Shown here piece after piece: positions 1 through 64,000 of a stretch of DNA of 64,000 bases. The translations under genes and the position numbers were made by a program. Source of the DNA: Incurvaria masculella (Eukaryota; Arthropoda; Insecta; Lepidoptera; Incurvariidae). The DNA is taken from NCBI GenBank assembly GCA_946894095.1, contig OX335644.1, positions 25,091,595 to 25,155,594 of the forward strand. The letters are read 5' to 3'. How positions within the stretch are numbered: position 1 is the stretch's first letter; each line of letters begins with the position of its first letter. The notes beneath the pieces are model-generated. The model was not told the DNA's origin. It did not search any database and saw nothing but the letters and a program-made list of their open reading frames with translations.

Positions 1-112
1 TCTACCTAAAAAGGGTTTATTTGTGTTTTATTGTGTCAAAATATTTTTTTTTTTAAATGATATTATGCCCGTGCAAAGCCGGGACAGGCTGCTAGTTTCT
101 AATAAATAAATT
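1..112 (+). repeat. Probable LINE 3' tail fragment
   Basis: The stretch around 66-104 (CCCGTGCAAAGCCGGGACAG, then GGCTGCTAGT) resembles the short 3' end shared by many lepidopteran non-LTR elements of RTE type. It sits in the CstF50 intron before exon 146-237. Assigned by recognition of the tail only. Confidence 0.4.
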
Positions 113-145
113 CTCCTTCCATGGTTAATAAATCTGTGTTTTTAG

Positions 146-3100
146 ATTCTGGACGTGGAGCGTATGTTGGCCAAGTCAGCGCCCGATGAGGTGGACCCGG
201 GCCGCGAGCAGCAGGGGCACCCCGTCATCAGGACCCTGTGAGTCTCCGTCCGTTTTGTTTGTGTGTTTGTTCCATCTACTGAATTCTAGGACTTACCGAA
301 GTGTGCAATAATATAATCAAATAAAAATTAACAGAATTAAAGCAGTAATTTATTTGATAATGGATACGTAATTACCGTTATTTCATCCATTTGAGGTTAT
401 CCAACAACGTCTATATTGAAGTTGAATGATTAAAAATAATAAAAAATCATCTTTTGGTCTGGACATTCGTCGGGAGCAGGATTCGAACCTGTGACAACTG
501 CCAAAACTGTCAACATCAAGCGGAGTTTCTTGCCAGTTCTTTGCTGGGATTGCTGAACTGGCTAATTACAAAATATGTCAAATCCGAGTGCAGTATCCTG
601 TCTACGAATGATGAATAAATAATAAACAATATTGGGAGCAATGACGGGACACTGCCCACTCAATAAGCACCTCCATAAATTGGGGATAACAGATAGCCCT
701 CAACGCCGTGGCTGCATGGAGGCAACAGAGACAACAGCCCATGCACTGTCGGAGTGCAGGAGTGTAGCCGATCAACGGGCACGGACCCTGGGAGCACCGG
801 GATCCCTCCCAGAGGCCTGCGGGAATTTTACCACTTGCTGGACTTTTGGGCCGAGCTGGGATGGCTCACTTAGTCACCCCTGTTACTCACAATGACCTCT
901 ATTTAGTAGTAGGCTTAGCACGGATAACATTTGCCCAACAGACTAACTAACTAACCATTGATGAGGTCGTTGCCTTCTACGATGCAGGTATGACCACACG
1001 GACGAGATCACCTCCCTGGACTTCCATCCTCGCGAGCAGGTGCTCGTCTCGGGCTCTCGTGACATGTCCATCAAGCTGTTCGACATCACCAAGGCGTCTG
1101 CAAAGAAGGCTTACCGTTCCATCACGGTGAGTCTACCGAAGATACTTCCTTGAGGCAATCCACAGACTATGTAATTAAGTATGGATATATGTACTTAATA
1201 TTTATTAACTTGCTTACTCTTCTGTCTGTTTATTTATTCGTTTAATTGTCCGTTTGGTACAAATGTTGCAATTAATTTTAAACAAATTTCCCGATGACCT
1301 GGATACTTGAAATTTCAAATACGGCTCAGGACTGGATGACAATGCAACAAAAAAAGGAGAGGTTGATCGTGTTAACGTGCCGAGGGTCCCGTCATTGCTG
1401 GAAATGGACATAAAAAGCCTGAATAGTTCAGGACACAGAGTGCGAAGAAATTCACACTCTGTTGATTATTTTGCAATGTCATACTACAAAAATTAGTGCC
1501 CAGCCGCACGCACGCACTCATCTTGAATATGAACTGCACGGGACAGTTCGAAATGTCGGCCAAAAGGACTGAGGACAATAACTGTGGTAAGCCAATCTCA
1601 GACAATAGTTTAAAAATTGGGACTTCGGAAATCTAGCTTTTTTAAAATAGTATGACGTTTTGAGCAAAAGTAATTAGTTGGTGCACAACTACCTTCATAC
1701 GTGTACGTATATTGGTAATTTTGTTTCAAAATTTCCAAACAACCATTGTCAGCCTCGGTGCCCAGTGGCGCGACACTTCGGCGATCGCTCTCCGAAGTTA
1801 AGCAACGCTGGGTCCGGTCTGGTCTTGGATGGGTGACCATTCGACCGTTGAGAGAGGCTGGCCGTGGTTCGGATTCCACGTTAAGCTATAGGTCCCCTTC
1901 CTTACTTACTAGGTGGTAGGGTTTATCCCGCCTGGGTTGGTACCATCGCATTGGATGAACGATGGTCGAAGCGGCAATGAAAATTGTCCGTGTTTTTATC
2001 CAGTTCAATGTAGCCGTGCAATATAAGGAAGGTCCTGGCATGGCACCTAGTTCCCATGTGGTGTGTTGGGCTAATACCATGACAGAACTTGTGGTATTAG
2101 CCATCCATGTCGAGTCACATAAAAAAATAAAATAATAATATAACAATTCTGGAAAACATGCGTGTGACGGACGGACACGTTTTTTCGCTTTTTGCGAGGG
2201 CACCCTCAAAACAGACTCAGAAAGGTGCATGAGCACAAAATGACTATTTTCCCGGTGCCAGGACGCGGAGCCGGTGCTGTGCGTGGCGTTCCACCCGCTT
2301 GGCGACCACATCATCGCGTCCACGACGCACCCCGTCATCCGGCTGTACGACGTCAACACGGGCCAGTGCTTCGTGTGCCCCGTACTCTCGCACCACCACA
2401 AGAAGCGCGTACACTCCATCAAGTGAGTTCGACCTACTTGGCTTCGCTAAATTAAATTAAGGTTGGCCCGTAAGCATCCGAAAATTACGTTTCCCATACT
2501 AACATAGTTTAATAATAATTTGAAAACCACTGTTCCAATTTACTTTTAAAATCAGGCAACAAATACATGGGTCTGCATGATTTTATTTTTTCAGAAAATT
2601 TATCATGCGTCAAACCAGAGACAAAACAAAACGTGTATGAAGATTTTCTTTTTGCTTTCATTTGATTCGATTTAGATTTTTCAAAACAACAATGACGTGC
2701 ATATTTGTTTTCAAAATATTAGTAAATTACGTTTGTATGGGGAGCATAGCTTACGGGCCATTCTTAAGTGCTTTTTTACCCCTTTTTAGGGTTCCGTACC
2801 CAAAGGGTGAAAACGGAACCCTATTACTAAACCTACGCTGTCCGTCCGTCTGCCCGCCCGTCCGTCCGTCCGTCCGTCCGTCCGTCACAGGGCTGTGTCT
2901 CAAATTTTCACAGAGTGTGTATTTATTTTACGGCTATAACAATAAATAGGCTAAAATAAAAAAATTATAAAAATTAAAAGGGGGTTTTACGTGATTTTTT
3001 TGTGTTAAATCTTGTACAGTTTTTACTTTTATTATCTGTCCTAGCTACAGGACATTAAGTAAAAAAAGTTTGATTCGTTTGAGTTTGGGGTGCTTGGTAT

Positions 3101-6100
3101 GCGTCTAGTGATGCACCCTAATGGTTATAGCCTTCTGTTCGACAGGTACTAGGTCCGTGGAACTTGCATACCTAATTCCTCTAAATAACACCTATATCTG
3201 GAGCATCCGTCGCAGATAACCTCAGCAGCCGTTTCACAAACTTATTTCTCTGCCGCACCGCCAGGATATGGAACTGTCTACCGGCGGATGCCTATCCTGA
3301 AACCTATAACCTGGGAGTCTTCAAACGTAATTTGAACAAGCTCTGCGATTGTCCGTAAATACGCTGGCGTGGTGGCTTTTATGAAGAGTAATCCATACTT
3401 TACTATACATTTAAAACTTGGTTAGTCAGGGAAAACAAACCAGTTCGAATTGGACTGCATTTAATTATTTATTTAGGAAAAACCACAGAGGCAAATACAG
3501 AAAAAACATAAAAATCAAAATTATAAAGTGACAAGAAATCTCCCTCTGAAACATAAAAAATATTGATAATATTGATGGTACAAAACGGTAATCATAAACA
3601 CAAAACATATTGAAACTAAACTTAATTAGAAACATATTTTAGGCAGAAAAAGAGTACCAATAAAAAATAATTTAAGCTTCAGAAGTGCAAATACGGGTTT
3701 CTAAGGGGTGAGAACCAATACATCAGATACTCTCGCACCGGTAAAAAAAACCCTTTATATTTCCCTTTTGAACTGGTTTTGGGCTGGATGAACGATATTT
3801 AAGGTGGCCCAACCCGGCGGGCCTAACTCATTTGCGGGCACGGTACAAAACCGTGCTGTTGCGCTCTGGGACCTTCTCTGTTTCAAAGAACAAGACAGGC
3901 TCCGTGACGAGGAAGATGCAACCTGTCCACAAAAAAGACAATGTGCATAGTGTATGATTTGGTAAGATTTACGAAAATTTTAATTTCAAAACGACTTATA
4001 GCTAAAAGTAAACCACGACCGCTGTAGTCAAAAATCTAACAAAAACCAAATAGATTTTAAATCTTCATTAAATAAGCTATGTCTGATGACTAATCTTTTT
4101 AAGATGTTCTTACTTTATCATTGCGTAATCCACCTCCAAAGTTATTGTATAAAACGCGCGAAAAATTCGAACTTTCGGACGTTATAACTTGGAAACCAAA
4201 CACAATTTTACAATGCCAATGGTCATCAGACATCTAGTTCGATCAAATAAAGATATTTTGAGCAAAATTTTGGATCTCTGACAAGAAATATGGGCGTGAT
4301 CTTCTTTCCCCTTTTGTATGGGGAGATGAGCGGGATGGGCCACCTTAAGTGTTGATTATGGTTTTTTAGAACCTGTTCAGTTTAAGAACCACTCGTCTGG
4401 TTCTCGACCCAGTTCTAGAACCCGAAAATAAAAACAGCCATCCCTTAAATACATTTCATGCCACGGTCACAAAGCAAGGTGGGCGAATATGGTATTGTTG
4501 TCAGATTCTCACCGAACGGCAAGTACTACGCGAGTGGGAGCGCCGATGGCTCGGTGAAACTGTGGGACACGGTCAGCAACCGCTGCTTCAACACGTTCCT
4601 GAACGCGCACGAAGGCTCCGAGGTGTCGTCCGTGCTCTTCACCAGGAACAGCAAGGTGACATTTTTGAAAATTTACGGCTTTTCACGCGGCGGGAGGAGA
4701 TTTTCTCGGATGTTTCGAGCCGATCGTTCAGACCGTTGTAGAGGAGGCAGCCGCGACGTCTGCACGCATGACATACAATTTAGGTTGTTTTTTTTCAAAC
4801 CAATATAAGTGCTCGCTTAACCTTACTTTGAGTGAAACCCTCCAACTCTGATACAATGTTTGGACTATGTTTGTGTTTAATCTTTTATTAACAGAAAGCC
4901 CTAAGTAAATTCTACTTTTCTAGGTTCAATAGTTCTAGAGATTTCAAGGGTTATTTGAAAATTTGTTTATTTTGGCCTCTTTTACCCTGTCAAGAACTGA
5001 AATGCTTTTTCAGAAAGCATTTTCTTCAAAGAAAGCTACTCTAAAGCTTATACATTCCTAGGTACAATGGTTATGGCGATTCCATGTTTAATGCCAATTG
5101 TTGTATGAAAATGTGTAAATTTAAAATAATTATTTCCTTTTAATTGTTCCCATCTTAAGGTGGCCCAACCCGCTCAAATCCCCATACAAACGGGGAAAGA
5201 AGATCACACCCATATTTCTTGTCAAAGATCCCAAATTTTGCTCAAAGTAGCTTTATTTGATCGATCTAGATGTCTGATGACCATTGGCATTGTAAAATTG
5301 TGTTTGGTTTCTAAGTTATAAGGTCCGAAAGTTCTATTTTTTCGCGCGTTTTATGCAGTAACTTTGGAGGTGGATTACGCAATGATAACGTAAGAAGATC
5401 TTAAAAAGATTAGTCATCAGACATAGCATATTGAATCAAGATTTATGATCTATTTGGTTTTTGTTAGATTTTTGACTACAGCGGTCGTGGTTTACTTTTA
5501 GCTATAAGTCGTTTTGAAATTTATATTTTCGTAAATCTTACGAAATCATACACTATGCACATTGTCTTTTTTGTGGACATGTTGCATCTTCCTCATCACG
5601 GAGCCTGTCTTATTCTTTGAAACAGAGAAGGTCCCAGAGCGCAACAGCACGGTTTTGTACCTTGCCCGCGAATGAGTTAGTCCCGCCGGGTTGGGCCACC
5701 TTAAAAGGAATCAGCTGCGTAAATTTCATGTTTAAGTGTTCATGGGTTCCGGAGGTTTCTATATGAGTTTGTAGGTGGTTTTCACTTGTCTATTTTGTCC
5801 TCTTTTACCCCCTTAACAGAGGTATTTCGAAAAATACGTTCTTAGCAAGCATTGTCACCTTAAAGAAAGCTACTGTGAACATTTCAAAATTCTGGGTTTA
5901 GTGGTTCCGGAGGTTCCGTGTTTAATGCCTAAGTGTTGCATGAAAATGTGTAAATTTTAGCCTCTTTTACCCCCTTAACAATATAATTTTGGAAAATATT
6001 TTATTAATGAGTGTTTTCGTCGTAAAAGGACACCACTCTAAAAATTTTTAGTTTTAAGGTTCAGTGGTTTCAGAGATATCGTGATGCGCGAGTCGTGAGT

Positions 6101-7749
6101 AGCTTATACCACGAATAATGCTCTCCGGCGGCATAATATCACCCTTTGTCATCTTTTAACAGTCCATCGGAATGATCAATGCCAACATTACTCCAATAAG
6201 ACCCACCGTCCTGATTTTCGTAGCCCCGTGAAATTTCTAAAAGCAATGTGCGGTGCGCTCTATATAACAAAAAGTAACCTCGGTTTCTGGTGTCCGCAGT
6301 ACTTGCTGACATCCGGCAAGGACTCCACCATCAAGCTCTGGGAGCTGGCCAGTAGCCGCTGTCTCATTGCTTACACCGGTGCCGGCACCACAGGTAAGTG
6401 CCGCTTCTCAACTCATTCCGGGTATGGAACAATCGTTTAAAAAAATATCTTTTGACAAATTGGTTGATAGCAAGAATAAAAAAAAAGAGACAAATCCTAG
6501 AGTGTAACTGGTGAAGTGTAAAGAGCAGTGCAACAAAGGAGCATAATTTGATGGCTAATATAGTACGCACAAAACTTATTCATCGCCTTTCTGCTGATCA
6601 TGCTTATGGGTGCAGGCAAGCAAGAGTACCTGGCGCAGGCGGTGCTGAACCATACAGAGGACTACGTTCTGTTCCCGGACGAGGCGACCACCTCGCTGTG
6701 CGCTTGGAACTCGCGCAACGCATCGCGCGCGCAGCTCATGTCCTTAGGGCACAACGGCGCTGTCAGGTAAGTGTGTGCGATGACAGTAGTGTCAGTGAAG
6801 GTTGTCTGTGTGTGTGTGTGTGTGTGTATTAGTGAAAAAACCGGCCAAGTGCGAGTCGGACTCGCACACGAAGGGTTCCGTACCATCGAAAAAAATAAAA
6901 CAAAAAATCACGTTTTTTGTATGGTAATTAAAATTAAAGGGGGCTTTAATTATTTTTTAATCTTACCTATTTGTTGTTATAGCGGCAAAATAAATACACA
7001 CTCTGTGAAAATTTCAGCTGTCTACCTGTTACGGTTACTGAGATACAGCCATGTGACAGACGGACAGACGGACGGACGGACGGACGGACGGACGGACGGA
7101 CGGACGGACGGACGGACGGACGGACGGACGGACGGACGGACAGCGGAGGCTTAGTAATAGGGTTCCGTTTTCACCCTTTGGGTACAGAACCCTAAAAACG
7201 GTGAGCATAGGTGTAATGAAAGAGGCTGTTTGTGAAGGAGTAAGATCTAGTGAAAGATGCTGTTAGAGGGAGGGTGTATGTTAGTAAAGGTTGTGTGTGT
7301 GAATTAGTGAAAAACGGTGAGTATGGGTATCTTGGAAGAGGTGAAGGGAGAGTTTTGTTTTGTGTATGGGTGAAATATAGAGTGTATGGGTGTTATGAAT
7401 AAGGTGTTTTGTGTATAAGGAAAAGTTGTCAGTGCTCGGGAAAGACACAGTTAGAGAGAAAGGGTGTATGTGAGGGTGTGTAGTAAGGGTGGAAAATATT
7501 TAGGTGTGTGAAGGTGTGGTAGTGAAAAATAGTGTAACAAGGTTTTTTGCGAGGCATTGACGACTGACAACATTAGATAATGATTTATGCTGGTTTATTT
7601 TGTTATGTATTATTTAAACCTGGAAAAGTATGTTAAAATAGTGTTGTCATCTCTTCAGGTACATGGTGCACTCCTCGACAGCGCCAGCGTTCCTTACATG
7701 CAGCGATGACTACAGGGCCAGGTTCTGGTACCGACGCAACACCAACTAA
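146..7749 (+). CDS. CstF50: Cleavage stimulation factor subunit 1 (CstF50), 3' seven exons, 5'-partial
   Basis: CstF50 is the WD40 subunit of the cleavage stimulation factor that binds GU-rich RNA downstream of poly(A) sites in the nucleus. Exons: 146-237, 988-1126, 2262-2422, 4505-4655, 6300-6393, 6616-6766 and 7659-7749, with stop TAA at 7747-7749. All junctions are GT-AG and the phases agree throughout, giving about 292 residues that match the C-terminal two thirds of animal CSTF1 (about 430 aa). Recognisable blocks are [11 protein letters not shown] at the start, [71 protein letters not shown] and the C-terminal [13 protein letters not shown], which are successive WD blades. The N-terminal homodimerisation region and first blade must lie left of the window. 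Introns hold a 5S-SINE, two TTAA MITEs, LINE scraps and a (CCGT)n repeat, none touching a splice site. Confidence 0.96.
515..630 (+). repeat. Interspersed repeat tail, family also at 33233 and 63068
   Basis: The block TTTCTTGCCAGTTCTT, a GCTGAACTGGCTAA core, AAATCCGAGTGCAGT and a terminal GATGAATAAA with A-rich run recurs at 33233-33365 and 63068-63185. The common A-rich 3' end suggests a LINE or SINE tail. It lies in a CstF50 intron. Confidence 0.6.
632..900 (+). pseudogene. Non-LTR retrotransposon ORF2 C-terminal remnant
   Basis: An open 87-codon stretch reads [15 protein letters not shown], then CRGCMEA-like and [14 protein letters not shown] motifs, ending near FWSELG-type residues. This is the conserved tail after the RNase H domain of many insect non-LTR retrotransposons (GHxxLNxHL...CxxC...HxxxxC). 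It is only the last part of ORF2 and is stranded in the intron between CstF50 exons 1 and 2 of the window, so it is a dead fragment. Confidence 0.65.
1749..2138 (+). mobile_element. 5S rRNA-headed SINE, copy 1
   Basis: The head (about 1755-1870) contains CCGAAGTTAAGCAACG and TCTTGGATGGGTGACC, matching the internal control region of 5S rRNA. The body holds CGCATTGGATGAACGATGG and ATTGTCCGTGTTTT, and the element ends in CACATAAAAAAA. It sits in the CstF50 intron 988-1126/2262-2422. Sister copies lie at 30829, 36846, 55512 and, inverted, 57625. Confidence 0.85.
2457..2767. mobile_element. TTAA-flanked MITE (GGCCCGTAAGC family), copy 1
   Basis: Ends are TTAAGGTTGGCCCGTAAGC and GCTTACGGGCCATTCTTAA, imperfect terminal inverted repeats flanked by TTAA. 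Relatives at 23814-24189 and 54683-55035 share the termini and an internal AAACTACGTTTGTATG-type block. TTAA target sites point to piggyBac-type mobilisation (inference). No coding capacity. Confidence 0.75.
2785..3020 (-). mobile_element. (CCGT)n-containing lepidopteran interspersed element, copy 1
   Basis: Begins with TTAGGGTTCCGTACCCAAAG, carries (CCGT)n at about 2838-2885, then CAGGGCTGT, TTTTCACAGAGTGTGTATTT and A/T-rich DNA. Full relatives elsewhere start with ACCGGCCAAGTGCGAGTCGG and end in this GGGTTCCG block. It resembles published microsatellite-associated interspersed elements of moths. Inverted relative to the copies at 6835, 29710 and 36445. Confidence 0.7.
3090..3410 (+). pseudogene. 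Non-LTR retrotransposon RT C-terminal fragment
   Basis: In shifting frames the stretch reads [14 protein letters not shown], [24 protein letters not shown] and NKL residues. This is the conserved end of the reverse transcriptase ORF of jockey/CR1-type elements (RxxRxWNxLPxxxFPxxYxxxxFKxxxN). Frameshifts and stops make it a dead relic in the CstF50 intron. A related inverted fragment lies at 62870-63420. Confidence 0.6.
3799..4348. mobile_element. TTAA-flanked MITE (AAGGTGGCCCAACCCG family), copy 1
   Basis: TTAAGGTGGCCCAACCCG at one end and GATGGGCCACCTTAA at the other; about 550 bp. Internally it shares long blocks such as ACTATGCACATTGTCTTTTT (inverted here) with copies at 5155, 27460, 47518 and 56089. 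It lies 150 bp upstream of a CstF50 exon. Confidence 0.85.
4800..5154 (+). repeat. Degenerate intronic repeat with CCTCTTTTACCC motif
   Basis: This stretch and 5705-6100 share repeated segments with CCTCTTTTACCCCCTTAAC, AAAATGTGTAAATTT and AAGAAAGCTACT motifs, spaced roughly 180-200 bp, split by the MITE at 5155. It looks like a diverged tandem or LINE-tail repeat. No coding sequence seen. Confidence 0.5.
5155..5704. mobile_element. TTAA-flanked MITE (AAGGTGGCCCAACCCG family), copy 2
   Basis: TTAAGGTGGCCCAACCCGC to GGGTTGGGCCACCTTAA, in the opposite orientation to copy 1 and nearly the same length, so the two could pair as a long inverted repeat within one CstF50 pre-mRNA region (one exon lies between them). 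Confidence 0.87.
5705..6110 (+). repeat. Degenerate intronic repeat, continuation of 4800-5154
   Basis: Two further copies of the CCTCTTTTACCCCCTTAAC motif (near 5800 and 5965), each followed by a GTTTAGTGGTT/TCAGTGGTT-like block. Non-coding; intron before the CstF50 exon at 6300. Confidence 0.5.
6835..7196 (+). mobile_element. (CGGA)n-containing lepidopteran interspersed element, copy 2
   Basis: Starts AACCGGCCAAGTGCGAGTCG and ends with GGGTTCCGTTTTCACCCTTT and AACCCTAAAA. The internal (CGGA)n runs about 7059-7142, one of the longest pure runs here. Located in the last CstF50 intron. Confidence 0.8.
7197..7540 (+). repeat. G/T-rich, A/G-rich degenerate low-complexity intron
   Basis: The non-repeat part of the last CstF50 intron is strongly G/T-skewed with recurring GTGTAT, GTGAAGG, AGTGAAAA and GGTGTATG words, like the sequence just after the donor at 6767-6830. 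It looks like an old simple-repeat expansion. A similar skewed stretch is at 30300-30420. Confidence 0.45.
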
Positions 7750-7902
7750 CCTCAAAAAGTGTCTATGCATTTATTATCTTTGTGTAACCATGGAGTCAAC
7801 GATGGCTTAATCCTGGCGCTTAGAATTATAGTTGGAAGTTTGAAAATATGTGTAAGATTCGTATGTCTGGAATATTGTATAAGTTTTATGGTTTAAAATA
7901 AA
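7750..7902 (+). terminator. CstF50 3' UTR with AATAAA poly(A) signal
   Basis: A short 3' UTR follows the stop codon. A canonical AATAAA lies at 7897-7902, and a T-rich, GT-containing stretch (ttttgtttttattttatt) follows from about 7920, the usual arrangement of a cleavage site. No later AATAAA is needed to end this gene before the repeat array at 8.5 kb. Confidence 0.8.
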
Positions 7903-8469
7903 GTGTAGGTAACTATACATTTTGTTTTTATTTTATTCCAATTTTTTTATGAACTTGAGATGGAAGGCTTACGACCTACTGTCGTGATGTTAGCCAATCA
8001 CACCACATATAAACCATGGAGGCGAACAATGTATGGAGAAATAACCTCCAAACAAGGAGCGCGCAAAAAATTACGCCACCCGACTTACAACATTGTATCG
8101 CCGTACATATTTGTAGCGCAGTGATGAAAACGGAGAAAAAACCAATTTGAAGTCTCCCAAATTGGTAGGTAAACCGATACAGATAAGAATTATTTTTCAA
8201 TAAACGAGATGGTCGTTACGTCATTCTTCATTCGTAATGATGTATTCAGCGAGTGCCGAAACCAAAGAATATATGCCGAAACAAAGGCCACATTCCTCCG
8301 GCGGCACAATTGAGGTGTCGACACTTTTTTAGTTCCATCCGTTCTCCTGTTATTTCTTATCATTTCTTTACTTAGCAGGACTAAAGGATAATTAGTAGCA
8401 GCAATAATTCGCTTATATTGAAGAATCAAAGTTAGTGTGTAGACTTAAACGTCGACGATTAATGTCGAC
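7903..8469. other. Intergenic/intronic spacer between CstF50 and the X-exon array
   Basis: No exon, splice-supported ORF or recognised repeat was found. If the PLC epsilon gene continues left of the window, this is part of its intron. Confidence 0.5.
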
Positions 8470-8686
8470 ATGTATCCGCTACTGTACTCTTCCGTTAGCC
8501 GGTAGGCATTGTGCTTATTCGCCACGTAGTACTGTGGCTGATTGGATCCCATCTCCCGCGGGGCCGACGGCGTATTGACCGCCTCTGGCGTCGTCAACTG
8601 ACTGTCGGACGAGAGTTGGGAGGTCGACTCACCTGGCTGTACAGCTCGACACTGGACTCGCCCTTCAGCTGGTGGCCGGTGAGGTA
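8470..8686 (-). pseudogene. Most diverged copy of the PLCE1 X-box exon (array left edge)
   Basis: The 5' half (about 8480-8601) reads QLTTPEAVNTPSAPREMGSN then QPQYYVANKHNAYRL. This is clearly related to the [12 protein letters not shown]...[15 protein letters not shown] of exon 22247-22409, keeping His-Asn but differing at many residues. It is followed by a 31-bp GT...AG mini-intron (8602-8632) and a standard 3' half (8633-8686). It is either the oldest array copy or a paralogous exon. Confidence 0.7.
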
Positions 8687-10301
8687 GTATTCCGGGAGGT
8701 CACGACATTTTTGGTCACGACAAGGTAAATGGCTGAATCTGGGTTCGCATGTTAGAGACCAACCCTTTGATGCTAAATATATAGGTCTGCCCGTGCCAAG
8801 TGGTTGCGTTATCTAGATTGGCTATATAAAATAGATGCTGGTATGTACCTGCTAATGAATATACTGATTATCTGGAAACATTGATACCTATTAATTATAC
8901 AACAATAAACAGACGGTTGCTTAATTAAATACTTAAATATACCTAAAGTTATATGTGTAACCTAAATCGCCTATAACTACTAAATGCAACCAAAGATTTG
9001 TTCAGTTTTTGTATTGCTAAGCAAGTATGTATTGATACTTTCATGCTTCGTCATTTGCATACATTTACCTTATCATATGTATTTTTTGTCACCATAACTA
9101 CTTTTTCAGGCGCCTTATCTACGTAACGCAACCACTTGGAACAAGCAGACTGACACATTTAGCTTCAGAGGGTTGTACTTTATCCTGTGAACCCAGTTTC
9201 AGCCATTTACGTTATCGTTACCATTTTTGTCGCGACCTCCTAGTCTATAGGTGTTGTGGCTGCTGACGATGTAGTACTGGCTGAGCGGGCCGCCCGTCTC
9301 CCTCGCGCTCGCGCCTCCCGTCGACGGCGCGTCGTCCCCCTCTGGCGTCGTCAACTGACTGTCGGACGAGAGTTGGGAGGTCGACTCACCTGGCTGTACA
9401 GCTCGACACTGGACTCGCCCTTCAGCTGGTGGCCGGTGAGGTAGTATTCCGGGAGGTCACGACATTTTTGGTCACGACAAGGTAAATGGCTGAATCTGGG
9501 TTCGCATGTTAGAGACCAACCCTCTGATGCTAAATATATAGGTCTGCCCGTGCCAAGTGGTTGCGTTATCTAGATTGGCTATATAAAATAGATGCTGGTA
9601 TGTACCTGCTAATGAATATACTGATTATCTGGAAACATTGATACCTATTAATTATACAACAATAAACAGACGGTTGCTTAATTAAATACTTAAATATACC
9701 TAAAGTTATATGTGTAACCTAAATCGCCTATAACTACTAAATGCAACCAAAGATTTGTTCAGTTTTTGTATTGCTAAGCAAGTATGTATTGATACTTTCA
9801 TGCTTCGTCGTTTGCATACATTTACCTTATCATATGTATTTTTTGTCACCATAACTACTTTTTCAGGCGCCTTATCTACGTAACGCAACCACTTGGAACA
9901 AGCAGACTGACACATTTAGCTTCAGAGGGTTGTACTTTATCCTGTGAACCCAGTTTCAGCCATTTACGTTATCGTTACCATTTTTGTCGCGACCTCCTAG
10001 TCTATAGGTGTTGTGGCTGCTGACGATGTAGTACTGGCTGAGCGGGCCGCCCGTCTCCCTCGCGCTCGCGCCTCCCGTCGACGGCGCGTCGTCCCCCTCT
10101 GGCGTCGTCAACTGACTGTCGGACGAGAGTTGGGAGGTCGACTCACCTGGCTGTACAGCTCGACACTGGACTCGCCCTTCAGCTGGTGGCCGGTGAGGTA
10201 GTATTCCGGGAGGTCACGACATTTTTGGTCACGACAAGGTAAATGGCTGAATCTGGGTTCGCATGTTAGAGACCAACCCTCTGATGCTAAATATATAGGT
10301 C

Positions 10302-10730
10302 TGTTTAATCGAATGACAAGGATGACAGCACAATTTTGATTTTGGTCAAAATTCAGTTATCTTTGTGGAATGTGGGCAGTTCTTTCAGTTCAATCCATTT
10401 GCATTGGATGGTTTCGAATGCGACCTAACGGTCAGTCTGCTTTTACCGCGCAATCTGCGAGCGCATGCCACCTCGTAACGCTCCGCCGCGCGTGTACCAT
10501 GAACATTTTTCGATCCCTGCCATATTAAGAAGAAACAAGCACAAGCACGATCAGCTCTTTTCTGGGAAGTGAACTGGTGCCTATGGAGTTCTCCACATCG
10601 ACGCAGCACTAGCCTTCGTCCCGTCGTGCAAGGGTCTGGTGACGTCCAGCTGGGAGCGCTAGATTCCTGAAGGTGCGGCTGGGGAGAGGTGGTGAGTCTG
10701 CCCACATCTATACAGTCCACTATTTCCGCT
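10302..10730 (+). repeat. BEL 5' LTR
   Basis: 429 bp starting TGTTTAATCGAATGACAAGG and ending CCACTATTTCCGCT (possibly three bases more, ACA). Compared with the 3' LTR I see only one clear difference (GAGAGGTGG versus GAGAGCTGG). Confidence 0.88.
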
Positions 10731-10878
10731 ACATAATCTTTTGATCCTTCTCACCAAATTCTTTTCAAAAAGAAAAATCGTGCTGTCATATTTGTGTTAA
10801 ATACCAAATCGGTGATAATTCATGGCAAATCATTCATTCTATTCTATTTCTCCTATTATTTATTCGGAAGTGTTTGAG

Positions 10879-11189
10879 CGATACTACGTATCCTTAAATT
10901 GTAACATACCATATACATTTCGAGCGATATTAAGTATCCATAATTAACATTTAAAATATGTACAACTAGTGTTTTGTTGCGATATTACGTATCCAATTTC
11001 TTCAATTATTGTTCGATAAAGTTGGTTATTCATTTCTACGAAATAATAACTATACTTTTAATCCATTTTGTAGCGATATTACGTATCCACAAAGGCCCTT
11101 TTCTGTAAAACTATTTACGAGACTTACGAGACCTATTCTATTGCAATAGTTATATATGTTCAGTTGTATTTTCACGATATTACGTATCT
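10879..11189 (+). promoter_or_regulatory. Five GATATTACGTATCC-type motifs in the BEL 5' leader
   Basis: Copies at 10879-10893, 10924-10939, 10979-10994, 11073-11088 and 11174-11189 match GCGATATTACGTATCC with one or two changes, at spacings of 45-101 bp. The core TACGTA is palindromic. A partial inverted match (GGATACATAATATT) follows the stop codon near 16998. Likely protein-binding or RNA cis-elements (inference). Confidence 0.6.
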
Positions 11190-11380
11190 GAATACGAACA
11201 TATTATTGTCTAAGCTTGAATCTGCATTCAACATAATAGTTTAACAAAATAATTGATTATATTTCTTCATTATTCGGCCGCGCCAGCCGCGACGAATGTT
11301 AAAACTACCTTCATACATGTTCCCGCGCAGCGCTTCGCGCCAATCGCGCGGCAACGCGCCCGTTCCTATACCTATCTACG

Positions 11381-11390
11381 TATAAAAAAG
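11381..11390 (+). promoter_or_regulatory. TATA-like box in the BEL leader
   Basis: TATAAAAAAG lies 102 bp upstream of the polyprotein ATG and well outside the recognisable LTR, so it could mark an internal promoter, or the true LTR may extend further than the 429 bp seen on both sides. Confidence 0.35.
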
Positions 11391-11492
11391 GGTCACAAAA
11401 AGAAGTTTTTACTAAGATCCTATTTGAGTTTACAGTTAAATCTTCTTTGTTTCATCTACACATTCCGTTGTTCATTATAACATTATTTCAAC

Positions 11493-14400
11493 ATGACTGA
11501 ATCTCAACAAAGCCCTCTTAAGGGGCAAGTTTCTGAAACAAAAATGTCTGCTAAGACAAAAGCTATTATTGAGCAAGATATCTTTGAGCGGGACATTATT
11601 TTCGATGAACTACGGACTTTGTCCGAGTGTTATGCAAGTGATGAAGATCAATTCTCATGCCGTGTGAAAGATGTAATTAATATTCAACGTAAATTTCAAA
11701 AATTACAGAGTAAAATTGAGAAATCTTTAATGAAAACCGATGACTTTGTGCGAGAGGAGCAGCTTGCCATTCGCAATGATTTTAACGACCGGTTTTATGG
11801 TGTACAAACATTAGCAAAGAAATTAAAAGACAAGCTAGAAAACTCCCGTCGAATGAGTCACGCGGTTCTTCACAATTCTACGTTTCGTAATGCATCTTGT
11901 TGTCCACAAAACAATAATATGAAGTTGCCTACTTTGCCACTTCCATCGTTCAGTGGCGAGCCGACAGATTGGCCGTCGTACTATGATCTATTCACATCAC
12001 TCGTTCACAACAACACGATGTATTCAGATGCGGAAAAGTTTAGGTATTTGTTGCTAACCCTAAAACACGAACCGCTTAACCTTATCAAGTCGATCCCGAT
12101 TACCGACGAAAACTATTCAAGCGCATTGAATATACTTACTTCTCGCTACGAGAATAAACGTATTATTGCGTCCAAACATTTGGACCGTATACTCGACATG
12201 GAATCGATGACGGACAAACCTAATTACGTTAGTGCTCTCCGTCAGTTATTAAACGTGTATCAGGAAAATATCACTGCTCTGAAAACGATGAACTTTCCTA
12301 CAAAGCAATGGAGTTTTATTCTCTTAAATATTTTGTTGCGTAAATTAAATTCAAATTTACGCAAACGCTTCGAACTTTCACTGTCGTGTCCCAGTCAAAT
12401 CCCAGATCTTGATTCCTTAATACAATTTCTCGAAAAGGAACTTTGTGCCTCCGAAATAACCAGCCAGAATCATAAAAATAATAACTCTGGCTTCGCTTCG
12501 CATAACGTGCAGCCGCAACGTAACGCGGGCCGGTCGTCTCCGCGCGTCGGGTATAGTGCCTCCATCTCGACGAACCTTGTAAACAATGAACTTGTTTGTG
12601 CATCGATTAGTAATGATCGGAGCGATGAGACGAATACCTGTGAAACGAGCAGGAAGTGTGTCAATTGCAATAAATCACACACATTATCTAAGTGCCTGCC
12701 TTTTCTAAATCTTTCTCCTAAAGATAGGCAAGCGTTAGTTAAAAGTAAACGGGTTTGTTTTAATTGCTTGCACCCGGGACACGACCTGAGATCGTGTAAA
12801 TCCACGTTTAATTGCAAAACGTGCAATAAACGCCACCATACTTTGCTGCATTTTGACTATAGGTCATTATCAGTTAGCGCGGCAACGCCGCCCCCCCTTC
12901 CACCCGCGCAGGCGCCGACGCCGGGCGTACCTCCCCCTCCGTCCTGCGCGCCCGCGCCGGCGCTCTCGGCCCGCGCGCCGGCTCCGGCCGGGCCCGTGGC
13001 GGCCCCCGCACCCGCGCTCCCGCCAGCGCACCCGCTGCCTGCGCTGCCCGCCGGCGACGGCGTATCCTCGCTGACCAGCGCAGCGGTTCCGCCCGCTACT
13101 CACACTGTGTTGTTGTCTACTGCGCTCATCGAATTGCACGTGAATTCTTATTCTAAATTCACGGTGCGGGCTCTTGTCGATTCCGGTTCTCAAGCGACAT
13201 TCATTACTGAATCGTGCGTTCAGCGACTTGGTTTACCGCGTCGGCATTTCAATGCAACCGTATCGGGCATCGGTGATGTTGATCCTTTGCATCCTAAGGG
13301 CATTGTTTCATGTTATTTCACGCCGCGGAATCAATCCGGACCATGCATTCAAGTCGAAACTATAGTTTTATCAAATATTGTTGCGGACATGCCGAGCACG
13401 ACGCTCCCTCGTGTTGCGTGGCCTCACCTTTGCAATTTGACCCTTGCGGATCCGGACTACCAAACTTCACGACAAGTAGACGTTCTTCTCGGTTCTGACG
13501 TATTACCAGAACTTCTTTTAGGTCAGATCGTAGCGGGACCTCCCGGTACCCCGACGGCCATAAACAGCATTTTTGGATATTTGCTGTTCGGAAAACTTTC
13601 ATTCGGAAGTGAATCTCACAGTAATTCTCTTCCAGTCTGCCTGAAGGCATCGATCGATGATATTAGTCTTCAACGATTTTGGGAACTAGAATCCCTTCCT
13701 GAGAAAAAGGTTATGACACCAAATGACAGCTTGTGTGAATCGATATTTGTGACGACGCATACTCGGGATAGCGCGGGGAAGTATACGGTGGCTCTCCCCT
13801 TCCGACCAGATGCGAAGCCTTTAGGTCAGTCACGCGATATTGCGATTTCGCGTTTCCGTAAGTTGGAATATCGCTTAGCGCGAAATCCTTCGCTAAAATT
13901 TGAGTATCACAAATGTTTGCAAGAGTATCTTGACCTCCATCACATGGAGTTAGTACCCGATGATCCTTGTGAAAGTACTTCCACGTACTATATACCGCAT
14001 CATTGTGTAGTACGTGAGTGCAGCGCTACTACGCGCGTCAGAGTCGTGTTTGACGCCAGCGCGGTTACTACAAACGGTAATTCGCTCAACGACAACCTTC
14101 TTACGGGTCCAAAACTTCATCAAGACATAGTACTTGTGCTGCTAAAATTTCGAATGCATTCCATAGTTATGACGGCAGACATCAAACAGATGTACCGACA
14201 AATTTTTGTTCGTGAAAAAGATCGCGATTTGCAGCGTCTCGTGTGGCGCTCTTCGCCCGAGGAACCCATACGAAACTACCGGTTACGAACTGTAACTTTC
14301 GGCGTTAGCTCGTCTCCCTACCTCGCGCTTCGCACCGTGCGGCAGTTAGCGGAGGACGAGCGCGCTAGCTTTCCTCGTGCCGCGCAAGTACTACTTAGTG

Positions 14401-16988
14401 ACGTTTTCGTCGATGACATTGTTACCGGGGCTCGTGATGTATCCGAGGCACTCTCTTTACAGAAAGAACTCATCAATATTTGTAAAGCCGGTGGTTTTGA
14501 GCTCCGAAAATGGACCAGCAACTGCCCGGCTCTTCTCTCGTCGGTATCACCGCAAGAACGTCATGGTGAGCGGCAAGACCCAGTAGGTTTTGCCGACATG
14601 GAAGGCGATGAGAATGTTAAGGTGCTCGGCATGGTGTGGAACCCTAGACAGGACGTCTTCGGCTTCAAAGTGCAATACACCCCGCGTGATTGTACAAAAC
14701 GCTCCATACTATCCGAAATTGCTCGTATATACGACCCCATGGGGTGGCTGTCTCCAGTCACCTTGTATGCAAAACATCTTATTCAGCGGCTTTGGTTGTC
14801 AGGCACGGGCTGGGACGAGCCTCCCTCCCCAGATATTGTCAACTGTTGGAACAGCTTCCTTACGGAACTTCCCAGTTTGTCACAAGTGACCTTACCTCGT
14901 CACGTAGTGCCTAAAGCTGACACGATCGAGTTGCATGGCTTTTCGGACGCTTCCGAAAAGGGTTATGCCGCTTGTGTGTACCTCCGCCTCATGAGTAAAA
15001 GAGACGGCGTCCAGGTGTTCCTTTTGTTCGCAAAAACAAAAGTTTCACCCCTTAAGAGGGTTTCTATTCCTCGATTGGAGCTGCTCGGGGCGCTTCTCTT
15101 AGCCAATCTTATAGAAACGGCTATGAAATGTTATGGTGACATTATTCGGGTAGACGATGTCTATGCTTGGACTGACTCTTCGGTCGTTCTGTCATGGCTT
15201 CGTTCGTCTCCTCACGAATGGAAAACCTTCGTGTCGAACCGTGTTACAGAAATCCAAACGCGCGTTCCGTCCAGTCGGTGGCGCCACGTTCCGACGGCCC
15301 ACAATCCGGCCGACGCAGCATCGCGAGGCATGCTGCCATGCCATTTTCTTCAACATAATTTGTGGTTTTCGGGCCCAGATTTTCTGAAATTCCCATCGTC
15401 GGAATGGCCCCCCATGCCTTCCTCGTGTCCTACGACCGAGGAGAAGCGTAAGTTGATTCTCACATGTATCCGAACCGATCCCGATAATATCCTTTTCCTT
15501 TTATTCATAAAATCCTTTTCGTCCTTGCGTAAACTTGTACGTGTGACAGCATTAATATACAGATTTTATAACAAATGTCGAAAAATAAAAAATAACTTCC
15601 CTACAACGGAATACGTTTCAGTGCCGGAGTATCAAAGCACATTGAAACGACTTATCAAGATTGTGCAAAGTCACGAATTTCTTGAGGACATGATAAAATT
15701 GTCATCCAGTAAGCAATGCTCCAATCGTTTGCAAAGATTGAGACCATTTCTAGATGAAACTGGAATGCTTCGTGTCACAGGCCGGATCGAACGATCCCAA
15801 CTTTCATATGAAAGTAAACATCAATTGATTCTGCCAAAGAACAATCATTTAACTACGTTAATAATTGATGACGCCCACGTCACAAACCTGCATGTTGGGC
15901 CGCAAGCCCTGCAGTACATATTGCTGCAGCATTATTGGATATTGTCAGCGCGTGACATCATCCGCCAACGCATTCATCGGTGTGTGCGTTGCTTTCGTGC
16001 GCAACCGCGTCACCCGCAACCGCTCATGGCACCGCTGCCTGCCGTTCGGGTGCGCCCAGAGCGAGCTTTTCTGAAAACTGGCGTAGATTTTGCTGGACCC
16101 TTTCTAACCCGCGCGAATAAAATTCGAAACGCAAAGGTTTACAAATCCTACGTCGCTGTGTTTATTTGTATGTCCACGAAGGCAATCCATCTCGAACTTG
16201 TTTCGGATTTGTCCAAAGAAGCGATGCTCGCTGCTCTTCGACGCTTTACCTCTCGGCGAGGTTTATGTAGCGATATTTATTCGGATTGTGGTCGCAACTT
16301 TGTAGGTTGCAATAACGACCTAAAATTACTTTATAAATTTCTGCAAGACGAATCCAATCAAAGATACCTTATTGACTCAACCCTTCCACAGAGTCTCACG
16401 TGGCATTTCAACCCTCCTTACGCAAGTCATTTTGGGGGATTATGGGAATCAGCTGTAAAAAGCTTTAAACATCACTTGTATAGAGTAGTCGGCGCACAGA
16501 TTTTTACGTACGACGAATTTGCGACTTTCATATGTCAAATCGAAGCAGTACTTAATTCACGCCCTATTTGTATTTTGAGTGCAGATCCTACGGACCCCCT
16601 GCCTCTTTCACCAGCCCATTTCTTGGTCGGCGGACCCCTCACGTGTTTGCCAGACCTATCACTATGTGATAAGAATTCCACTCATCTGACTAGATGGAAG
16701 TTGGTGCAGCAATGCCTCCAACATTTTTGGAAACGCTGGAGCTCGGAATACTTGCACCAGCTTCAGCAACGCAATAAATGGGCTCGTAATGAGGACTGCC
16801 CTTCAATTCGCGAAGGTGCAGTTGTACTCGTGCGTGATGATAACCTACCACCACTACAATGGCGAATAGGTTGTATTCAAGCTCTCCATCCCGGTACGGA
16901 TGGAATCACTAGGGTTGTCACCGTCAAAATAGGCGGTCATTTATTAAAACGTCCAGTGGTCAAAATTTGTCCATTACCTATAGATTAA
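11493..16988 (+). CDS. BEL/Pao gag-pol polyprotein (1831 aa, intact)
   Basis: A single uninterrupted ORF. In order: a gag-like N-terminal region (DUF1759 type, LPLPSFSGEPTDWPSYYDLF near residue 150); Cys-His knuckles (CVNCNKSHTLSKC and CFNCLHPGHDLRSC, about 388-432); a Pro/Ala-rich linker (about 465-530); an aspartic protease with LVDSGSQATFI (about 563); reverse transcriptase with MTADIKQMYRQI (about 892) and catalytic FVDDIVTG (about 971); RNase H with HGFSDASEKGYAA (about 1147); integrase with an HHCC zinc region (HVGPQ...CVRC, about 1462-1500) and the D-D-E residues in GVDFAG, YSDCGRNF and GLWESAVK; and a C-terminal DUF5641 domain. The length is normal for BEL/Pao and no frame breaks are seen, so the protein could be functional. 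Confidence 0.95.
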   Translation: MTESQQSPLKGQVSETKMSAKTKAIIEQDIFERDIIFDELRTLSECYASDEDQFSCRVKDVINIQRKFQKLQSKIEKSLMKTDDFVREEQLAIRNDFNDRFYGVQTLAKKLKDKLENSRRMSHAVLHNSTFRNASCCPQNNNMKLPTLPLPSFSGEPTDWPSYYDLFTSLVHNNTMYSDAEKFRYLLLTLKHEPLNLIKSIPITDENYSSALNILTSRYENKRIIASKHLDRILDMESMTDKPNYVSALRQLLNVYQENITALKTMNFPTKQWSFILLNILLRKLNSNLRKRFELSLSCPSQIPDLDSLIQFLEKELCASEITSQNHKNNNSGFASHNVQPQRNAGRSSPRVGYSASISTNLVNNELVCASISNDRSDETNTCETSRKCVNCNKSHTLSKCLPFLNLSPKDRQALVKSKRVCFNCLHPGHDLRSCKSTFNCKTCNKRHHTLLHFDYRSLSVSAATPPPLPPAQAPTPGVPPPPSCAPAPALSARAPAPAGPVAAPAPALPPAHPLPALPAGDGVSSLTSAAVPPATHTVLLSTALIELHVNSYSKFTVRALVDSGSQATFITESCVQRLGLPRRHFNATVSGIGDVDPLHPKGIVSCYFTPRNQSGPCIQVETIVLSNIVADMPSTTLPRVAWPHLCNLTLADPDYQTSRQVDVLLGSDVLPELLLGQIVAGPPGTPTAINSIFGYLLFGKLSFGSESHSNSLPVCLKASIDDISLQRFWELESLPEKKVMTPNDSLCESIFVTTHTRDSAGKYTVALPFRPDAKPLGQSRDIAISRFRKLEYRLARNPSLKFEYHKCLQEYLDLHHMELVPDDPCESTSTYYIPHHCVVRECSATTRVRVVFDASAVTTNGNSLNDNLLTGPKLHQDIVLVLLKFRMHSIVMTADIKQMYRQIFVREKDRDLQRLVWRSSPEEPIRNYRLRTVTFGVSSSPYLALRTVRQLAEDERASFPRAAQVLLSDVFVDDIVTGARDVSEALSLQKELINICKAGGFELRKWTSNCPALLSSVSPQERHGERQDPVGFADMEGDENVKVLGMVWNPRQDVFGFKVQYTPRDCTKRSILSEIARIYDPMGWLSPVTLYAKHLIQRLWLSGTGWDEPPSPDIVNCWNSFLTELPSLSQVTLPRHVVPKADTIELHGFSDASEKGYAACVYLRLMSKRDGVQVFLLFAKTKVSPLKRVSIPRLELLGALLLANLIETAMKCYGDIIRVDDVYAWTDSSVVLSWLRSSPHEWKTFVSNRVTEIQTRVPSSRWRHVPTAHNPADAASRGMLPCHFLQHNLWFSGPDFLKFPSSEWPPMPSSCPTTEEKRKLILTCIRTDPDNILFLLFIKSFSSLRKLVRVTALIYRFYNKCRKIKNNFPTTEYVSVPEYQSTLKRLIKIVQSHEFLEDMIKLSSSKQCSNRLQRLRPFLDETGMLRVTGRIERSQLSYESKHQLILPKNNHLTTLIIDDAHVTNLHVGPQALQYILLQHYWILSARDIIRQRIHRCVRCFRAQPRHPQPLMAPLPAVRVRPERAFLKTGVDFAGPFLTRANKIRNAKVYKSYVAVFICMSTKAIHLELVSDLSKEAMLAALRRFTSRRGLCSDIYSDCGRNFVGCNNDLKLLYKFLQDESNQRYLIDSTLPQSLTWHFNPPYASHFGGLWESAVKSFKHHLYRVVGAQIFTYDEFATFICQIEAVLNSRPICILSADPTDPLPLSPAHFLVGGPLTCLPDLSLCDKNSTHLTRWKLVQQCLQHFWKRWSSEYLHQLQQRNKWARNEDCPSIREGAVVLVRDDNLPPLQWRIGCIQALHPGTDGITRVVTVKIGGHLLKRPVVKICPLPID

Positions 16989-17245
16989 GTACTTTTGTGG
17001 ATACATAATATTAGCCCGTAAGTTTAGTTATGTTCTCTAATCGATTATCTATTAAATAATGCTTTGTGTTTCAAACTGTCTACCGACATATTTTTTTTTC
17101 ATTTTGTGATACAATTTGGATACGTTCACATTCATATATTTTCTTGTGTTTCTATGTGCGACTCTCCTATTCATATTACTTCAACTTTTAGAGTTCGCAC
17201 TTCCATACGTTTTTAAAATGCCTAGTCATTTTAAGGTGAGCGGCA

Positions 17246-17674
17246 TGTTTAATCGAATGACAAGGATGACAGCACAATTTTGATTTTGGTCAAAATTCAG
17301 TTATCTTTGTGGAATGTGGGCAGTTCTTTCAGTTCAATCCATTTGCATTGGATGGTTTCGAATGCGACCTAACGGTCAGTCTGCTTTTACCGCGCAATCT
17401 GCGAGCGCATGCCACCTCGTAACGCTCCGCCGCGCGTGTACCATGAACATTTTTCGATCCCTGCCATATTAAGAAGAAACAAGCACAAGCACGATCAGCT
17501 CTTTTCTGGGAAGTGAACTGGTGCCTATGGAGTTCTCCACATCGACGCAGCACTAGCCTTCGTCCCGTCGTGCAAGGGTCTGGTGACGTCCAGCTGGGAG
17601 CGCTAGATTCCTGAAGGTGCGGCTGGGGAGAGCTGGTGAGTCTGCCCACATCTATACAGTCCACTATTTCCGCT
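17246..17674 (+). repeat. BEL 3' LTR
   Basis: Same 429 bp as the 5' LTR, preceded by the polypurine-like tract and joined directly to array sequence GCCAAGTGG. Confidence 0.88.
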
Positions 17675-20600
17675 GCCAAGTGGTTGCGTTATCTAGATTG
17701 GCTATATAAAATAGATGCTGGTATGTACCTGCTAATGAATATACTGATTATCTGGAAACATTGATACCTATTAATTATACAACAATAAACAGACGGTTGC
17801 TTAATTAAATACTTAAATATACCTAAAGTTATATGTGTAACCTAAATCGCCTATAACTACTAAATGCAACCAAAGATTTGTTCAGTTTTTGTATTGCTAA
17901 GCAAGTATGTATTGATACTTTCATGCTTCGTCATTTGCATACATTTACCTTATCATATGTATTTTTTGTCACCATAACTACTTTTTCAGGCGCCTTATCT
18001 ACGTAACGCAACCACTTGGAACAAGCAGACTGACACATTTAGCTTCAGAGGGTTGTACTTTATCCTGTGAACCCAGTTTCAGCCATTTACGTTATCGTTA
18101 CCATTTTTGTCGCGACCTCCTAGTCTATAGGTGTTGTGGCTGCTGACGATGTAGTACTGGCTGAGCGGGCCGCCCGTCTCCCTCGCGCTCGCGCCTCCCG
18201 TCGACGGCGCGTCGTCCCCCTCTGGCGTCGTCAACTGACTGTCGGACGAGAGTTGGGAGGTCGACTCACCTGGCTGTACAGCTCGACACTGGACTCGCCC
18301 TTCAGCTGGTGGCCGGTGAGGTAGTATTCCGGGAGGTCACGACATTTTTGGTCACGACAAGGTAAATGGCTGAATCTGGGTTCGCATGTTAGAGACCAAC
18401 CCTCTGATGCTAAATATATAGGTCTGCCCGTGCCAAGTGGTTGCGTTATCTAGATTGGCTATATAAAATAGATGCTGGTATGTACCTGCTAATGAATATA
18501 CTGATTATCTGGAAACATTGATACCTATTAATTATACAACAATAAACAGACGGTTGCTTAATTAAATACTTAAATATACCTAAAGTTATATGTGTAACCT
18601 AAATCGCCTATAACTACTAAATGCAACCAAAGATTTGTTCAGTTTTTGTATTGCTAAGCAAGTATGTATTGATACTTTCATGCTTCGTCATTTGCATACA
18701 TTTACCTTATCATATGTATTTTTTGTCACCATAACTACTTTTTCAGGCGCCTTATCTACGTAACGCAACCACTTGGAACAAGCAGACTGACACATTTAGC
18801 TTCAGAGGGTTGTACTTTATCCTGTGAACCCAGTTTCAGCCATTTACGTTATCGTTACCATTTTTGTCGCGACCTCCTAGTCTATAGGTGTTGTGGCTGC
18901 TGACGATGTAGTACTGGCTGAGCGGGCCGCCCGTCTCCCTCGCGCTCGCGCCTCCCGTCGACGGCGCGTCGTCCCCCTCTGGCGTCGTCAACTGACTGTC
19001 GGACGAGAATTGGGAGGTCGACTCACCTGGCTGTACAGCTCGACACTGGACTCGCCCTTCAGCTGGTGGCCGGTGAGGTAGTATTCCGGGAGGTCACGAC
19101 ATTTTTGGTCACGACAAGGTAAATGGCTGAATCTGGGTTCGCATGTTAGAGACCAACCCTCTGATGCTAAATATATAGGTCTGCCCGTGCCAAGTGGTTG
19201 CGTTATCTAGATTGGCTATATAAAATAGATGCTGGTATGTACCTGCTAATGAATATACTGATTATCTGGAAACATTGATACCTATTAATTATACAACAAT
19301 AAACAGACGGTTGCTTAATTAAATACTTAAATATACCTAAAGTTATATGTGTAACCTAAATCGCCTATAACTACTAAATGCAACCAAAGATTTGTTCAGT
19401 TTTTGTATTGCTAAGCAAGTATGTATTGATACTTTCATGCTTCGTCATTTGCATACATTTACCTTATCATATGTATTTTTTGTCACCATAACTACTTTTT
19501 CAGGCGCCTTATCTACGTAACGCAACCACTTGGAACAAGCAGACTGACACATTTAGCTTCAGAGGGTTGTACTTTATCCTGTGAACCCAGTTTCAGCCAT
19601 TTACGTTATCGTTACCATTTTTGTCGCGACCTCCTAGTCTATAGGTGTTGTGGCTGCTGACGATGTAGTACTGGCTGAGCGGGCCGCCCGTCTCCCTCGC
19701 GCTCGCGCCTCCCGTCGACGGCGCGTCGTCCCCCTCTGGCGTCGTCAACTGACTGTCGGACGAGAGTTGGGAGGTCGACTCACCTGGCTGTACAGCTCGA
19801 CACTGGACTCGCCCTTCAGCTGGTGGCCGGTGAGGTAGTATTCCGGGAGGTCACGACATTTTTGGTCACGACAAGGTAAATGGCTGAATCTGGGTTCGCA
19901 TGTTAGAGACCAACCCTCTGATGCTAAATATATAGGTCTGCCCGTGCCAAGTGGTTGCGTTATCTAGATTGGCTATATAAAATAGATGCTGGTATGTACC
20001 TGCTAATGAATATACTGATTATCTGGAAACATTGATACCTATTAATTATACAACAATAAACAGACGGTTGCTTAATTAAATACTTAAATATACCTAAAGT
20101 TATATGTGTAACCTAAATCGCCTATAACTACTAAATGCAACCAAAGATTTGTTCAGTTTTTGTATTGCTAAGCAAGTATGATTGATACTTTCATGCTTCG
20201 TCATTTGCATCCATTTACCTTATCATATGTATTTTTTGTCACCATAACTACTTTTTCAGGCGCCTTATCTACGTAACGCAACCACTTGGAACAAGCAGAC
20301 TGACACATTTAGCTTCAGAGGGTTGTACTTTATCCTGTGAACCCAGTTTCAGCCATTTACGTTATCGTTACCATTTTTGTCGCGACCTCCTAGTCTATAG
20401 GTGTTGTGGCTGCTGACGATGTAGTACTGGCTGAGCGGGCCGCCCGTCTCCCTCGCGCTCGCGCCTCCCGTCGACGGCGCGTCGTCCCCCTCTGGCGTCG
20501 TCAACTGACTGTCGGACGAGAGTTGGGAGGTCGACTCACCTGGCTGTACAGCTCGACACTGGACTCGCCCTTCAGCTGGTGGCCGGTGAGGTAGTATTCC

Positions 20601-22246
20601 GGGAGGTCACGACATTTTTGGTCACGACAAGGTAAATGGCTGAATCTGGGTTCGCATGTTAGAGACCAACCCTCTGATGCTAAATATATAGGTCTGCCCG
20701 TGCCAAGTGGTTGCGTTATCTAGATTGGCTATATAAAATAGATGCTGGTATGTACCTGCTAATGAATATACTGATTATCTGGAAACATTGATACCTATTA
20801 ATTATACAACAATAAACAGACGGTTGCTTAATTAAATACTTAAATATACCTAAAGTTATATGTGTAACCTAAATCGCCTATAACTACTAAATGCAACCAA
20901 AGATTTGTTCAGTTTTTGTATTGCTAAGCAAGTATGTATTGATACTTTCATGCTTCGTCATTTGCATACATTTACCTTATCATATGTATTTTTTGTCACC
21001 ATAACTACTTTTTCAGGCGCCTTATCTACGTAACGCAACCACTTGGAACAAGCAGACTGACACATTTAGCTTCAGAGGGTTGTACTTTATCCTGTGAACC
21101 CAGTTTCAGCCATTTACGTTATCGTTACCATTTTTGTCGCGACCTCCTAGTCTATAGGTGTTGTGGCTGCTGACGATGTAGTACTGGCTGAGCGGGCCGC
21201 CCGTCTCCCTCGCGCTCGCGCCTCCCGTCGACGGCGCGTCGTCCCCCTCTGGCGTCGTCAACTGACTGTCGGACGAGAGTTGGGAGGTCGACTCACCTGG
21301 CTGTACAGCTCGACACTGGACTCGCCCTTCAGCTGGTGGCCGGTGAGGTAGTATTCCGGGAGGTCACGACATTTTTGGTCACGACAAGGTAAATGGCTGA
21401 ATCTGGGTTCGCATGTTAGAGACCAACCCTCTGATGCTAAATATATAGGTCTGCCCGTGCCAAGTGGTTGCGTTATCTAGATTGGCTATATAAAATAGAT
21501 GCTGGTATGTACCTGCTAATGAATATACTGATTATCTGGAAACATTGATACCTATTAATTATACAACAATAAACAGACGGTTGCTTAATTAAATACTTAA
21601 ATATACCTAAAGTTATATGTGTAACCTAAATCGCCTATAACTACTAAATGCAACCAAAGATTTGTTCAGTTTTTGTATTGCTAAGCAAGTATGATTGATA
21701 CTTTCATGCTTCGTCATTTGCATCCATTTACCTTATCATATGTATTTTTTGTCACCATAACTACTTTTTCAGGCGCCTTATCTACGTAACGCAACCACTT
21801 GGAACAAGCAGACTGACACATTTAGCTTCAGAGGGTTGTACTTTATCCTGTGAACCCAGTTTCAGCCATTTACGTTATCGTTACCATTTTTGTCGCGACC
21901 TCCTAGTCTATAGGTGTTGTGGCTGCTGACGATGTAGTACTGGCTGAGCGGGCCGCCCGTCTCCCTCGCGCTCGCGCCTCCCGTCGACGGCGCGTCGTCC
22001 CCCTCTGGCGCCGTCGGCTGGCTGTCGGACGAGAGTTGGGAGGTCGACTCACCTGGCTGTACAGCTCGACACTGGACTCGCCCTTCAGCTGGTGGCCGGT
22101 GAGGTAGGTGTTGTGGCTGCTGGCGATGTAGTACTGGCTGAGCGGGCCGCCCATCTCCCTCGCGCTCGCGCCTCCCGTCGACGGCGCGTCGTCCCCCTCT
22201 GGCGCCGTCGGCTGGCTGTCGGACGAGAGTTGGGAGGTCGACTCAC

Positions 22247-22409
22247 CTGGCTGTACAGCTCGACACTGGACTCGCCCTTCAGCTGGTGGCCGGTGAGGTA
22301 GGTGTTGTGGCTGCTGGCGATGTAGTACTGGCTGAGCGGGCCGCCCATCTCCCTCGCGCTCGCGCCTCCCGTCGACGGCGCATCGTCCCCCTCTGGCGCC
22401 GTCGGCTGG
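22247..22409 (-). CDS. PLCE1: PLCE1 exon P: start of catalytic X box, source exon of the X array
   Basis: Encodes [15 protein letters not shown] and [20 protein letters not shown], then [16 protein letters not shown]; one base plus 54 codons. The His in SSHNTYL is the conserved catalytic His of PI-PLC X boxes and the adjacent Asn a Ca2+ ligand. The acceptor (GTCCGACAG) is the one that fits exon O's phase. Donor GTGAGT. The next exon (VLLQGCR...ELDCWD expected) is not found anywhere left of here in the window. Confidence 0.93.
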
Positions 22410-25400
22410 CTGTCGGACTAGATGCATCAGTTGGGAGTCCGTGAGTGGGGAAGCGATCTGATAAACTTTTCGGTCGTAGTCAGTTCTTGCAAGTTCAGTT
22501 AGTTAGTTATATCAGTTAGTAGTTAGTTAGTCTGGTGTTAAAATTATAAAGGTTATCTTAATACAATTGTAGAATTCCAAGAACCAGTGCAAGACCAGCC
22601 AATTTTATACCTTTAGATATTAAAACATATCGGACCAATCTAGCTATTCACTCTCCACTCGCCAGAATGTTTAAAAATTATAATAAGGGTTTTACTTTCT
22701 TCATTTTGCCCTCGTGAAAACAAGAAGATATTTCATTTTCTTTTATACAAAAGTTTTATTAGACTAGTCACTGAATATCCGTGTTTGTCTATTACTGATA
22801 TTGCATTCAGGCTAAATTGTAATGTATTTTTTCTAATATTAATGTTACACTGCGTTCCTAAATGCGTATATTGCAGAGATTGCTACAATTTATGTGTACA
22901 CGTTCGTTCCGAATTGCTTATATTCACTCCCGTGAACGTCATGTTGACATAAGGGACGTGACTTGAGACCGCACACAGATCGTGCAAAGCGCTCACGGTT
23001 GAGAGCATGTGCGCCGTGTACGCTGTCAAATGGCTGTCATCGAGCTGTCATTAATCGTGTTTATTTGTAGTTCTCTGATCGTATGCACTTGTATTCTGAA
23101 ATAACGAAGGCCTTTCGCCGTTTGTTAGTCTAGTTAGACAATTCGAGCCCTAAAATAACCACTATCGAGACTTACAAGGCATTTTCGAGGTAGTTAGGTT
23201 AGGCTCTGTCACATATGTCTGCTCTAATTCTTCCGATTTGATATCGTGCAATTGTGGCTATGAGCAGTGATATCAATTCGGAACACAAGTATTCACTGTA
23301 TTCTCTTTCTCTGCGATCCTTGCAATGTACGCATTTCGGAACAAAGGGTTAGAGTGGTAATTTTGTTATACATCTATATCAAATATGTTATTTTCTGCTT
23401 TGTATATACAGTATGGTCAATACGTTCATGGAAGACATTCTTATAGGAATTATGGTTACGGGTGGTCTGACCTGGGTGCAGTGTGCACTCTCCGCTGCTC
23501 TGGCACGAAGGCATAGTTGTCCTTATCGCTGAGGTATCTCACGAAACCCTCGAAAGACAGCCAGTTCTCGGCTCTCAGGGTGGGGTCGGGCTCGTGCCTC
23601 TGTGAACAAAACTCTAAGTGAGATTGGCTTCGAAATCACTAACAAAATGGTGGTTAGACAGTTAACTGCATTCGGAGTTATGATATTTTATCCTTAGCGA
23701 ATTAAAAAATGAACGGTTCGTCGGGCAATAAACTTCACAGGATTTTTTTTATACATTCACTTAGTCTAAAGTGTTTTCCACAACTTCACTTGTATCGCGC
23801 AGCATAAAATACCTTAAGAACGGCCCGTAAGCTATGCTCCCCATGCAAACGTAGTTTACTAATCATTTGGAAACCGCTATTCCAATTAAATTGATATTTA
23901 ATATCTAATATCAGGTAACAAATATCTGTGTCTGCATGCTTTTGTTTTTTTGAAAAATCCAAAGCGAATGAAATGAAAGCAAAAAGAAAATCTTCATACG
24001 AATTTGGTTTTCTCTGTGGTTTGACCCAGAATACATTCACCGAAAAAACGAAGACATGCAGACACAGATATTTGTAGCCTAATATTAGATACCGAATACC
24101 AAGTAAGTTGGAACAGTGGTTTTCAAATTATTAGTAAACTACGTTTGTATGGGAGGCGAAATTTTCTGATGCTTACGGGCCGACCTTAAAATCGCATTCT
24201 GTTGTCGTTGTTTCTGACAATCGTAACCACAATAAAGATAATACAATCGTCTATGTGGACAATATCTTGAATGAACTACCAGAGACAAACAACGAGTTAT
24301 TGGCAATGGAAATCTAAATCATAATCATTGTCCGTCTCTTCTCCGTTGCCTTCTTTCGGGCCGCCTTGTCCGCGGGCGGCTCCAGGTCCAGAGAGCCGTT
24401 GTTAGCAGACAACATAATTTCACAGCCATCACCTGAATGATGTCCTTCAGCTGCTGTTCCGTCTTGGTCTCGCGCTGCCTCGTCTCGCAGAACTTGCCGA
24501 GCGTGGGCAGCGTCAGCACCCGGCTGACGGTGCCGTCCGGGTGCCCGCCGCTCGGTAGCGCCGCAGCCGCTAGCAGGTCGAACGCCTTCTTGCGGGCCGC
24601 CTTGTCCGCGGGCGGCTCCAGGTCCAGATAGCCGTTGTTAGCAGACAATATAATTTCACAGCCATCACCTGAATGATGTCCTTCAGCTGCTGTTCCGTCT
24701 TGGTCTCGCGCTGCCTCGTCTCGCAGAACTTGCCGAGCGTGGGCAGCGTCAGCACCCGGCTGACGGTGCCGTCCGGGTGTCCGCCGCTCGGCAGCGCCGC
24801 AGCCGCTAGCAGGTCGAACGCCTTCTTGCGGGCCGCCTTGTCCGCGGGCGGCTCCAGGTCCAGATAGCCGTTGTTAGCAGACAACATAATTTCACAGCCA
24901 TCACCTGAATGATGTCCTTCAGCTGCTGTTCCGTCTTGGTCTCGCGCTGCCTCGTCTCGCAGAACTTGCCGAGCGTGGGCAGCGTCAGCACCCGGCTGAC
25001 GGTGCCGTCCGGGTGTCCGCCGCTCGGCAGCGCCGCAGCCGCTAGCAGGTCGAACGCCTTCTTCCGGGCCGCCTTGTCCGCGGGCGGCTCCAAGTCCAGA
25101 TAGCCGTTGTTAGCAGACAACATAATTTCACAGCCATCACCTGAATGATGTCCTTCAGCTGCTGTTCCGTCTTGGTCTCGCGCTGCCTCGTCTCGCAGAA
25201 CTTGCCGAGCGTGGGCAGCGTCAGCACCCGGCTGACGGTGCCGTCCGCGTGTCCGCCGCTCGGCAGCGCCGCAGCCGCTAGCAGGTCGAACGCCTTCTTC
25301 CGGGCCGCCTTGTCCGCGGGCGGCTCCAGGTCCAGGGAGCCGTTGCGGGTCAGGAGGCCTGGGGGGCGATTTAGGATCTCTCTTTATGTCTAGTCTTCGA

Positions 25401-28400
25401 GTGGGAAGGAGTGGTGACGAAACTCATCCGTATAGCGGTGATGTACACGTAGCGCAGGCAGACCGACACATTTAGTTACAGAGGGTTAGTCTTTATTTAT
25501 CCTGTGAACGCAGTTTCAGCCATTTAAGTTAATGTCACCATTTTTGTCGCGGCCTCCTAGTCTACTAGTGGAGTGTGCACAAACTTTAAATATTGTAAGT
25601 GTGTATTTTACTTTAAGGGTTTCGTACCCAAAGGGTGCCAACGGCCCATTACTAGTCTGTCCGTCCGTCCATCCGACCGTCCGTCCGTCCGTCCGTCCGT
25701 CAGTTCGTCCATCCGTCTGTCACAGGGCTGTATCTCATGAACCGTAAAAGGTAGGCAGCTGAAATTTTCACAGAGTGTGTATTTATTTTGCCGCTATAAC
25801 AACAAATGGGTAAAATAAAAAGTAAAACAAAATAAAGACCCCTTTAAATTGCATACAACAAACGAGATTTTTACGTGTTATATTTTGTATATTTTGCACC
25901 CTTTGTGTGCGAGTCCGACTCGCACTTGGCCGGTTTTTTTATCTGTGTTTAACTCTGTTGTGGAAACATAATAAATAGGTAAAAGGTAAAATAAATAAAT
26001 ATTAACCCGTGCGGAACTCGGCGCCGGTGCGGTACAGCTCCGGAGAGCTGCGGCTGCGCTCGCCGGCCGGGTGCGGCACCGCCAGCTGCTCGAACACGTC
26101 GCGCAGCTCCGCTCGCATCACTACACTGCGCCCGGACACCGTCGTTAACTTTACTCTGTGCAGGGGCGCCGCGCCGTAGGGCCTTCGCTGTTCGGCCGAT
26201 ATCGGCCGTGACTAAGCCGGACTTTGACGGAAACGATTAGACTATTGCTAGGTGCTAAAAGTGCACATGCTCTGTTAATACATACGCTTCAATTTTAATG
26301 CAGAACGTCACCTTGTGACTGTGAGCATGGAACAGCGTGAGTAGCGATCGAAACTCATTGGCGGCATCGAAGCCACGAGTAAGTGCTATAGTTCTAACTT
26401 CGAAAGTCAGAAGAAAGCAATATCTAAAGTTCGTTGCACTAAAAAGCGTTAAGTTCTTACGTATTGTGATATGTATGCACATTAATCAAAGAAAAGAACT
26501 ACTTTACAAATATACTGCAAGGCTAGACCTGAACCATCAAAACATACCATTCGCGGGTATTGCGTATTAATGTGTCCTTGCTTCACGGTCGATTAAACAT
26601 ACAAACATATCAGATTCCTTGGAATAAGCGCAAAAAGTATATTTACTTCTTACCTATTGTTGGAACTTGAGGAAATAATTATTGAGCTAGTTCGTAAGCG
26701 AACTCAATCACATGTTTAGTGCCTACTCCGTCTTCATACAGAAGATTTCACGTTACATAGCTACATTTGATAATTTTCCAGATTGATTACTTTGAACCAG
26801 ACAAATGAGGGCTAAGCTAACCTCCTGGAATGAACGCAGGGGTCAGTATTCGCCTACGTACCTGAAACTCCGGAACAGAGCGACGAAGTCCATGAAGTCA
26901 AGCTGCGTGTCGCACCCCACCGGTCCCGTCCGGAGGTGCTTCAGATTCTCCCAGAACCGCTCGCTCGTCTCCAGCCTCCGCACGCTGAAACATCATCCGA
27001 ACTCAGAGCCGGTAGTCTAAGTTGTCACCTAAATTGGCGTTATGGCAAACCGATCGACTGGCGTTTTCGAATGTATGGAGAAATCGAAGAGCGCGCGCAG
27101 CGGGCGTTAAGCGAACTAACATTTGCGAGTCCGAGCTTGATTTGACAGCCTACTCAACGTTGCCGTAAATACGTCGACGTTGCCGTTTACGTCCGCTCAG
27201 CGTTTTCATACACATCGGAAGTCCGCGTTTGACTTTGACAGCTTGAAGAAGTAAAAGCACAGAATATCTAGTAAAAACTTGTACGGAGTTTGGAGAAAAC
27301 GCCAGTCGATCGGTTTGCCGTAAACGCCAATTTAGGTGAGAGCTCAGACTGACCACTCAGAGCCTGACCCCCAGTGTTACCTAAATTGGCGTTTATACCA
27401 AACCTATCGACTGAAGTTTTCAAATGTATGGAGAAATTGAGGAGCGCGCGCAGTGGGCGTTAAGGTGGCCCATCCCGCTCAACTCCCCATACATAAGTGG
27501 AAAGAAGATCACGCCCATATTTCTTGTAAGAGATCCAAAATGTTGCTCAAAATAGCTTTATTTGATCGAACTAGATGTCTGATGACCGTTGGCATTGTAA
27601 AATTGTGTTTGGTTTCTATGTTATAAGGTCCGAAAGTTCGCTTTTTTCGCGCGTTTTATACAATAACTTTGGAGGTGGATTACGCAATGATAAAGTAAGA
27701 ACATCTTAAAAAGATTAGTCATCAGACATAGCCTATTCAATTAAGATTTATAATCTATTTGGTTTTTGTTCGATTTTTTACTACAGCGGTCGTGGTTTAC
27801 TTTTAGCTATAAGTCGTTTTGAAATTAAAATTTTCGCAAATCTTACCAAATCATACACTATGCACATTGTCTTTTTTGTGGACATGTTGCATCTTCCTCA
27901 TCACGGAGCCTGTCTTATTCTTTGAGACAGAGAAGGTCCCAGAGCGCAACAGCACGGTTTTGTACCGTGCCCGCGAATGAGTTAGGGCCGCCGGGTTGGG
28001 CCACCTTAAGCGAAGACATTTGCGAGTCCGAGTTTGATTTGACAGCTTACTCGCCGTCGGCGTAAATACGTCGACGTTGCCGTTTACGCCGACTCCGCGT
28101 TTTCATACAAATCGTCATATATCTCTCAGAGCGGGCCAGCCGATGCTCTACAGGCCGAAGATGTTTCCTCCGCCTCGTGTTGTAGCCATGTCTGTCTCCA
28201 TTGTGCTCATAGTGGACAATTTCTTACAAATTTGGCCACGTCTAGGATGTAAAGCGATGGGGCTGTTAGTATCTTCAGCATTTTATAGCGCTCCCTGGCA
28301 TGTGCGTCCAATGGAACCCGAGCGAGGGTACGGACTGCACGCGTTTATTTGTAATAATAGCGTTTCCCTATGCCATAATCTAACGGTTGGACATTGAAAG

Positions 28401-31400
28401 CTCTTTATAATAAGCTAAACGAAGGGCACTCGAATCCGCGAGCACATTTCCTGTACATACCTGCCGGAGTGGTGCGAGGATGCCATGATACCGGTGGCGT
28501 GCGCCGTGAGGCTGCTGTGCCGCCCCTGCTGGTACGGCCTGTGTCCGCCCATCACCGCTGAGTAGGAGCTGCACACACAATCAGTATACTCTCTTAGGTA
28601 TTTTCTTTCCCCGTGCAAACTGCACCGCTCGGCAACATGTTGGATGGCGGGCATCTTTGAAGAGAAGGAAAGGCGAAGGGGCATGCGTCGTATGGTCAAA
28701 GTGACCATACAATTGTATGGGAATCCGGCGACGTGTCATATAACGCACATTTGAAACATCGGAACCGAGCGCGAATGTGCTCTAAAAATGCGTTCGTCTA
28801 GTCAGTTCTCACCCACAAAAACCCTCCAATATGCCCGCGACTATGTTTTTGAAAATTGAAGACAGTAGGTCTCACAGTAAACGTGCTAGATGGCACATCT
28901 CCTTGGCGGGTATAGTCTTTGCAAACAAGTGAAATTTGTCGTGACATGCACACGGACCATTTTCTAGGTCCGCAGAATCAGGAATCGTACAGTCAAGAAA
29001 GCCGCTTTTATAGCGGTTGTCAATGCGGTTTCCTCGCCGGAAAGGTACATGATTTCCGAGCACGGAATTCCAAGAATAGGCTTACTGCGTGCTGACAGGT
29101 AACGGAATAGAACAATGGATTGTTAGGCTGCGATCACACTTACCTGTGCCGCGCGGGCGAGTTCTGCATAGCCTCGTCGTCGCTTCGAGTGCCGGACCCG
29201 TGGCCGTGGCTGAAGGACTTGGGCGAGCAGCTCTTCAGCTCCGACGTAGATTTGTTCTTCTGGAACACACGGAGTGTTGATGTCATGTTAGGATTGGCTG
29301 TGTCCGCCGCTCGACGAAAAAGTCCGACGAACAAGAGAAGTTTCTTCCCAGAATTCTCTGATATTCAAACCCACTGCTCATCATCATCCCTCAGGCAATA
29401 AAGCGTGATAGTACGTATCTTTTAATACAACTAAATCAGAATCGGGTAAGAAGTTCTCAAGTTATAAACGAACAGGCTGACAGAAATACGGAAAAATGAC
29501 ACGGTTTATACAGTCTGTTTCTACAGGTACTGTCATGAACCTTGCTCAGTGGAACGTGCATCCATTATTCCTGTTCATCCAACCTATATTAAATTATTAT
29601 AATTAGGATAATTAGAGCACCCTTTTTTGGTTGACATTAGGTTTTTAAGAACGAATCGTTTTTCTGTCGCACAAGTTAGTGTAGTATAGTTAGTATGGTA
29701 GTAAAAGTAAAAAAAAACCGGCCAAGTGCGAGACGGACTCGCACACGAAGGGTTCCGTACCATCGTAAAAAAAAACACGTTTTTTGTATGGGAGCCCCCT
29801 TTAATTTTCATTATTTTTTAATCTTATCTATTTGTTGTTGTAGCCGCAAAATAAATACACACTCTGTGAAAATTTCAGCTGTCCACCTGTTCCGGTTACT
29901 GAGATACAGCCCTGCGACAGACGGACAGACGGACGGACGGACGGACGGACGGACAGCGGAGGCTTAGTAATAGGGTTCCGTTTTTACCCTTTGGGTACGG
30001 AACCCTAATAAAAAAACATTTATTGAGTAATAATGTACATACATAGTGAATACTATCCCCTGCACTAGTCTGTAGACTGTGCTGCAGAGAGCAGTGGACT
30101 GTTGATTTTTACACAGGTAAAGTTAGAGCAGATTTTAATGCACTAGTTCAGTTACATTGTTATTAGGTACATTATATTTATTTTCTACTATCTGTTAATA
30201 CTATGAAGTCCAAACAAACAACACAAGATAAACTATAAAACTACAACAAAAATAGCAAAAATAGCAGGTACCTAAGCGTTCTGTTTCATTACAAGAATAG
30301 AAGATAGAATAAGAGTGTGTTTTGTGTGTAAGGGTGTTAGGTTATTTGTGAGAGTGTGGTTGTATTTGTTATGTGGTATACGTGTGTTTTATGCATTTTA
30401 TGAGAGTATTTTTAGCACCTGCTCAGTTTCATCATAATTTTTCATGCATAACCAATTTTGTAGTGATTTCTGAAACTGTTTTCATGTCGCACTGAAGCAT
30501 TAGTTACCTTAAACTTAATGCAGGTTGCGTTCTTGATGGAGGCGCCGGTCGGGTGGTCGACGTGGTCGAGGGTTCCCTTCACCGGCGTGGAGTGCGCGGA
30601 GCCGCCGCCGCCGGCGCTGCCCGCCGCCGCCGTCCAGTCCCGTCCGCCGAACACCTGGATGTTTATGCGTTCTTTATAACAATAATAAGCCTTTATTGCT
30701 GTAACGTTCGGCGTCCGAAATTAAGGTCATGCGTCAGGTCAACACCGAGGATCCCTATGTGGTCGTCAATATGTAGAGTTGCTCCCTGGAAGGTCGGAAC
30801 ATTTAACTTTTTTAACTACCGGCAATCTGTCAGCCTCTGTGGCCCAGTGGCGCGACACTTCGGCGATCGCTCTCCGAAGTTAAGCAACGCTGGGTCCGGT
30901 CTGGTCTTGGATGGGTGACCATTCGATCGTTGAGAGAGGCTGGCCGTGGTTCGGATTCCACGTTAAGCTGTAGGTCCCCTTCCTTACTTACTAGGTGGTA
31001 GGGTTTATCCCGCCCGGGTTGGTACCATCGCATTGGATGAACGATGGTCGAAGCGGCAATGAAAATTGTCCGTGTTTTCCATCCAGTTCAATGTAGCCGT
31101 GCAATATAAGGAAGGTCCTGGCATGGCACCTAGTTCCCATGTGGTGTGTTGGGCTAATACCATGACAGAACTTGTGGTATTAGCCATCCATGTCCAGTCA
31201 CATAAAAAAAAAAATCTGTTTTATTCTTTTACAGCTTGTCCTACGACAAAGGCCTCCCTAAAGCTTTCCATTTTGTCCTGTCCTTTACAGTGCGTGTGCA
31301 TTCTGGGCCAGCATAAACATTCATAGGACGCAAATTCGATAGTCCTATAACACGACGAATTTGAATATCGATATTACACAAGAATTTCAACGTACATAGA

Positions 31401-34400
31401 TAGGACTATAAACACGATGTAATAACACATCCGAATAGGCTTACACTTGCATTTCCAACTAGATCTGGCTAACATAAGAAGACATGAATAAAATATGTCT
31501 CGATGTCCGATCACGCTATGCAGGCAGATGACCCATTTCCTGAGATGTACACTTTCCGATACAGTGCGTGTGAACTCACCCTTATCGCGTCCGAAACGAG
31601 CGGCTCGCAACAGCACTCGTCCTCGTAGTACAGCGCTGTGTATTTATCCTTCAGCCAGGCTAGACTCCGGTCCGCTAACTTGGCCTGTCCCATCAGCGCT
31701 CGGATCACGCTGTGTAGGCCGACGGCCCATATCCTAAGAGAACATTGTTAATTGTATGATTGACATTTTTGTGAATTTCGTGCCCATCGCCCATGTCATA
31801 TGTTACGTAAACTAGGAGATCCTAAAAGATAAATTCGGACGAAAGCCGTATAGGCGATCGCTGAGGAGTTCATTGTTTTTTACTGGATGGGCAAACATCC
31901 AGTTTTTTTTAGTAAACCAATCAAACAAATCTGCTTTCTAGCTGAAGCAAGATCGAGCTACAAGTACAATAGGCACTCTGATTTTTTTATATTTTATCAT
32001 TATCAATTCATTCAACGATCACAGTGTCAAATAACTGGCTAGAAACTTCGCTCTAAAACGTCCACTTAGTCTAAGTATACAAAAGCGTTTGCCACTGCAC
32101 TGCTGCACGTACGAGTTATTGCAAAAGAAATCATCAATTCATGATGTTCATGACAAATATAAGTTTATTTGCAAAGTAGAGCACATCTGCAGGTATGTAT
32201 ATATCTGTATATCAAAATATTGGTGACCTATGTATACGACGGTGTATACGCTGAAGATACGATGGGAGACCTATAACATGTTTGATAATGACGTTTCTGT
32301 CTTGGATTTAAACTTACTAAGCATTTCGTTAGCGACGCCATTTGTCCGTCGAATAATATGGAACCTCAAAGACGTTGGTCCGTCTTCATAAGGTCTGTAG
32401 GTAAGTACATCTAATTCCCAGCGGTATTTTCCGCCCACAATAGATCATTACCGAATTGTTATTGTAAATCGTCAAGGAACTAGTCAAAAGTTCCGACATT
32501 ACCTTGCTTTTACTCGATAAAAGCGATATAGACTAGGAGGTCGCGACAAAAATGGTAACGATAACGTAAATGACTGAAAGTGGGTTCACAGGATAAAGAC
32601 CAACCCTCTGAAGCTAAATGTGTCAGTCTGCCTGCGCCAAGTGGTTGCGTTACGTAAATAAGGCGCCTCAAAAAGTAATTATGAGGACAAACAATATATA
32701 TGATAAGGTAAATGGCTGCAGATAACGAGGTTTGAAAGTATCAGCACATACTTGCTTAGCAATACCAAAACGGAACAAATCTTTGGTTGCATTTCGTAGT
32801 TATAGGCGATTGAGGTTACGGATATAATTTTTAGTATATTTAATTATTGCATTAAAAAGGGACTGGTTATTGTTGTATTCTTAATAGATATCAATATTTC
32901 TAGACAATCCGTATATTTATCAGTAGGTAGTATGTAGGTACATACCAACATCTATTATATATTGACAATCTAGATAACGCAACCACTTGGCGCAGGCAGA
33001 CCGACATATTTAACATCAGAGGGTTGGTCTCTGACATGTGAACACAGATTCAGCCATTTACAGTATCGTGAACAAAAATGTCGTGACCTCCCGTAATAAT
33101 AAGGCTTAATGTTGTACTATCCCTTGAGAACACAGTCGTTCGTCGGCTTTGAGATTCCTGGGATCAATGTTATTTGTAACCTAGTTTAAGCAGTTGGTTA
33201 CAACTGCTTATCTGACTATTTATCTAACAAAAATCAGCGAAGTTTCTTGCCAGTTCTTCTTCGCCGTGAACGCTGAACTGGCTAATGATAAAATATGACA
33301 AATCCGAGTGCAGTGTGCTGCCTGTGGATGATGAATAAACAATAAACAACAACAATAAACAACAATACAATTTAGCCCAATATCAGTCCGTAACGACAAA
33401 AAGTAAAACTTTATTATTGGCTGTATAGTTTGTGTAGTTTAATTTTTTCAATATTGTTTAATTTAGCTGTTAAGTTTCTAAATAACGCAATAAATAAAAA
33501 AAATTGACCCGAGCGGAGCCGGGTACCTCAACTAGTACAATACAAATGCGAACGGTCGCCGCTGGCTGACCTGTAGAGCTGCGGCGGGAACAGCAGGTGC
33601 ACGGTGCGGTTGTCGCTGAGCGTGTTGCCGTACACGAGCGTGAGGCACTGCGCACCGTCCGGCGCCTGCGCGTCCAGCCCGAGCCGGCGCGCGCACGCCA
33701 GCATCTCCTGCAGCTCGCGCGCGTCCAGCGGCCGCCCGCCGAGCGCCATGTCCTTCACGGACTGCAGGTCGACGAACCTGCAAGAGGTGGGTCCCTGAAC
33801 CTGGTGGAAGGCACTCTGTACATGAAGAAAGGATATGCCTTTGTGGAGGACATGCGTGTAAAAAGTGGCCATTCAAATAGAGCAACTTGTTACGCTATGC
33901 CTCATGTCATCTCACAAATGCTAGCCTTTTTTAGTAGCCTTCAGAGTGCTGATTTATTTTAATCGACACTTAAAGGGCCTTTATTACTAAAGTGCTGATT
34001 ATCTTGCACCGATATTGATTGCAAGCTGCTAAGAAAGGCACTTAATATGTGGTGATTAAGCTTATCAGCAGTATGTGAAAAAGGCTCTTAGGGCCTCTTC
34101 CACCAAGTACTGATTAGCTTCATCTTCACATTAGAGGTATTATATTACCATCTCGCCAACGATACCAGTACAAGATAATCAGCAATTTAGTAATAAAAGT
34201 CAAAACCAGGCTAAGTCTGCTTGCCATTAGAGTTATAGTTTGTAATTTCCTATATGTACGTTTATTTTATGAAAATATATATTTTTCCATTTCATTTTAA
34301 AATATTTTTTAAGATACTTAATATTTTCTTTAGTTTTTAGTTTTTTATTTTTTTCTTTTGCCCGCCACACCGCACCTCTCCTACGTCTCTAAGGTTGAAT

Positions 34401-37400
34401 GTCAGAGAATGCCTCACGGCATTAATTCCGCCTTTTTGTGAACCATGCTTGCAGGCTTGCAAATAAAGATTTTTTTCATTTTCATTTCATTTCTGGGGAT
34501 TAATAGAAAAGATAGCTACGATAATGACTGTGCCGCCGTTAGAAACTCTTGCTATTTCTTGAACGGAATACAATTCTATCACTTTTTCAGTAGAGTTGGT
34601 AAGCTTTGTGCTACAATTGCTCCCTGCACAATTTATCCATAATATGAAGAGTAAATAAATGTATTCTCACCCTTCTTCTCCTACAACACCAGCTTCGTTT
34701 ATGTAGGCCATGTTTGCTGCATATTTCAGCGGAATCACTTCTTCAGGATTGTAGGAGAGACTGACTTCTGGTGGCTGGGTACCTTCTGAAGGTGTCTCGC
34801 CTGAAATCGGAAAGATTAATATAGACGTTTCAATTTTCAGCGCTTTTATTGATCAAGAAGGTATTTTATATGACAACGATATAACCTCTGACACTTCGAA
34901 TCTACCCACAGCTGCAATCTGACTACCTGACGTTGATATCTGAGAGGACGAAGTGTCAGAGGTCCTCACATCGCGAATTCTGAAGATGTCCACAGTGTGG
35001 TGGACGAAACGTCAAGCTAAATAAGTAAGCTGAACATTGTGTGCGCATATATAAATAATATAATTTTGGAACGGAAAGCCAATCTCTCGACCCTTGTCGT
35101 CAATGACTTTCCAAATGATGTATTTAGGCACGCAATGTAACGGTTCATCTGAACACGTTTGCACCGTTTTTTGACTAAATTCGTAAGGAGCGCTTTAGTT
35201 TCAGCGTAATTTTTTGTAGGAGTTACCTAAAGTGGGGATTTGATTGAATTGGCTATCATGAACTCTTTAGAAAATTAAAGGGTCGGTATGTCATTGGCTT
35301 TTGTGTTAGACTGGTTTATATGTCTAGGTTTCTCTTAATAATTTCGGCAGGACGTTATCATGGTACATTTTTAGGTTGTTAAATAACAAAAATAATAAAA
35401 CTCTTTATTCGGGTTAATTACTTTGATTATGACTTTACTATCGCTGCTTATTCAGGTTTTACTTTTATAACCGAGTCTGCGATATTTCTGATCAGGATAT
35501 ACGATTATTATGGCTCCACTCTGCCACAAATACATCCGGCTCGAAGGACTACATGGTCAGGGTTCACAATTAATGATGCCATAACAGACATCCGGCTCGA
35601 AGGACTACATCCAAGATATCTATATTAAATGGTCAGGGTTGACGATTAATGATGCCATAACAGACAACCGGCTCGAAGGTCCGCATCCGAGATTGCTGTA
35701 TTTCTTGTCAGGCTATATAATAACGGTGCAATAGAGAACCAGCTCGAGGAGCACAATCGAGTTTGCCATATTTCTGATCAGGCCTACGAGACATCCGGTT
35801 CGAAGGAATACAAAGTAAGATTTTTGCCTAGTCTTTACAATGAAGACGTCACATCAGATTAATTCGGCTCGAAGGAACACAAACGAGGTTGTTTTAATTC
35901 CAGTCAGGCTTCGAAATTATAAAATCCTGCTCGAAGGACCGCCGACGTACCGTGATGGTGCGGGCGCTCGGCGTGGCACGGCGGGCGGCACCACGCGAGT
36001 ACCGCGCAGCCGCGCTCCAGCCGCAGGTGCGCCTGCGCACCGCACCACTCCGCCTCCCACACCACGCACGCGGTGCCGTGGTGCATTATCTGTAACGAGG
36101 CCATCGAAGCATTAAGAGCCAACCGACAATACTTTTGATTATAGATAGAATTAGTGATATAACGATAGAAACTGCTTCACACCAAATTAGGCAAATAAAA
36201 TAAATATAAGTATAGTTAATTAAGATTCTAATTGCATTATAAAGTTTATAAAATAATTGGTAAGAATTATTATCTTTATATTATCTTTATAGTGACCAAA
36301 TTGAATTAGTGTGCAAATGCAATGTGCTAATGCGTTTATGGGTGTTAATTTTTAATTTGTTTAAAGTAGGTTTGAGCCAACTCGTAGAGCCAACGTAGTT
36401 TATGCGTGTATATTCCGCAATACTATTTGTCAGATTAATTTCAGAAAAAAACCGGCCAAGTGCGAGTCGGACTCGCACACGAAGGGTTCCGTACCATCGT
36501 AAAAAAAACTAAAAAAAACACGTTTTTTGTATGGGAGCCCCCTTTAATTTTAATTATTTTTTAATCTTACCTATTTGTTGTTATAGCGGCAAAATAAATA
36601 CACACTCTGTGAAAATTTCAGCTGTCTACCTGTTACGGTTACTGAGATACAGCCCTGTGACAGACGGACAGACGGACGGACGGACGGACAGCGGAGGCTT
36701 AGTAATAGGGTTCCGTTTTCACCCTTTGGGTACGGAACCCTAAAAATTCAACCCTGGCTATGAATCAATTTTCCAAAGTACGAATCATTCACAATTAGTG
36801 GGTTCGAGAACTACACTAACTTGTATTAAATTGTGGTCCAATGTAGTCAGCCTCAATAGCCCAGTGGCGCGACACTTCGGCGATCGCTCTCCGAAGTTAA
36901 GCAACGCTGGGTCCGGTCTGGTCTTGGATGGGTGACCATTCGACCGTTGAGAGAGGCTGGCCGTGGTTCGGATTCCACGTTAAACTGTAGGTCCCCTTCC
37001 TTACTTACTAGGTGGTAGGGTTAATCCCGCCCGGGTTGGTACCATCGCATTGAATGAACGATGGTCGAAGCGGCAATGAAAATTGTCCGTGTTTTCCATC
37101 CAGTTCAATGTAGCCGTGCAATACAAGGAAGGTCCTGGCATGGCACCTAGTTCCCATGTGGTGTGTTAGGCTAATACCATGACAGAAGGTGTGGTATTAG
37201 CCATCCATGTCCAGTCACATAAAAAAAAAGTAACTGACTTTTGATCAATGATCCAACGAACTTTCTAGCTTATAAGAAATGGTATTATAAAACGATTATA
37301 CTAAACTGTAACAACCCCATTTGTGACAAAGTTGTCACGAATGGTGTTCCACCACACAATCAACTTGTCAGAAAAGATGATCCAAGGATATTACTAAGTT

Positions 37401-40400
37401 GTTGCTATGGGTGATGAAAGTCGTTACGATTTTTTCACTAATCGTGGTCCCAGGAAATTACTAATTCGTTGTCACCAACATGCAACACCAAAAATAGTGT
37501 CTCAAGAAGATTTCTGTGACGTGATTTACTTGTTACATATGACGATGAAAGGACGTAACTACCTTGTCACAAATGGTGGTCCAACGACGTCACTAACCCG
37601 TTATTAGACGTAACTAGAAAGTTACTAACTTGTAACAAATGGTGGTCCAATCGGTCCGTATTCTGCGCCGCAAGCGGGAACATTGTGACGCCGTGATCGT
37701 GCGGCAAGGGTTGCACCGGACTGTAGCTGCCGCCTTCCAAGTCGTACAGCGCCTCGTTCTCGAAGTCGCAGCCGGCGGACTTGTGGCAGCCCTGCGCGGC
37801 GAACACGGGCTCGGCGCATGCGCACATCGACGCTCTGAAACAAGGGCAGCACTCTCTCGCTTGCGGGTCGAACATTTTCAAGCGTTACGAAATAGGAAGA
37901 TCGCTTGAGGCCCTCAAGCGATCTTCCTATTTCGTTCAAGTTGAGGGGAACTCACCTAACTAAAGTACGTGGTGGGGGAACTGACAATAAAGTAGAGTAT
38001 CTCTGCAGCGTATCTCCTCCAACGAATACACACACCATATAGGTATGATGGTAGGGATGACGGCGGTAAGAAAGCGTGGGGAGAGGGGTTAGATACTTGC
38101 GTAGCGAACTAGATACTCGTTATATATAATGTTCGGATGAGGTGATGGCAGGGTAGAGGCAGAAGCAATGGAGCTACGGATTTTTCGGAACACCGCTTGT
38201 GCCTGATGATTTTTCCTCTGCGATCATACCCGCATCCTTACTATTCTCAATAATGTTTCGGTCAATAAATAGTAAACAATGAACATTTCTCTCTATTTGC
38301 ACACGATAATCAAGAAGTTTCGCATCTATCGCGCTTGGCATTCACGCATACAATGACAATGTCAGTGACGTAAGAAAGCACTACTCTTCGTTAGTTTAAG
38401 TTTCATTACGACTGTCTATCTCAGCCTTAGTGTCGGTCCATATATGATTTTGTTTATTTAATGGAACTTGAAGCTGACATTCTACAGCGGTATTGTCTGT
38501 TCATCGAAAGACCAAAAATAAAACTTCCTTTCTCCTGTTGGTGGTTTATGCTTAATTTCTTCTTTTCTTCTTTCTTATTAAGGAGATGAAGAGGTATTTG
38601 TAACTGTATATTGCACGCCGTTTCTCTCGCTATTCTACCTTTCCCGATAAGTAATAAAAACGCGACGACTCATTTGTTCGCATTAGGCTCTCCCCAAACG
38701 TGTTGGCACACCCCCGCGCACCTCTACGTCCCCGCTGACCTAATATTTGCTATGTGGCCTGCTGTTCTTCACTCACCGGAGGTGGTCGGAGAAGTTGGAC
38801 GCTCTGCTCCGGCAGAGGGCGTGGTGGTGCTGGTGGAAGGAGGCGATGTGGTCCATGACGGCCTGCGTGCGGTACACCTGCAGGTCTACACTCACCGGAG
38901 TTGGTCGGAGAAGTTGGGCGCGCTGCTCCGGCAGAGGGCGTGGTGGTGCTGGTGAAAGGAGGCGATGTGGTCCATGACGGCCTGCGTGCGGTACACCTGC
39001 AGGTCTACACTCACCGGAGGTGGTCGGAGAAGTTGGGCGCGCTGCTCCGGTAGAGGGCGTGGTGGTGCTGGTGGAAGGAGGCGATGTGGTCCATGACGGC
39101 CTGCGTGCGGTACACCTGCAGGTCTACACTCACCGGAGGTGGTCGGAGAAGTTGGGCGCGCTGCTCCGGCAGAGGGCGTGGTGGTGCTGGTGGAAGGAGG
39201 CGATGTGGTCCATGACGGCCTGCGTGCGGTACACCTGCAGGTCTACACTCACCGGAGGTGGTCGGAGAAGTTGGGCGCGCTGCTCCGGCAGAGGGCGTGG
39301 TGGTGCTGGTGGAAGGAGGCGATGTGGTCCATGACGGCCTGCGTGCGGTACACCTGCAGGTCTACACTCACCGGAGGTGGTCGGAGAAGTTGGGCGCGCT
39401 GCTCCGGCAGAGGGCGTGGTGGTGCTGGTGGAAGGAGGCGATGTGGTCCATGACGGCCTGCGTGCGGTACACCTGCAGGTCTACACTCACCGGAGGTGGT
39501 CGGAGAAGTTGGGCGCGCTGCTCCGGCAGAGGGCGTGGTGGTGCTGGTGGAAGGAGGCGATGTGGTCCATGACGGCCTGCGTGCGGTACACCTGCAGGTC
39601 TACACTCACCGGAGGTGGTCGGAGAAGTTGGGCGCGCTGCTCCGGCAGAGGGCGTGGTGGTGCTGGTGGAAGGAGGCGATGTGGTCCATGACGGCCTGCG
39701 TGCGGTACACCTGCAGGTCTACACTCACCGGAGGTGGTCGGAGAAGTTGGGCGCGCTGCTCCGGCAGAGGGCGTGGTGGTGCTGGTGGAAGGAGGCGATG
39801 TGGTCCATGACGGCCTGCGTGCGGTACACCTGCAGGTCTACACTCACCGGAGGTGGTCGGAGAAGTTGGGCGCGCTGCTCCGGCAGAGGGCGTGGTGGTG
39901 CTGGTGGAAGGAGGCGATGTGGTCCATGACGGCCTGCGTGCGGTACACCTGCAGGTCTACACTCACCGGAGGTGGTCGGAGAAGTTGGGCGCGCTGCTCC
40001 GGCAGAGGGCGTGGTGGTGCTGGTGGAAGGAGGCGATGTGGTCCATGACGGCCTGCGTGCGGTACACCTGCAGGTCTACACTCACCGGAGGTGGTCGGAG
40101 AAGTTGGGCGCGCTGCTCCGGCAGAGGGCGTGGTGGTGCTGGTGGAAGGAGGCGATGTGGTCCATGACGGCCTGCGTGCGGTACACCTGCAGGTCTACAC
40201 TCACCGGAGGTGGTCGGAGAAGTTGGGCGCGCTGCTCCGGCAGAGGGCGTGGTGGTGCTGGTGGAAGGAGGCGATGTGGTCCATGACGGCCTGCGTGCGG
40301 TACACCTGCAGGTCTACACTCACCGGAGGTGGTCGGAGAAGTTGGGCGCGCTGCTCCGGCAGAGGGCGTGGTGGTGCTGGTGGAAGGAGGCGATGTGGTC

Positions 40401-43400
40401 CATGACGGCCTGCGTGCGGTACACCTGCAGGTCTACACTCACCGGAGGTGGTCGGAGAAGTTGGGCGCGCTGCTCCGGCAGAGGGCGTGGTGGTGCTGGT
40501 GGAAGGAGGCGATGTGGTCCATGACGGCCTGCGTGCGGTACACCTGCAGGTCTACACTCACCGGAGGTGGTCGGAGAAGTTGGGCGCGCTGCTCCGGCAG
40601 AGGGCGTGGTGGTGCTGGTGGAAGGAGGCGATGTGGTCCATGACGGCCTGCGTGCGGTACACCTGCAGGTCTACACTCACCGGAGGTGGTCGGAGAAGTT
40701 GGGCGCGCTGCTCCGGCAGAGGGCGTGGTGGTGCTGGTGGAAGGAGGCGATGTGGTCCATGACGGCCTGCGTGCGGTACACCTGCAGGTCTACACTCACC
40801 GGAGGTGGTCGGAGAAGTTGGGCGCGCTGCTCCGGCAGAGGGCGTGGTGGTGCTGGTGGAAGGAGGCGATGTGGTCCATGACGGCCTGCGTGCGGTACAC
40901 CTGCAGGTCTACACTCACCGGAGGTGGTCGGAGAAGTTGGGCGCGCTGCTCCGGCAGAGGGTGTGGTGGTGCTGGTGGAAGGAGGCGATGTGGTCCATGA
41001 CGGCCTGCGTGCGGTACACCTGCAGGTCTACACTCACCGGAGGTGGTCCGAGAAGTTGGGCGCGCTGCTCCGGCAGAGGGCGTGGTGGTGCTGGTGGAAG
41101 GAGGCGATGTGGTCCATGACGGCCTGCGTGCGGTACACCTGCAGGTCTACACTCACCGGAGGTGGTCGGAGAAGTTGGGCGCGCTGCTCCGGCAGAGGGC
41201 GTGGTGGTGCTGGTGGAAGGAGGCGATGTGGTCCATGACGGCCTGCGTGCGGTACACCTGCAGGTCTACACTCACCGGAGGTGGTCGGAGAAGTTGGGCG
41301 CGCTGCTCCGGCAGAGGGCGTGGTGGTGCTGGTGGAAGGAGGCGATGTGGTCCATGACGGCCTGCGTGCGGTACACCTGCAGGTCTACACTCACCGGAGG
41401 TGGTCGGAGAAGTTGGGCGCGCTGCTCCGGCAGAGGGCGTGGTGGTGCTGGTGGAAGGAGGCGATATGGTCCATGACGGCCTGCGTGCGGTACACCTGCA
41501 GGTCTACACTCACCGGAGGTGGTCGGAGAAGTTGGGCGCGCTGCTCCGGCAGAGGGCGTGGTGGTGCTGGTGGAAGGAGGCGATGTGGTCCATGACGGCC
41601 TGCGTGCGGTACACCTGCAGGTCTACACTCACCGGAGGTGGTCGGAGAAGTTGGGCGCGCTGCTCCGGCAGAGGGCGTGGTGGTGCTGGTGGAAGGAGGC
41701 GATGTGGTCCATGACGGCCTGCGTGCGGTACACCTGCAGGTCTACACTCACCGGAGGTGGTCGGAGAAGTTGGGCGCGCTGCTCCGGCAGAGGGCGTGGT
41801 GGTGCTGGTGGAAGGAGGCGATGTGGTCCATGACGGCCTGCGTGCGGTACACCTGCAGGTCTACACTCACCGGAGGTGGTCGGAGAAGTTGGGCGCGCTG
41901 CTCCGGCAGAGGGCGTGGTGGTGCTGGTGGAAGGAGGCGATGTGGTCCATGACGGCCTGCGTGCGGTACACCTGCAGGTCTACACTCACCGGAGGTGGTC
42001 GGAGAAGTTGGGCGCGCTGCTCCGGCAGAGGGCGTGGTGGTGCTGGTGGAAGGAGGCGATGTGGTCCATGACGGCCTGCGTGCGGTACACCTGCAGGTCT
42101 ACACTCACCGGAGGTGGTCGGAGAAGTTGGGCGCGCTGCTCCGGCAGAGAGCGTGGTGGTGCTGGTGGAAGGAGGCGATGTGGTCCATGACGGCCTGCGT
42201 GCGGTACACCTGCAGGTCTACACTCACCGGAGGTGGTCGGAGAAGTTGGGCGCGCTGCTCCGGCAGAGAGCGTGGTGGTGCTGGTGGAAGGAGGCGATGT
42301 GGTCCATGACGGCCTGCGTGCGGTACACCTGCAGGTCTACACTCACCGGAGGTGGTCGGAGAAGTTGGGCGCGCTGCTCCGGCAGAGGGCGTGGTGGTGC
42401 TGGTGGAAGGAGGCGATGTGGTCCATGACGGCCTGCGTGCGGTACACCTGCAGGTCTACACTCACCGGAGGTGGTCGGAGAAGTTGGGCGCGCTGCTCCG
42501 GCAGAGGGCGTGGTGGTGCTGGTGGAAGGAGGCGATGTGGTCCATGACGGCCTGCGTGCGGTACACCTGCAGGTCTACACTCACCGGAGGTGGTCGGAGA
42601 AGTTGGGCGCGCTGCTCCGGCAGAGGGCGTGGTGGTGCTGGTGGAAGGAGGCGATGTGGTCCATGACGGCCTGCGTGCGGTACACCTGCAGGTCTACACT
42701 CACCGGAGGTGGTCGGAGAAGTTGGGCGCGCTGCTCCGGCAGAGGGCGTGGTGGTGCTGGTGGAAGGAGGCGATGTGGTTCATGACGGCCTGCGTGCGGT
42801 ACACCTGCAGGTCTACACTCACCGGAGGTGGTCGGAGAAGTTGGGCGCGCTGCTCCGGCAGAGGGCGTGGTGTTGCTGGTGGAAGGAGGCGATGTGGTCC
42901 ATGACGGCCTGCGTGCGGTACACCTGCAGGTCTACACTCACCGGAGGTGGTCGGAGAAGTTGGGCGCGCTGCTCCGGCAGAGGGCGTGGTGGTGCTGGTG
43001 GAAGGAGGCGATGTGGTCCATGACGGCCTGCGTGCGGTACACCTGCAGGTCTACACTCACCGGAGGTGGTCGGAGAAGTTGGGCGCGCTGCTCCGGCAGA
43101 GGGCGTGGTGGTGCTGGTGGAAGGAGGCGATGTGGTCCATGACGGCCTGCGTGCGGTACACCTGCAGGTCTACACTCACCGGAGGTGGTCGGAGAAGTTG
43201 GGCGCGCTGCTCCGGCAGAGAGCGTGGTGGTGCTGGTGGAAGGAGGCGATGTGGTCCATGACGGCCTGCGTGCGGTACACCTGCAGGTCTACACTCACCG
43301 GAGGTGGTCGGAGAAGTTGGGCGCGCTGCTCCGGCAGAGAGCGTGGTGGTGCTGGTGGAAGGAGGCGATGTGGTCCATGACGGCCTGCGTGCGGTACACC

Positions 43401-46400
43401 TGCAGGTCTACACTCACCGGAGGTGGTCGGAGAAGTTGGGCGCGCTGCTCCGGCAGAGAGCGTGGTGGTGCTGGTGGAAGGAGGCGATGTGGTCCATGAC
43501 GGCCTGCGTGCGGTACACCTGCAGGTCTACACTCACCGGAGGTGGTCGGAGAAGTTGGGCGCGCTGCTCCGGCAGAGGGCGTGGTGGTGCTGGTGGAAGG
43601 AGGCGATGTGGTCCATGACGGCCTGCGTGCGGTACACCTGCAGGTCTACACTCACCGGAGGTGGTCGGAGAAGTTGGGCGCGCTGCTCCGGCAGAGAGCG
43701 TGGTGGTGCTGGTGGAAGGAGGCGATGTGGTCCATGACGGCCTGCGTGCGGTACACCTGCAGGTCTACACTCACCGGAGGTGGTCGGAGAAGTTGGGCGC
43801 GCTGCTCCGGCAGAGAGCGTGGTTGTGCTGGTGGAAGGAGGCGATGTGGTCCATGACGGCCTGCGTGCGGTACACCTGCAGGTCTACACTCACCGGAGGT
43901 GGTCGGAGAAGTTGGGCGCGCTGCTCCGGCAGAGAGCGTGGTGGTGCTGGTGGAAGGAGGCGATGTGGTCCATGACGGCCTGCGTGCGGTACACCTGCAG
44001 GTCTACACTCACCGGAGGTGGTCGGAGAAGTTGGGCGCGCTGCTCCGGCAGAGAGCGTGGTGGTGCTGGTGGAAGGAGGCGATGTGGTCCATGACGGCCT
44101 GCGTGCGGTACACCTGCAGGTCTACACTCACCGGAGGTGGTCGGAGAAGTTGGGCGCGCTGCTCCGGCAGAGAGCGTGGTGGTGCTGGTGGAAGGAGGCG
44201 ATGTGGTCCATGACGGCCTGCGTGCGGTACACCTGCAGGTCTACACTCACCGGAGGTGGTCGGAGAAGTTGGGCGCGCTGCTCCGGCAGAGAGCGTGGTG
44301 GTGCTGGTGGAAGGAGGCGATGTGGTCCATGACGGCCTGCGTGCGGTACACCTGCAGGTCTACACTCACCGGAGGTGGTCGGAGAAGTTGGGCGCGCTGC
44401 TCCGGCAGAGAGCGTGGTGGTGCTGGTGGAAGGAGGCGATGTGGTCCATGACGGCCTGCGTGCGGTACACCTGCAGGTCTACACTCACCGGAGGTGGTCG
44501 GAGAAGTTGGGCGCGCTGCTCCGGCAGAGAGCGTGGTGGTGCTGGTGGAAGGAGGCGATGTGGTCCATGACGGCCTGCGTGCGGTACACCTGCAGGTCTA
44601 CACTCACCGGAGGTGGTCGGAGAAGTTGGGCGCGCTGCTCCGGCAGAGAGCGTGGTGGTGCTGGTGGAAGGAGGCGATGTGGTCCATGACGGCCTGCGTG
44701 CGGTACACCTGCAGGTCTACACTCACCGGAGGTGGTCGGAGAAGTTGGGCGCGCTGCTCCGGCAGAGAGCGTGGTGGTGCTGGTGGAAGGAGGCGATGTG
44801 GTCCATGACGGCCTGCGTGCGGTACACCTGCAGGTCTACACTCACCGGAGGTGGTCGGAGAAGTTGGGCGCGCTGCTCCGGCAGAGAGCGTGGTGGTGCT
44901 GGTGGAAGGAGGCGATGTGGTCCATGACGGCCTGCGTGCGGTACACCTGCAGGTCTACACTCACCGGAGGTGGTCGGAGAAGTTGGGCGCGCTGCTCCGG
45001 CAGAGAGCGTGGTGGTGCTGGTGGAAGGAGGCGATGTGGTCCATGACGGCCTGCGTGCGGTACACCTGCAGGTCTACACTCACCGGAGGTGGTCGGAGAA
45101 GTTGGGCGCGCTGCTCCGGCAGAGAGCGTGGTGGTGCTGGTGGAAGGAGGCGATGTGGTCCATGACGGCCTGCGTGCGGTACACCTGCAGGTCTACACTC
45201 ACCGGAGGTGGTCGGAGAAGTTGGGCGCGCTGCTCCGGCAGAGGGCGTGGTGGTGCTGGTGGAAGGAGGCGATGTGGTACATGACGGCCTGCGTGCGGTA
45301 CACCTGCAGGTCTACACTCACCGGAGGTGGTCGGAGAAGTTGGGCGCGCTGCTCCGGCAGAGGGCGTGGTGGTGCTGGTGGAAGGAGGCGACGTGGTCCA
45401 TGACGGCCTGCGTGCGGTACACCTGCAGGTCTACACTCACCGGAGGTGGTCGGAGAAGTTGGGCGCGCTGCTCCGGCAGAGGGCGTGGTGGTGCTGGTGG
45501 AAGGAGGCGACGTGGTCCATGACGGCCTGCGTGCGGTACACCTGCAGGTCTACACTCACCGGAGGTGATCGGAGAAGTTGGGCGCGCTGCTCCGGCAGAG
45601 GGCGTGGTGGTGCTGGTGGAAGGAGGTGACGTGGTCCATGACGGCCTGCGTGCGGTACACCTGCAGGTCTACACTCACCGGAGGTGGTCGGAGAAGTTGG
45701 GCGCGCTGCTCCGGCAGAGGGCGTGGTGGTGCTGGTGGAAGGAGGTGACGTGGTCCATGACGGCCTGCGTGCGGTACACCTGCAGGTCTACACTCACCGG
45801 AGGTGGTCGGAGAAGTTGGGCGCGCTGCTCCGGCAGAGGGCGTGGTGGTGCTGGTGGAAGGAGGCGATGTGGTCCATGACGGCCTGCGTGCGGTACACCT
45901 GCAGGTCTACACTCACCGGAGGTGGTCGGAGAAGTTGGGCGCGCTACTCCGGCAGAGGGCGTGGTGGTGCTGGTGGAAGGAGGCGATGTGGTCCATGACG
46001 GCCTGCGTGCGGTACACCTGCAGGTCTACACTCACCGGAGGTGGTCGGAGAAGTTGGGCGCGCTGCTCCGGCAGAGGGCGTGGTGGTGCTGGTGGAAGGA
46101 GGCGACGTGGTCCATGACGGCCTGCGTGCGGTACACCTGCAGGTCTACACTCACCGGAGGTGGTCGGAGAAGTTGGGCGCGCTGCTCCGGCAGAGGGCGT
46201 GGTGGTGCTGGTGGAAGGAGGCGACGTGGTCCATGACGGCCTGCGTGCGGTACACCTGCAGGTCTACACTCACCGGAGGTGATCGGAGAAGTTGGGCGCG
46301 CTGCTCCGGCAGAGGGCGTGGTGGTGCTGGTGGAAGGAGGTGACGTGGTCCATGACGGCCTGCGTGCGGTACACCTGCAGGTCTACACTCACCGGAGGTG

Positions 46401-49400
46401 GTCGGAGAAGTTGGGCGCGCTGCTCCGGCAGAGGGCGTGGTGGTGCTGGTGGAAGGAGGTGACGTGGTCCATGACGGCCTGCGTGCGGTACACCTGCAGG
46501 TCTACACTCACCGGAGGTGGTCGGAGAAGTTGGGCGCGCTGCTCCGGCAGAGGGCGTGGTGGTGCTGGTGGAAGGAGGCGATGTGGTCCATGACGGCCTG
46601 CGTGCGGTACACCTGCAGGTCTACACTCACCGGAGGTGGTCGGAGAAGTTGGGCGCGCTACTCCGGCAGAGGGCGTGGTGGTGCTGGTGGAAGGAGGCGA
46701 TGTGGTCCATGACGGCCTGCGTGCGGTACACCTTCTCCAGGTTGACGGGAGCCTCGGAGCCGACTCGCCGCCAGCCGACGCCGCCCTCTCCGTCTTCGCC
46801 CTCCTCCTCGAACGAGGCGATGTACTGGAAGAGATGAAAAAGTCATGATCGAGGGAAGATTGTTGCGGTCATCACCGATTGGTACCTATGGCAGAATGTT
46901 TTGAAATATTTGTTAAGCGCGGCATATGATGCACGCCAGGACCTTACATAATGGGTGCTCAACGACGCCCATAGGCCCTCGAACTATCACGGCGGTAGCG
47001 GAAACTATGCCGGTCAGCCAGGTGCTTCTTCACACCATGTTTAAAGGAACCTAGGTGTTACTTCTGGCGGAATTGTACATATACCTACGGTACTTATAAA
47101 CTGCTTGTTTTGTCTTATTTAATACATTTTATAAGCGCGAAGCCATATTGCCACTGCTGCCAGACGGACGGACAGCGGAGCCTTAGTAGTAGGGACCCGT
47201 TTGCACCCATTGGATACGGAACTCTAAAATTCAGAAATAACACTGTCGGTCACCGAGGGCGCATTCTACTCCGCTCCGATCGGTTTATTGTCCAAAACTA
47301 CATTGACCCTAGTGGAGATCTAGTTTCTAGTCTCCGTTAGAATTATAACCGGACATACACACACACACACATACACTCACCACTTGCCGGCCGGAGTCGC
47401 CGGGCGGGCGCGCGTCCTTCCTGGCGGCGTCCCGCGGGCTCCCGCCGCCCGTGTCCCGCTTGCTCTCCCTGCGGGACGCATCCTTCCGCAGGCTCTCTCT
47501 GCAATGGGGATCTCACGTTAAGGTGGCCCAACCCGCTCATCTCCCCATACAAAAGGGGAAAGAAGATCACGCCCATATTTCTTGTCAGATATCCCCAATT
47601 TTGCTCAAAATAGCTTTATTCGATCGAACTAGATGTCTGATGACCATTGGCATTGTAAAATTGTGTTTGGTTTCCAAGTTATAAGGTCCGAAAGTTCGAA
47701 TTTTTTGCGCGTTTTATACAATAACTTTGGAGGTGGATAACGCAATGATAAAGTAAGAACATCGTAAAAATATTAGTCATCAGACATAGCTTATTTAATC
47801 AAGATTTATGATCTATTTGGTTTTTGTTAGATTTTTGACTACAGCGGTCGTGGTTTACTTTTAGCTATAAGTCGTTTTGAAATTAAAATTTTCGTAAATC
47901 TTACCAAATGATACACTATGCACATTGTCTTTTTTGTGGACAAGTTGCATCTGCCTCATCACGGAACCTGTCTTATTCTTTGAAACCGAGAAGGTCCCAG
48001 AGCGCAACAGCACGGTTTTGTACCGTGCCCGCGAACGAGTTAGGCCCGCCGGGCTATCGTCAGCCGTGTTGAAGCAATACAGCGGGCGTGGAAGGGGCAG
48101 GAGGAGCGATCGAAACTATAACGGCAGCGTAGCCACGAGTTAGTGGAAAACGTCCAACTGTAGTTAGTTGCTTAAAAAATCGGGACGCTTAAAATCTCAA
48201 TCCTGGATCTGTTGATTTGGATCCCTGGAGCTGCGTAGGTTAGTCTAGAACGGACATTTCATTTCAATTCATTTCATTTATTTATTCAACTTCAGGTAGT
48301 AAAACTACACTAAGTCATGTCCCAATTTGATTGATCCGCGGATTCGATCAACCATTGAAGAAGAACCCGCAAAGAAACTTCACTGGTCTATAAATTATGT
48401 TTTTTTTTGTCTTTTTTTGCGTCCACATAAATGATATAACACAATTATGATTTCATACCTAAATGCTACTGCCAAACTTACATTGGTAGAACGGTCTAAA
48501 GCGAAGAACTAAGAACTACGAGGAAACAACAACCCACAATGTGAAAAGTCTTAATTAATAAATAAATTACTTAACTTAATAACCTATGAAACATAGGTTT
48601 CATAGGTTCTCAGTTTCGCTCGTAGTGGCCTCCAGGCTCAACATCAACATCAACATCCCTCTGCGGGTGATTGTCGAAGCCGGGCGGTACGTCAGGAATT
48701 ACGTTAGCGCCCACGATTTGCAAATTCCTCGGTGGAAGACTTCGTCGCGAAGCTCTCGAGTCGCATGTTCGAGCACGCTGACGCCTCGCCTCACCGTCAC
48801 CTGGTTAAAATGGCTCCCCGGCATGCAAGACCACCCGACGGGCGAGCTGCTGGAGGACTTCTAACCACAGAACAATTAGGAGGTAAGAATTGTGAAGTGG
48901 GCGGAACCCGCGCGCTTGTCTTTAGCGGGGACCCGCGCACTTCATACGCGCATGATTCACTCCTCTGCGGCGTTCCTGTGCATTAACTTATCTGTGATAA
49001 AATCTAAAATTGAAAAGGAGTAATGCCGTACTGTGCCATAACAACGTGTAAACGCGACAGCCGGGTGCACAACCTTCATAATGGCGGAGTTTCATATCAC
49101 CGGTTAGTTACATGTATAGCGATAAAATTTACAACAAAAACACTACGAAACAATATGGCGTCGCGGCGTCGCTTTGCTTTCCGGGTCATGTCTCGCTACT
49201 CTGTTAGTGACTGCGTGCGTGTGAGGCGCTCGGCCGTGTTCGAAAGTGACGTAACATTTGATTGCAAACAGTATTGGACTTCCAACATAGATCCATTACG
49301 TTAAGGTTCACATTAACTGAACAAATGTGGATTTGTTGTTTGGTTATTAATTAAGAAGGGATAGCCAATTGCGACGGTTATACATCCGCGAAGCAAAAAG

Positions 49401-52400
49401 GTCTTAAGTAAAACGGTAACAGCGGTCCTGGAACAAATTTACAAACGTTTCACTTCCTGCCTCCTCAATATTCCGTGCTTCTAACCACCCAGGTGAGCGC
49501 TCCCTTCAACCTGACCTGCAGCAACAAGATGCCCAGCCAGCCGCTAGCTCGCAGCGGCCTCCAATGACCGGCAGTGCTTCATGCTTGCTGAGAAGAAGCC
49601 CGAACAAAAGGGGCAGCCCTACACGCCCGCACCTGCACCAACTCTATGTTGCAGAAGACCCCGCTACTACACTGATAAAACGGACAGTTATCAAAACACG
49701 ATTTTCACTCTGCTAATGGCAAAACGGTTATTTCGTATCGAATACTCGTTTAAAATTAACAAAAAAACTGCTTCTAATAACCGTGTCACGGTTGCTATTA
49801 GCAGAGTATACTGTAAGCTGTATCGTAACCAATTTATTCGGTTTTAAATAACAGTTATACGGTTGCATTTTAACAGTTGAGTTTTCTCAGTGTACCATCG
49901 AATGTTCGTTGCACTAAATAGCGCCCTGTGAAGTTCTTACGTGTCGTTGGAACTCGAGAAATTTAGTTAGCGAATTCGTAGGCAAACTCACTCTCCGGCG
50001 CTGTCGCCTTTGTATGTAATGTGCATAACCCGCCCTCTTAAAAACGAGTTACGGTTGCTACTCCCACCTTCCATGCTCGCTGATCCGAAAACACCAAAGA
50101 ACAAAGCTAATCTATCAATTTAACATCTTCATAACATCTTCTGTACATAAACAGTACTTAAGTACAGTCGTTTCCTATCAAATGTATACACTGGAAAGAG
50201 AAGGAATTCATAAGTCCCTTTTACTCTATGGTTGACGTCAGCATGTCAGAAAGAGACCTCAAATTTGTCTCTATTTCCGGTGTATAGATTTCAGACGAAA
50301 CGACTGTACATTATCAATGTTATTACTTGTGGTTTTCGTATGGACAACCTTAAGAAGTTTCCACAAAAGTGTTGCAGGAAGTTTAGTAAACGGGAAAATA
50401 AATACGGGGCCTATTAAGAGTCACTGCATGAAAAAAGGTACTCACAAATTTCTCTTTAAATATTGAGCAAGTATGTGCATCACATTTAGTAAACTTGACA
50501 ACACAACATCGACGCAGCCTTCCAGTAATGAAATTCGACAGAGCGTGAAACATGCTGAGCAGAGTTGCTCAATGCCTTCGTCGTTATGATAAGTACAGTC
50601 AATGTGCTAATATAAATAACGGGTGATGTTTATTTAATGGCCTGATGAGTTTCAGTTAATTCAGGACCACTCTTAACGGTAATTAATATTTCGTGTCATT
50701 AATTTGAGGTTATACAACGACATCTATGCAAGCAGTAAACCAACCAGGTGCTTAGCTGAGCCGTCCCACAAATGTGAATGGGAGCAGTTTTTCAGTCGAC
50801 GCTTGAAATACTGACGCACCCTGTTAAGAACTCCCAGCTTGACTTTATGCTGGATGCGAAGTCCGAAATTAAGATCGTGCGTCAGGTCGACACTAAAAAA
50901 CCTTTATGTGGTCGTCAATACGTACAGTTGTACCCAGAAAGGTCGGAGCTATACTGAACGGAGTTCGTTTCTCACTGAATACGCACGCCTGTGTCTTGCT
51001 TGCGTCAAACTCAACGAGGCTCTCGAGTCACCCATCCGGAAACTGTTTCCATGGTCTATTCGAGTCGATGCGATCGGCGCTGGCGTCTAACGTCATGAAA
51101 CATTTAAAATGCGATCATTTCGACTGACTGTACTGAAGCGAGGTCCTCGCGGGTGAGCTGAGAGCCAGGGGGCACGAGACAGGGCGGGGTGGGGGTAAGT
51201 GTGCAAGTGACAGGTACGTGACGGGCTGAAGAGGACGGAGCGGTCGTTAGTGGAAGTGTGGCACCGGCATCGGCCGGCTATTTACGTGGAGATTATGAGC
51301 ACTCTGAAAATTAGGACGCCATTTTTTTCCAATGTCCACAAAAAAAAAAATTAACAAAAAAAATAACCGACTTCTAAGAAGAAGCACTAAAAAGTAAAAA
51401 ATAATTTCCATTTTTGTAGTTACGATTTCTGTTATTTTTTGAGTCGGCGTCAGACGGGCACGCGCTGCGCAAATCAAGAGAACCTAACCTAACCTAACCT
51501 AACCTAACCTAACCTAACCTAACCTAACCTTGGCTGACACCGACTCAAAAAATAACAGAAATCGTAACTACAAAAATGGAAATTATTTTTTACTTTTTAG
51601 TGCTTTTTCTTTGAAGTCGATCATTTTTTTTGTTAATTTTTTTTTATTTGTTCATTTTTAGTGAATCTGAAGTACACTTACTAATTAGTACACGTCCTTT
51701 CCAATGAAAAAAGAATCACCGAAATTGGTTGGCGTTATATTGAGTTATTCGTCCATTTGTCGCGCACATCTTAATACAAATTTAAGACTTTTATGATTTT
51801 CTCATGGAAATCATTGTCAGAACTTAACCAAATTAAAATGGGACCACTTGGGAAGGACTAGCTATCATTTAAAAAAATAATCATCAAAATCGGTTCACCC
51901 AGGCAAAAGTTATGAGGTAACAAACATAAAAAAAAAACAAAAAAAAAAAACATACAGACGAATTGATAACCTCCTCCTTTTTTGAAGTCGGTTAAAAATA
52001 GAATATGCCGCAAACTTAGATAAAAAGAGATTTGACAACTAAGGCACCTGAGCGGGTCATAGCCTAGTGGCGCGGGAACTGGCCTAGCGTACCAGAGGCC
52101 TGGGTTCAACACCGACATGCACCACAGTCTTTCTCTTTCCGAGTTCGATAAGTGCATTTCGTCATGAATGCGAGCTGCTCCATGGTTCGGAATCCATGTA
52201 AAACTGTAGGTACCCTTCCCGTACTAGGTGGTAGGGTTTAAGCCCGCCCGGGTTGGTACCATCGCATTGGATGAAAAGATGGTCCAAGCGGCAATGAAAA
52301 ATTGTCCGTGTTTTCCATCCAGTTCAATGTAGCCGTGCTCATAAAGAGAAGGTCCTGGCATGGCACCAAATTCCTTCGGGAATGTGGTGTACAGGGGCTA

Positions 52401-54589
52401 ATACCATAACGGTGGTTGTGTGGTATTAGCCATCCATGTCAGGTCGCATAAAAAAAAACCTACTAAGGGGGTCGCTGGCTACAATTTTCGACAAAGTTAC
52501 TAAACTACGAACCCAATGCTACATGCAAAGTGCTTGTGTGGGTCGGAAGTGACTTGACTAACACATTTTTAAAGCACATTCACGCGCGGTGGCTTAGGTT
52601 TCGACTTTGTGGCATACGACGCGGCCGCCGGATTCCCATAAAATTATATGGTCACTTTGACCACATGGCGCTGACGCGATATCGACCGCATGCCACTTCT
52701 GCTTAATTTCTCTTCGAACGCATTCACTAACTCCACCATACTATTTACTTTCCTCTTTCCAAAAAAGTTTTCCGTACAATTTTATTGGAAACTTCCATTT
52801 TAAAATCTAAATTAAAATAAAACTTCTTTACATTGATCCCTGTAATAATTTATGAGCACTTCACCATCATTTGTAGCACTTTTGGAACACTCTTGTGTGG
52901 TTAAAAGTACATAGATAGGTTTGCGACCATCGAAAACTAGGGACCCCTGGGCAATGCTCATTATTAAATAGATATCCATTAGTTAAATTGAACACATATC
53001 GATCATTTTGCCCACACATCAGGAATTAACTTATGAAGTTTGTTGTATTAGTTAAAGTAGTCGTACGTCGCCGCCGAGTAGTTCATTAAGCCACTCAATA
53101 GCACGCCTAGGCTGTAAATTAAAATGCTGGCATTCAACAGAATGAAATGGCGTCGCCTGGACACTTGGTTTGATAAAACAATATGTAAATTATGAATACC
53201 CCTCTTCAAAATTAGCTTGACCTGTATAATTAATAAAGGATAGATACTTAAAACATTACCCAATACCCAATGGTATATTTTTAGATAAAAAATAAATAAA
53301 GCCCAGGCAGCCGGTCAGCCGGCAGTCGTTTGCAAAGGGCTAGCTGTTAACCAGCCAATAAGGTGGCCATTTCTCACACACATAGTTTGACAGAGTTTGA
53401 GATTTGTTTAAGGTTCGTTTGCTAATTACTTAAAGCAATTAAAACTGTTACAGCACGAGTACGAATGTTCTGCCGACCGGACGGAAGCGAAGGGGTTAAG
53501 ATTGCGTCAGTAAACTGGCAACATTAATTTCATATAATTTAGCGTGGGGTGTACAATCTCTGGTTAGTGATAATTTTAAAATTAATCCGTATTTTTCGCC
53601 TGAAGAAGAAAGATGAGAGAAATAACCATAGACAGCGGGTCGCATAGTAAGGGCACTAAATGCCATGTTCAAAATTCAAATTAAAATTTAAAAAACTTTA
53701 ATACAATTATAAGAAAAAGAGTAAGTACACCTTTAATTACAATTCTTAGCGATCTAAAATTACTTATGATTGACTCCTTCCTTTTTATCTATGGGTCTAT
53801 CTTTTGCGTATAGTCCCACATACGTTATTTTGCGGAGGGCACCACCGTCTTCTAAGAGTTACCACATGAAAAAAACCCATTGATCAGAAAAATATTTACA
53901 GCCTGCTGTAAGAAAAAAAATTAAGGAAATGAAAATTACTATTTTAGGTAAATAATATTATTAAAAATATAACCAAATTAGAGTTTTCATCATTTCAATA
54001 ATTTGGGGTTGCAGAAGTCGGGTTACTTACTACCGTTATTTTTGTTTTCTTGAATTCTATGAAGAAAATAAACCCCAACGTCAATCCTGGAGGTTATAAC
54101 TCTGTTAAACGATATTTTTTGCCATCCGATTTAGATTAGACTTTATATAGTATTTTTTTTATTTCGTTATAATCTAACAAGGAGTTTTCTAGTACAACTC
54201 GCGATAGTATCAAACCACTACTACTACCCTTCCAGGAAAACGGCTTGAATGTATGGCTAACCTAAACCAAAAACATATCTTTACAAACGAATAATGACTG
54301 AACAAAAATACCCAAAGCTTAAAGTGAATAATCAGTGGGTAACTTGCATCGTTATAATGGCAACACATCCCTGTACCGCGAAGAACCGTTCAAGATGGCC
54401 ACCGTTTAGTTCCGATTTTGGCCACGCGCAAATAGAGCTACGTGGCACAACATCCTCCCCCGCGAAATAAAATGGCGTCCGTCGTGTGCTCACCTCTTGT
54501 CCTTGTCGGCGGAGCGGCGCGCGAACTCGCGGCGGTGCGTCGGCGTCGCGCCGCCCGACGTCAGCGCCGGCGTCGCCGCCAGGATCTCC
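22247..54589 (-). CDS. PLCE1: Phospholipase C epsilon (PLCE1-like), internal exons only
   Basis: PLC epsilon hydrolyses PIP2 to IP3 and DAG downstream of Ras/Rho-family and G-protein signals. Sixteen exons in transcript order: 54589-54494, 47498-47381, 46824-46631, 37834-37630, 36089-35951, 34800-34671, 33777-33571, 31733-31580, 30654-30508, 29259-29144, 28568-28461, 26984-26862, 26125-26007, 25358-25141, 23599-23472 and 22409-22247. They join in one frame (about 788 codons) with GT-AG introns. Diagnostic blocks are [18 protein letters not shown] and AIRVFGGRDW (PH-like region), [12 protein letters not shown] and [15 protein letters not shown] (EF region) and [19 protein letters not shown] (X box), closest to PLCE1 rather than beta, gamma or delta forms. 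The N terminus with the RasGEF domain, and the C-terminal X/Y/C2/RA domains, are not in the window. No start codon is assigned. Confidence 0.88.
22410..22846. other. Intron upstream of the X exon, no feature recognised
   Basis: AT-rich with a short GTTAGTTAG-type run near 22500-22530. It contains the authentic upstream acceptor region of exon 22247-22409 but nothing else identifiable. Confidence 0.5.
22848..23356. mobile_element. Putative MITE with CACT...AAATGCGTA inverted ends
   Basis: CACTGCGTTCCTAAATGCGT at the left and, inverted at the right end, CACTCTAACCCTTTGTTCCG followed by AAATGCGTACATTGCA. Internal TTCCGAATTG/CAATTCGGAA words are also inverted. About 510 bp, non-coding. No second copy found here, so the family assignment is tentative. 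Confidence 0.5.
23472..23599 (-). CDS. PLCE1: PLCE1 exon O (EF-hand, LSFEGF)
   Basis: Encodes [31 protein letters not shown] and [11 protein letters not shown]. The xHEPDP...LSFEGFxRxLxDKxNxAF signature precedes the X box in PLC epsilon. Acceptor GTTCACAG, donor GTCAGA; single copy. Confidence 0.93.
23814..24189. mobile_element. TTAA-flanked MITE (GGCCCGTAAGC family), copy 2
   Basis: TTAAGAACGGCCCGTAAGC to GCTTACGGGCCGACCTTAA; about 376 bp with internal blocks shared with 2457-2767 and 54683-55035. In the PLCE1 intron between exons N and O. Confidence 0.78.
24325..25140 (-). repeat. EF-region exon tandem array, 236-bp units
   Basis: Three full downstream copies of exon 25141-25358 (exon bodies beginning at donor-side positions 24433, 24669 and 24905) plus a truncated copy (about 24330-24395, AARKK then diverging). 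Each copy keeps the coding body and the GTGATG donor. The unit junction reads GTGATGGCTGTGAAATTATG, then CTGCTAACAACGGC, with no AG acceptor before the coding body and a changed 5' boundary relative to the source exon ([11 protein letters not shown] versus [12 protein letters not shown]). Confidence 0.9.
25141..25358 (-). CDS. PLCE1: PLCE1 exon N (EF region), source exon of the 236-bp array
   Basis: Encodes [35 protein letters not shown] and a [17 protein letters not shown] to LKDIIQ segment; 72 codons plus two bases. LLTRN and the final IIQ-(RHEPD) junction are PLC epsilon landmarks. Acceptor CCCCCCAG, donor GTGATG. Downstream copies of this exon repeat at 236-bp spacing. Confidence 0.88.
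25450..25565 (-). mobile_element. Truncated MITE (AGGAGGTCGCGAC family)
   Basis: Contains ACACATTTAG, the AACGCAGTTTCAGCCATTTA block, ACCATTTTTGTCGCGGCCTC and CTAGTCTA, i.e. only one terminus. Same orientation as the copies amplified in the X-exon array. Confidence 0.7.
25613..25940 (-). mobile_element. (CCGT)n lepidopteran interspersed element, copy 3
   Basis: From AAGGGTTTCGTACCCAAAGG through (CCGT)n (about 25659-25700) to GAGTCCGACTCGCACTTGGC, then CGG. Inverted orientation. In the intron between PLCE1 exons M and N. Confidence 0.8.
26007..26125 (-). CDS. PLCE1: PLCE1 exon M (EF-hand region)
   Basis: Encodes [20 protein letters not shown] and [13 protein letters not shown]. Acceptor chosen at CGGGCGCAG so that [21 protein letters not shown] aligns with the RSFS-x-R-x-DL-x-x-LF-x-x-x-AVP block of vertebrate PLCE1; an alternative CTGCACAG acceptor 24 bp upstream is also in phase. 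Donor GTTAAT. Confidence 0.85.
26126..26861. repeat. PLCE1 intron with an unclassified interspersed repeat
   Basis: About 26330-26760 shares blocks (GCGATCGAAACT, AGCCACGAGT, GTTCGTTGCACTAAA, AAGTTCTTACG and TTCGTAAGCGAACTCA-like) with 48090-48150 and 49895-50010, so it is a dispersed repeat. TTGCTTCACGGTCGATT at about 26578 also occurs at 61717. No coding signal. Confidence 0.45.
26862..26984 (-). CDS. PLCE1: PLCE1 exon L (EF-hand region start)
   Basis: Encodes [20 protein letters not shown] and [17 protein letters not shown]. The LDFMDFVxLFRSF block is the first EF-hand-like helix pair of PLC epsilon. Acceptor TGTTTCAG, donor GTACGT. Confidence 0.87.
27026..27338. mobile_element. MITE (CACCTAAATTGGCGTT family), complete copy
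   Basis: CACCTAAATTGGCGTTATGG and its inverse (ACGCCAATTTAGGTG) bound 313 bp. The longer inverted arms include CAAACCGATCGACTGGCGTT. It contains an uninterrupted GGGCGTTAAGCGAA, the paralogous empty site for the insertion at 27460. Confidence 0.8.
27376..28110. mobile_element. Second CACCTAAATTGGCGTT MITE, split by a nested TTAA MITE
   Basis: Left part 27376-27459 and right part 28010-about 28110 match the copy at 27026-27338 and are separated exactly at TTAA by the element 27460-28009. The right terminus is missing. Confidence 0.8.
27460..28009. mobile_element. TTAA-flanked MITE (AAGGTGGCCCAACCCG family), copy 3, nested
   Basis: TTAAGGTGGCCCATCCCGC to GGGTTGGGCCACCTTAA. The host site before insertion is GCGTTAAGCGA (seen intact in 27026-27338), so the TTAA was duplicated precisely. 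Confidence 0.9.
28111..28460. other. PLCE1 intron, nothing recognised
   Basis: No exon-like or repeat-like content identified between the nested MITEs and exon K. Confidence 0.45.
28461..28568 (-). CDS. PLCE1: PLCE1 exon K (His/Gly linker)
   Basis: Encodes [20 protein letters not shown] and [16 protein letters not shown]. Acceptor GTGTGCAG, donor GTATGT. Phases agree with exons J and L. Confidence 0.78.
28569..29143. other. PLCE1 intron between exons J and K
   Basis: The only recurrent element is near 28690-28740, where TATGGTCAAAGTGACCATAC and CGTATGGGAATCCGGCG-like words are shared, inverted, with 52630-52680. The rest is unique AT-rich DNA. Confidence 0.45.
29144..29259 (-). CDS. PLCE1: PLCE1 exon J (Ser-rich linker)
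   Basis: Encodes [20 protein letters not shown] and [15 protein letters not shown]. Phase 0 in, two bases out. Acceptor GTGTTCCAG, donor GTAAGT. Disordered Ser-rich linker between PH-like and EF regions. Confidence 0.8.
29710..30006 (+). mobile_element. (CGGA)n lepidopteran interspersed element, copy 4
   Basis: ACCGGCCAAGTGCGAGACGG start, (CGGA)n at about 29930-29952, GGGTTCCGTTTTTACCC and CGGAACCCTAATA end. In the intron between PLCE1 exons I and J. Confidence 0.82.
30007..30507. other. PLCE1 intron, low-complexity GT-rich part
   Basis: 30300-30420 is G/T-skewed (GTGTGTTTTGTGTGTAAGG). Otherwise AT-rich with no feature. Confidence 0.4.
30508..30654 (-). CDS. PLCE1: PLCE1 exon I
   Basis: Encodes [20 protein letters not shown] and then [19 protein letters not shown] ending CIKFK; exactly 49 codons. 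VFGGRDW is the conserved start; the Ala/Gly run is a disordered insertion. Acceptor CATCCAG, donor GTAACT. Confidence 0.87.
30715..30805 (+). repeat. Short dispersed repeat shared with 50857-50950
   Basis: CCGAAATTAAGGTCATGCGT, GTCAGGTC, ATGTGGTCGTCAATA and GAAGGTCGGA occur in the same order at both sites. Unknown family. Confidence 0.5.
30829..31214 (+). mobile_element. 5S rRNA-headed SINE, copy 2
   Basis: GTCAGCCTCTGTGGCCCAGT start, CCGAAGTTAAGCAACG and GGATGGGTGACC (5S-like boxes), shared tail with CGCATTGGATGAACGATGG, and a terminal A-run after CAGTCACAT. Confidence 0.88.
31580..31733 (-). CDS. PLCE1: PLCE1 exon H (end of PH-like region)
   Basis: Encodes [20 protein letters not shown], then [17 protein letters not shown] and [10 protein letters not shown]. 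The WLK-Y-LYYEDE and DAIRVFGG (across the junction) blocks match PLC epsilon. Acceptor TCTTAG, donor GTGAGT, leaves phase 0. Confidence 0.92.
31740..32529. other. PLCE1 intron, nothing recognised
   Basis: No exon-like ORF with splice sites and no repeat match to other parts of the window. Confidence 0.5.
32530..33098 (+). mobile_element. Complete MITE (AGGAGGTCGCGAC family), single copy
   Basis: TAGACTAGGAGGTCGCGACA at the left; TGTCGTGACCTCCC at the right end. Internally matches the array MITE (ACACATTTAG... CAACCACTTGG, TCTAGACAAT-like blocks) but is visibly diverged, so the array copies derive from a different insertion. Confidence 0.85.
33233..33365 (+). repeat. Interspersed repeat tail (family of 515-630)
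   Basis: AGTTTCTTGCCAGTTCTTCT, GCTGAACTGGCTAATG, AAATCCGAGTGCAGTG and GATGAATAAACAATAAAC. Intronic. Confidence 0.65.
33571..33777 (-). CDS. PLCE1: PLCE1 exon G (PH-like region core)
   Basis: Encodes [20 protein letters not shown], a helix [15 protein letters not shown] and [23 protein letters not shown]. The FVxxxSVKDxxxG and [15 protein letters not shown] blocks are highly conserved in PLC epsilon. Acceptor CTCTTGCAG, donor GTCAGC. Confidence 0.92.
33945..34215. mobile_element. Putative MITE (CCACCAAGTACTGATT family)
   Basis: Contains GTGCTGATTTATTTTAATCG, CACTTAAAGGGCCTTTATTA, then CTCTTCCACCAAGTACTGAT and ACCAGTACAAGATAATCAGC, all shared with the tandem block 58905-59382. The elements are built from inverted segments. 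Confidence 0.55.
34355..34485 (+). repeat. LINE-type 3' tail fragment
   Basis: The words CTAAGGTTGAATGTCAGAGA, ATGCCTCACGGCATTAATTC, CGCCTTTTTGT and GCAAATAAAG form a tail recurrent in lepidopteran LINEs (TAAGTCCGCCTTTGTAC...AATAAAG). Recognised from general knowledge; only one copy here. Confidence 0.5.
34671..34800 (-). CDS. PLCE1: PLCE1 exon F
   Basis: Encodes [20 protein letters not shown] and [20 protein letters not shown], 42 codons with two bases at each end. Acceptor GATTTCAG, donor GTGAGA. Joins exon G as EEGFVDLQ. Confidence 0.8.
34801..35530. other. PLCE1 intron with a short hairpin
   Basis: ACCTCTGACACTTCG (about 34886-34900) and CGAAGTGTCAGAGGT (about 34951-34965) are inverted repeats with a 50-bp loop. 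The rest holds no recognised feature. Confidence 0.5.
35535..35950 (-). repeat. Minisatellite with CTCGAAGG core next to the exon E donor
   Basis: Seven degenerate copies of a 51-79 bp unit containing (A)TCCGGCTCGAAGGAC, at about 35541, 35592, 35671, 35742, 35793, 35866 and 35929. Other unit words are CAGGGTT, AATGATGCCATAACAGACA and TTTCTGATCAGG. The last core (TGCTCGAAGGACCGCCG) ends in the exon E donor. The core resembles a tRNA 3' end. Confidence 0.75.
35951..36089 (-). CDS. PLCE1: PLCE1 exon E (start of PH-like region)
   Basis: Encodes [37 protein letters not shown] and a His-rich end; 46 codons plus one base. [22 protein letters not shown] is the first strand block of the PH-like region in PLC epsilon. 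Acceptor CGTTACAG, donor GTACGT. A CTCGAAGG minisatellite begins in the donor-proximal intron. Confidence 0.82.
36445..36746 (+). mobile_element. (CGGA)n lepidopteran interspersed element, copy 5
   Basis: Complete: AACCGGCCAAGTGCGAGTCG to GGGTTCCGTTTTCACCC and CGGAACCCTAAAA; (CGGA)n short (about 36670-36689). Very similar to copy 2 at 6835. Confidence 0.85.
36846..37229 (+). mobile_element. 5S rRNA-headed SINE, copy 3
   Basis: GTCAGCCTCAATAGCCCAGT start, 5S-like CCGAAGTTAAGCAACG, common body, terminal A-run after CAGTCACAT. Confidence 0.88.
37299..37629 (-). repeat. Degenerate ~33-bp minisatellite derived from the end and donor of PLCE1 exon D
   Basis: The exon-end/donor sequence (plus strand: GTTACTAACTTGTAACAAAT then GGTGGTCCAA) recurs in diverged form near 37554, 37520, 37457, 37389, 37358, 37325 and 37299. 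Spacings are multiples of about 33 bp. Copies retain TTACTAA, TTGT-AC and ATGGTG(G)TCC words. Located in the intron directly after exon D. Confidence 0.72.
37630..37834 (-). CDS. PLCE1: PLCE1 exon D (Cys/His-containing linker)
   Basis: Encodes [20 protein letters not shown], then [15 protein letters not shown] and ends DRLDHHLLQ. Acceptor TTGTTTCAG; donor GTTAGT, chosen because it is the one that keeps phase with exon E ([10 protein letters not shown]). Four cysteines and a His lie within the first 22 residues, a possible metal site (inference). The exon end and donor are the source of a degenerate minisatellite at 37299-37629. Confidence 0.75.
37887..37935. repeat. 49-bp near-perfect palindrome
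   Basis: Two 24-bp arms (ACGAAATAGGAAGATCGCTT-GAGG and its exact complement) around a single C. Lies in the intron about 50 bp upstream of PLCE1 exon D's acceptor. Would form a stable hairpin in RNA or a cruciform. Confidence 0.9.
37936..38770. other. PLCE1 intron downstream of the 119-bp array, nothing recognised
   Basis: No exon, no repeat match. Contains the original continuation of exon C's donor (GTGAGTGAAGAACAGCAGGC on the minus strand, adjoining 38770). Confidence 0.5.
38771..46731 (-). repeat. 67-copy tandem array of PLCE1 exon C core + donor (119-bp unit)
   Basis: Unit starts fall at 38771 + 119k for k = 0 to 66; the last (46625) lies inside the authentic exon. Each unit has 101 bp of exon ([16 protein letters not shown] to HLR) and an 18-bp GTGAGTGTAGACCTGCAG that both starts with the real donor and ends in an acceptor-like CAG. 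Units are nearly identical in the middle; the two leftmost (38771, 38890) are the most diverged. Frequent variants are GCC to GCT (Ala, silent), GAC to GAT (silent), AGC to AGT (silent), ATC to GTC and GCC to ACC. Plus-strand ORFs across the array are shadows. Confidence 0.95.
45316..46731 (-). repeat. Higher-order repeat: 714-bp six-unit block, duplicated
   Basis: Variant order along the plus strand in units 45316, 45435, 45554, 45673, 45792, 45911 (GCGACG, GCGACG, GATCGG+GTGACG, GTGACG, GCGATG, CTACTCC) is repeated in the same order at 46030, 46149, 46268, 46387, 46506, 46625. The second block ends in the source exon. Confidence 0.88.
46631..46824 (-). CDS. PLCE1: PLCE1 exon C, source exon of the 119-bp array
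   Basis: Encodes [31 protein letters not shown] and then [20 protein letters not shown] to NFSDHLR; 64 codons plus two bases, acceptor CTCTTCCAG, donor GTGAGT. The last 101 bp (from VYR) plus the donor form the unit repeated 66 more times downstream in the gene (38771-46630). Frame agrees with exon B (phase 0) and exon D (phase 2). Confidence 0.78.
46845..47159. repeat. PLCE1 intron with a dispersed repeat shared with the right window edge
   Basis: TAAGCGCGGCATATGA, ACGACGCCCATAGG and CCAGGTGCTTCTTCAC (46915-47035) correspond to TTAAGCGCGGAATATATACG, CGACGCCCATGGG and GGCCAGGTGCTTCTTCACGC at 63805-64000. Unknown family. Confidence 0.5.
47160..47228 (+). mobile_element. (CGGA)n interspersed element, 3' fragment
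   Basis: CAGACGGACGGACAGCGGAG followed by diverged GGGACCCGTTTGCACCC and GGATACGGAACTC: only the last 70 bp of the family. Confidence 0.6.
47381..47498 (-). CDS. PLCE1: PLCE1 exon B (Arg/Lys/Asp-rich linker)
   Basis: Encodes [15 protein letters not shown], a Gly/Pro stretch and PPGDSGRQV. Acceptor CCATTGCAG, donor GTGAGTG; 1 + 39 codons, leaving phase 0. A TTAA MITE ends only about 20 bp upstream of its acceptor (47518), so part of the 3' splice region is transposon-derived. Confidence 0.72.
47518..48055. mobile_element. TTAA MITE (AAGGTGGCCCAACCCG family), copy 4, right end lost
   Basis: TTAAGGTGGCCCAACCCGC begins 20 bp from exon B; internal blocks as in other copies; breaks off at GCCCGCCGGGCT without the final inverted repeat. 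Confidence 0.85.
48250..48420 (-). repeat. Dispersed repeat with AGAAGAACCCGCAAAGAAAC
   Basis: ACTACACTAAG, GATCCGCGGATTCGATCAAC and GAACCCGCAAAGAAACTTCA recur inverted at 55245-55370 and, split by a SINE, at 57580-58060. A-T-rich flanks suggest a LINE or SINE end. Confidence 0.5.
48421..49019. other. PLCE1 intron, unassigned ORF stretches
   Basis: Plus-strand open stretches at 48586-48864 and 48732-48986 overlap in different frames, have no splice or homology support that I recognise, and may be transposon debris. Confidence 0.35.
49022..49105 (+). pseudogene. Possible THAP-domain first exon fragment
   Basis: From the ATG at 49022 the frame reads [27 protein letters not shown] and then a GTTAGT donor-like sequence. 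M-x-x-C-x(4)-C and a following (F/Y)HR are the start of a THAP zinc-binding domain (C2CH), common in host genes and P-element-like transposases. No following exon with the second C-x2-H pair was found. Weak. Confidence 0.35.
49669..49894. mobile_element. Small foldback MITE (TACACTGA...TCAGTGTA)
   Basis: TACACTGATAAAAC at the left and GTTTTCTCAGTGTA at the right form 14-bp inverted ends. Internal ACTCTGCTAATGG and GCTATTAGCAGAGT, and AACGGACAGTTATC/AACAGTTATACGGTT, extend the symmetry. 226 bp. Confidence 0.65.
49895..51340. other. Intron with scattered repeat blocks
   Basis: 49895-50010 matches the repeat at 26430-26720; 50857-50950 matches 30715-30805. Two CTATTTCCGGTGTATAG/CTATCAAATGTATACACTGG-like inverted words lie near 50175-50285. 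No exon seen. Confidence 0.4.
51348..51640. repeat. Foldback (about 100-bp arms) enclosing a telomere-type repeat
   Basis: The left arm runs TTAACAAAAAAAATAACCGA ... TTTTTTGAGTCGGCGTCAG. The right arm runs CTGACACCGACTCAAAAAAT ... TTTTTTTTGTTAA and is its inverse with few mismatches. The loop (about 51455-51532) contains (AACCT)10. Confidence 0.8.
51481..51530 (-). repeat. (AACCT)10 interstitial telomere-type repeat
   Basis: Ten perfect AACCT units, the complement of the insect telomeric repeat TTAGG, in the loop of the foldback 51348-51640. Far too short to be a telomere. Confidence 0.9.
51641..52000. repeat. Lepidopteran interspersed repeat with GAAGTCGGTTAA end
   Basis: CATCAAAATCGGTTCACCCA, AAGTTATGAGGTAACAAACA, ACAGACGAATTGATAACCTC and TTTTTGAAGTCGGTTAAAAA form a well-known widespread lepidopteran repeat. 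The foldback arms just left carry the same ACCGACTTC end, so 51348-52000 may be one composite element. Confidence 0.6.
52051..52458 (+). mobile_element. tRNA-headed SINE, copy 1
   Basis: The head has TAGCCTAGTGGCGCGGGAAC (box A-like) and GGGTTCAACACC (box B-like). From about 52200 the body (GGTACCATCGCATTGGATGA, ATTGTCCGTGTTTTCCATCC) is the same as the 5S-headed SINEs. Ends GCATAAAAAAAA. Confidence 0.85.
52459..54493. other. Large intron part, no gene found
   Basis: AT-rich. 52630-52680 has the TATGGTCACTTTGACCACAT block shared inverted with 28690-28740. 53300-53350 is a short GC patch. No exon or further repeat family recognised. Confidence 0.45.
54494..54589 (-). CDS. PLCE1: PLCE1 exon A (basic linker)
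   Basis: Encodes [13 protein letters not shown], then [14 protein letters not shown]: a charged linker with no domain I recognise. The acceptor is TTTTCGAAG and the donor GTGAGC. It takes one base and leaves two, matching the next exon at 47498. It is the most 5' exon I can support; about 9.4 kb to its right shows none. Confidence 0.7.
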
Positions 54590-54682
54590 CTTCGAAAAGA
54601 CAGGACATCTATTTTAGTATGTGAGCTCATGTGATGCTCATAAGTATTCATTCGTATCAAACTTGACGAGGGCTTTATACAC

Positions 54683-55035
54683 GAATGACCCGTAAGCTAT
54701 GCTCTCCATACAAACGTAGTTTACTAATAATTCAGAAACCGCTGTTCCAATATCTAATATCTAACATCAGGTAACCAATATCTGTGTCTGCACGCTTTTG
54801 TTTTTTTTTAAAAATCCAAACCGAATCAAATGAAAGCAAAAAGAAAATCTTCATACGAATTTTGTTTTCTCTGTGGTTTACCCCAGGATACATTTACCAA
54901 AAAAAAGACACAGATATTTGTAGCCTAATATTAGATACCAAATATCAAATAAATTGGAATAGTGATTTTCAAAATATTTGTAAACTACGTTTGTATGGGA
55001 GGCGAAATTTTCTGATGCTTACGGGCTCACCTTAA
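54683..55035. mobile_element. MITE (GGCCCGTAAGC family), copy 3
   Basis: GACCCGTAAGCTATGCTCTC at the left, GATGCTTACGGGCTCACCTTAA-type right end. The left TTAA has decayed. Confidence 0.7.
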
Positions 55036-55244
55036 GTGGACGACGGCTTTTACACCAGAGAATACTTGTAATGATATAAATTATATTATTTTATATTATT
55101 ACATTAGTAACTTTGTTAAATGTAAGTAACTTAAACTAAGGGCTGCTGTTTCTATTGTTCTTTGTTCTTTGCCTTAATCTGTTCTACCAAGGAATTGTTT
55201 GGCAGTAGCATTTAGATCTAAGTGTGTATTCATTTGTGGACGGA

Positions 55245-55370
55245 AAAATATGTTATGTAAACCAGTGAAGTTTCTATGCGGGTTCTTCATTACTGGGTTG
55301 ATCGAATCCGCGGATCTTTGTGACGTACGAGCAACTAAGTGTAGTTTGACTACCAAAAAGTTTAAATACA
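55245..55370 (+). repeat. Dispersed repeat (family of 48250-48420, inverted)
   Basis: ACCAGTGAAGTTTCTATGCG, GGTTCTTCATT, GTTGATCGAATCCGCGGATC and AACTAAGTGTAGTTT. Intronic or intergenic. Confidence 0.5.
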
Positions 55371-55511
55371 TGAAATTAAATGAATCTATTATTTAATTCA
55401 TATTGTATTGTGATCGTCTAGGTATGTTTCGACCATTAGACCTAGCATAGCGCGCTGCGCCTGCAAGACGAACAAAGTGTGGAAGTGAGACGTCAACTCA
55501 AGCAAGTACTT

Positions 55512-55874
55512 GTCAGCCTCAGTGGCCCAGTGGCGCGACACTTCGGCGATCGCTTTCCGAAGTTAAGCAACGCTGGGTCCGGTCTGGTCTTGGATGGGTG
55601 AGCATTGACCGTTGAGAGAGGCTGGCCGTAGTTCGGATTCCACGTTAAACTGTAGGTCCCCTTCCTTACTTACTAGGTGGTAGGGTTAATCCCGCCCGGG
55701 TTGGTACCATCGCATTGGATGAACGATGGTCGAAGCGGCAATGAAAATTGTCCGTGTTTTCCATCCAGTTCAATGAAGCCGTCATGGCATGGCACCTAGT
55801 TCCCATGTGGTGTGTTGGGCTAATACCATGACAGAAGGGTATTAGCCATCCATGTCCAGTCACATAAAAAAAAA
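55512..55874 (+). mobile_element. 5S rRNA-headed SINE, copy 4
   Basis: GTCAGCCTCAGTGGCCCAGT, CCGAAGTTAAGCAACG, common body with a deletion after GTTCAATGAAGCCGTC, final A-run. Confidence 0.88.
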
Positions 55875-56088
55875 GTACCACTGCCGCGAGTTACGGGGAG
55901 ATGGAACACATCTGCCCGATGAGACAACTATTCAACGGATAACAATACATTGGAGTCACGCTCATGGAATGCGAAATGTTTTTTTTTGTAGAATCTTAAT
56001 TATTTTTCTAGATTTCCTTAAATAAACCTGTGCAATTATAGATTGTTAGGTGAATAGGTGAGTTTTGAAACCGCACAAAAACCCTTTT

Positions 56089-56643
56089 TTAAGGTAGGCC
56101 TTCCCGTTCTACTCATACATACAAACAAACTCCCCATACAAACGTGGAAAGAAGATCATGCGCATATTTCTTGTCAGAGATCCAAAATTGTACTCAAAAG
56201 ACCTTTATTTCATCATCGAACTAGATGGCTGATGCCCATTAGCATTGTAAAATAGTGCTTGGTTTCTAAGTTTTAGGGTCCGAAAGTTTTATTTTTCGCC
56301 CGTTTTATACAACAACTTTTGAGGTGGATTACTTATAATAATAAAAAGATTAATCATCGGATGTAGCTTGTTTCATGAAAATTTATAATCCATTTGGTTT
56401 TTGTGTGATTTTTGACTACAGCGGTCATAATTTACTTTTAGCTATAAGTCATTTTGTAATCAAAATATTCGTAAATCTTACCAAATCAAACACTATGCGC
56501 ATTGGCTGCTCTGTGGACATGTTGCATCCTCCTCATCACGGACCTGTCTTTTTATTTGAAACAGAGAAGGTCCCAGAGCGCATTTGCACGGTTTTATACT
56601 GTGCCCGCGAATGAGTTAGTCCCGCCGGGAAGGGCCACCTTAA
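56089..56643. mobile_element. TTAA MITE (AAGGTGGCCCAACCCG family), copy 5, diverged
   Basis: TTAAGGTAGGCCTTCCCGTT to CCGGGAAGGGCCACCTTAA. More substitutions than the other four copies, so probably the oldest. Confidence 0.82.
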
Positions 56644-56770
56644 TGGTGAAAAAGGGGTTGATTCTTTGTCGATCAAGTTTCTTAACGTTTCCTCAATATT
56701 TCAAAGTAAAACTTAAAGCATAACTTCGGATCATTATTTTGAAGCTACATAGCGACTTAAAAAATAGTAT

Positions 56771-57316
56771 TAGACTAGGAGGTCGCGACAAAAATGGTAA
56801 CGATAACGTAAATGGCTGAAACTGGGTTTACAGAATAAAGACAATCCCTCCGATGCTAAATGTGTCGGTCTGCCTGCACCAAGTGGATAAGGCGCCTGAA
56901 AAAGGAGTTAGCGTGACCAAAAAAAATGTAATAAGGTAAATGGCTGCAAATAACGAAGCAAGAAAGCATCAGTACATACTTGCTTATGAATACCAAAACT
57001 GAACAAATCTCTGGTTGCATTTCGTAGTTATAGGCGATTTAGGTTACAGACATAACTTTAGGTATATTTAAGTATTTCATCGAAAAACCGAATGTCCATT
57101 GTTGTATAATTAATGGATATCAATGTTTCCAGACAATCAGTATATTCATCAGCCGGTGCATACTAACATGTATTTTGTATAACCAATCTAGTTAACGCAA
57201 CCACTTAGCACAGGCAGACCGACACATTTAGCATCAGAGGGTTGGTCTCTAACGTGTGAACCCAGATTCAGCCATTTACAATATCGTTACCAAAAATGTC
57301 GTGACCTCCCGGAATA
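56771..57316 (+). mobile_element. MITE (AGGAGGTCGCGAC family), single copy
   Basis: TAGACTAGGAGGTCGCGACA to ATGTCGTGACCTCCCGGAAT; about 546 bp with small internal deletions compared with 32530-33098. Confidence 0.85.
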
Positions 57317-57624
57317 TATTTTTAGATTTTGGTCTTATCCGTCAGTTGACTCTGACCGTCTTTGCATTGCCTGTATGACTTAATTTTATCTCATTTGTAA
57401 ACTCAACTCAGAGAATATGTAACTGGTGTTTATTTAATTATTTTCTTAACTCACTCTTTGTGTGAATTCACTGTTTATTCTCCGATTAAATAAAACAAAA
57501 TAAAATAAGTCATTGATCATGGCACACCTACTGTCATGATATTAGCTTAACAGACCACATAGGTCCTGTATATTATTTAAAATGTTGTTAGTAAAACTGC
57601 ACTAAGTTAATTCCAAACTGATAG

Positions 57625-58002
57625 TTTTTTTTTTATGTGACTGGACATGGATGGCTAATACCACAAGTTCTTTCATAGTATTAGCCCAACACACCACATG
57701 GGAACTAGGTGCCATGCCAGGACCTTCCTTATATTGCACGGCTACATTGAACTGGATGGAAAACACGGACAATTTTCATTGCCGCTTCGACCATCGTTAA
57801 TCCAATGCGATGGTACCAACCCGGGCGGGATTAACCCTACTACCTAGTAAGTAAGGAAGGGGACCTACAGTTTAACGTGGAATCCGAACCACAGCCAGCC
57901 GGTCACGGTCGAATGGTCACCCATCCAAGACCAGACCGGACCCAGCGTTGCTTAACTTCGGAGAGCGATCGCCGAAGTGTCGCGCCACTGGGCCACTGAG
58001 GA
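57625..58002 (-). mobile_element. 5S rRNA-headed SINE, copy 5 (inverted, nested)
   Basis: Begins with a T-run (complement of the A-tail), ends with CTTAACTTCGGAGAGCGATC and CACTGGGCCACTGAG, the 5S-like head. It interrupts the dispersed repeat whose halves lie at about 57585-57622 and 58010-58060. Confidence 0.88.
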
Positions 58003-58194
58003 CTCAACTCAGTAAAGAAGAACCCGCAAAGAAACTTCAACGGCTTATATGTACATTTTTCATCTCACATTTTGAATGATGCTAGATTTCCGAATCCAGT
58101 AGTGACGGGACCTTCAAGTGAGCAAGTTCACGGTTGACCGGTTTTTTTTCCTTGTAAACAGTCGTGTCAATCTTATCAAAGTCTTCAACGAGAA

Positions 58195-58290
58195 AGACAC
58201 TGGTGCAGCCAGCGGGTATTGAACCCACGCCTCCATGTTGTAACGTTTTACAGCTGCGCTCGGCTCCAAACCACACTAGTTCACAATGGA
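58195..58290 (-). repeat. tRNA-like SINE head fragment
   Basis: On the minus strand AGTGTGGTTTGGAGCCGAGC (box A-like) and GGGTTCAATACC (box B-like) are spaced as in a tRNA-derived SINE, but no acceptor stem pairs, so it is not a tRNA gene. Confidence 0.45.
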
Positions 58291-58904
58291 CAATGGAGGT
58301 TTACCTAACCAGATTGAAAGAAGATATAACTTACTTGTTAGCACCCCATCCAATTCAGTTCCATAAGGGCGTAAGTGAAAGCACATTTTATTATTTTTAA
58401 AAATGACTACAACTGATTTTGACATTTTCAAAAGATGAAAGATAAATTGATTATTTAGCTGTATTTGAAACATATAATTATATATATCTAAGGCTTCCCT
58501 TCTTTGTTCAAGCTTTTTTTATGCATTGTTATACATATTTGTCCTGTTTGAGCAATCAAAGCATCTACAGTTTTCTCTTTAAATAATGACTAGACCATCA
58601 ATCTACAAATGTACTTTATTGAGTATCGAAATTCGTTGTAGTTATTTTCAAATAAAATTAAATGTTGTTTTACCTACACCCTTATGGAACTGAATGCAAT
58701 TAGGTGCTTACACCCCCTTAAGTCTAGATGTATTTTTTAATAATATTTCAATCCCAAGCACATAATTTATCGTGTCATTAATTCTTAATTAGGTGTTTTA
58801 ATTTCGGGCTTCAGTAAATTCAGCGGAAAGTTTGCGGGGTAAATTTACAGGACAAGTTACGCAATCATTGGAAGCGCTGTTAACCTGAAATTAGATTAAG
58901 GGAC

Positions 58905-59382
58905 TTTTTCACCTACTGATTAGCTTAATCGCCACATTTTAAGGGGCCTTTCTTAACAGCTTGCAATCTATATCGGTACAAGATAATCAGCACTTTGGCA
59001 ACAAAGGCCCTATAAGTGTCGATTAAAATAAATCAGCACTTGGTGGAAACCAGGCTTAGGGTCTCTTCCACCAAGTACTAAGTTGCTTAATCCTCGCGTT
59101 TCTTACCATCTCACAATCGATACCAGTACAAGATAATCATCACTTTAGTAATAAAGGCCCTTTAAGTATCGCTTAAGATGTGTCGGCATTTGGTGAAAAC
59201 CAGGCTTAGGGTCTCTTCCACCAAGTACTGAGTTGTTTAATCCTCACAATAAAGGGCGTTTCTTACCATCTCACAATCGATACCAGTACATGATAATCAG
59301 CACTTTAGTAATAAAGGCCAGTTAAGTGTCGATTAAAATAAGTCAGCACTTGGTGAGACCTAGGCTTAGCGTCGTGAATTGT
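58905..59382. mobile_element. Tandem MITE cluster (CCACCAAGTACT family)
   Basis: Three head-to-tail segments of about 170 bp, each with CTCTTCCACCAAGTACT, ACCAGTACA(A/T)GATAATCA, TTAGTAATAAAGGCC and a closing GGCATTTGGTGAAA/CAGCACTTGGTGAGA-like end. CCACCAAGTRCTGA at one side and its inverse at the other act as terminal repeats. Confidence 0.6.
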
Positions 59383-59529
59383 TTATTTTTATTCATCAGG
59401 TTTGGCTCGGCAGGGCGAGCACGGACATTTTGCAACTTGCGACGAAGAGAATGCGATGATAGCTACGCCAAAACTGGACTGCAGGCCCAAGTCTGATTCA
59501 GTTTGAGTTTTACTTTTCGCTAAACTTTA

Positions 59530-59852
59530 AAAAAAAAAACCGGCCAAGTGCGAGTCGGTCTCGCACACGAAGGCCATTGTACAAGATTAAACACAAAAAA
59601 TCACGTTTTTTGTATGCCCTATTACTAAGCCTCCGTTGTCCGTCCGACTGTCCGTCCGTCTGTCACAGGGCTGTATCTCATGAACCGTAATAGGTAGGCA
59701 GCTGAAATGTTCACAGAGTGTGTATTTATTTTGCCTCTATAACAACAAATAGATAAAATAAAAAAATAAGTAAAATTAAAGCGGGGGGGAAAAACTTTAT
59801 TTTTTGTGTTAAATCTTGTAAGATGGTACGGAACCCTTCGTGTGCGAGCTCT
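59530..59852. mobile_element. Inverted composite of two (CCGT)n-family elements
   Basis: 59530-59605 is the head in plus orientation (ACCGGCCAAGTGCGAGTCGG). It is joined to 59606-59852, an inverted element running from CCTATTACTAAGCCTCCG through (CCGT)n to GGTACGGAACCCTTCGTGTG, giving a head-out inverted structure. Confidence 0.65.
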
Positions 59853-59937
59853 AAGGGGGTAAACTCTAAGCTAAAGGGGATTTTTACTAAATTTTCGGGT
59901 TGCTGTGTGGTTTTGGTCTCATTCAACCATATTTATC

Positions 59938-60100
59938 GGGTTCCGATCCCAAAGGGTGCCAACGGAACCCTATTACTAAGTCTCTGCTGTCCGTCCGACC
60001 GTCCGTACATCACAGGGCTGTATCTTATGAACCGTAATGTTCACAGAGTGTGTATTGATTTTACCGCAATAACAAAAAAATAGGTAAAATAAAAATACAC
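59938..60100 (-). mobile_element. (CCGT)n lepidopteran interspersed element, truncated
   Basis: GGGTTCCGATCCCAAAGGGT, CTATTACTAAGTCTCTGC, short CCGT run, TTCACAGAGTGTGTATTGAT. A further scrap (GATGGTACGGAGCC) is at 60620. Confidence 0.65.
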
Positions 60101-61733
60101 GCTGTTAATTTTTTTCGCGACATTTCTGTTAAAATACCGATTATTTAACTATTTCATATACTGATCATTTTGTGGTATTTAAAAATTAAATCTAAAATAG
60201 TAAAAAAAAGGCAGATTTAATCTAAACTTTTACCTCAGCGACAATTTCCCTTTGGAATGGTGTAAGCACGCCACGTGTACGCGCCACTGCCAAGGTCACG
60301 CGTTTGCTGTCTCGCAGCTGACTGCGCGCCGCCGCCAATTTTATTGCGTCGATCCGAATGTAAATTTTCACATTAATTTTAAAAAATGTCCTACTTTAGA
60401 ACTTTTTGTGAATGCAGTGCGGTTCCTGTTACGAAATACTATGTTTTCATACTAGTATTAGAAATCGAAAATTTTAAAACAAAAGGTCAAAACAAAAAAA
60501 ACCTACTTTTTCGGCATCAATATGTGACCCAGAACAACCCCCTTTCGGGAATGTCACTTACTTGGGTTAACACCGTGTATAATTAGGAATAAAAGTATTT
60601 TTTTTAGTAAAATCTTTTAAGATGGTACGGAGCCCCCTCGCACTGGGCCAGTTTATTCTGAGTGCACGACCCGCTCGAGGAGAAATGCAGTGGTCTCAAT
60701 TTAATTATTTTTAAGTACCTTAAAGCACACAGCATATTTGCATATTATAATGCTCCACGTTCGGCCTATTTACCGAGCGAACAACACTGTTTAGAGAGCC
60801 TTTAGCGTTTTCCAGTCTCCCCGGAGCTTAGCCGAATAATTAAAATTAATGTTTGGCTCGTTTTTAACGTACATTCGTCGGTTTTGGTAATTTGTAACGT
60901 GAGATACCGACTCGCTGGATAATTGCTGGACCGTTCGCGAAAAGTATACCGGGATATTTGAGAGTGGTGTTGAGGTGAAACGGGACTGAAAACTTGGAAA
61001 ACCGTGGATTTTGAAACGAATCGTTGAGTTGAGCATATTTACTTAAGACTGTCGTGAAGTCAACGGGGCTCGGAGATTTGAAAATTTAAAGATATGCTCT
61101 CTATGTCCATTGGCTAAGGCACAAATTTGCGTGCCGACTTCGAATAAAACTAACGGAATCGTCTTCCGGGCACTAACGTTTTCCTAGGCCTAACAGTTGT
61201 CCGATTTCTATCAAAATTTATAAATTACTTAATAAAGCTCAATTCTATGTCACTATGTTTTTATTTTAAAATTAAAATCTGTATTTTACAAAATACATAA
61301 GTGACAAAAAAAAGACAACCTTTTTCATCGTTTACTAGTCCATATTTTGACAATATATTTTGGAAGGTAAAAGACTTAGAGCATGTTAACAGTTAACGTC
61401 CGTAGTATGTGGAATTGATAGGGTAACGACTGTCTTAAGTCGACCTAAGAGTAGCTATTTTGTCTGATACCTAATACGATTTTGGTGACGACGGAAATTA
61501 TTTGAATGTTTAATCTTTGCAGTCAATGTCCGCAGCACAGGTAAATAGTTAAAATAATGTATGTATAATATGGCTGTAGGAGTAAATTATGGGTACACAG
61601 AAAGTGGCGAAATTGGAAGACGGACCGCGAATGGATGTTTTGGTGGTTCGGGTTCAGCCTTGTAGTATATTCAAAAGTAATTCTTTTTTCAGGGCTTTCT
61701 TAAATTAATGTGTCTTTGCTTCACGGTCGATTG
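60101..61733. other. No gene recognised
   Basis: AT-rich, with a GC-richer patch at 60250-60350 lacking splice-supported ORFs. TTGCTTCACGGTCGATT at 61717 also occurs at 26578. Confidence 0.45.
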
Positions 61734-61912
61734 TGTTAGTACTATCGCTTTGAATGAAAAGATGGTGGCAAGATCAATGAAAGATTGTCCGTGTATTCCA
61801 TCCAGTTCAATGTAGTCGTGCTCATAAAGGGAAGGTCCTGACATGGCACCTAATTCCTTGGGCTAATATCATGACTGTGGTGTGATATTGTCCATTCATA
61901 TCCAGTGTCCAG
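61734..61912 (+). mobile_element. SINE body fragment without head
   Basis: GAATGAAAAGATGG, ATTGTCCGTGTATTCCATCC, AGTTCAATGTAGTCGTGCTC and CCTGACATGGCACC match the shared body of both SINE families; head missing. Confidence 0.7.
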
Positions 61913-62094
61913 CGTGGAAAATAATAAAAAGAAAGGAAGCCAAAAAAATAAATGAACGAAAATGTAAAAGAAATATATAATATTTTTACAACGCTTGATT
62001 ACAGCTATTATATTTCTGTCAATTCAACATACATTTTTTATTTGCTTAAAAGGCGGAGCACTTGTTCAGTACCAGAGTACCATCCCAGACACTA

Positions 62095-62280
62095 ACACCT
62101 TCTGTAACTACCAAAAGACAATACAACGGGGTTCAAAGAGGTATTAAATTCTAAGCCGCTAATGTCTGTAATAAGTTGCCTATTGAAATACAAAGGCAGG
62201 AAAATGATAGACTGTTCAAACAAAACTCGTATAAATGGCTCCTTGTAAAACCCTTTACGACTTAAAGTACTTTACTTAAG
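62095..62280 (+). pseudogene. Non-LTR reverse transcriptase C-terminal remnant
   Basis: The frame reads CNKLPIEIQRQENDRLFKQN and SYKWLLVKPFYDLKY, matching the FNKLPxxI...FKxxLxxWLLxKxFYxxxE end of insect LINE reverse transcriptases. Short and frameshifted upstream. Confidence 0.6.
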
Positions 62281-62379
62281 TTATATAAAAAGTGATATAA
62301 TATCTTCCATAAATATTATGGAAAGTTAGTTAAGAATATTTCTGATACTCTTTTTGGGTTTTAGTTTGTCTATTTATTT

Positions 62380-62781
62380 TTTTTGTTTTATGCGATCTGA
62401 CATAGATGGCTAATACCACAAAACTACCATTATGATATTAGCCCAATACACCACATTCCCGAAGGAATTAGGTGCCACGCCAGCACCTTCCCTTTATGAG
62501 CACGGCTACATTGAACTGGATGGAAAACACGGTCAATTTTTCATTGCCGCTTCGATCATCTTTTCAACCGATGCGATGGTACCAACCCGGGCGGGCTTAA
62601 ACCCTACCACCTAGTAGGGGAAGGGGAGCTACAGTTTTACATGGATTCCGAACCATGGAGCAGTTCGCATTCGTGACGAAATGCACTTATCGAACTCGGA
62701 AAGAGAAAGACAGTGGTGCATGTCCGTATTGAACCCAGGCCTCTGGTACGCTAGGCCAGTCCCCGCGCCACTAGGCTACGA
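62380..62781 (-). mobile_element. tRNA-headed SINE, copy 2 (inverted)
   Basis: Inverse of 52051-52458: T-run and CGATCTGACATAGATGGC at the left, box B-like GAACCCAGGCCTC and box A-like GCGCCACTAGGCTACGA at the right. Confidence 0.85.
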
Positions 62782-62869
62782 GTCTATGTTTTCTCCAATC
62801 TAGTTCCGCTAATAATGTTTTATATTTTCATTGCTATATTACTCTTCAAGTTGACTACATTAGAAACAT

Positions 62870-63420
62870 CCCCAAGTTGCAGGTTTTCTGGAAAGGCACC
62901 CGCCGGTTGACAGTTCCACATCCTGGAGGTGCGGCAGAGAAATTAGTTTAAGAAATGATTCGTTCCCAAAATCATAACGTCAACCTCAAAGGGTTGCTCT
63001 GATTATCTGTGGCGGGTGCTCCGGTCACAGGTTGGATGGGGAGGAATGAGGGATGGAAGTTCCACAGCTTTCCAGTTCTTCTTCGCTGTGTTTTGTTTTG
63101 CTGAACTGGCCAATGCTAAAATATGACAAATCCGAGTGCAGTGTACTGTCTATGGATGATGAATAAACAATACAATACAATACAGTACCGGAAGAGTAGA
63201 CTGAGCGACCCTACAAACCGTCTGTGGCTGAATGACTCCAGGCTAACGCTGAGTTGTAGGTCTTACACAAGGCGGACCGCTCGGCGCTGAATTGAGTCCA
63301 AGGACACCAACAGGTACCGGGGACTATCTTCCCATATGTGGTCACGGTATTCTATTACCGACCTAATCTGTGATTTGTGAAGATGTTTGCTTAAAAGTGC
63401 TTCATAAGAAAACTTAAAAT
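62870..63420 (-). pseudogene. Non-LTR retrotransposon RT fragment (inverted), interrupted
   Basis: On the minus strand 63300-63250 reads LVSLDSIQRRAVRLV then stops, and 63010-62880 reads LCRTSRMWNCQPAGAFPENL. These are the thumb and C-terminal blocks of jockey/CR1-like reverse transcriptases. A plus-oriented tail (63068-63185, family of 515-630) sits in between. Confidence 0.55.
63068..63185 (+). repeat. Interspersed repeat tail (family of 515-630)
   Basis: TTCCAGTTCTTCTTCGCTGT, GCTGAACTGGCCAATG, AAATCCGAGTGCAGTG and GATGAATAAACAATACAATAC. Confidence 0.65.
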
Positions 63421-64000
63421 ACAAAACTATAGCTTATCGGATGCGGTTTGTCTAGGATCCTTCATACGTCCCCTCAATAAAATTAGAATAACTAATCGAT
63501 AAACGTGTGAATTTAAAATGTTCTGATATGTACCGGTAAAATATTACATAATGCTTTGTCTAATAGAGAGGGATGCAAAGCTTTTCAAATTACTGATAAT
63601 TAACACAGTTACGCTCTGGTGTTTAACGTACCGAACCAAAACAACAAATTTTTTTTCAGGGAATGGTTTAATTTTCTGATAGATACGTGTTTTTAACTCT
63701 TTACCATTTGAGGTTTGTGATTATATATAGATTTAGTCAGGGTCCAGCCTTAGATAAGTAGATGGCTGGCCGATACATATGGAACATTTACATGTTTTTA
63801 AAGTTAAGCGCGGAATATATACGCTCAGAATCTTTTAAGTTGCCCGACGACGCCCATGGGTTTTTGAACTTCCAGCCAAGTTTCGCGCACACAAGATAAA
63901 GACTATGTACGTAAGTTTGTCGGCCAGATAAAATTATTTGTGCTCCCGCTGCAGGGGGGCTGCGAAAACCATTCCGGCCGGCCAGGTGCTTCTTCACGCC
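63421..64000. repeat. Unassigned, with dispersed repeat at the window edge
   Basis: 63421-63800 shows nothing; 63805-64000 matches blocks of 46915-47035 (see there). Confidence 0.45.

Follow-up and report, generated by a model that had tools for sequence, protein, structure and literature searches.

How does a single gene come to carry several unrelated tandem arrays, each covering the end of an exon and the 5' splice site behind it, and does this call for a process that recognizes exons? The window, i.e. the whole stretch of 64 000 nucleotides that was analysed, contains on its minus strand a lepidopteran phospholipase C (PLC) epsilon gene, as originally proposed and as confirmed by matches to PDB 9ax5 and 6pmp and to PF00388. 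Joining its 16 exons in the window yields a 788-residue stop-free frame with GT-AG at all introns, and this frame, by running through the first donors, is consistent with a normal main mRNA. The boundaries previously assigned to the three clear exons (e3, e14 and e16, table 1) agree with those found here, and no Rfam family matched at gathering thresholds.

The arrays exist in the assembly. An exon end with its GT donor lies in tandem copy at four of the 16 window exons (e3, e4, e14 and e16) and tandem copies are also present at 5/20 further PLC-epsilon exons, for a total of 36 exons tested. The original prediction had counted five affected exons in the window by including e5, for which a search for donor- or acceptor-junction copies found none. 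It was borne out in proposing multiple independent expansions, each covering an exon end and donor, and in placing coding sequence together with the GT donor within the repeat units of the three clear exons (119-, 236- and 194-bp arrays). Seven of eight nominal unit lengths are not divisible by three.

Table 1. Coordinates of the exons, arrays and inserted element in the window.
Feature	Position	Strand	Description
Exon e3	46631..46824	-	PLC-epsilon exon; its final 101 nt form the first unit of the 119-bp array
119-bp array	38758..46733	-	67 unit starts, spacing always 119
Exon e4	37630..37834	-	last 21 nt and donor belong to a degenerate repeat unit
Degenerate ~33/66-bp minisatellite	36790..37650	-	from the e4 end; broken by a dispersed repeat (36846-37229)
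Exon e5	35951..36089	-	PLC-epsilon exon without junction copies
Degenerate ~70-76-bp intronic repeat	35534..35947	-	starts at most ~10 nt past the donor of e5; does not count as an exon-donor array
Exon e14	25141..25358	-	PLC-epsilon coding exon
236-bp array	24348..25345	-	4.2 copies, 4 donors; unit of 205 nt exon and 31 nt intron
Exon e16	22247..22409	-	beginning of the PI-PLC X domain
194-bp units	21911..22422	-	2.6 copies; all of e16, flanked by 13-16 nt on the acceptor side and 18 nt beyond the donor
757-bp composite array, proximal part	17674..22107	-	194-bp exon unit with a ~560-bp MITE-like element inside it
BEL/Pao-type retrotransposon	10302..17674	+	inside the composite array; frame 11481-16985
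757-bp composite array, distal part	8565..10303	-	
Distal edge unit	8469..8630	-	strongly diverged yet open copy of e16

In the 119-bp array the copies begin inside e3, the spacer consists of 18 nt of intron with AGG as the short word shared at the joint (read by eye), and the donor GTGAGT is retained in 66/66 units between starts. A TGA is met at once when the frame is read beyond the e3 donor. Units 7-12 repeat units 1-6, a block duplication that includes the exon unit, with the C72T variant common to the exon unit and unit 7 only, and the last unit is diverged. Coding constraint on the e3 copies was tested and shows no sign, since synonymous variants are 6/15 against 26% expected (P = 0.18). 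The joint of this array had no match in the viral contigs scanned. At e14 the copies also begin inside the exon, the terminal copy is truncated and CAACGG is the word shared at the joint, again by eye. Degenerate minisatellites had been proposed to start at the donors of both e4 and e5; that of e4 does include the exon end and donor (3 matches in the following 1000 bp versus a mean of 0.01 over 500 shuffles), whereas that of e5 is intronic and lies past the donor.

The predicted 757-bp array at e16 is real and much larger than described, the e16 array as a whole extending to position 8565 in two parts with a retrotransposon between them. A MITE-like element inserted into one 194-bp unit, the 757-bp composite was amplified, and the product was then split by the BEL/Pao-type element, whose long terminal repeats (10302-10730 and 17246-17674) are 99.77% alike. 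Donor copies amount to ten when exon e16 and the proximal and distal parts are taken together, and the distal edge unit is the oldest-looking one. A loss of the acceptor AG in the 194-bp copies was considered and dropped because the e15/e16 frame puts the real acceptor 8 nt further in (22409), where it is kept. The e16 copies retain the AG with only 13-16 nt upstream of it, and the exon length, 163 nt, is not divisible by three. Acceptor-including copies at e16 and at PLC-epsilon exon x21 start 13-17 nt ahead of the AG.

Tandem duplication is common in introns as well: 37 events were found in 264 kb, and 28 of them do not touch PLC-epsilon exons. The earlier view that the coincidence of arrays with exons is hard to call chance was overstated, given that a local copy is present at 78/400 random non-exon 160-bp segments and at 11/36 PLC-epsilon exons (P = 0.09). 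Coincidence above expectation holds in a rotation test for events touching these exons (9 versus 3.56 expected, P = 0.002, a count that includes the x4 event, which is flanking intron only and is absent from the exon-copy tallies) and fails for exons touched (9 versus 5.56, P = 0.16).

An effect specific to this gene was abandoned once kinases, kinesins and neighbouring genes showed copies. They occur at 5/80 kinesin exon matches, in two kinases found through overlapping matches and at exons read as helicase and ferritin, and the same array form recurs on several contigs. Three myosin matches covering one range (C4:6754006-6755170) are presumably tandemly duplicated alternative exons. Kinase and myosin exons not chosen for arrays carry copies at 2/36 (strict) or 3/36 (loose). 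PLC-epsilon exceeds the kinesins (9/36 versus 5/80, P = 0.010) and does not clearly exceed these controls (8/36 versus 2/36, P = 0.085; 9/36 versus 3/36, P = 0.11), in comparisons for which detection differed and PLC-epsilon had been chosen because of its arrays.

Copies lie downstream of the exon in 17 cases, at both ends in 2 and upstream in 4 (17:4, P = 0.007), so that the downstream excess extends beyond PLC-epsilon, which alone gives 6:2 (P = 0.29). That the repeat always lies downstream is true within the window and fails over the whole gene; strict one-sidedness was given up after exons x21 and x1, which with loci L035 and L052 make up the upstream cases. Of 18 units measured, 14 contain no more than 41 nt of intron (5.2 expected), and across unrelated genes most of the arrays measured have their unit ends 16-33 nt beyond the donor (spacers of 16-31 nt at e3, e14 and e16). 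The long-spacer exceptions are L041 (about 97 nt or more) and L059 (134 nt), and a prospective check succeeded in only 3/5 cases (P = 0.067).

What these features look like is widespread tandem duplication tolerated by splicing rather than special machinery, and ordinary local duplication filtered by splicing is the reading that we favour, with a probability of about 0.55. Frequent local duplication in this genome region would at times include part of an exon; short words shared at joints, block-wise homogenized arrays and exons joining in their turnover are all seen here. Survival would need one complete exon with working splice sites and extra copies that cannot be spliced, either a donor without usable acceptor or an acceptor AG with too little intron upstream. 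Spacers of 16-33 nt are too short for splicing, as a branch point, a pyrimidine tract and an AG do not fit into them. The surviving extra copies would have no complete acceptor. Judged from the sequence, the first donor would be used and the array would leave as intron, its unit number then drifting through unequal exchange. Copies on the downstream side may do less harm, as transcription reaches the authentic donor before them, whereas an upstream pseudo-acceptor precedes the real one. A matched-word model would give about equal numbers on the two sides and long spacers, which calls for a strong filter. In its favour, exons with copies among kinesins (5/80) and controls (2/36 or 3/36) stay below the rotation value expected of the PLC-epsilon region's coding segments (9.27/62, ~15%, a null that contains the exon arrays themselves), and L062, alone among the duplicates in having a longer and acceptor-like spacer (45 nt), keeps the frame, its exon part being 249 nt. 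Against it stand the long spacers at L041 and L059 and the excess of events at PLC-epsilon exons over rotation, where a pure filter predicts depletion.

That excess, the downstream bias and the clustering of unit ends past the donor in unrelated genes would be expected if duplications arose beside 5' splice sites through a mutational process that recognizes exons, e.g. polymerase pausing and template switching back to the exon; RNA polymerase pausing ~20-30 nt past a donor would have it just emerging. Such a process is unlikely in view of the four upstream cases, the abundance of intronic arrays, the rarity of copies at exons not chosen for arrays, the two long-spacer exceptions and the outcome of the prospective check. 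Its broader form, in which a process of the moth lineage recognizes exons during transcription or splicing, duplicates the exon core with ~16-33 nt past the donor and seeds donor-anchored satellites in many genes, is likewise unlikely. The original suggestion of a process tied to exon or donor DNA is thus not supported, the exon GC content and GC skew being equally unhelpful. R-loops or GC richness might seem attractive as drivers of amplification because the eight examined units have 54-69% GC and the window outside the 119-bp array mostly 35-50%, but their coding-strand GC skew, -0.29 to +0.09, does not favour R-loops, exons with and without copies do not differ (0.654 and 0.658), and large AT-rich intronic arrays occur (e.g. 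75 bp x 89), making this proposal very improbable.

The donors kept throughout the 119-bp array could instead point to functional copies that serve as alternative or decoy exons or tune expression as arrayed U1 sites, and the repeat number of a human array discussed below is reported to accompany lower enzyme activity (PMC5188458). A function is improbable for units that are mostly out of frame, have no full acceptor and, at e3, are free of coding constraint. Assemblers do fail at long near-identical arrays and the copy number in the assembly may be wrong; an outright artefact is most improbable considering the ordered variant blocks, diverged edge units, a retrotransposon within one array, old degenerate examples and recurrence on several contigs.

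Tandem alternative exons resemble these arrays in the repetition of exon copies and differ in keeping both splice sites and the frame. At e3, e14 and e16 the copies do not combine acceptor, donor and frame, and among the arrays read only L062 resembles such exons. Intron gain by tandem duplication, reportedly described by Rogers in 1989 and Hellsten in 2011 according to a paper citing them, likewise involves copying of exon sequence along with splice signals; in the moth nothing indicates a new intron, the frame through the first donors is unchanged and the short spacers at e3, e14 and e16 leave no new spliceable intron between duplicated signals. Minisatellite or satellite turnover is recognizable in the blocks and diverged last unit of the 119-bp array and in the diverged edge of the 757-bp array. 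A literature search on donor-spanning arrays and exon duplication, mostly outside subscription papers, found only papers on intron gain and on human cystathionine beta-synthase (CBS). The statement that no such system had been described was wrong in kind, the precedent being the CBS 31-bp VNTR at exon 13/intron 13, c.1444_1467+7(16_21), which by its coordinates is an exon-end-plus-donor tandem array (PMC2630376, PMC5188458 and PMC1395315). Its units join 24 nt of exon end to the first seven intron bases including the GT, as units with a 3' exon end and donor do at e3, e4, e14 and e16, and many copies coexist with a functional gene; it has 16-21 copies at one exon, whereas the moth units measure ~33-294 bp, reach 67 copies and involve several exons and other genes. 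PMC5188458 calls the repeat non-coding, at odds with its coordinates. Upstream-side cases such as x21 recall CBS 844ins68, a single duplication on the upstream side; it is harmless, which shows that copies on this side need not be damaging, and the passage on it in PMC2630376 writes 'splice donor' although the junction named is an acceptor.

These arrays illustrate the extent to which duplicated splice signals are tolerated in a working gene, with up to 67 near-identical donors following a single exon one after another. Provided that splicing always takes the first donor, they would be natural competition experiments on splice-site choice and on the silence of pseudo-exons. Selection on splicing might be told apart from targeted mutation by the short spacer past the donor, a concrete regularity open to counting, and exon ends within active arrays may evolve through exchange with their intronic copies.

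Tandem exon copies were found at nine of 36 exons of the PLC-epsilon gene, which lies on the minus strand, its best protein match being Plutella xylostella PLC-epsilon (62%) and the closest proteins all lepidopteran. The 16 exons of the window (e1-e16) give 788 codons with no stop and GT-AG boundaries throughout. The set of 36 (x-numbers) was obtained by adding 100 kb on either side, with full-length relatives as guides, and its outer boundaries are partly uncertain, chiefly at x1, x31, x33 and x36. The DNA examined comprised the window and about 262 kb more of the same genome; the genome searched was one assembly (552 Mb, 31 contigs).

At e3, 67 unit starts are all spaced by exactly 119 bp, and the GTGAGT donor is present in 66 of the 66 units between them. 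Variants are grouped in blocks (units 7-12 repeat units 1-6), the most diverged unit is the distal one, and C72T is confined to units 1, which is the exon itself, and 7; the end of e3 therefore takes part in array turnover. The 236-bp unit of e14 consists of 205 nt of exon and 31 nt of intron, with four donors in the array and the word CAACGG, read by eye, common to both sides of the unit joint. At e4, a degenerate repeat of about 33/66 bp includes the last 21 nt of the exon and the donor, and is a fourth exon-donor case in the window, and an old one. A junction search gave extra donor junctions, every one of them downstream, at four of the 16 window exons (66, 2, 3 and 9 copies); extra acceptor junctions occurred at e16 alone (10 copies). 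Repeats had originally been noted at five exons; exon-donor copies were confirmed at e3, e4, e14 and e16, and not at e5. There the adjoining repeat begins in the intron, about 10 nt or less past the donor, and a search for copies of either junction found none.

Each 194-bp unit takes in e16 complete, flanked by 13-16 nt on the acceptor side and 18 nt on the donor side. One such unit is interrupted by a MITE-like element of about 560 bp with 124-bp inverted ends, single copies of which elsewhere are about 86% alike, and the 757-bp composite units contain ten donors, e16's own included. The order of events would be entry of this element into a 194-bp unit followed by multiplication of the composite, within which a young-looking BEL/Pao-type retrotransposon is placed, with one long open frame matching Peptidase_A17, RVT and integrase. 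The copy at the far edge is strongly diverged with its frame still open, so that the e16 duplication looks old, though most units are alike.

Positions of the features (window-relative unless a contig, C, is given)
Feature	Position	Remarks
e3	46631-46824	119-bp array
e4	37630-37834	degenerate repeat
e5	35951-36089	repeat in intron
e14	25141-25358	236-bp array
e16	22247-22409	194/757-bp array
Composite e16 units	8565-10303; 17674-22107	757 bp
BEL/Pao-type retrotransposon	10302-17674	inside composite e16 array; LTRs 99.77% similar
Far-edge copy	8469-8630	intronic copy of PLC X-domain exon
MITE-like element, other copies	32527-33101; 56771-57316	
WD-repeat gene	-1331 to 6758	opposite strand (+), inside PLC-epsilon intron
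75-bp satellite (L022-L023)	127517-134206	AT-rich, about 89 copies, in PLC-epsilon intron
AACCT repeats	51481-51530	ten, perfect, inside intron
Dispersed repeat, about 380 bp	1746-2127; 30828-31214; 36846-37229; 55510-55872; 57625-58001	and others
Third kinase pair	C5:18902926 and 18903556	
Kinesin locus L059	C20:15987301-15988400	
Kinesin locus L062	C4:11941001-11941900	

As to other features of the region, the WD-repeat gene is presumably CSTF1-like (named by eye), no exon match was found for the 75-bp satellite, and the AACCT repeats are taken to be the insect telomere unit TTAGG read on the other strand. The dispersed repeat reads by eye like a 5S-derived SINE, with no match in Rfam.

In neighbouring genes, too, three of the 26 coding segments predicted have downstream exon copies; by eye we take them to be one SNRNP200-like and two ferritin-like. 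The six CSTF1-like segments have none. A kinase-domain search gave at least 137 matches from 128 of 629 candidates scored; among the matches listed, clearly overlapping tandem matches occur at two places, and a third overlapping pair lies in one open frame. The two kinase arrays have units of 138-150 and 139-140 bp; in the DNA fetched they keep the donor exactly at 7 and 6 places, counting that of the exon itself. At least 77 myosin matches were obtained from 65 of 129 candidates scored, those listed including one overlapping pair on C15 that contains stops and one tandem trio that probably represents alternative exons. In a control set of 30 loci (ten hand-chosen, plus twenty left from a run of 25 consecutive table rows after removal of the five with long open frames), copies accompany 2/36 kinase or myosin exons by strict and 3/36 by loose count, with one weak upstream case (L052). 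For kinesins, all 108 candidates were scored and gave 95 matches, by our own count 80 exons and 15 tandem copies; five of the 80 have tandem copies, all downstream, and a further overlapping pair on C19 contains stops. At L062 the exon is duplicated whole; the 45-nt spacer resembles an acceptor, the exon part of 249 nt is in frame, and the copy may be a genuine alternative exon. At L059 the history is nested: a short copy begins 4 nt after the donor and is followed by an array of 237-bp units, whose spacer of 134 nt departs from the short-spacer pattern.

Among all cases found, 17 are downstream: x2, x3, e3, e4 and e14 (31, 3, 66, 1 in this test, and 3 donor-containing copies), x30, the SNRNP200-like and two ferritin-like segments, and loci L026, L027, L036, L041 and L058-L061. 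Four are upstream (x1, x21, L035, L052) and two at both ends (e16, L062). The 17:4 ratio (P=0.007) becomes 13:4 without kinesins (P=0.049) and 6:2 in PLC-epsilon alone (P=0.29), in a tally that pools different searches, some aimed at arrays, and includes the weak L036 (36 bp) and L052 (57 bp). Five downstream copies stop before the donor (x30, SNRNP200-like, two ferritin-like, L036). The spacer, i.e. the intronic part of the unit past the donor, is ≤41 nt in 11/12 cases measured by script (e4, 45 nt; the 4 nt of L027 are an over-run of a 72% alignment) and in 11/13 with L041 (about 97 nt, by eye), against 4.16 expected if units were evenly placed (P=5e-5). The short-spacer expectation was set before the five kinesin arrays were read; their spacers (26, 134, 19, 22 and 45 nt) are short in three, against 1.08 expected (P=0.067). 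Over all measured spacers, L036 being outside the set, 14/18 are ≤41 nt against 5.24 expected (P=1e-5). A matched 5-mer model on 23 untouched exons gave near-equal sides (269:248) and spacers ≤38 nt in just 10%. The proposed exon-donor pattern extends beyond the gene as a downstream excess with short spacers, and the upstream cases depart from it, x1 and x21 contradicting, for the gene as a whole, the idea that copies always lie downstream.

Tandem duplication is common in the region (37 events in 264 kb; the kinase/myosin loci, with 4 in 53 kb, have about half that density). A local copy accompanies 11/36 PLC-epsilon exons versus 78/400 random non-exon segments (P=0.09). On rotation, 9 events, one of them (x4) touching flank only, fell on PLC-epsilon exons where 3.56 were expected (P=0.002); the number of exons touched was also 9, with 5.56 expected (P=0.16). 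Taking all 62 coding segments, the figures were 11 events against 6.09 (P=0.02) and 11 exons against 9.27 (P=0.34). Copies are more frequent at PLC-epsilon exons (9/36) than at kinesin exons (5/80, P=0.010) but not clearly more so than at kinase/myosin exons (8/36 versus 2/36, P=0.085), for a window selected for its arrays and with differing detection methods. Exon copies are therefore a modest local excess of a phenomenon not limited to exons, and the original view that their number is hard to call chance is borne out for events, not for exons touched or the segment comparison.

The side and spacer pattern may reflect a filter by splicing on tandem duplications (probability about 0.55). A duplication would survive where one full exon retains its acceptor and donor and splicing is unable to include the additional copies. 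A copy with exon sequence and a strong donor would lack just an acceptor to turn into a harmful pseudo-exon, which a spacer of 16-33 nt would be unable to provide; in copies that include an acceptor (e16, x21) the intron ahead of it amounts to 13-17 nt, in which a branch point would probably not fit, and the splicing machinery would reach downstream copies later than the true donor. The harmless upstream-side duplication CBS 844ins68 described in PMC2630376 counts against such a filter and lowered its odds slightly, to this value. A duplication process that itself recognises exons or donors would account for the short spacer more directly than the filter, and is considered unlikely overall. 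R-loops at GC-rich exons, originally suggested as one possible driver of amplification, are supported neither by strand skew nor by GC, in which exons with copies are not richer. Exons with copies are slightly longer than those without (188 versus 161 nt, P=0.04).

A known relative is the human CBS 31-bp VNTR, written c.1444_1467+7(16_21) in PMC2630376, the unit of which, by these coordinates, has 24 exon and 7 intron bases in 16-21 repeats and is of the exon-donor type, as here. Higher repeat number is reported with lower CBS activity in a review that terms the repeat non-coding (PMC5188458), whereas its coordinates take in 24 exon bases. Tandem duplication can also create introns, as described in PMC4974935, which was not seen in the moth arrays. 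The short-spacer tendency was not found described in the literature searched on donor-spanning arrays and exon duplication. Compared with the CBS VNTR, the moth arrays have larger units, reach 67 copies, involve many exons and tend to short spacers.
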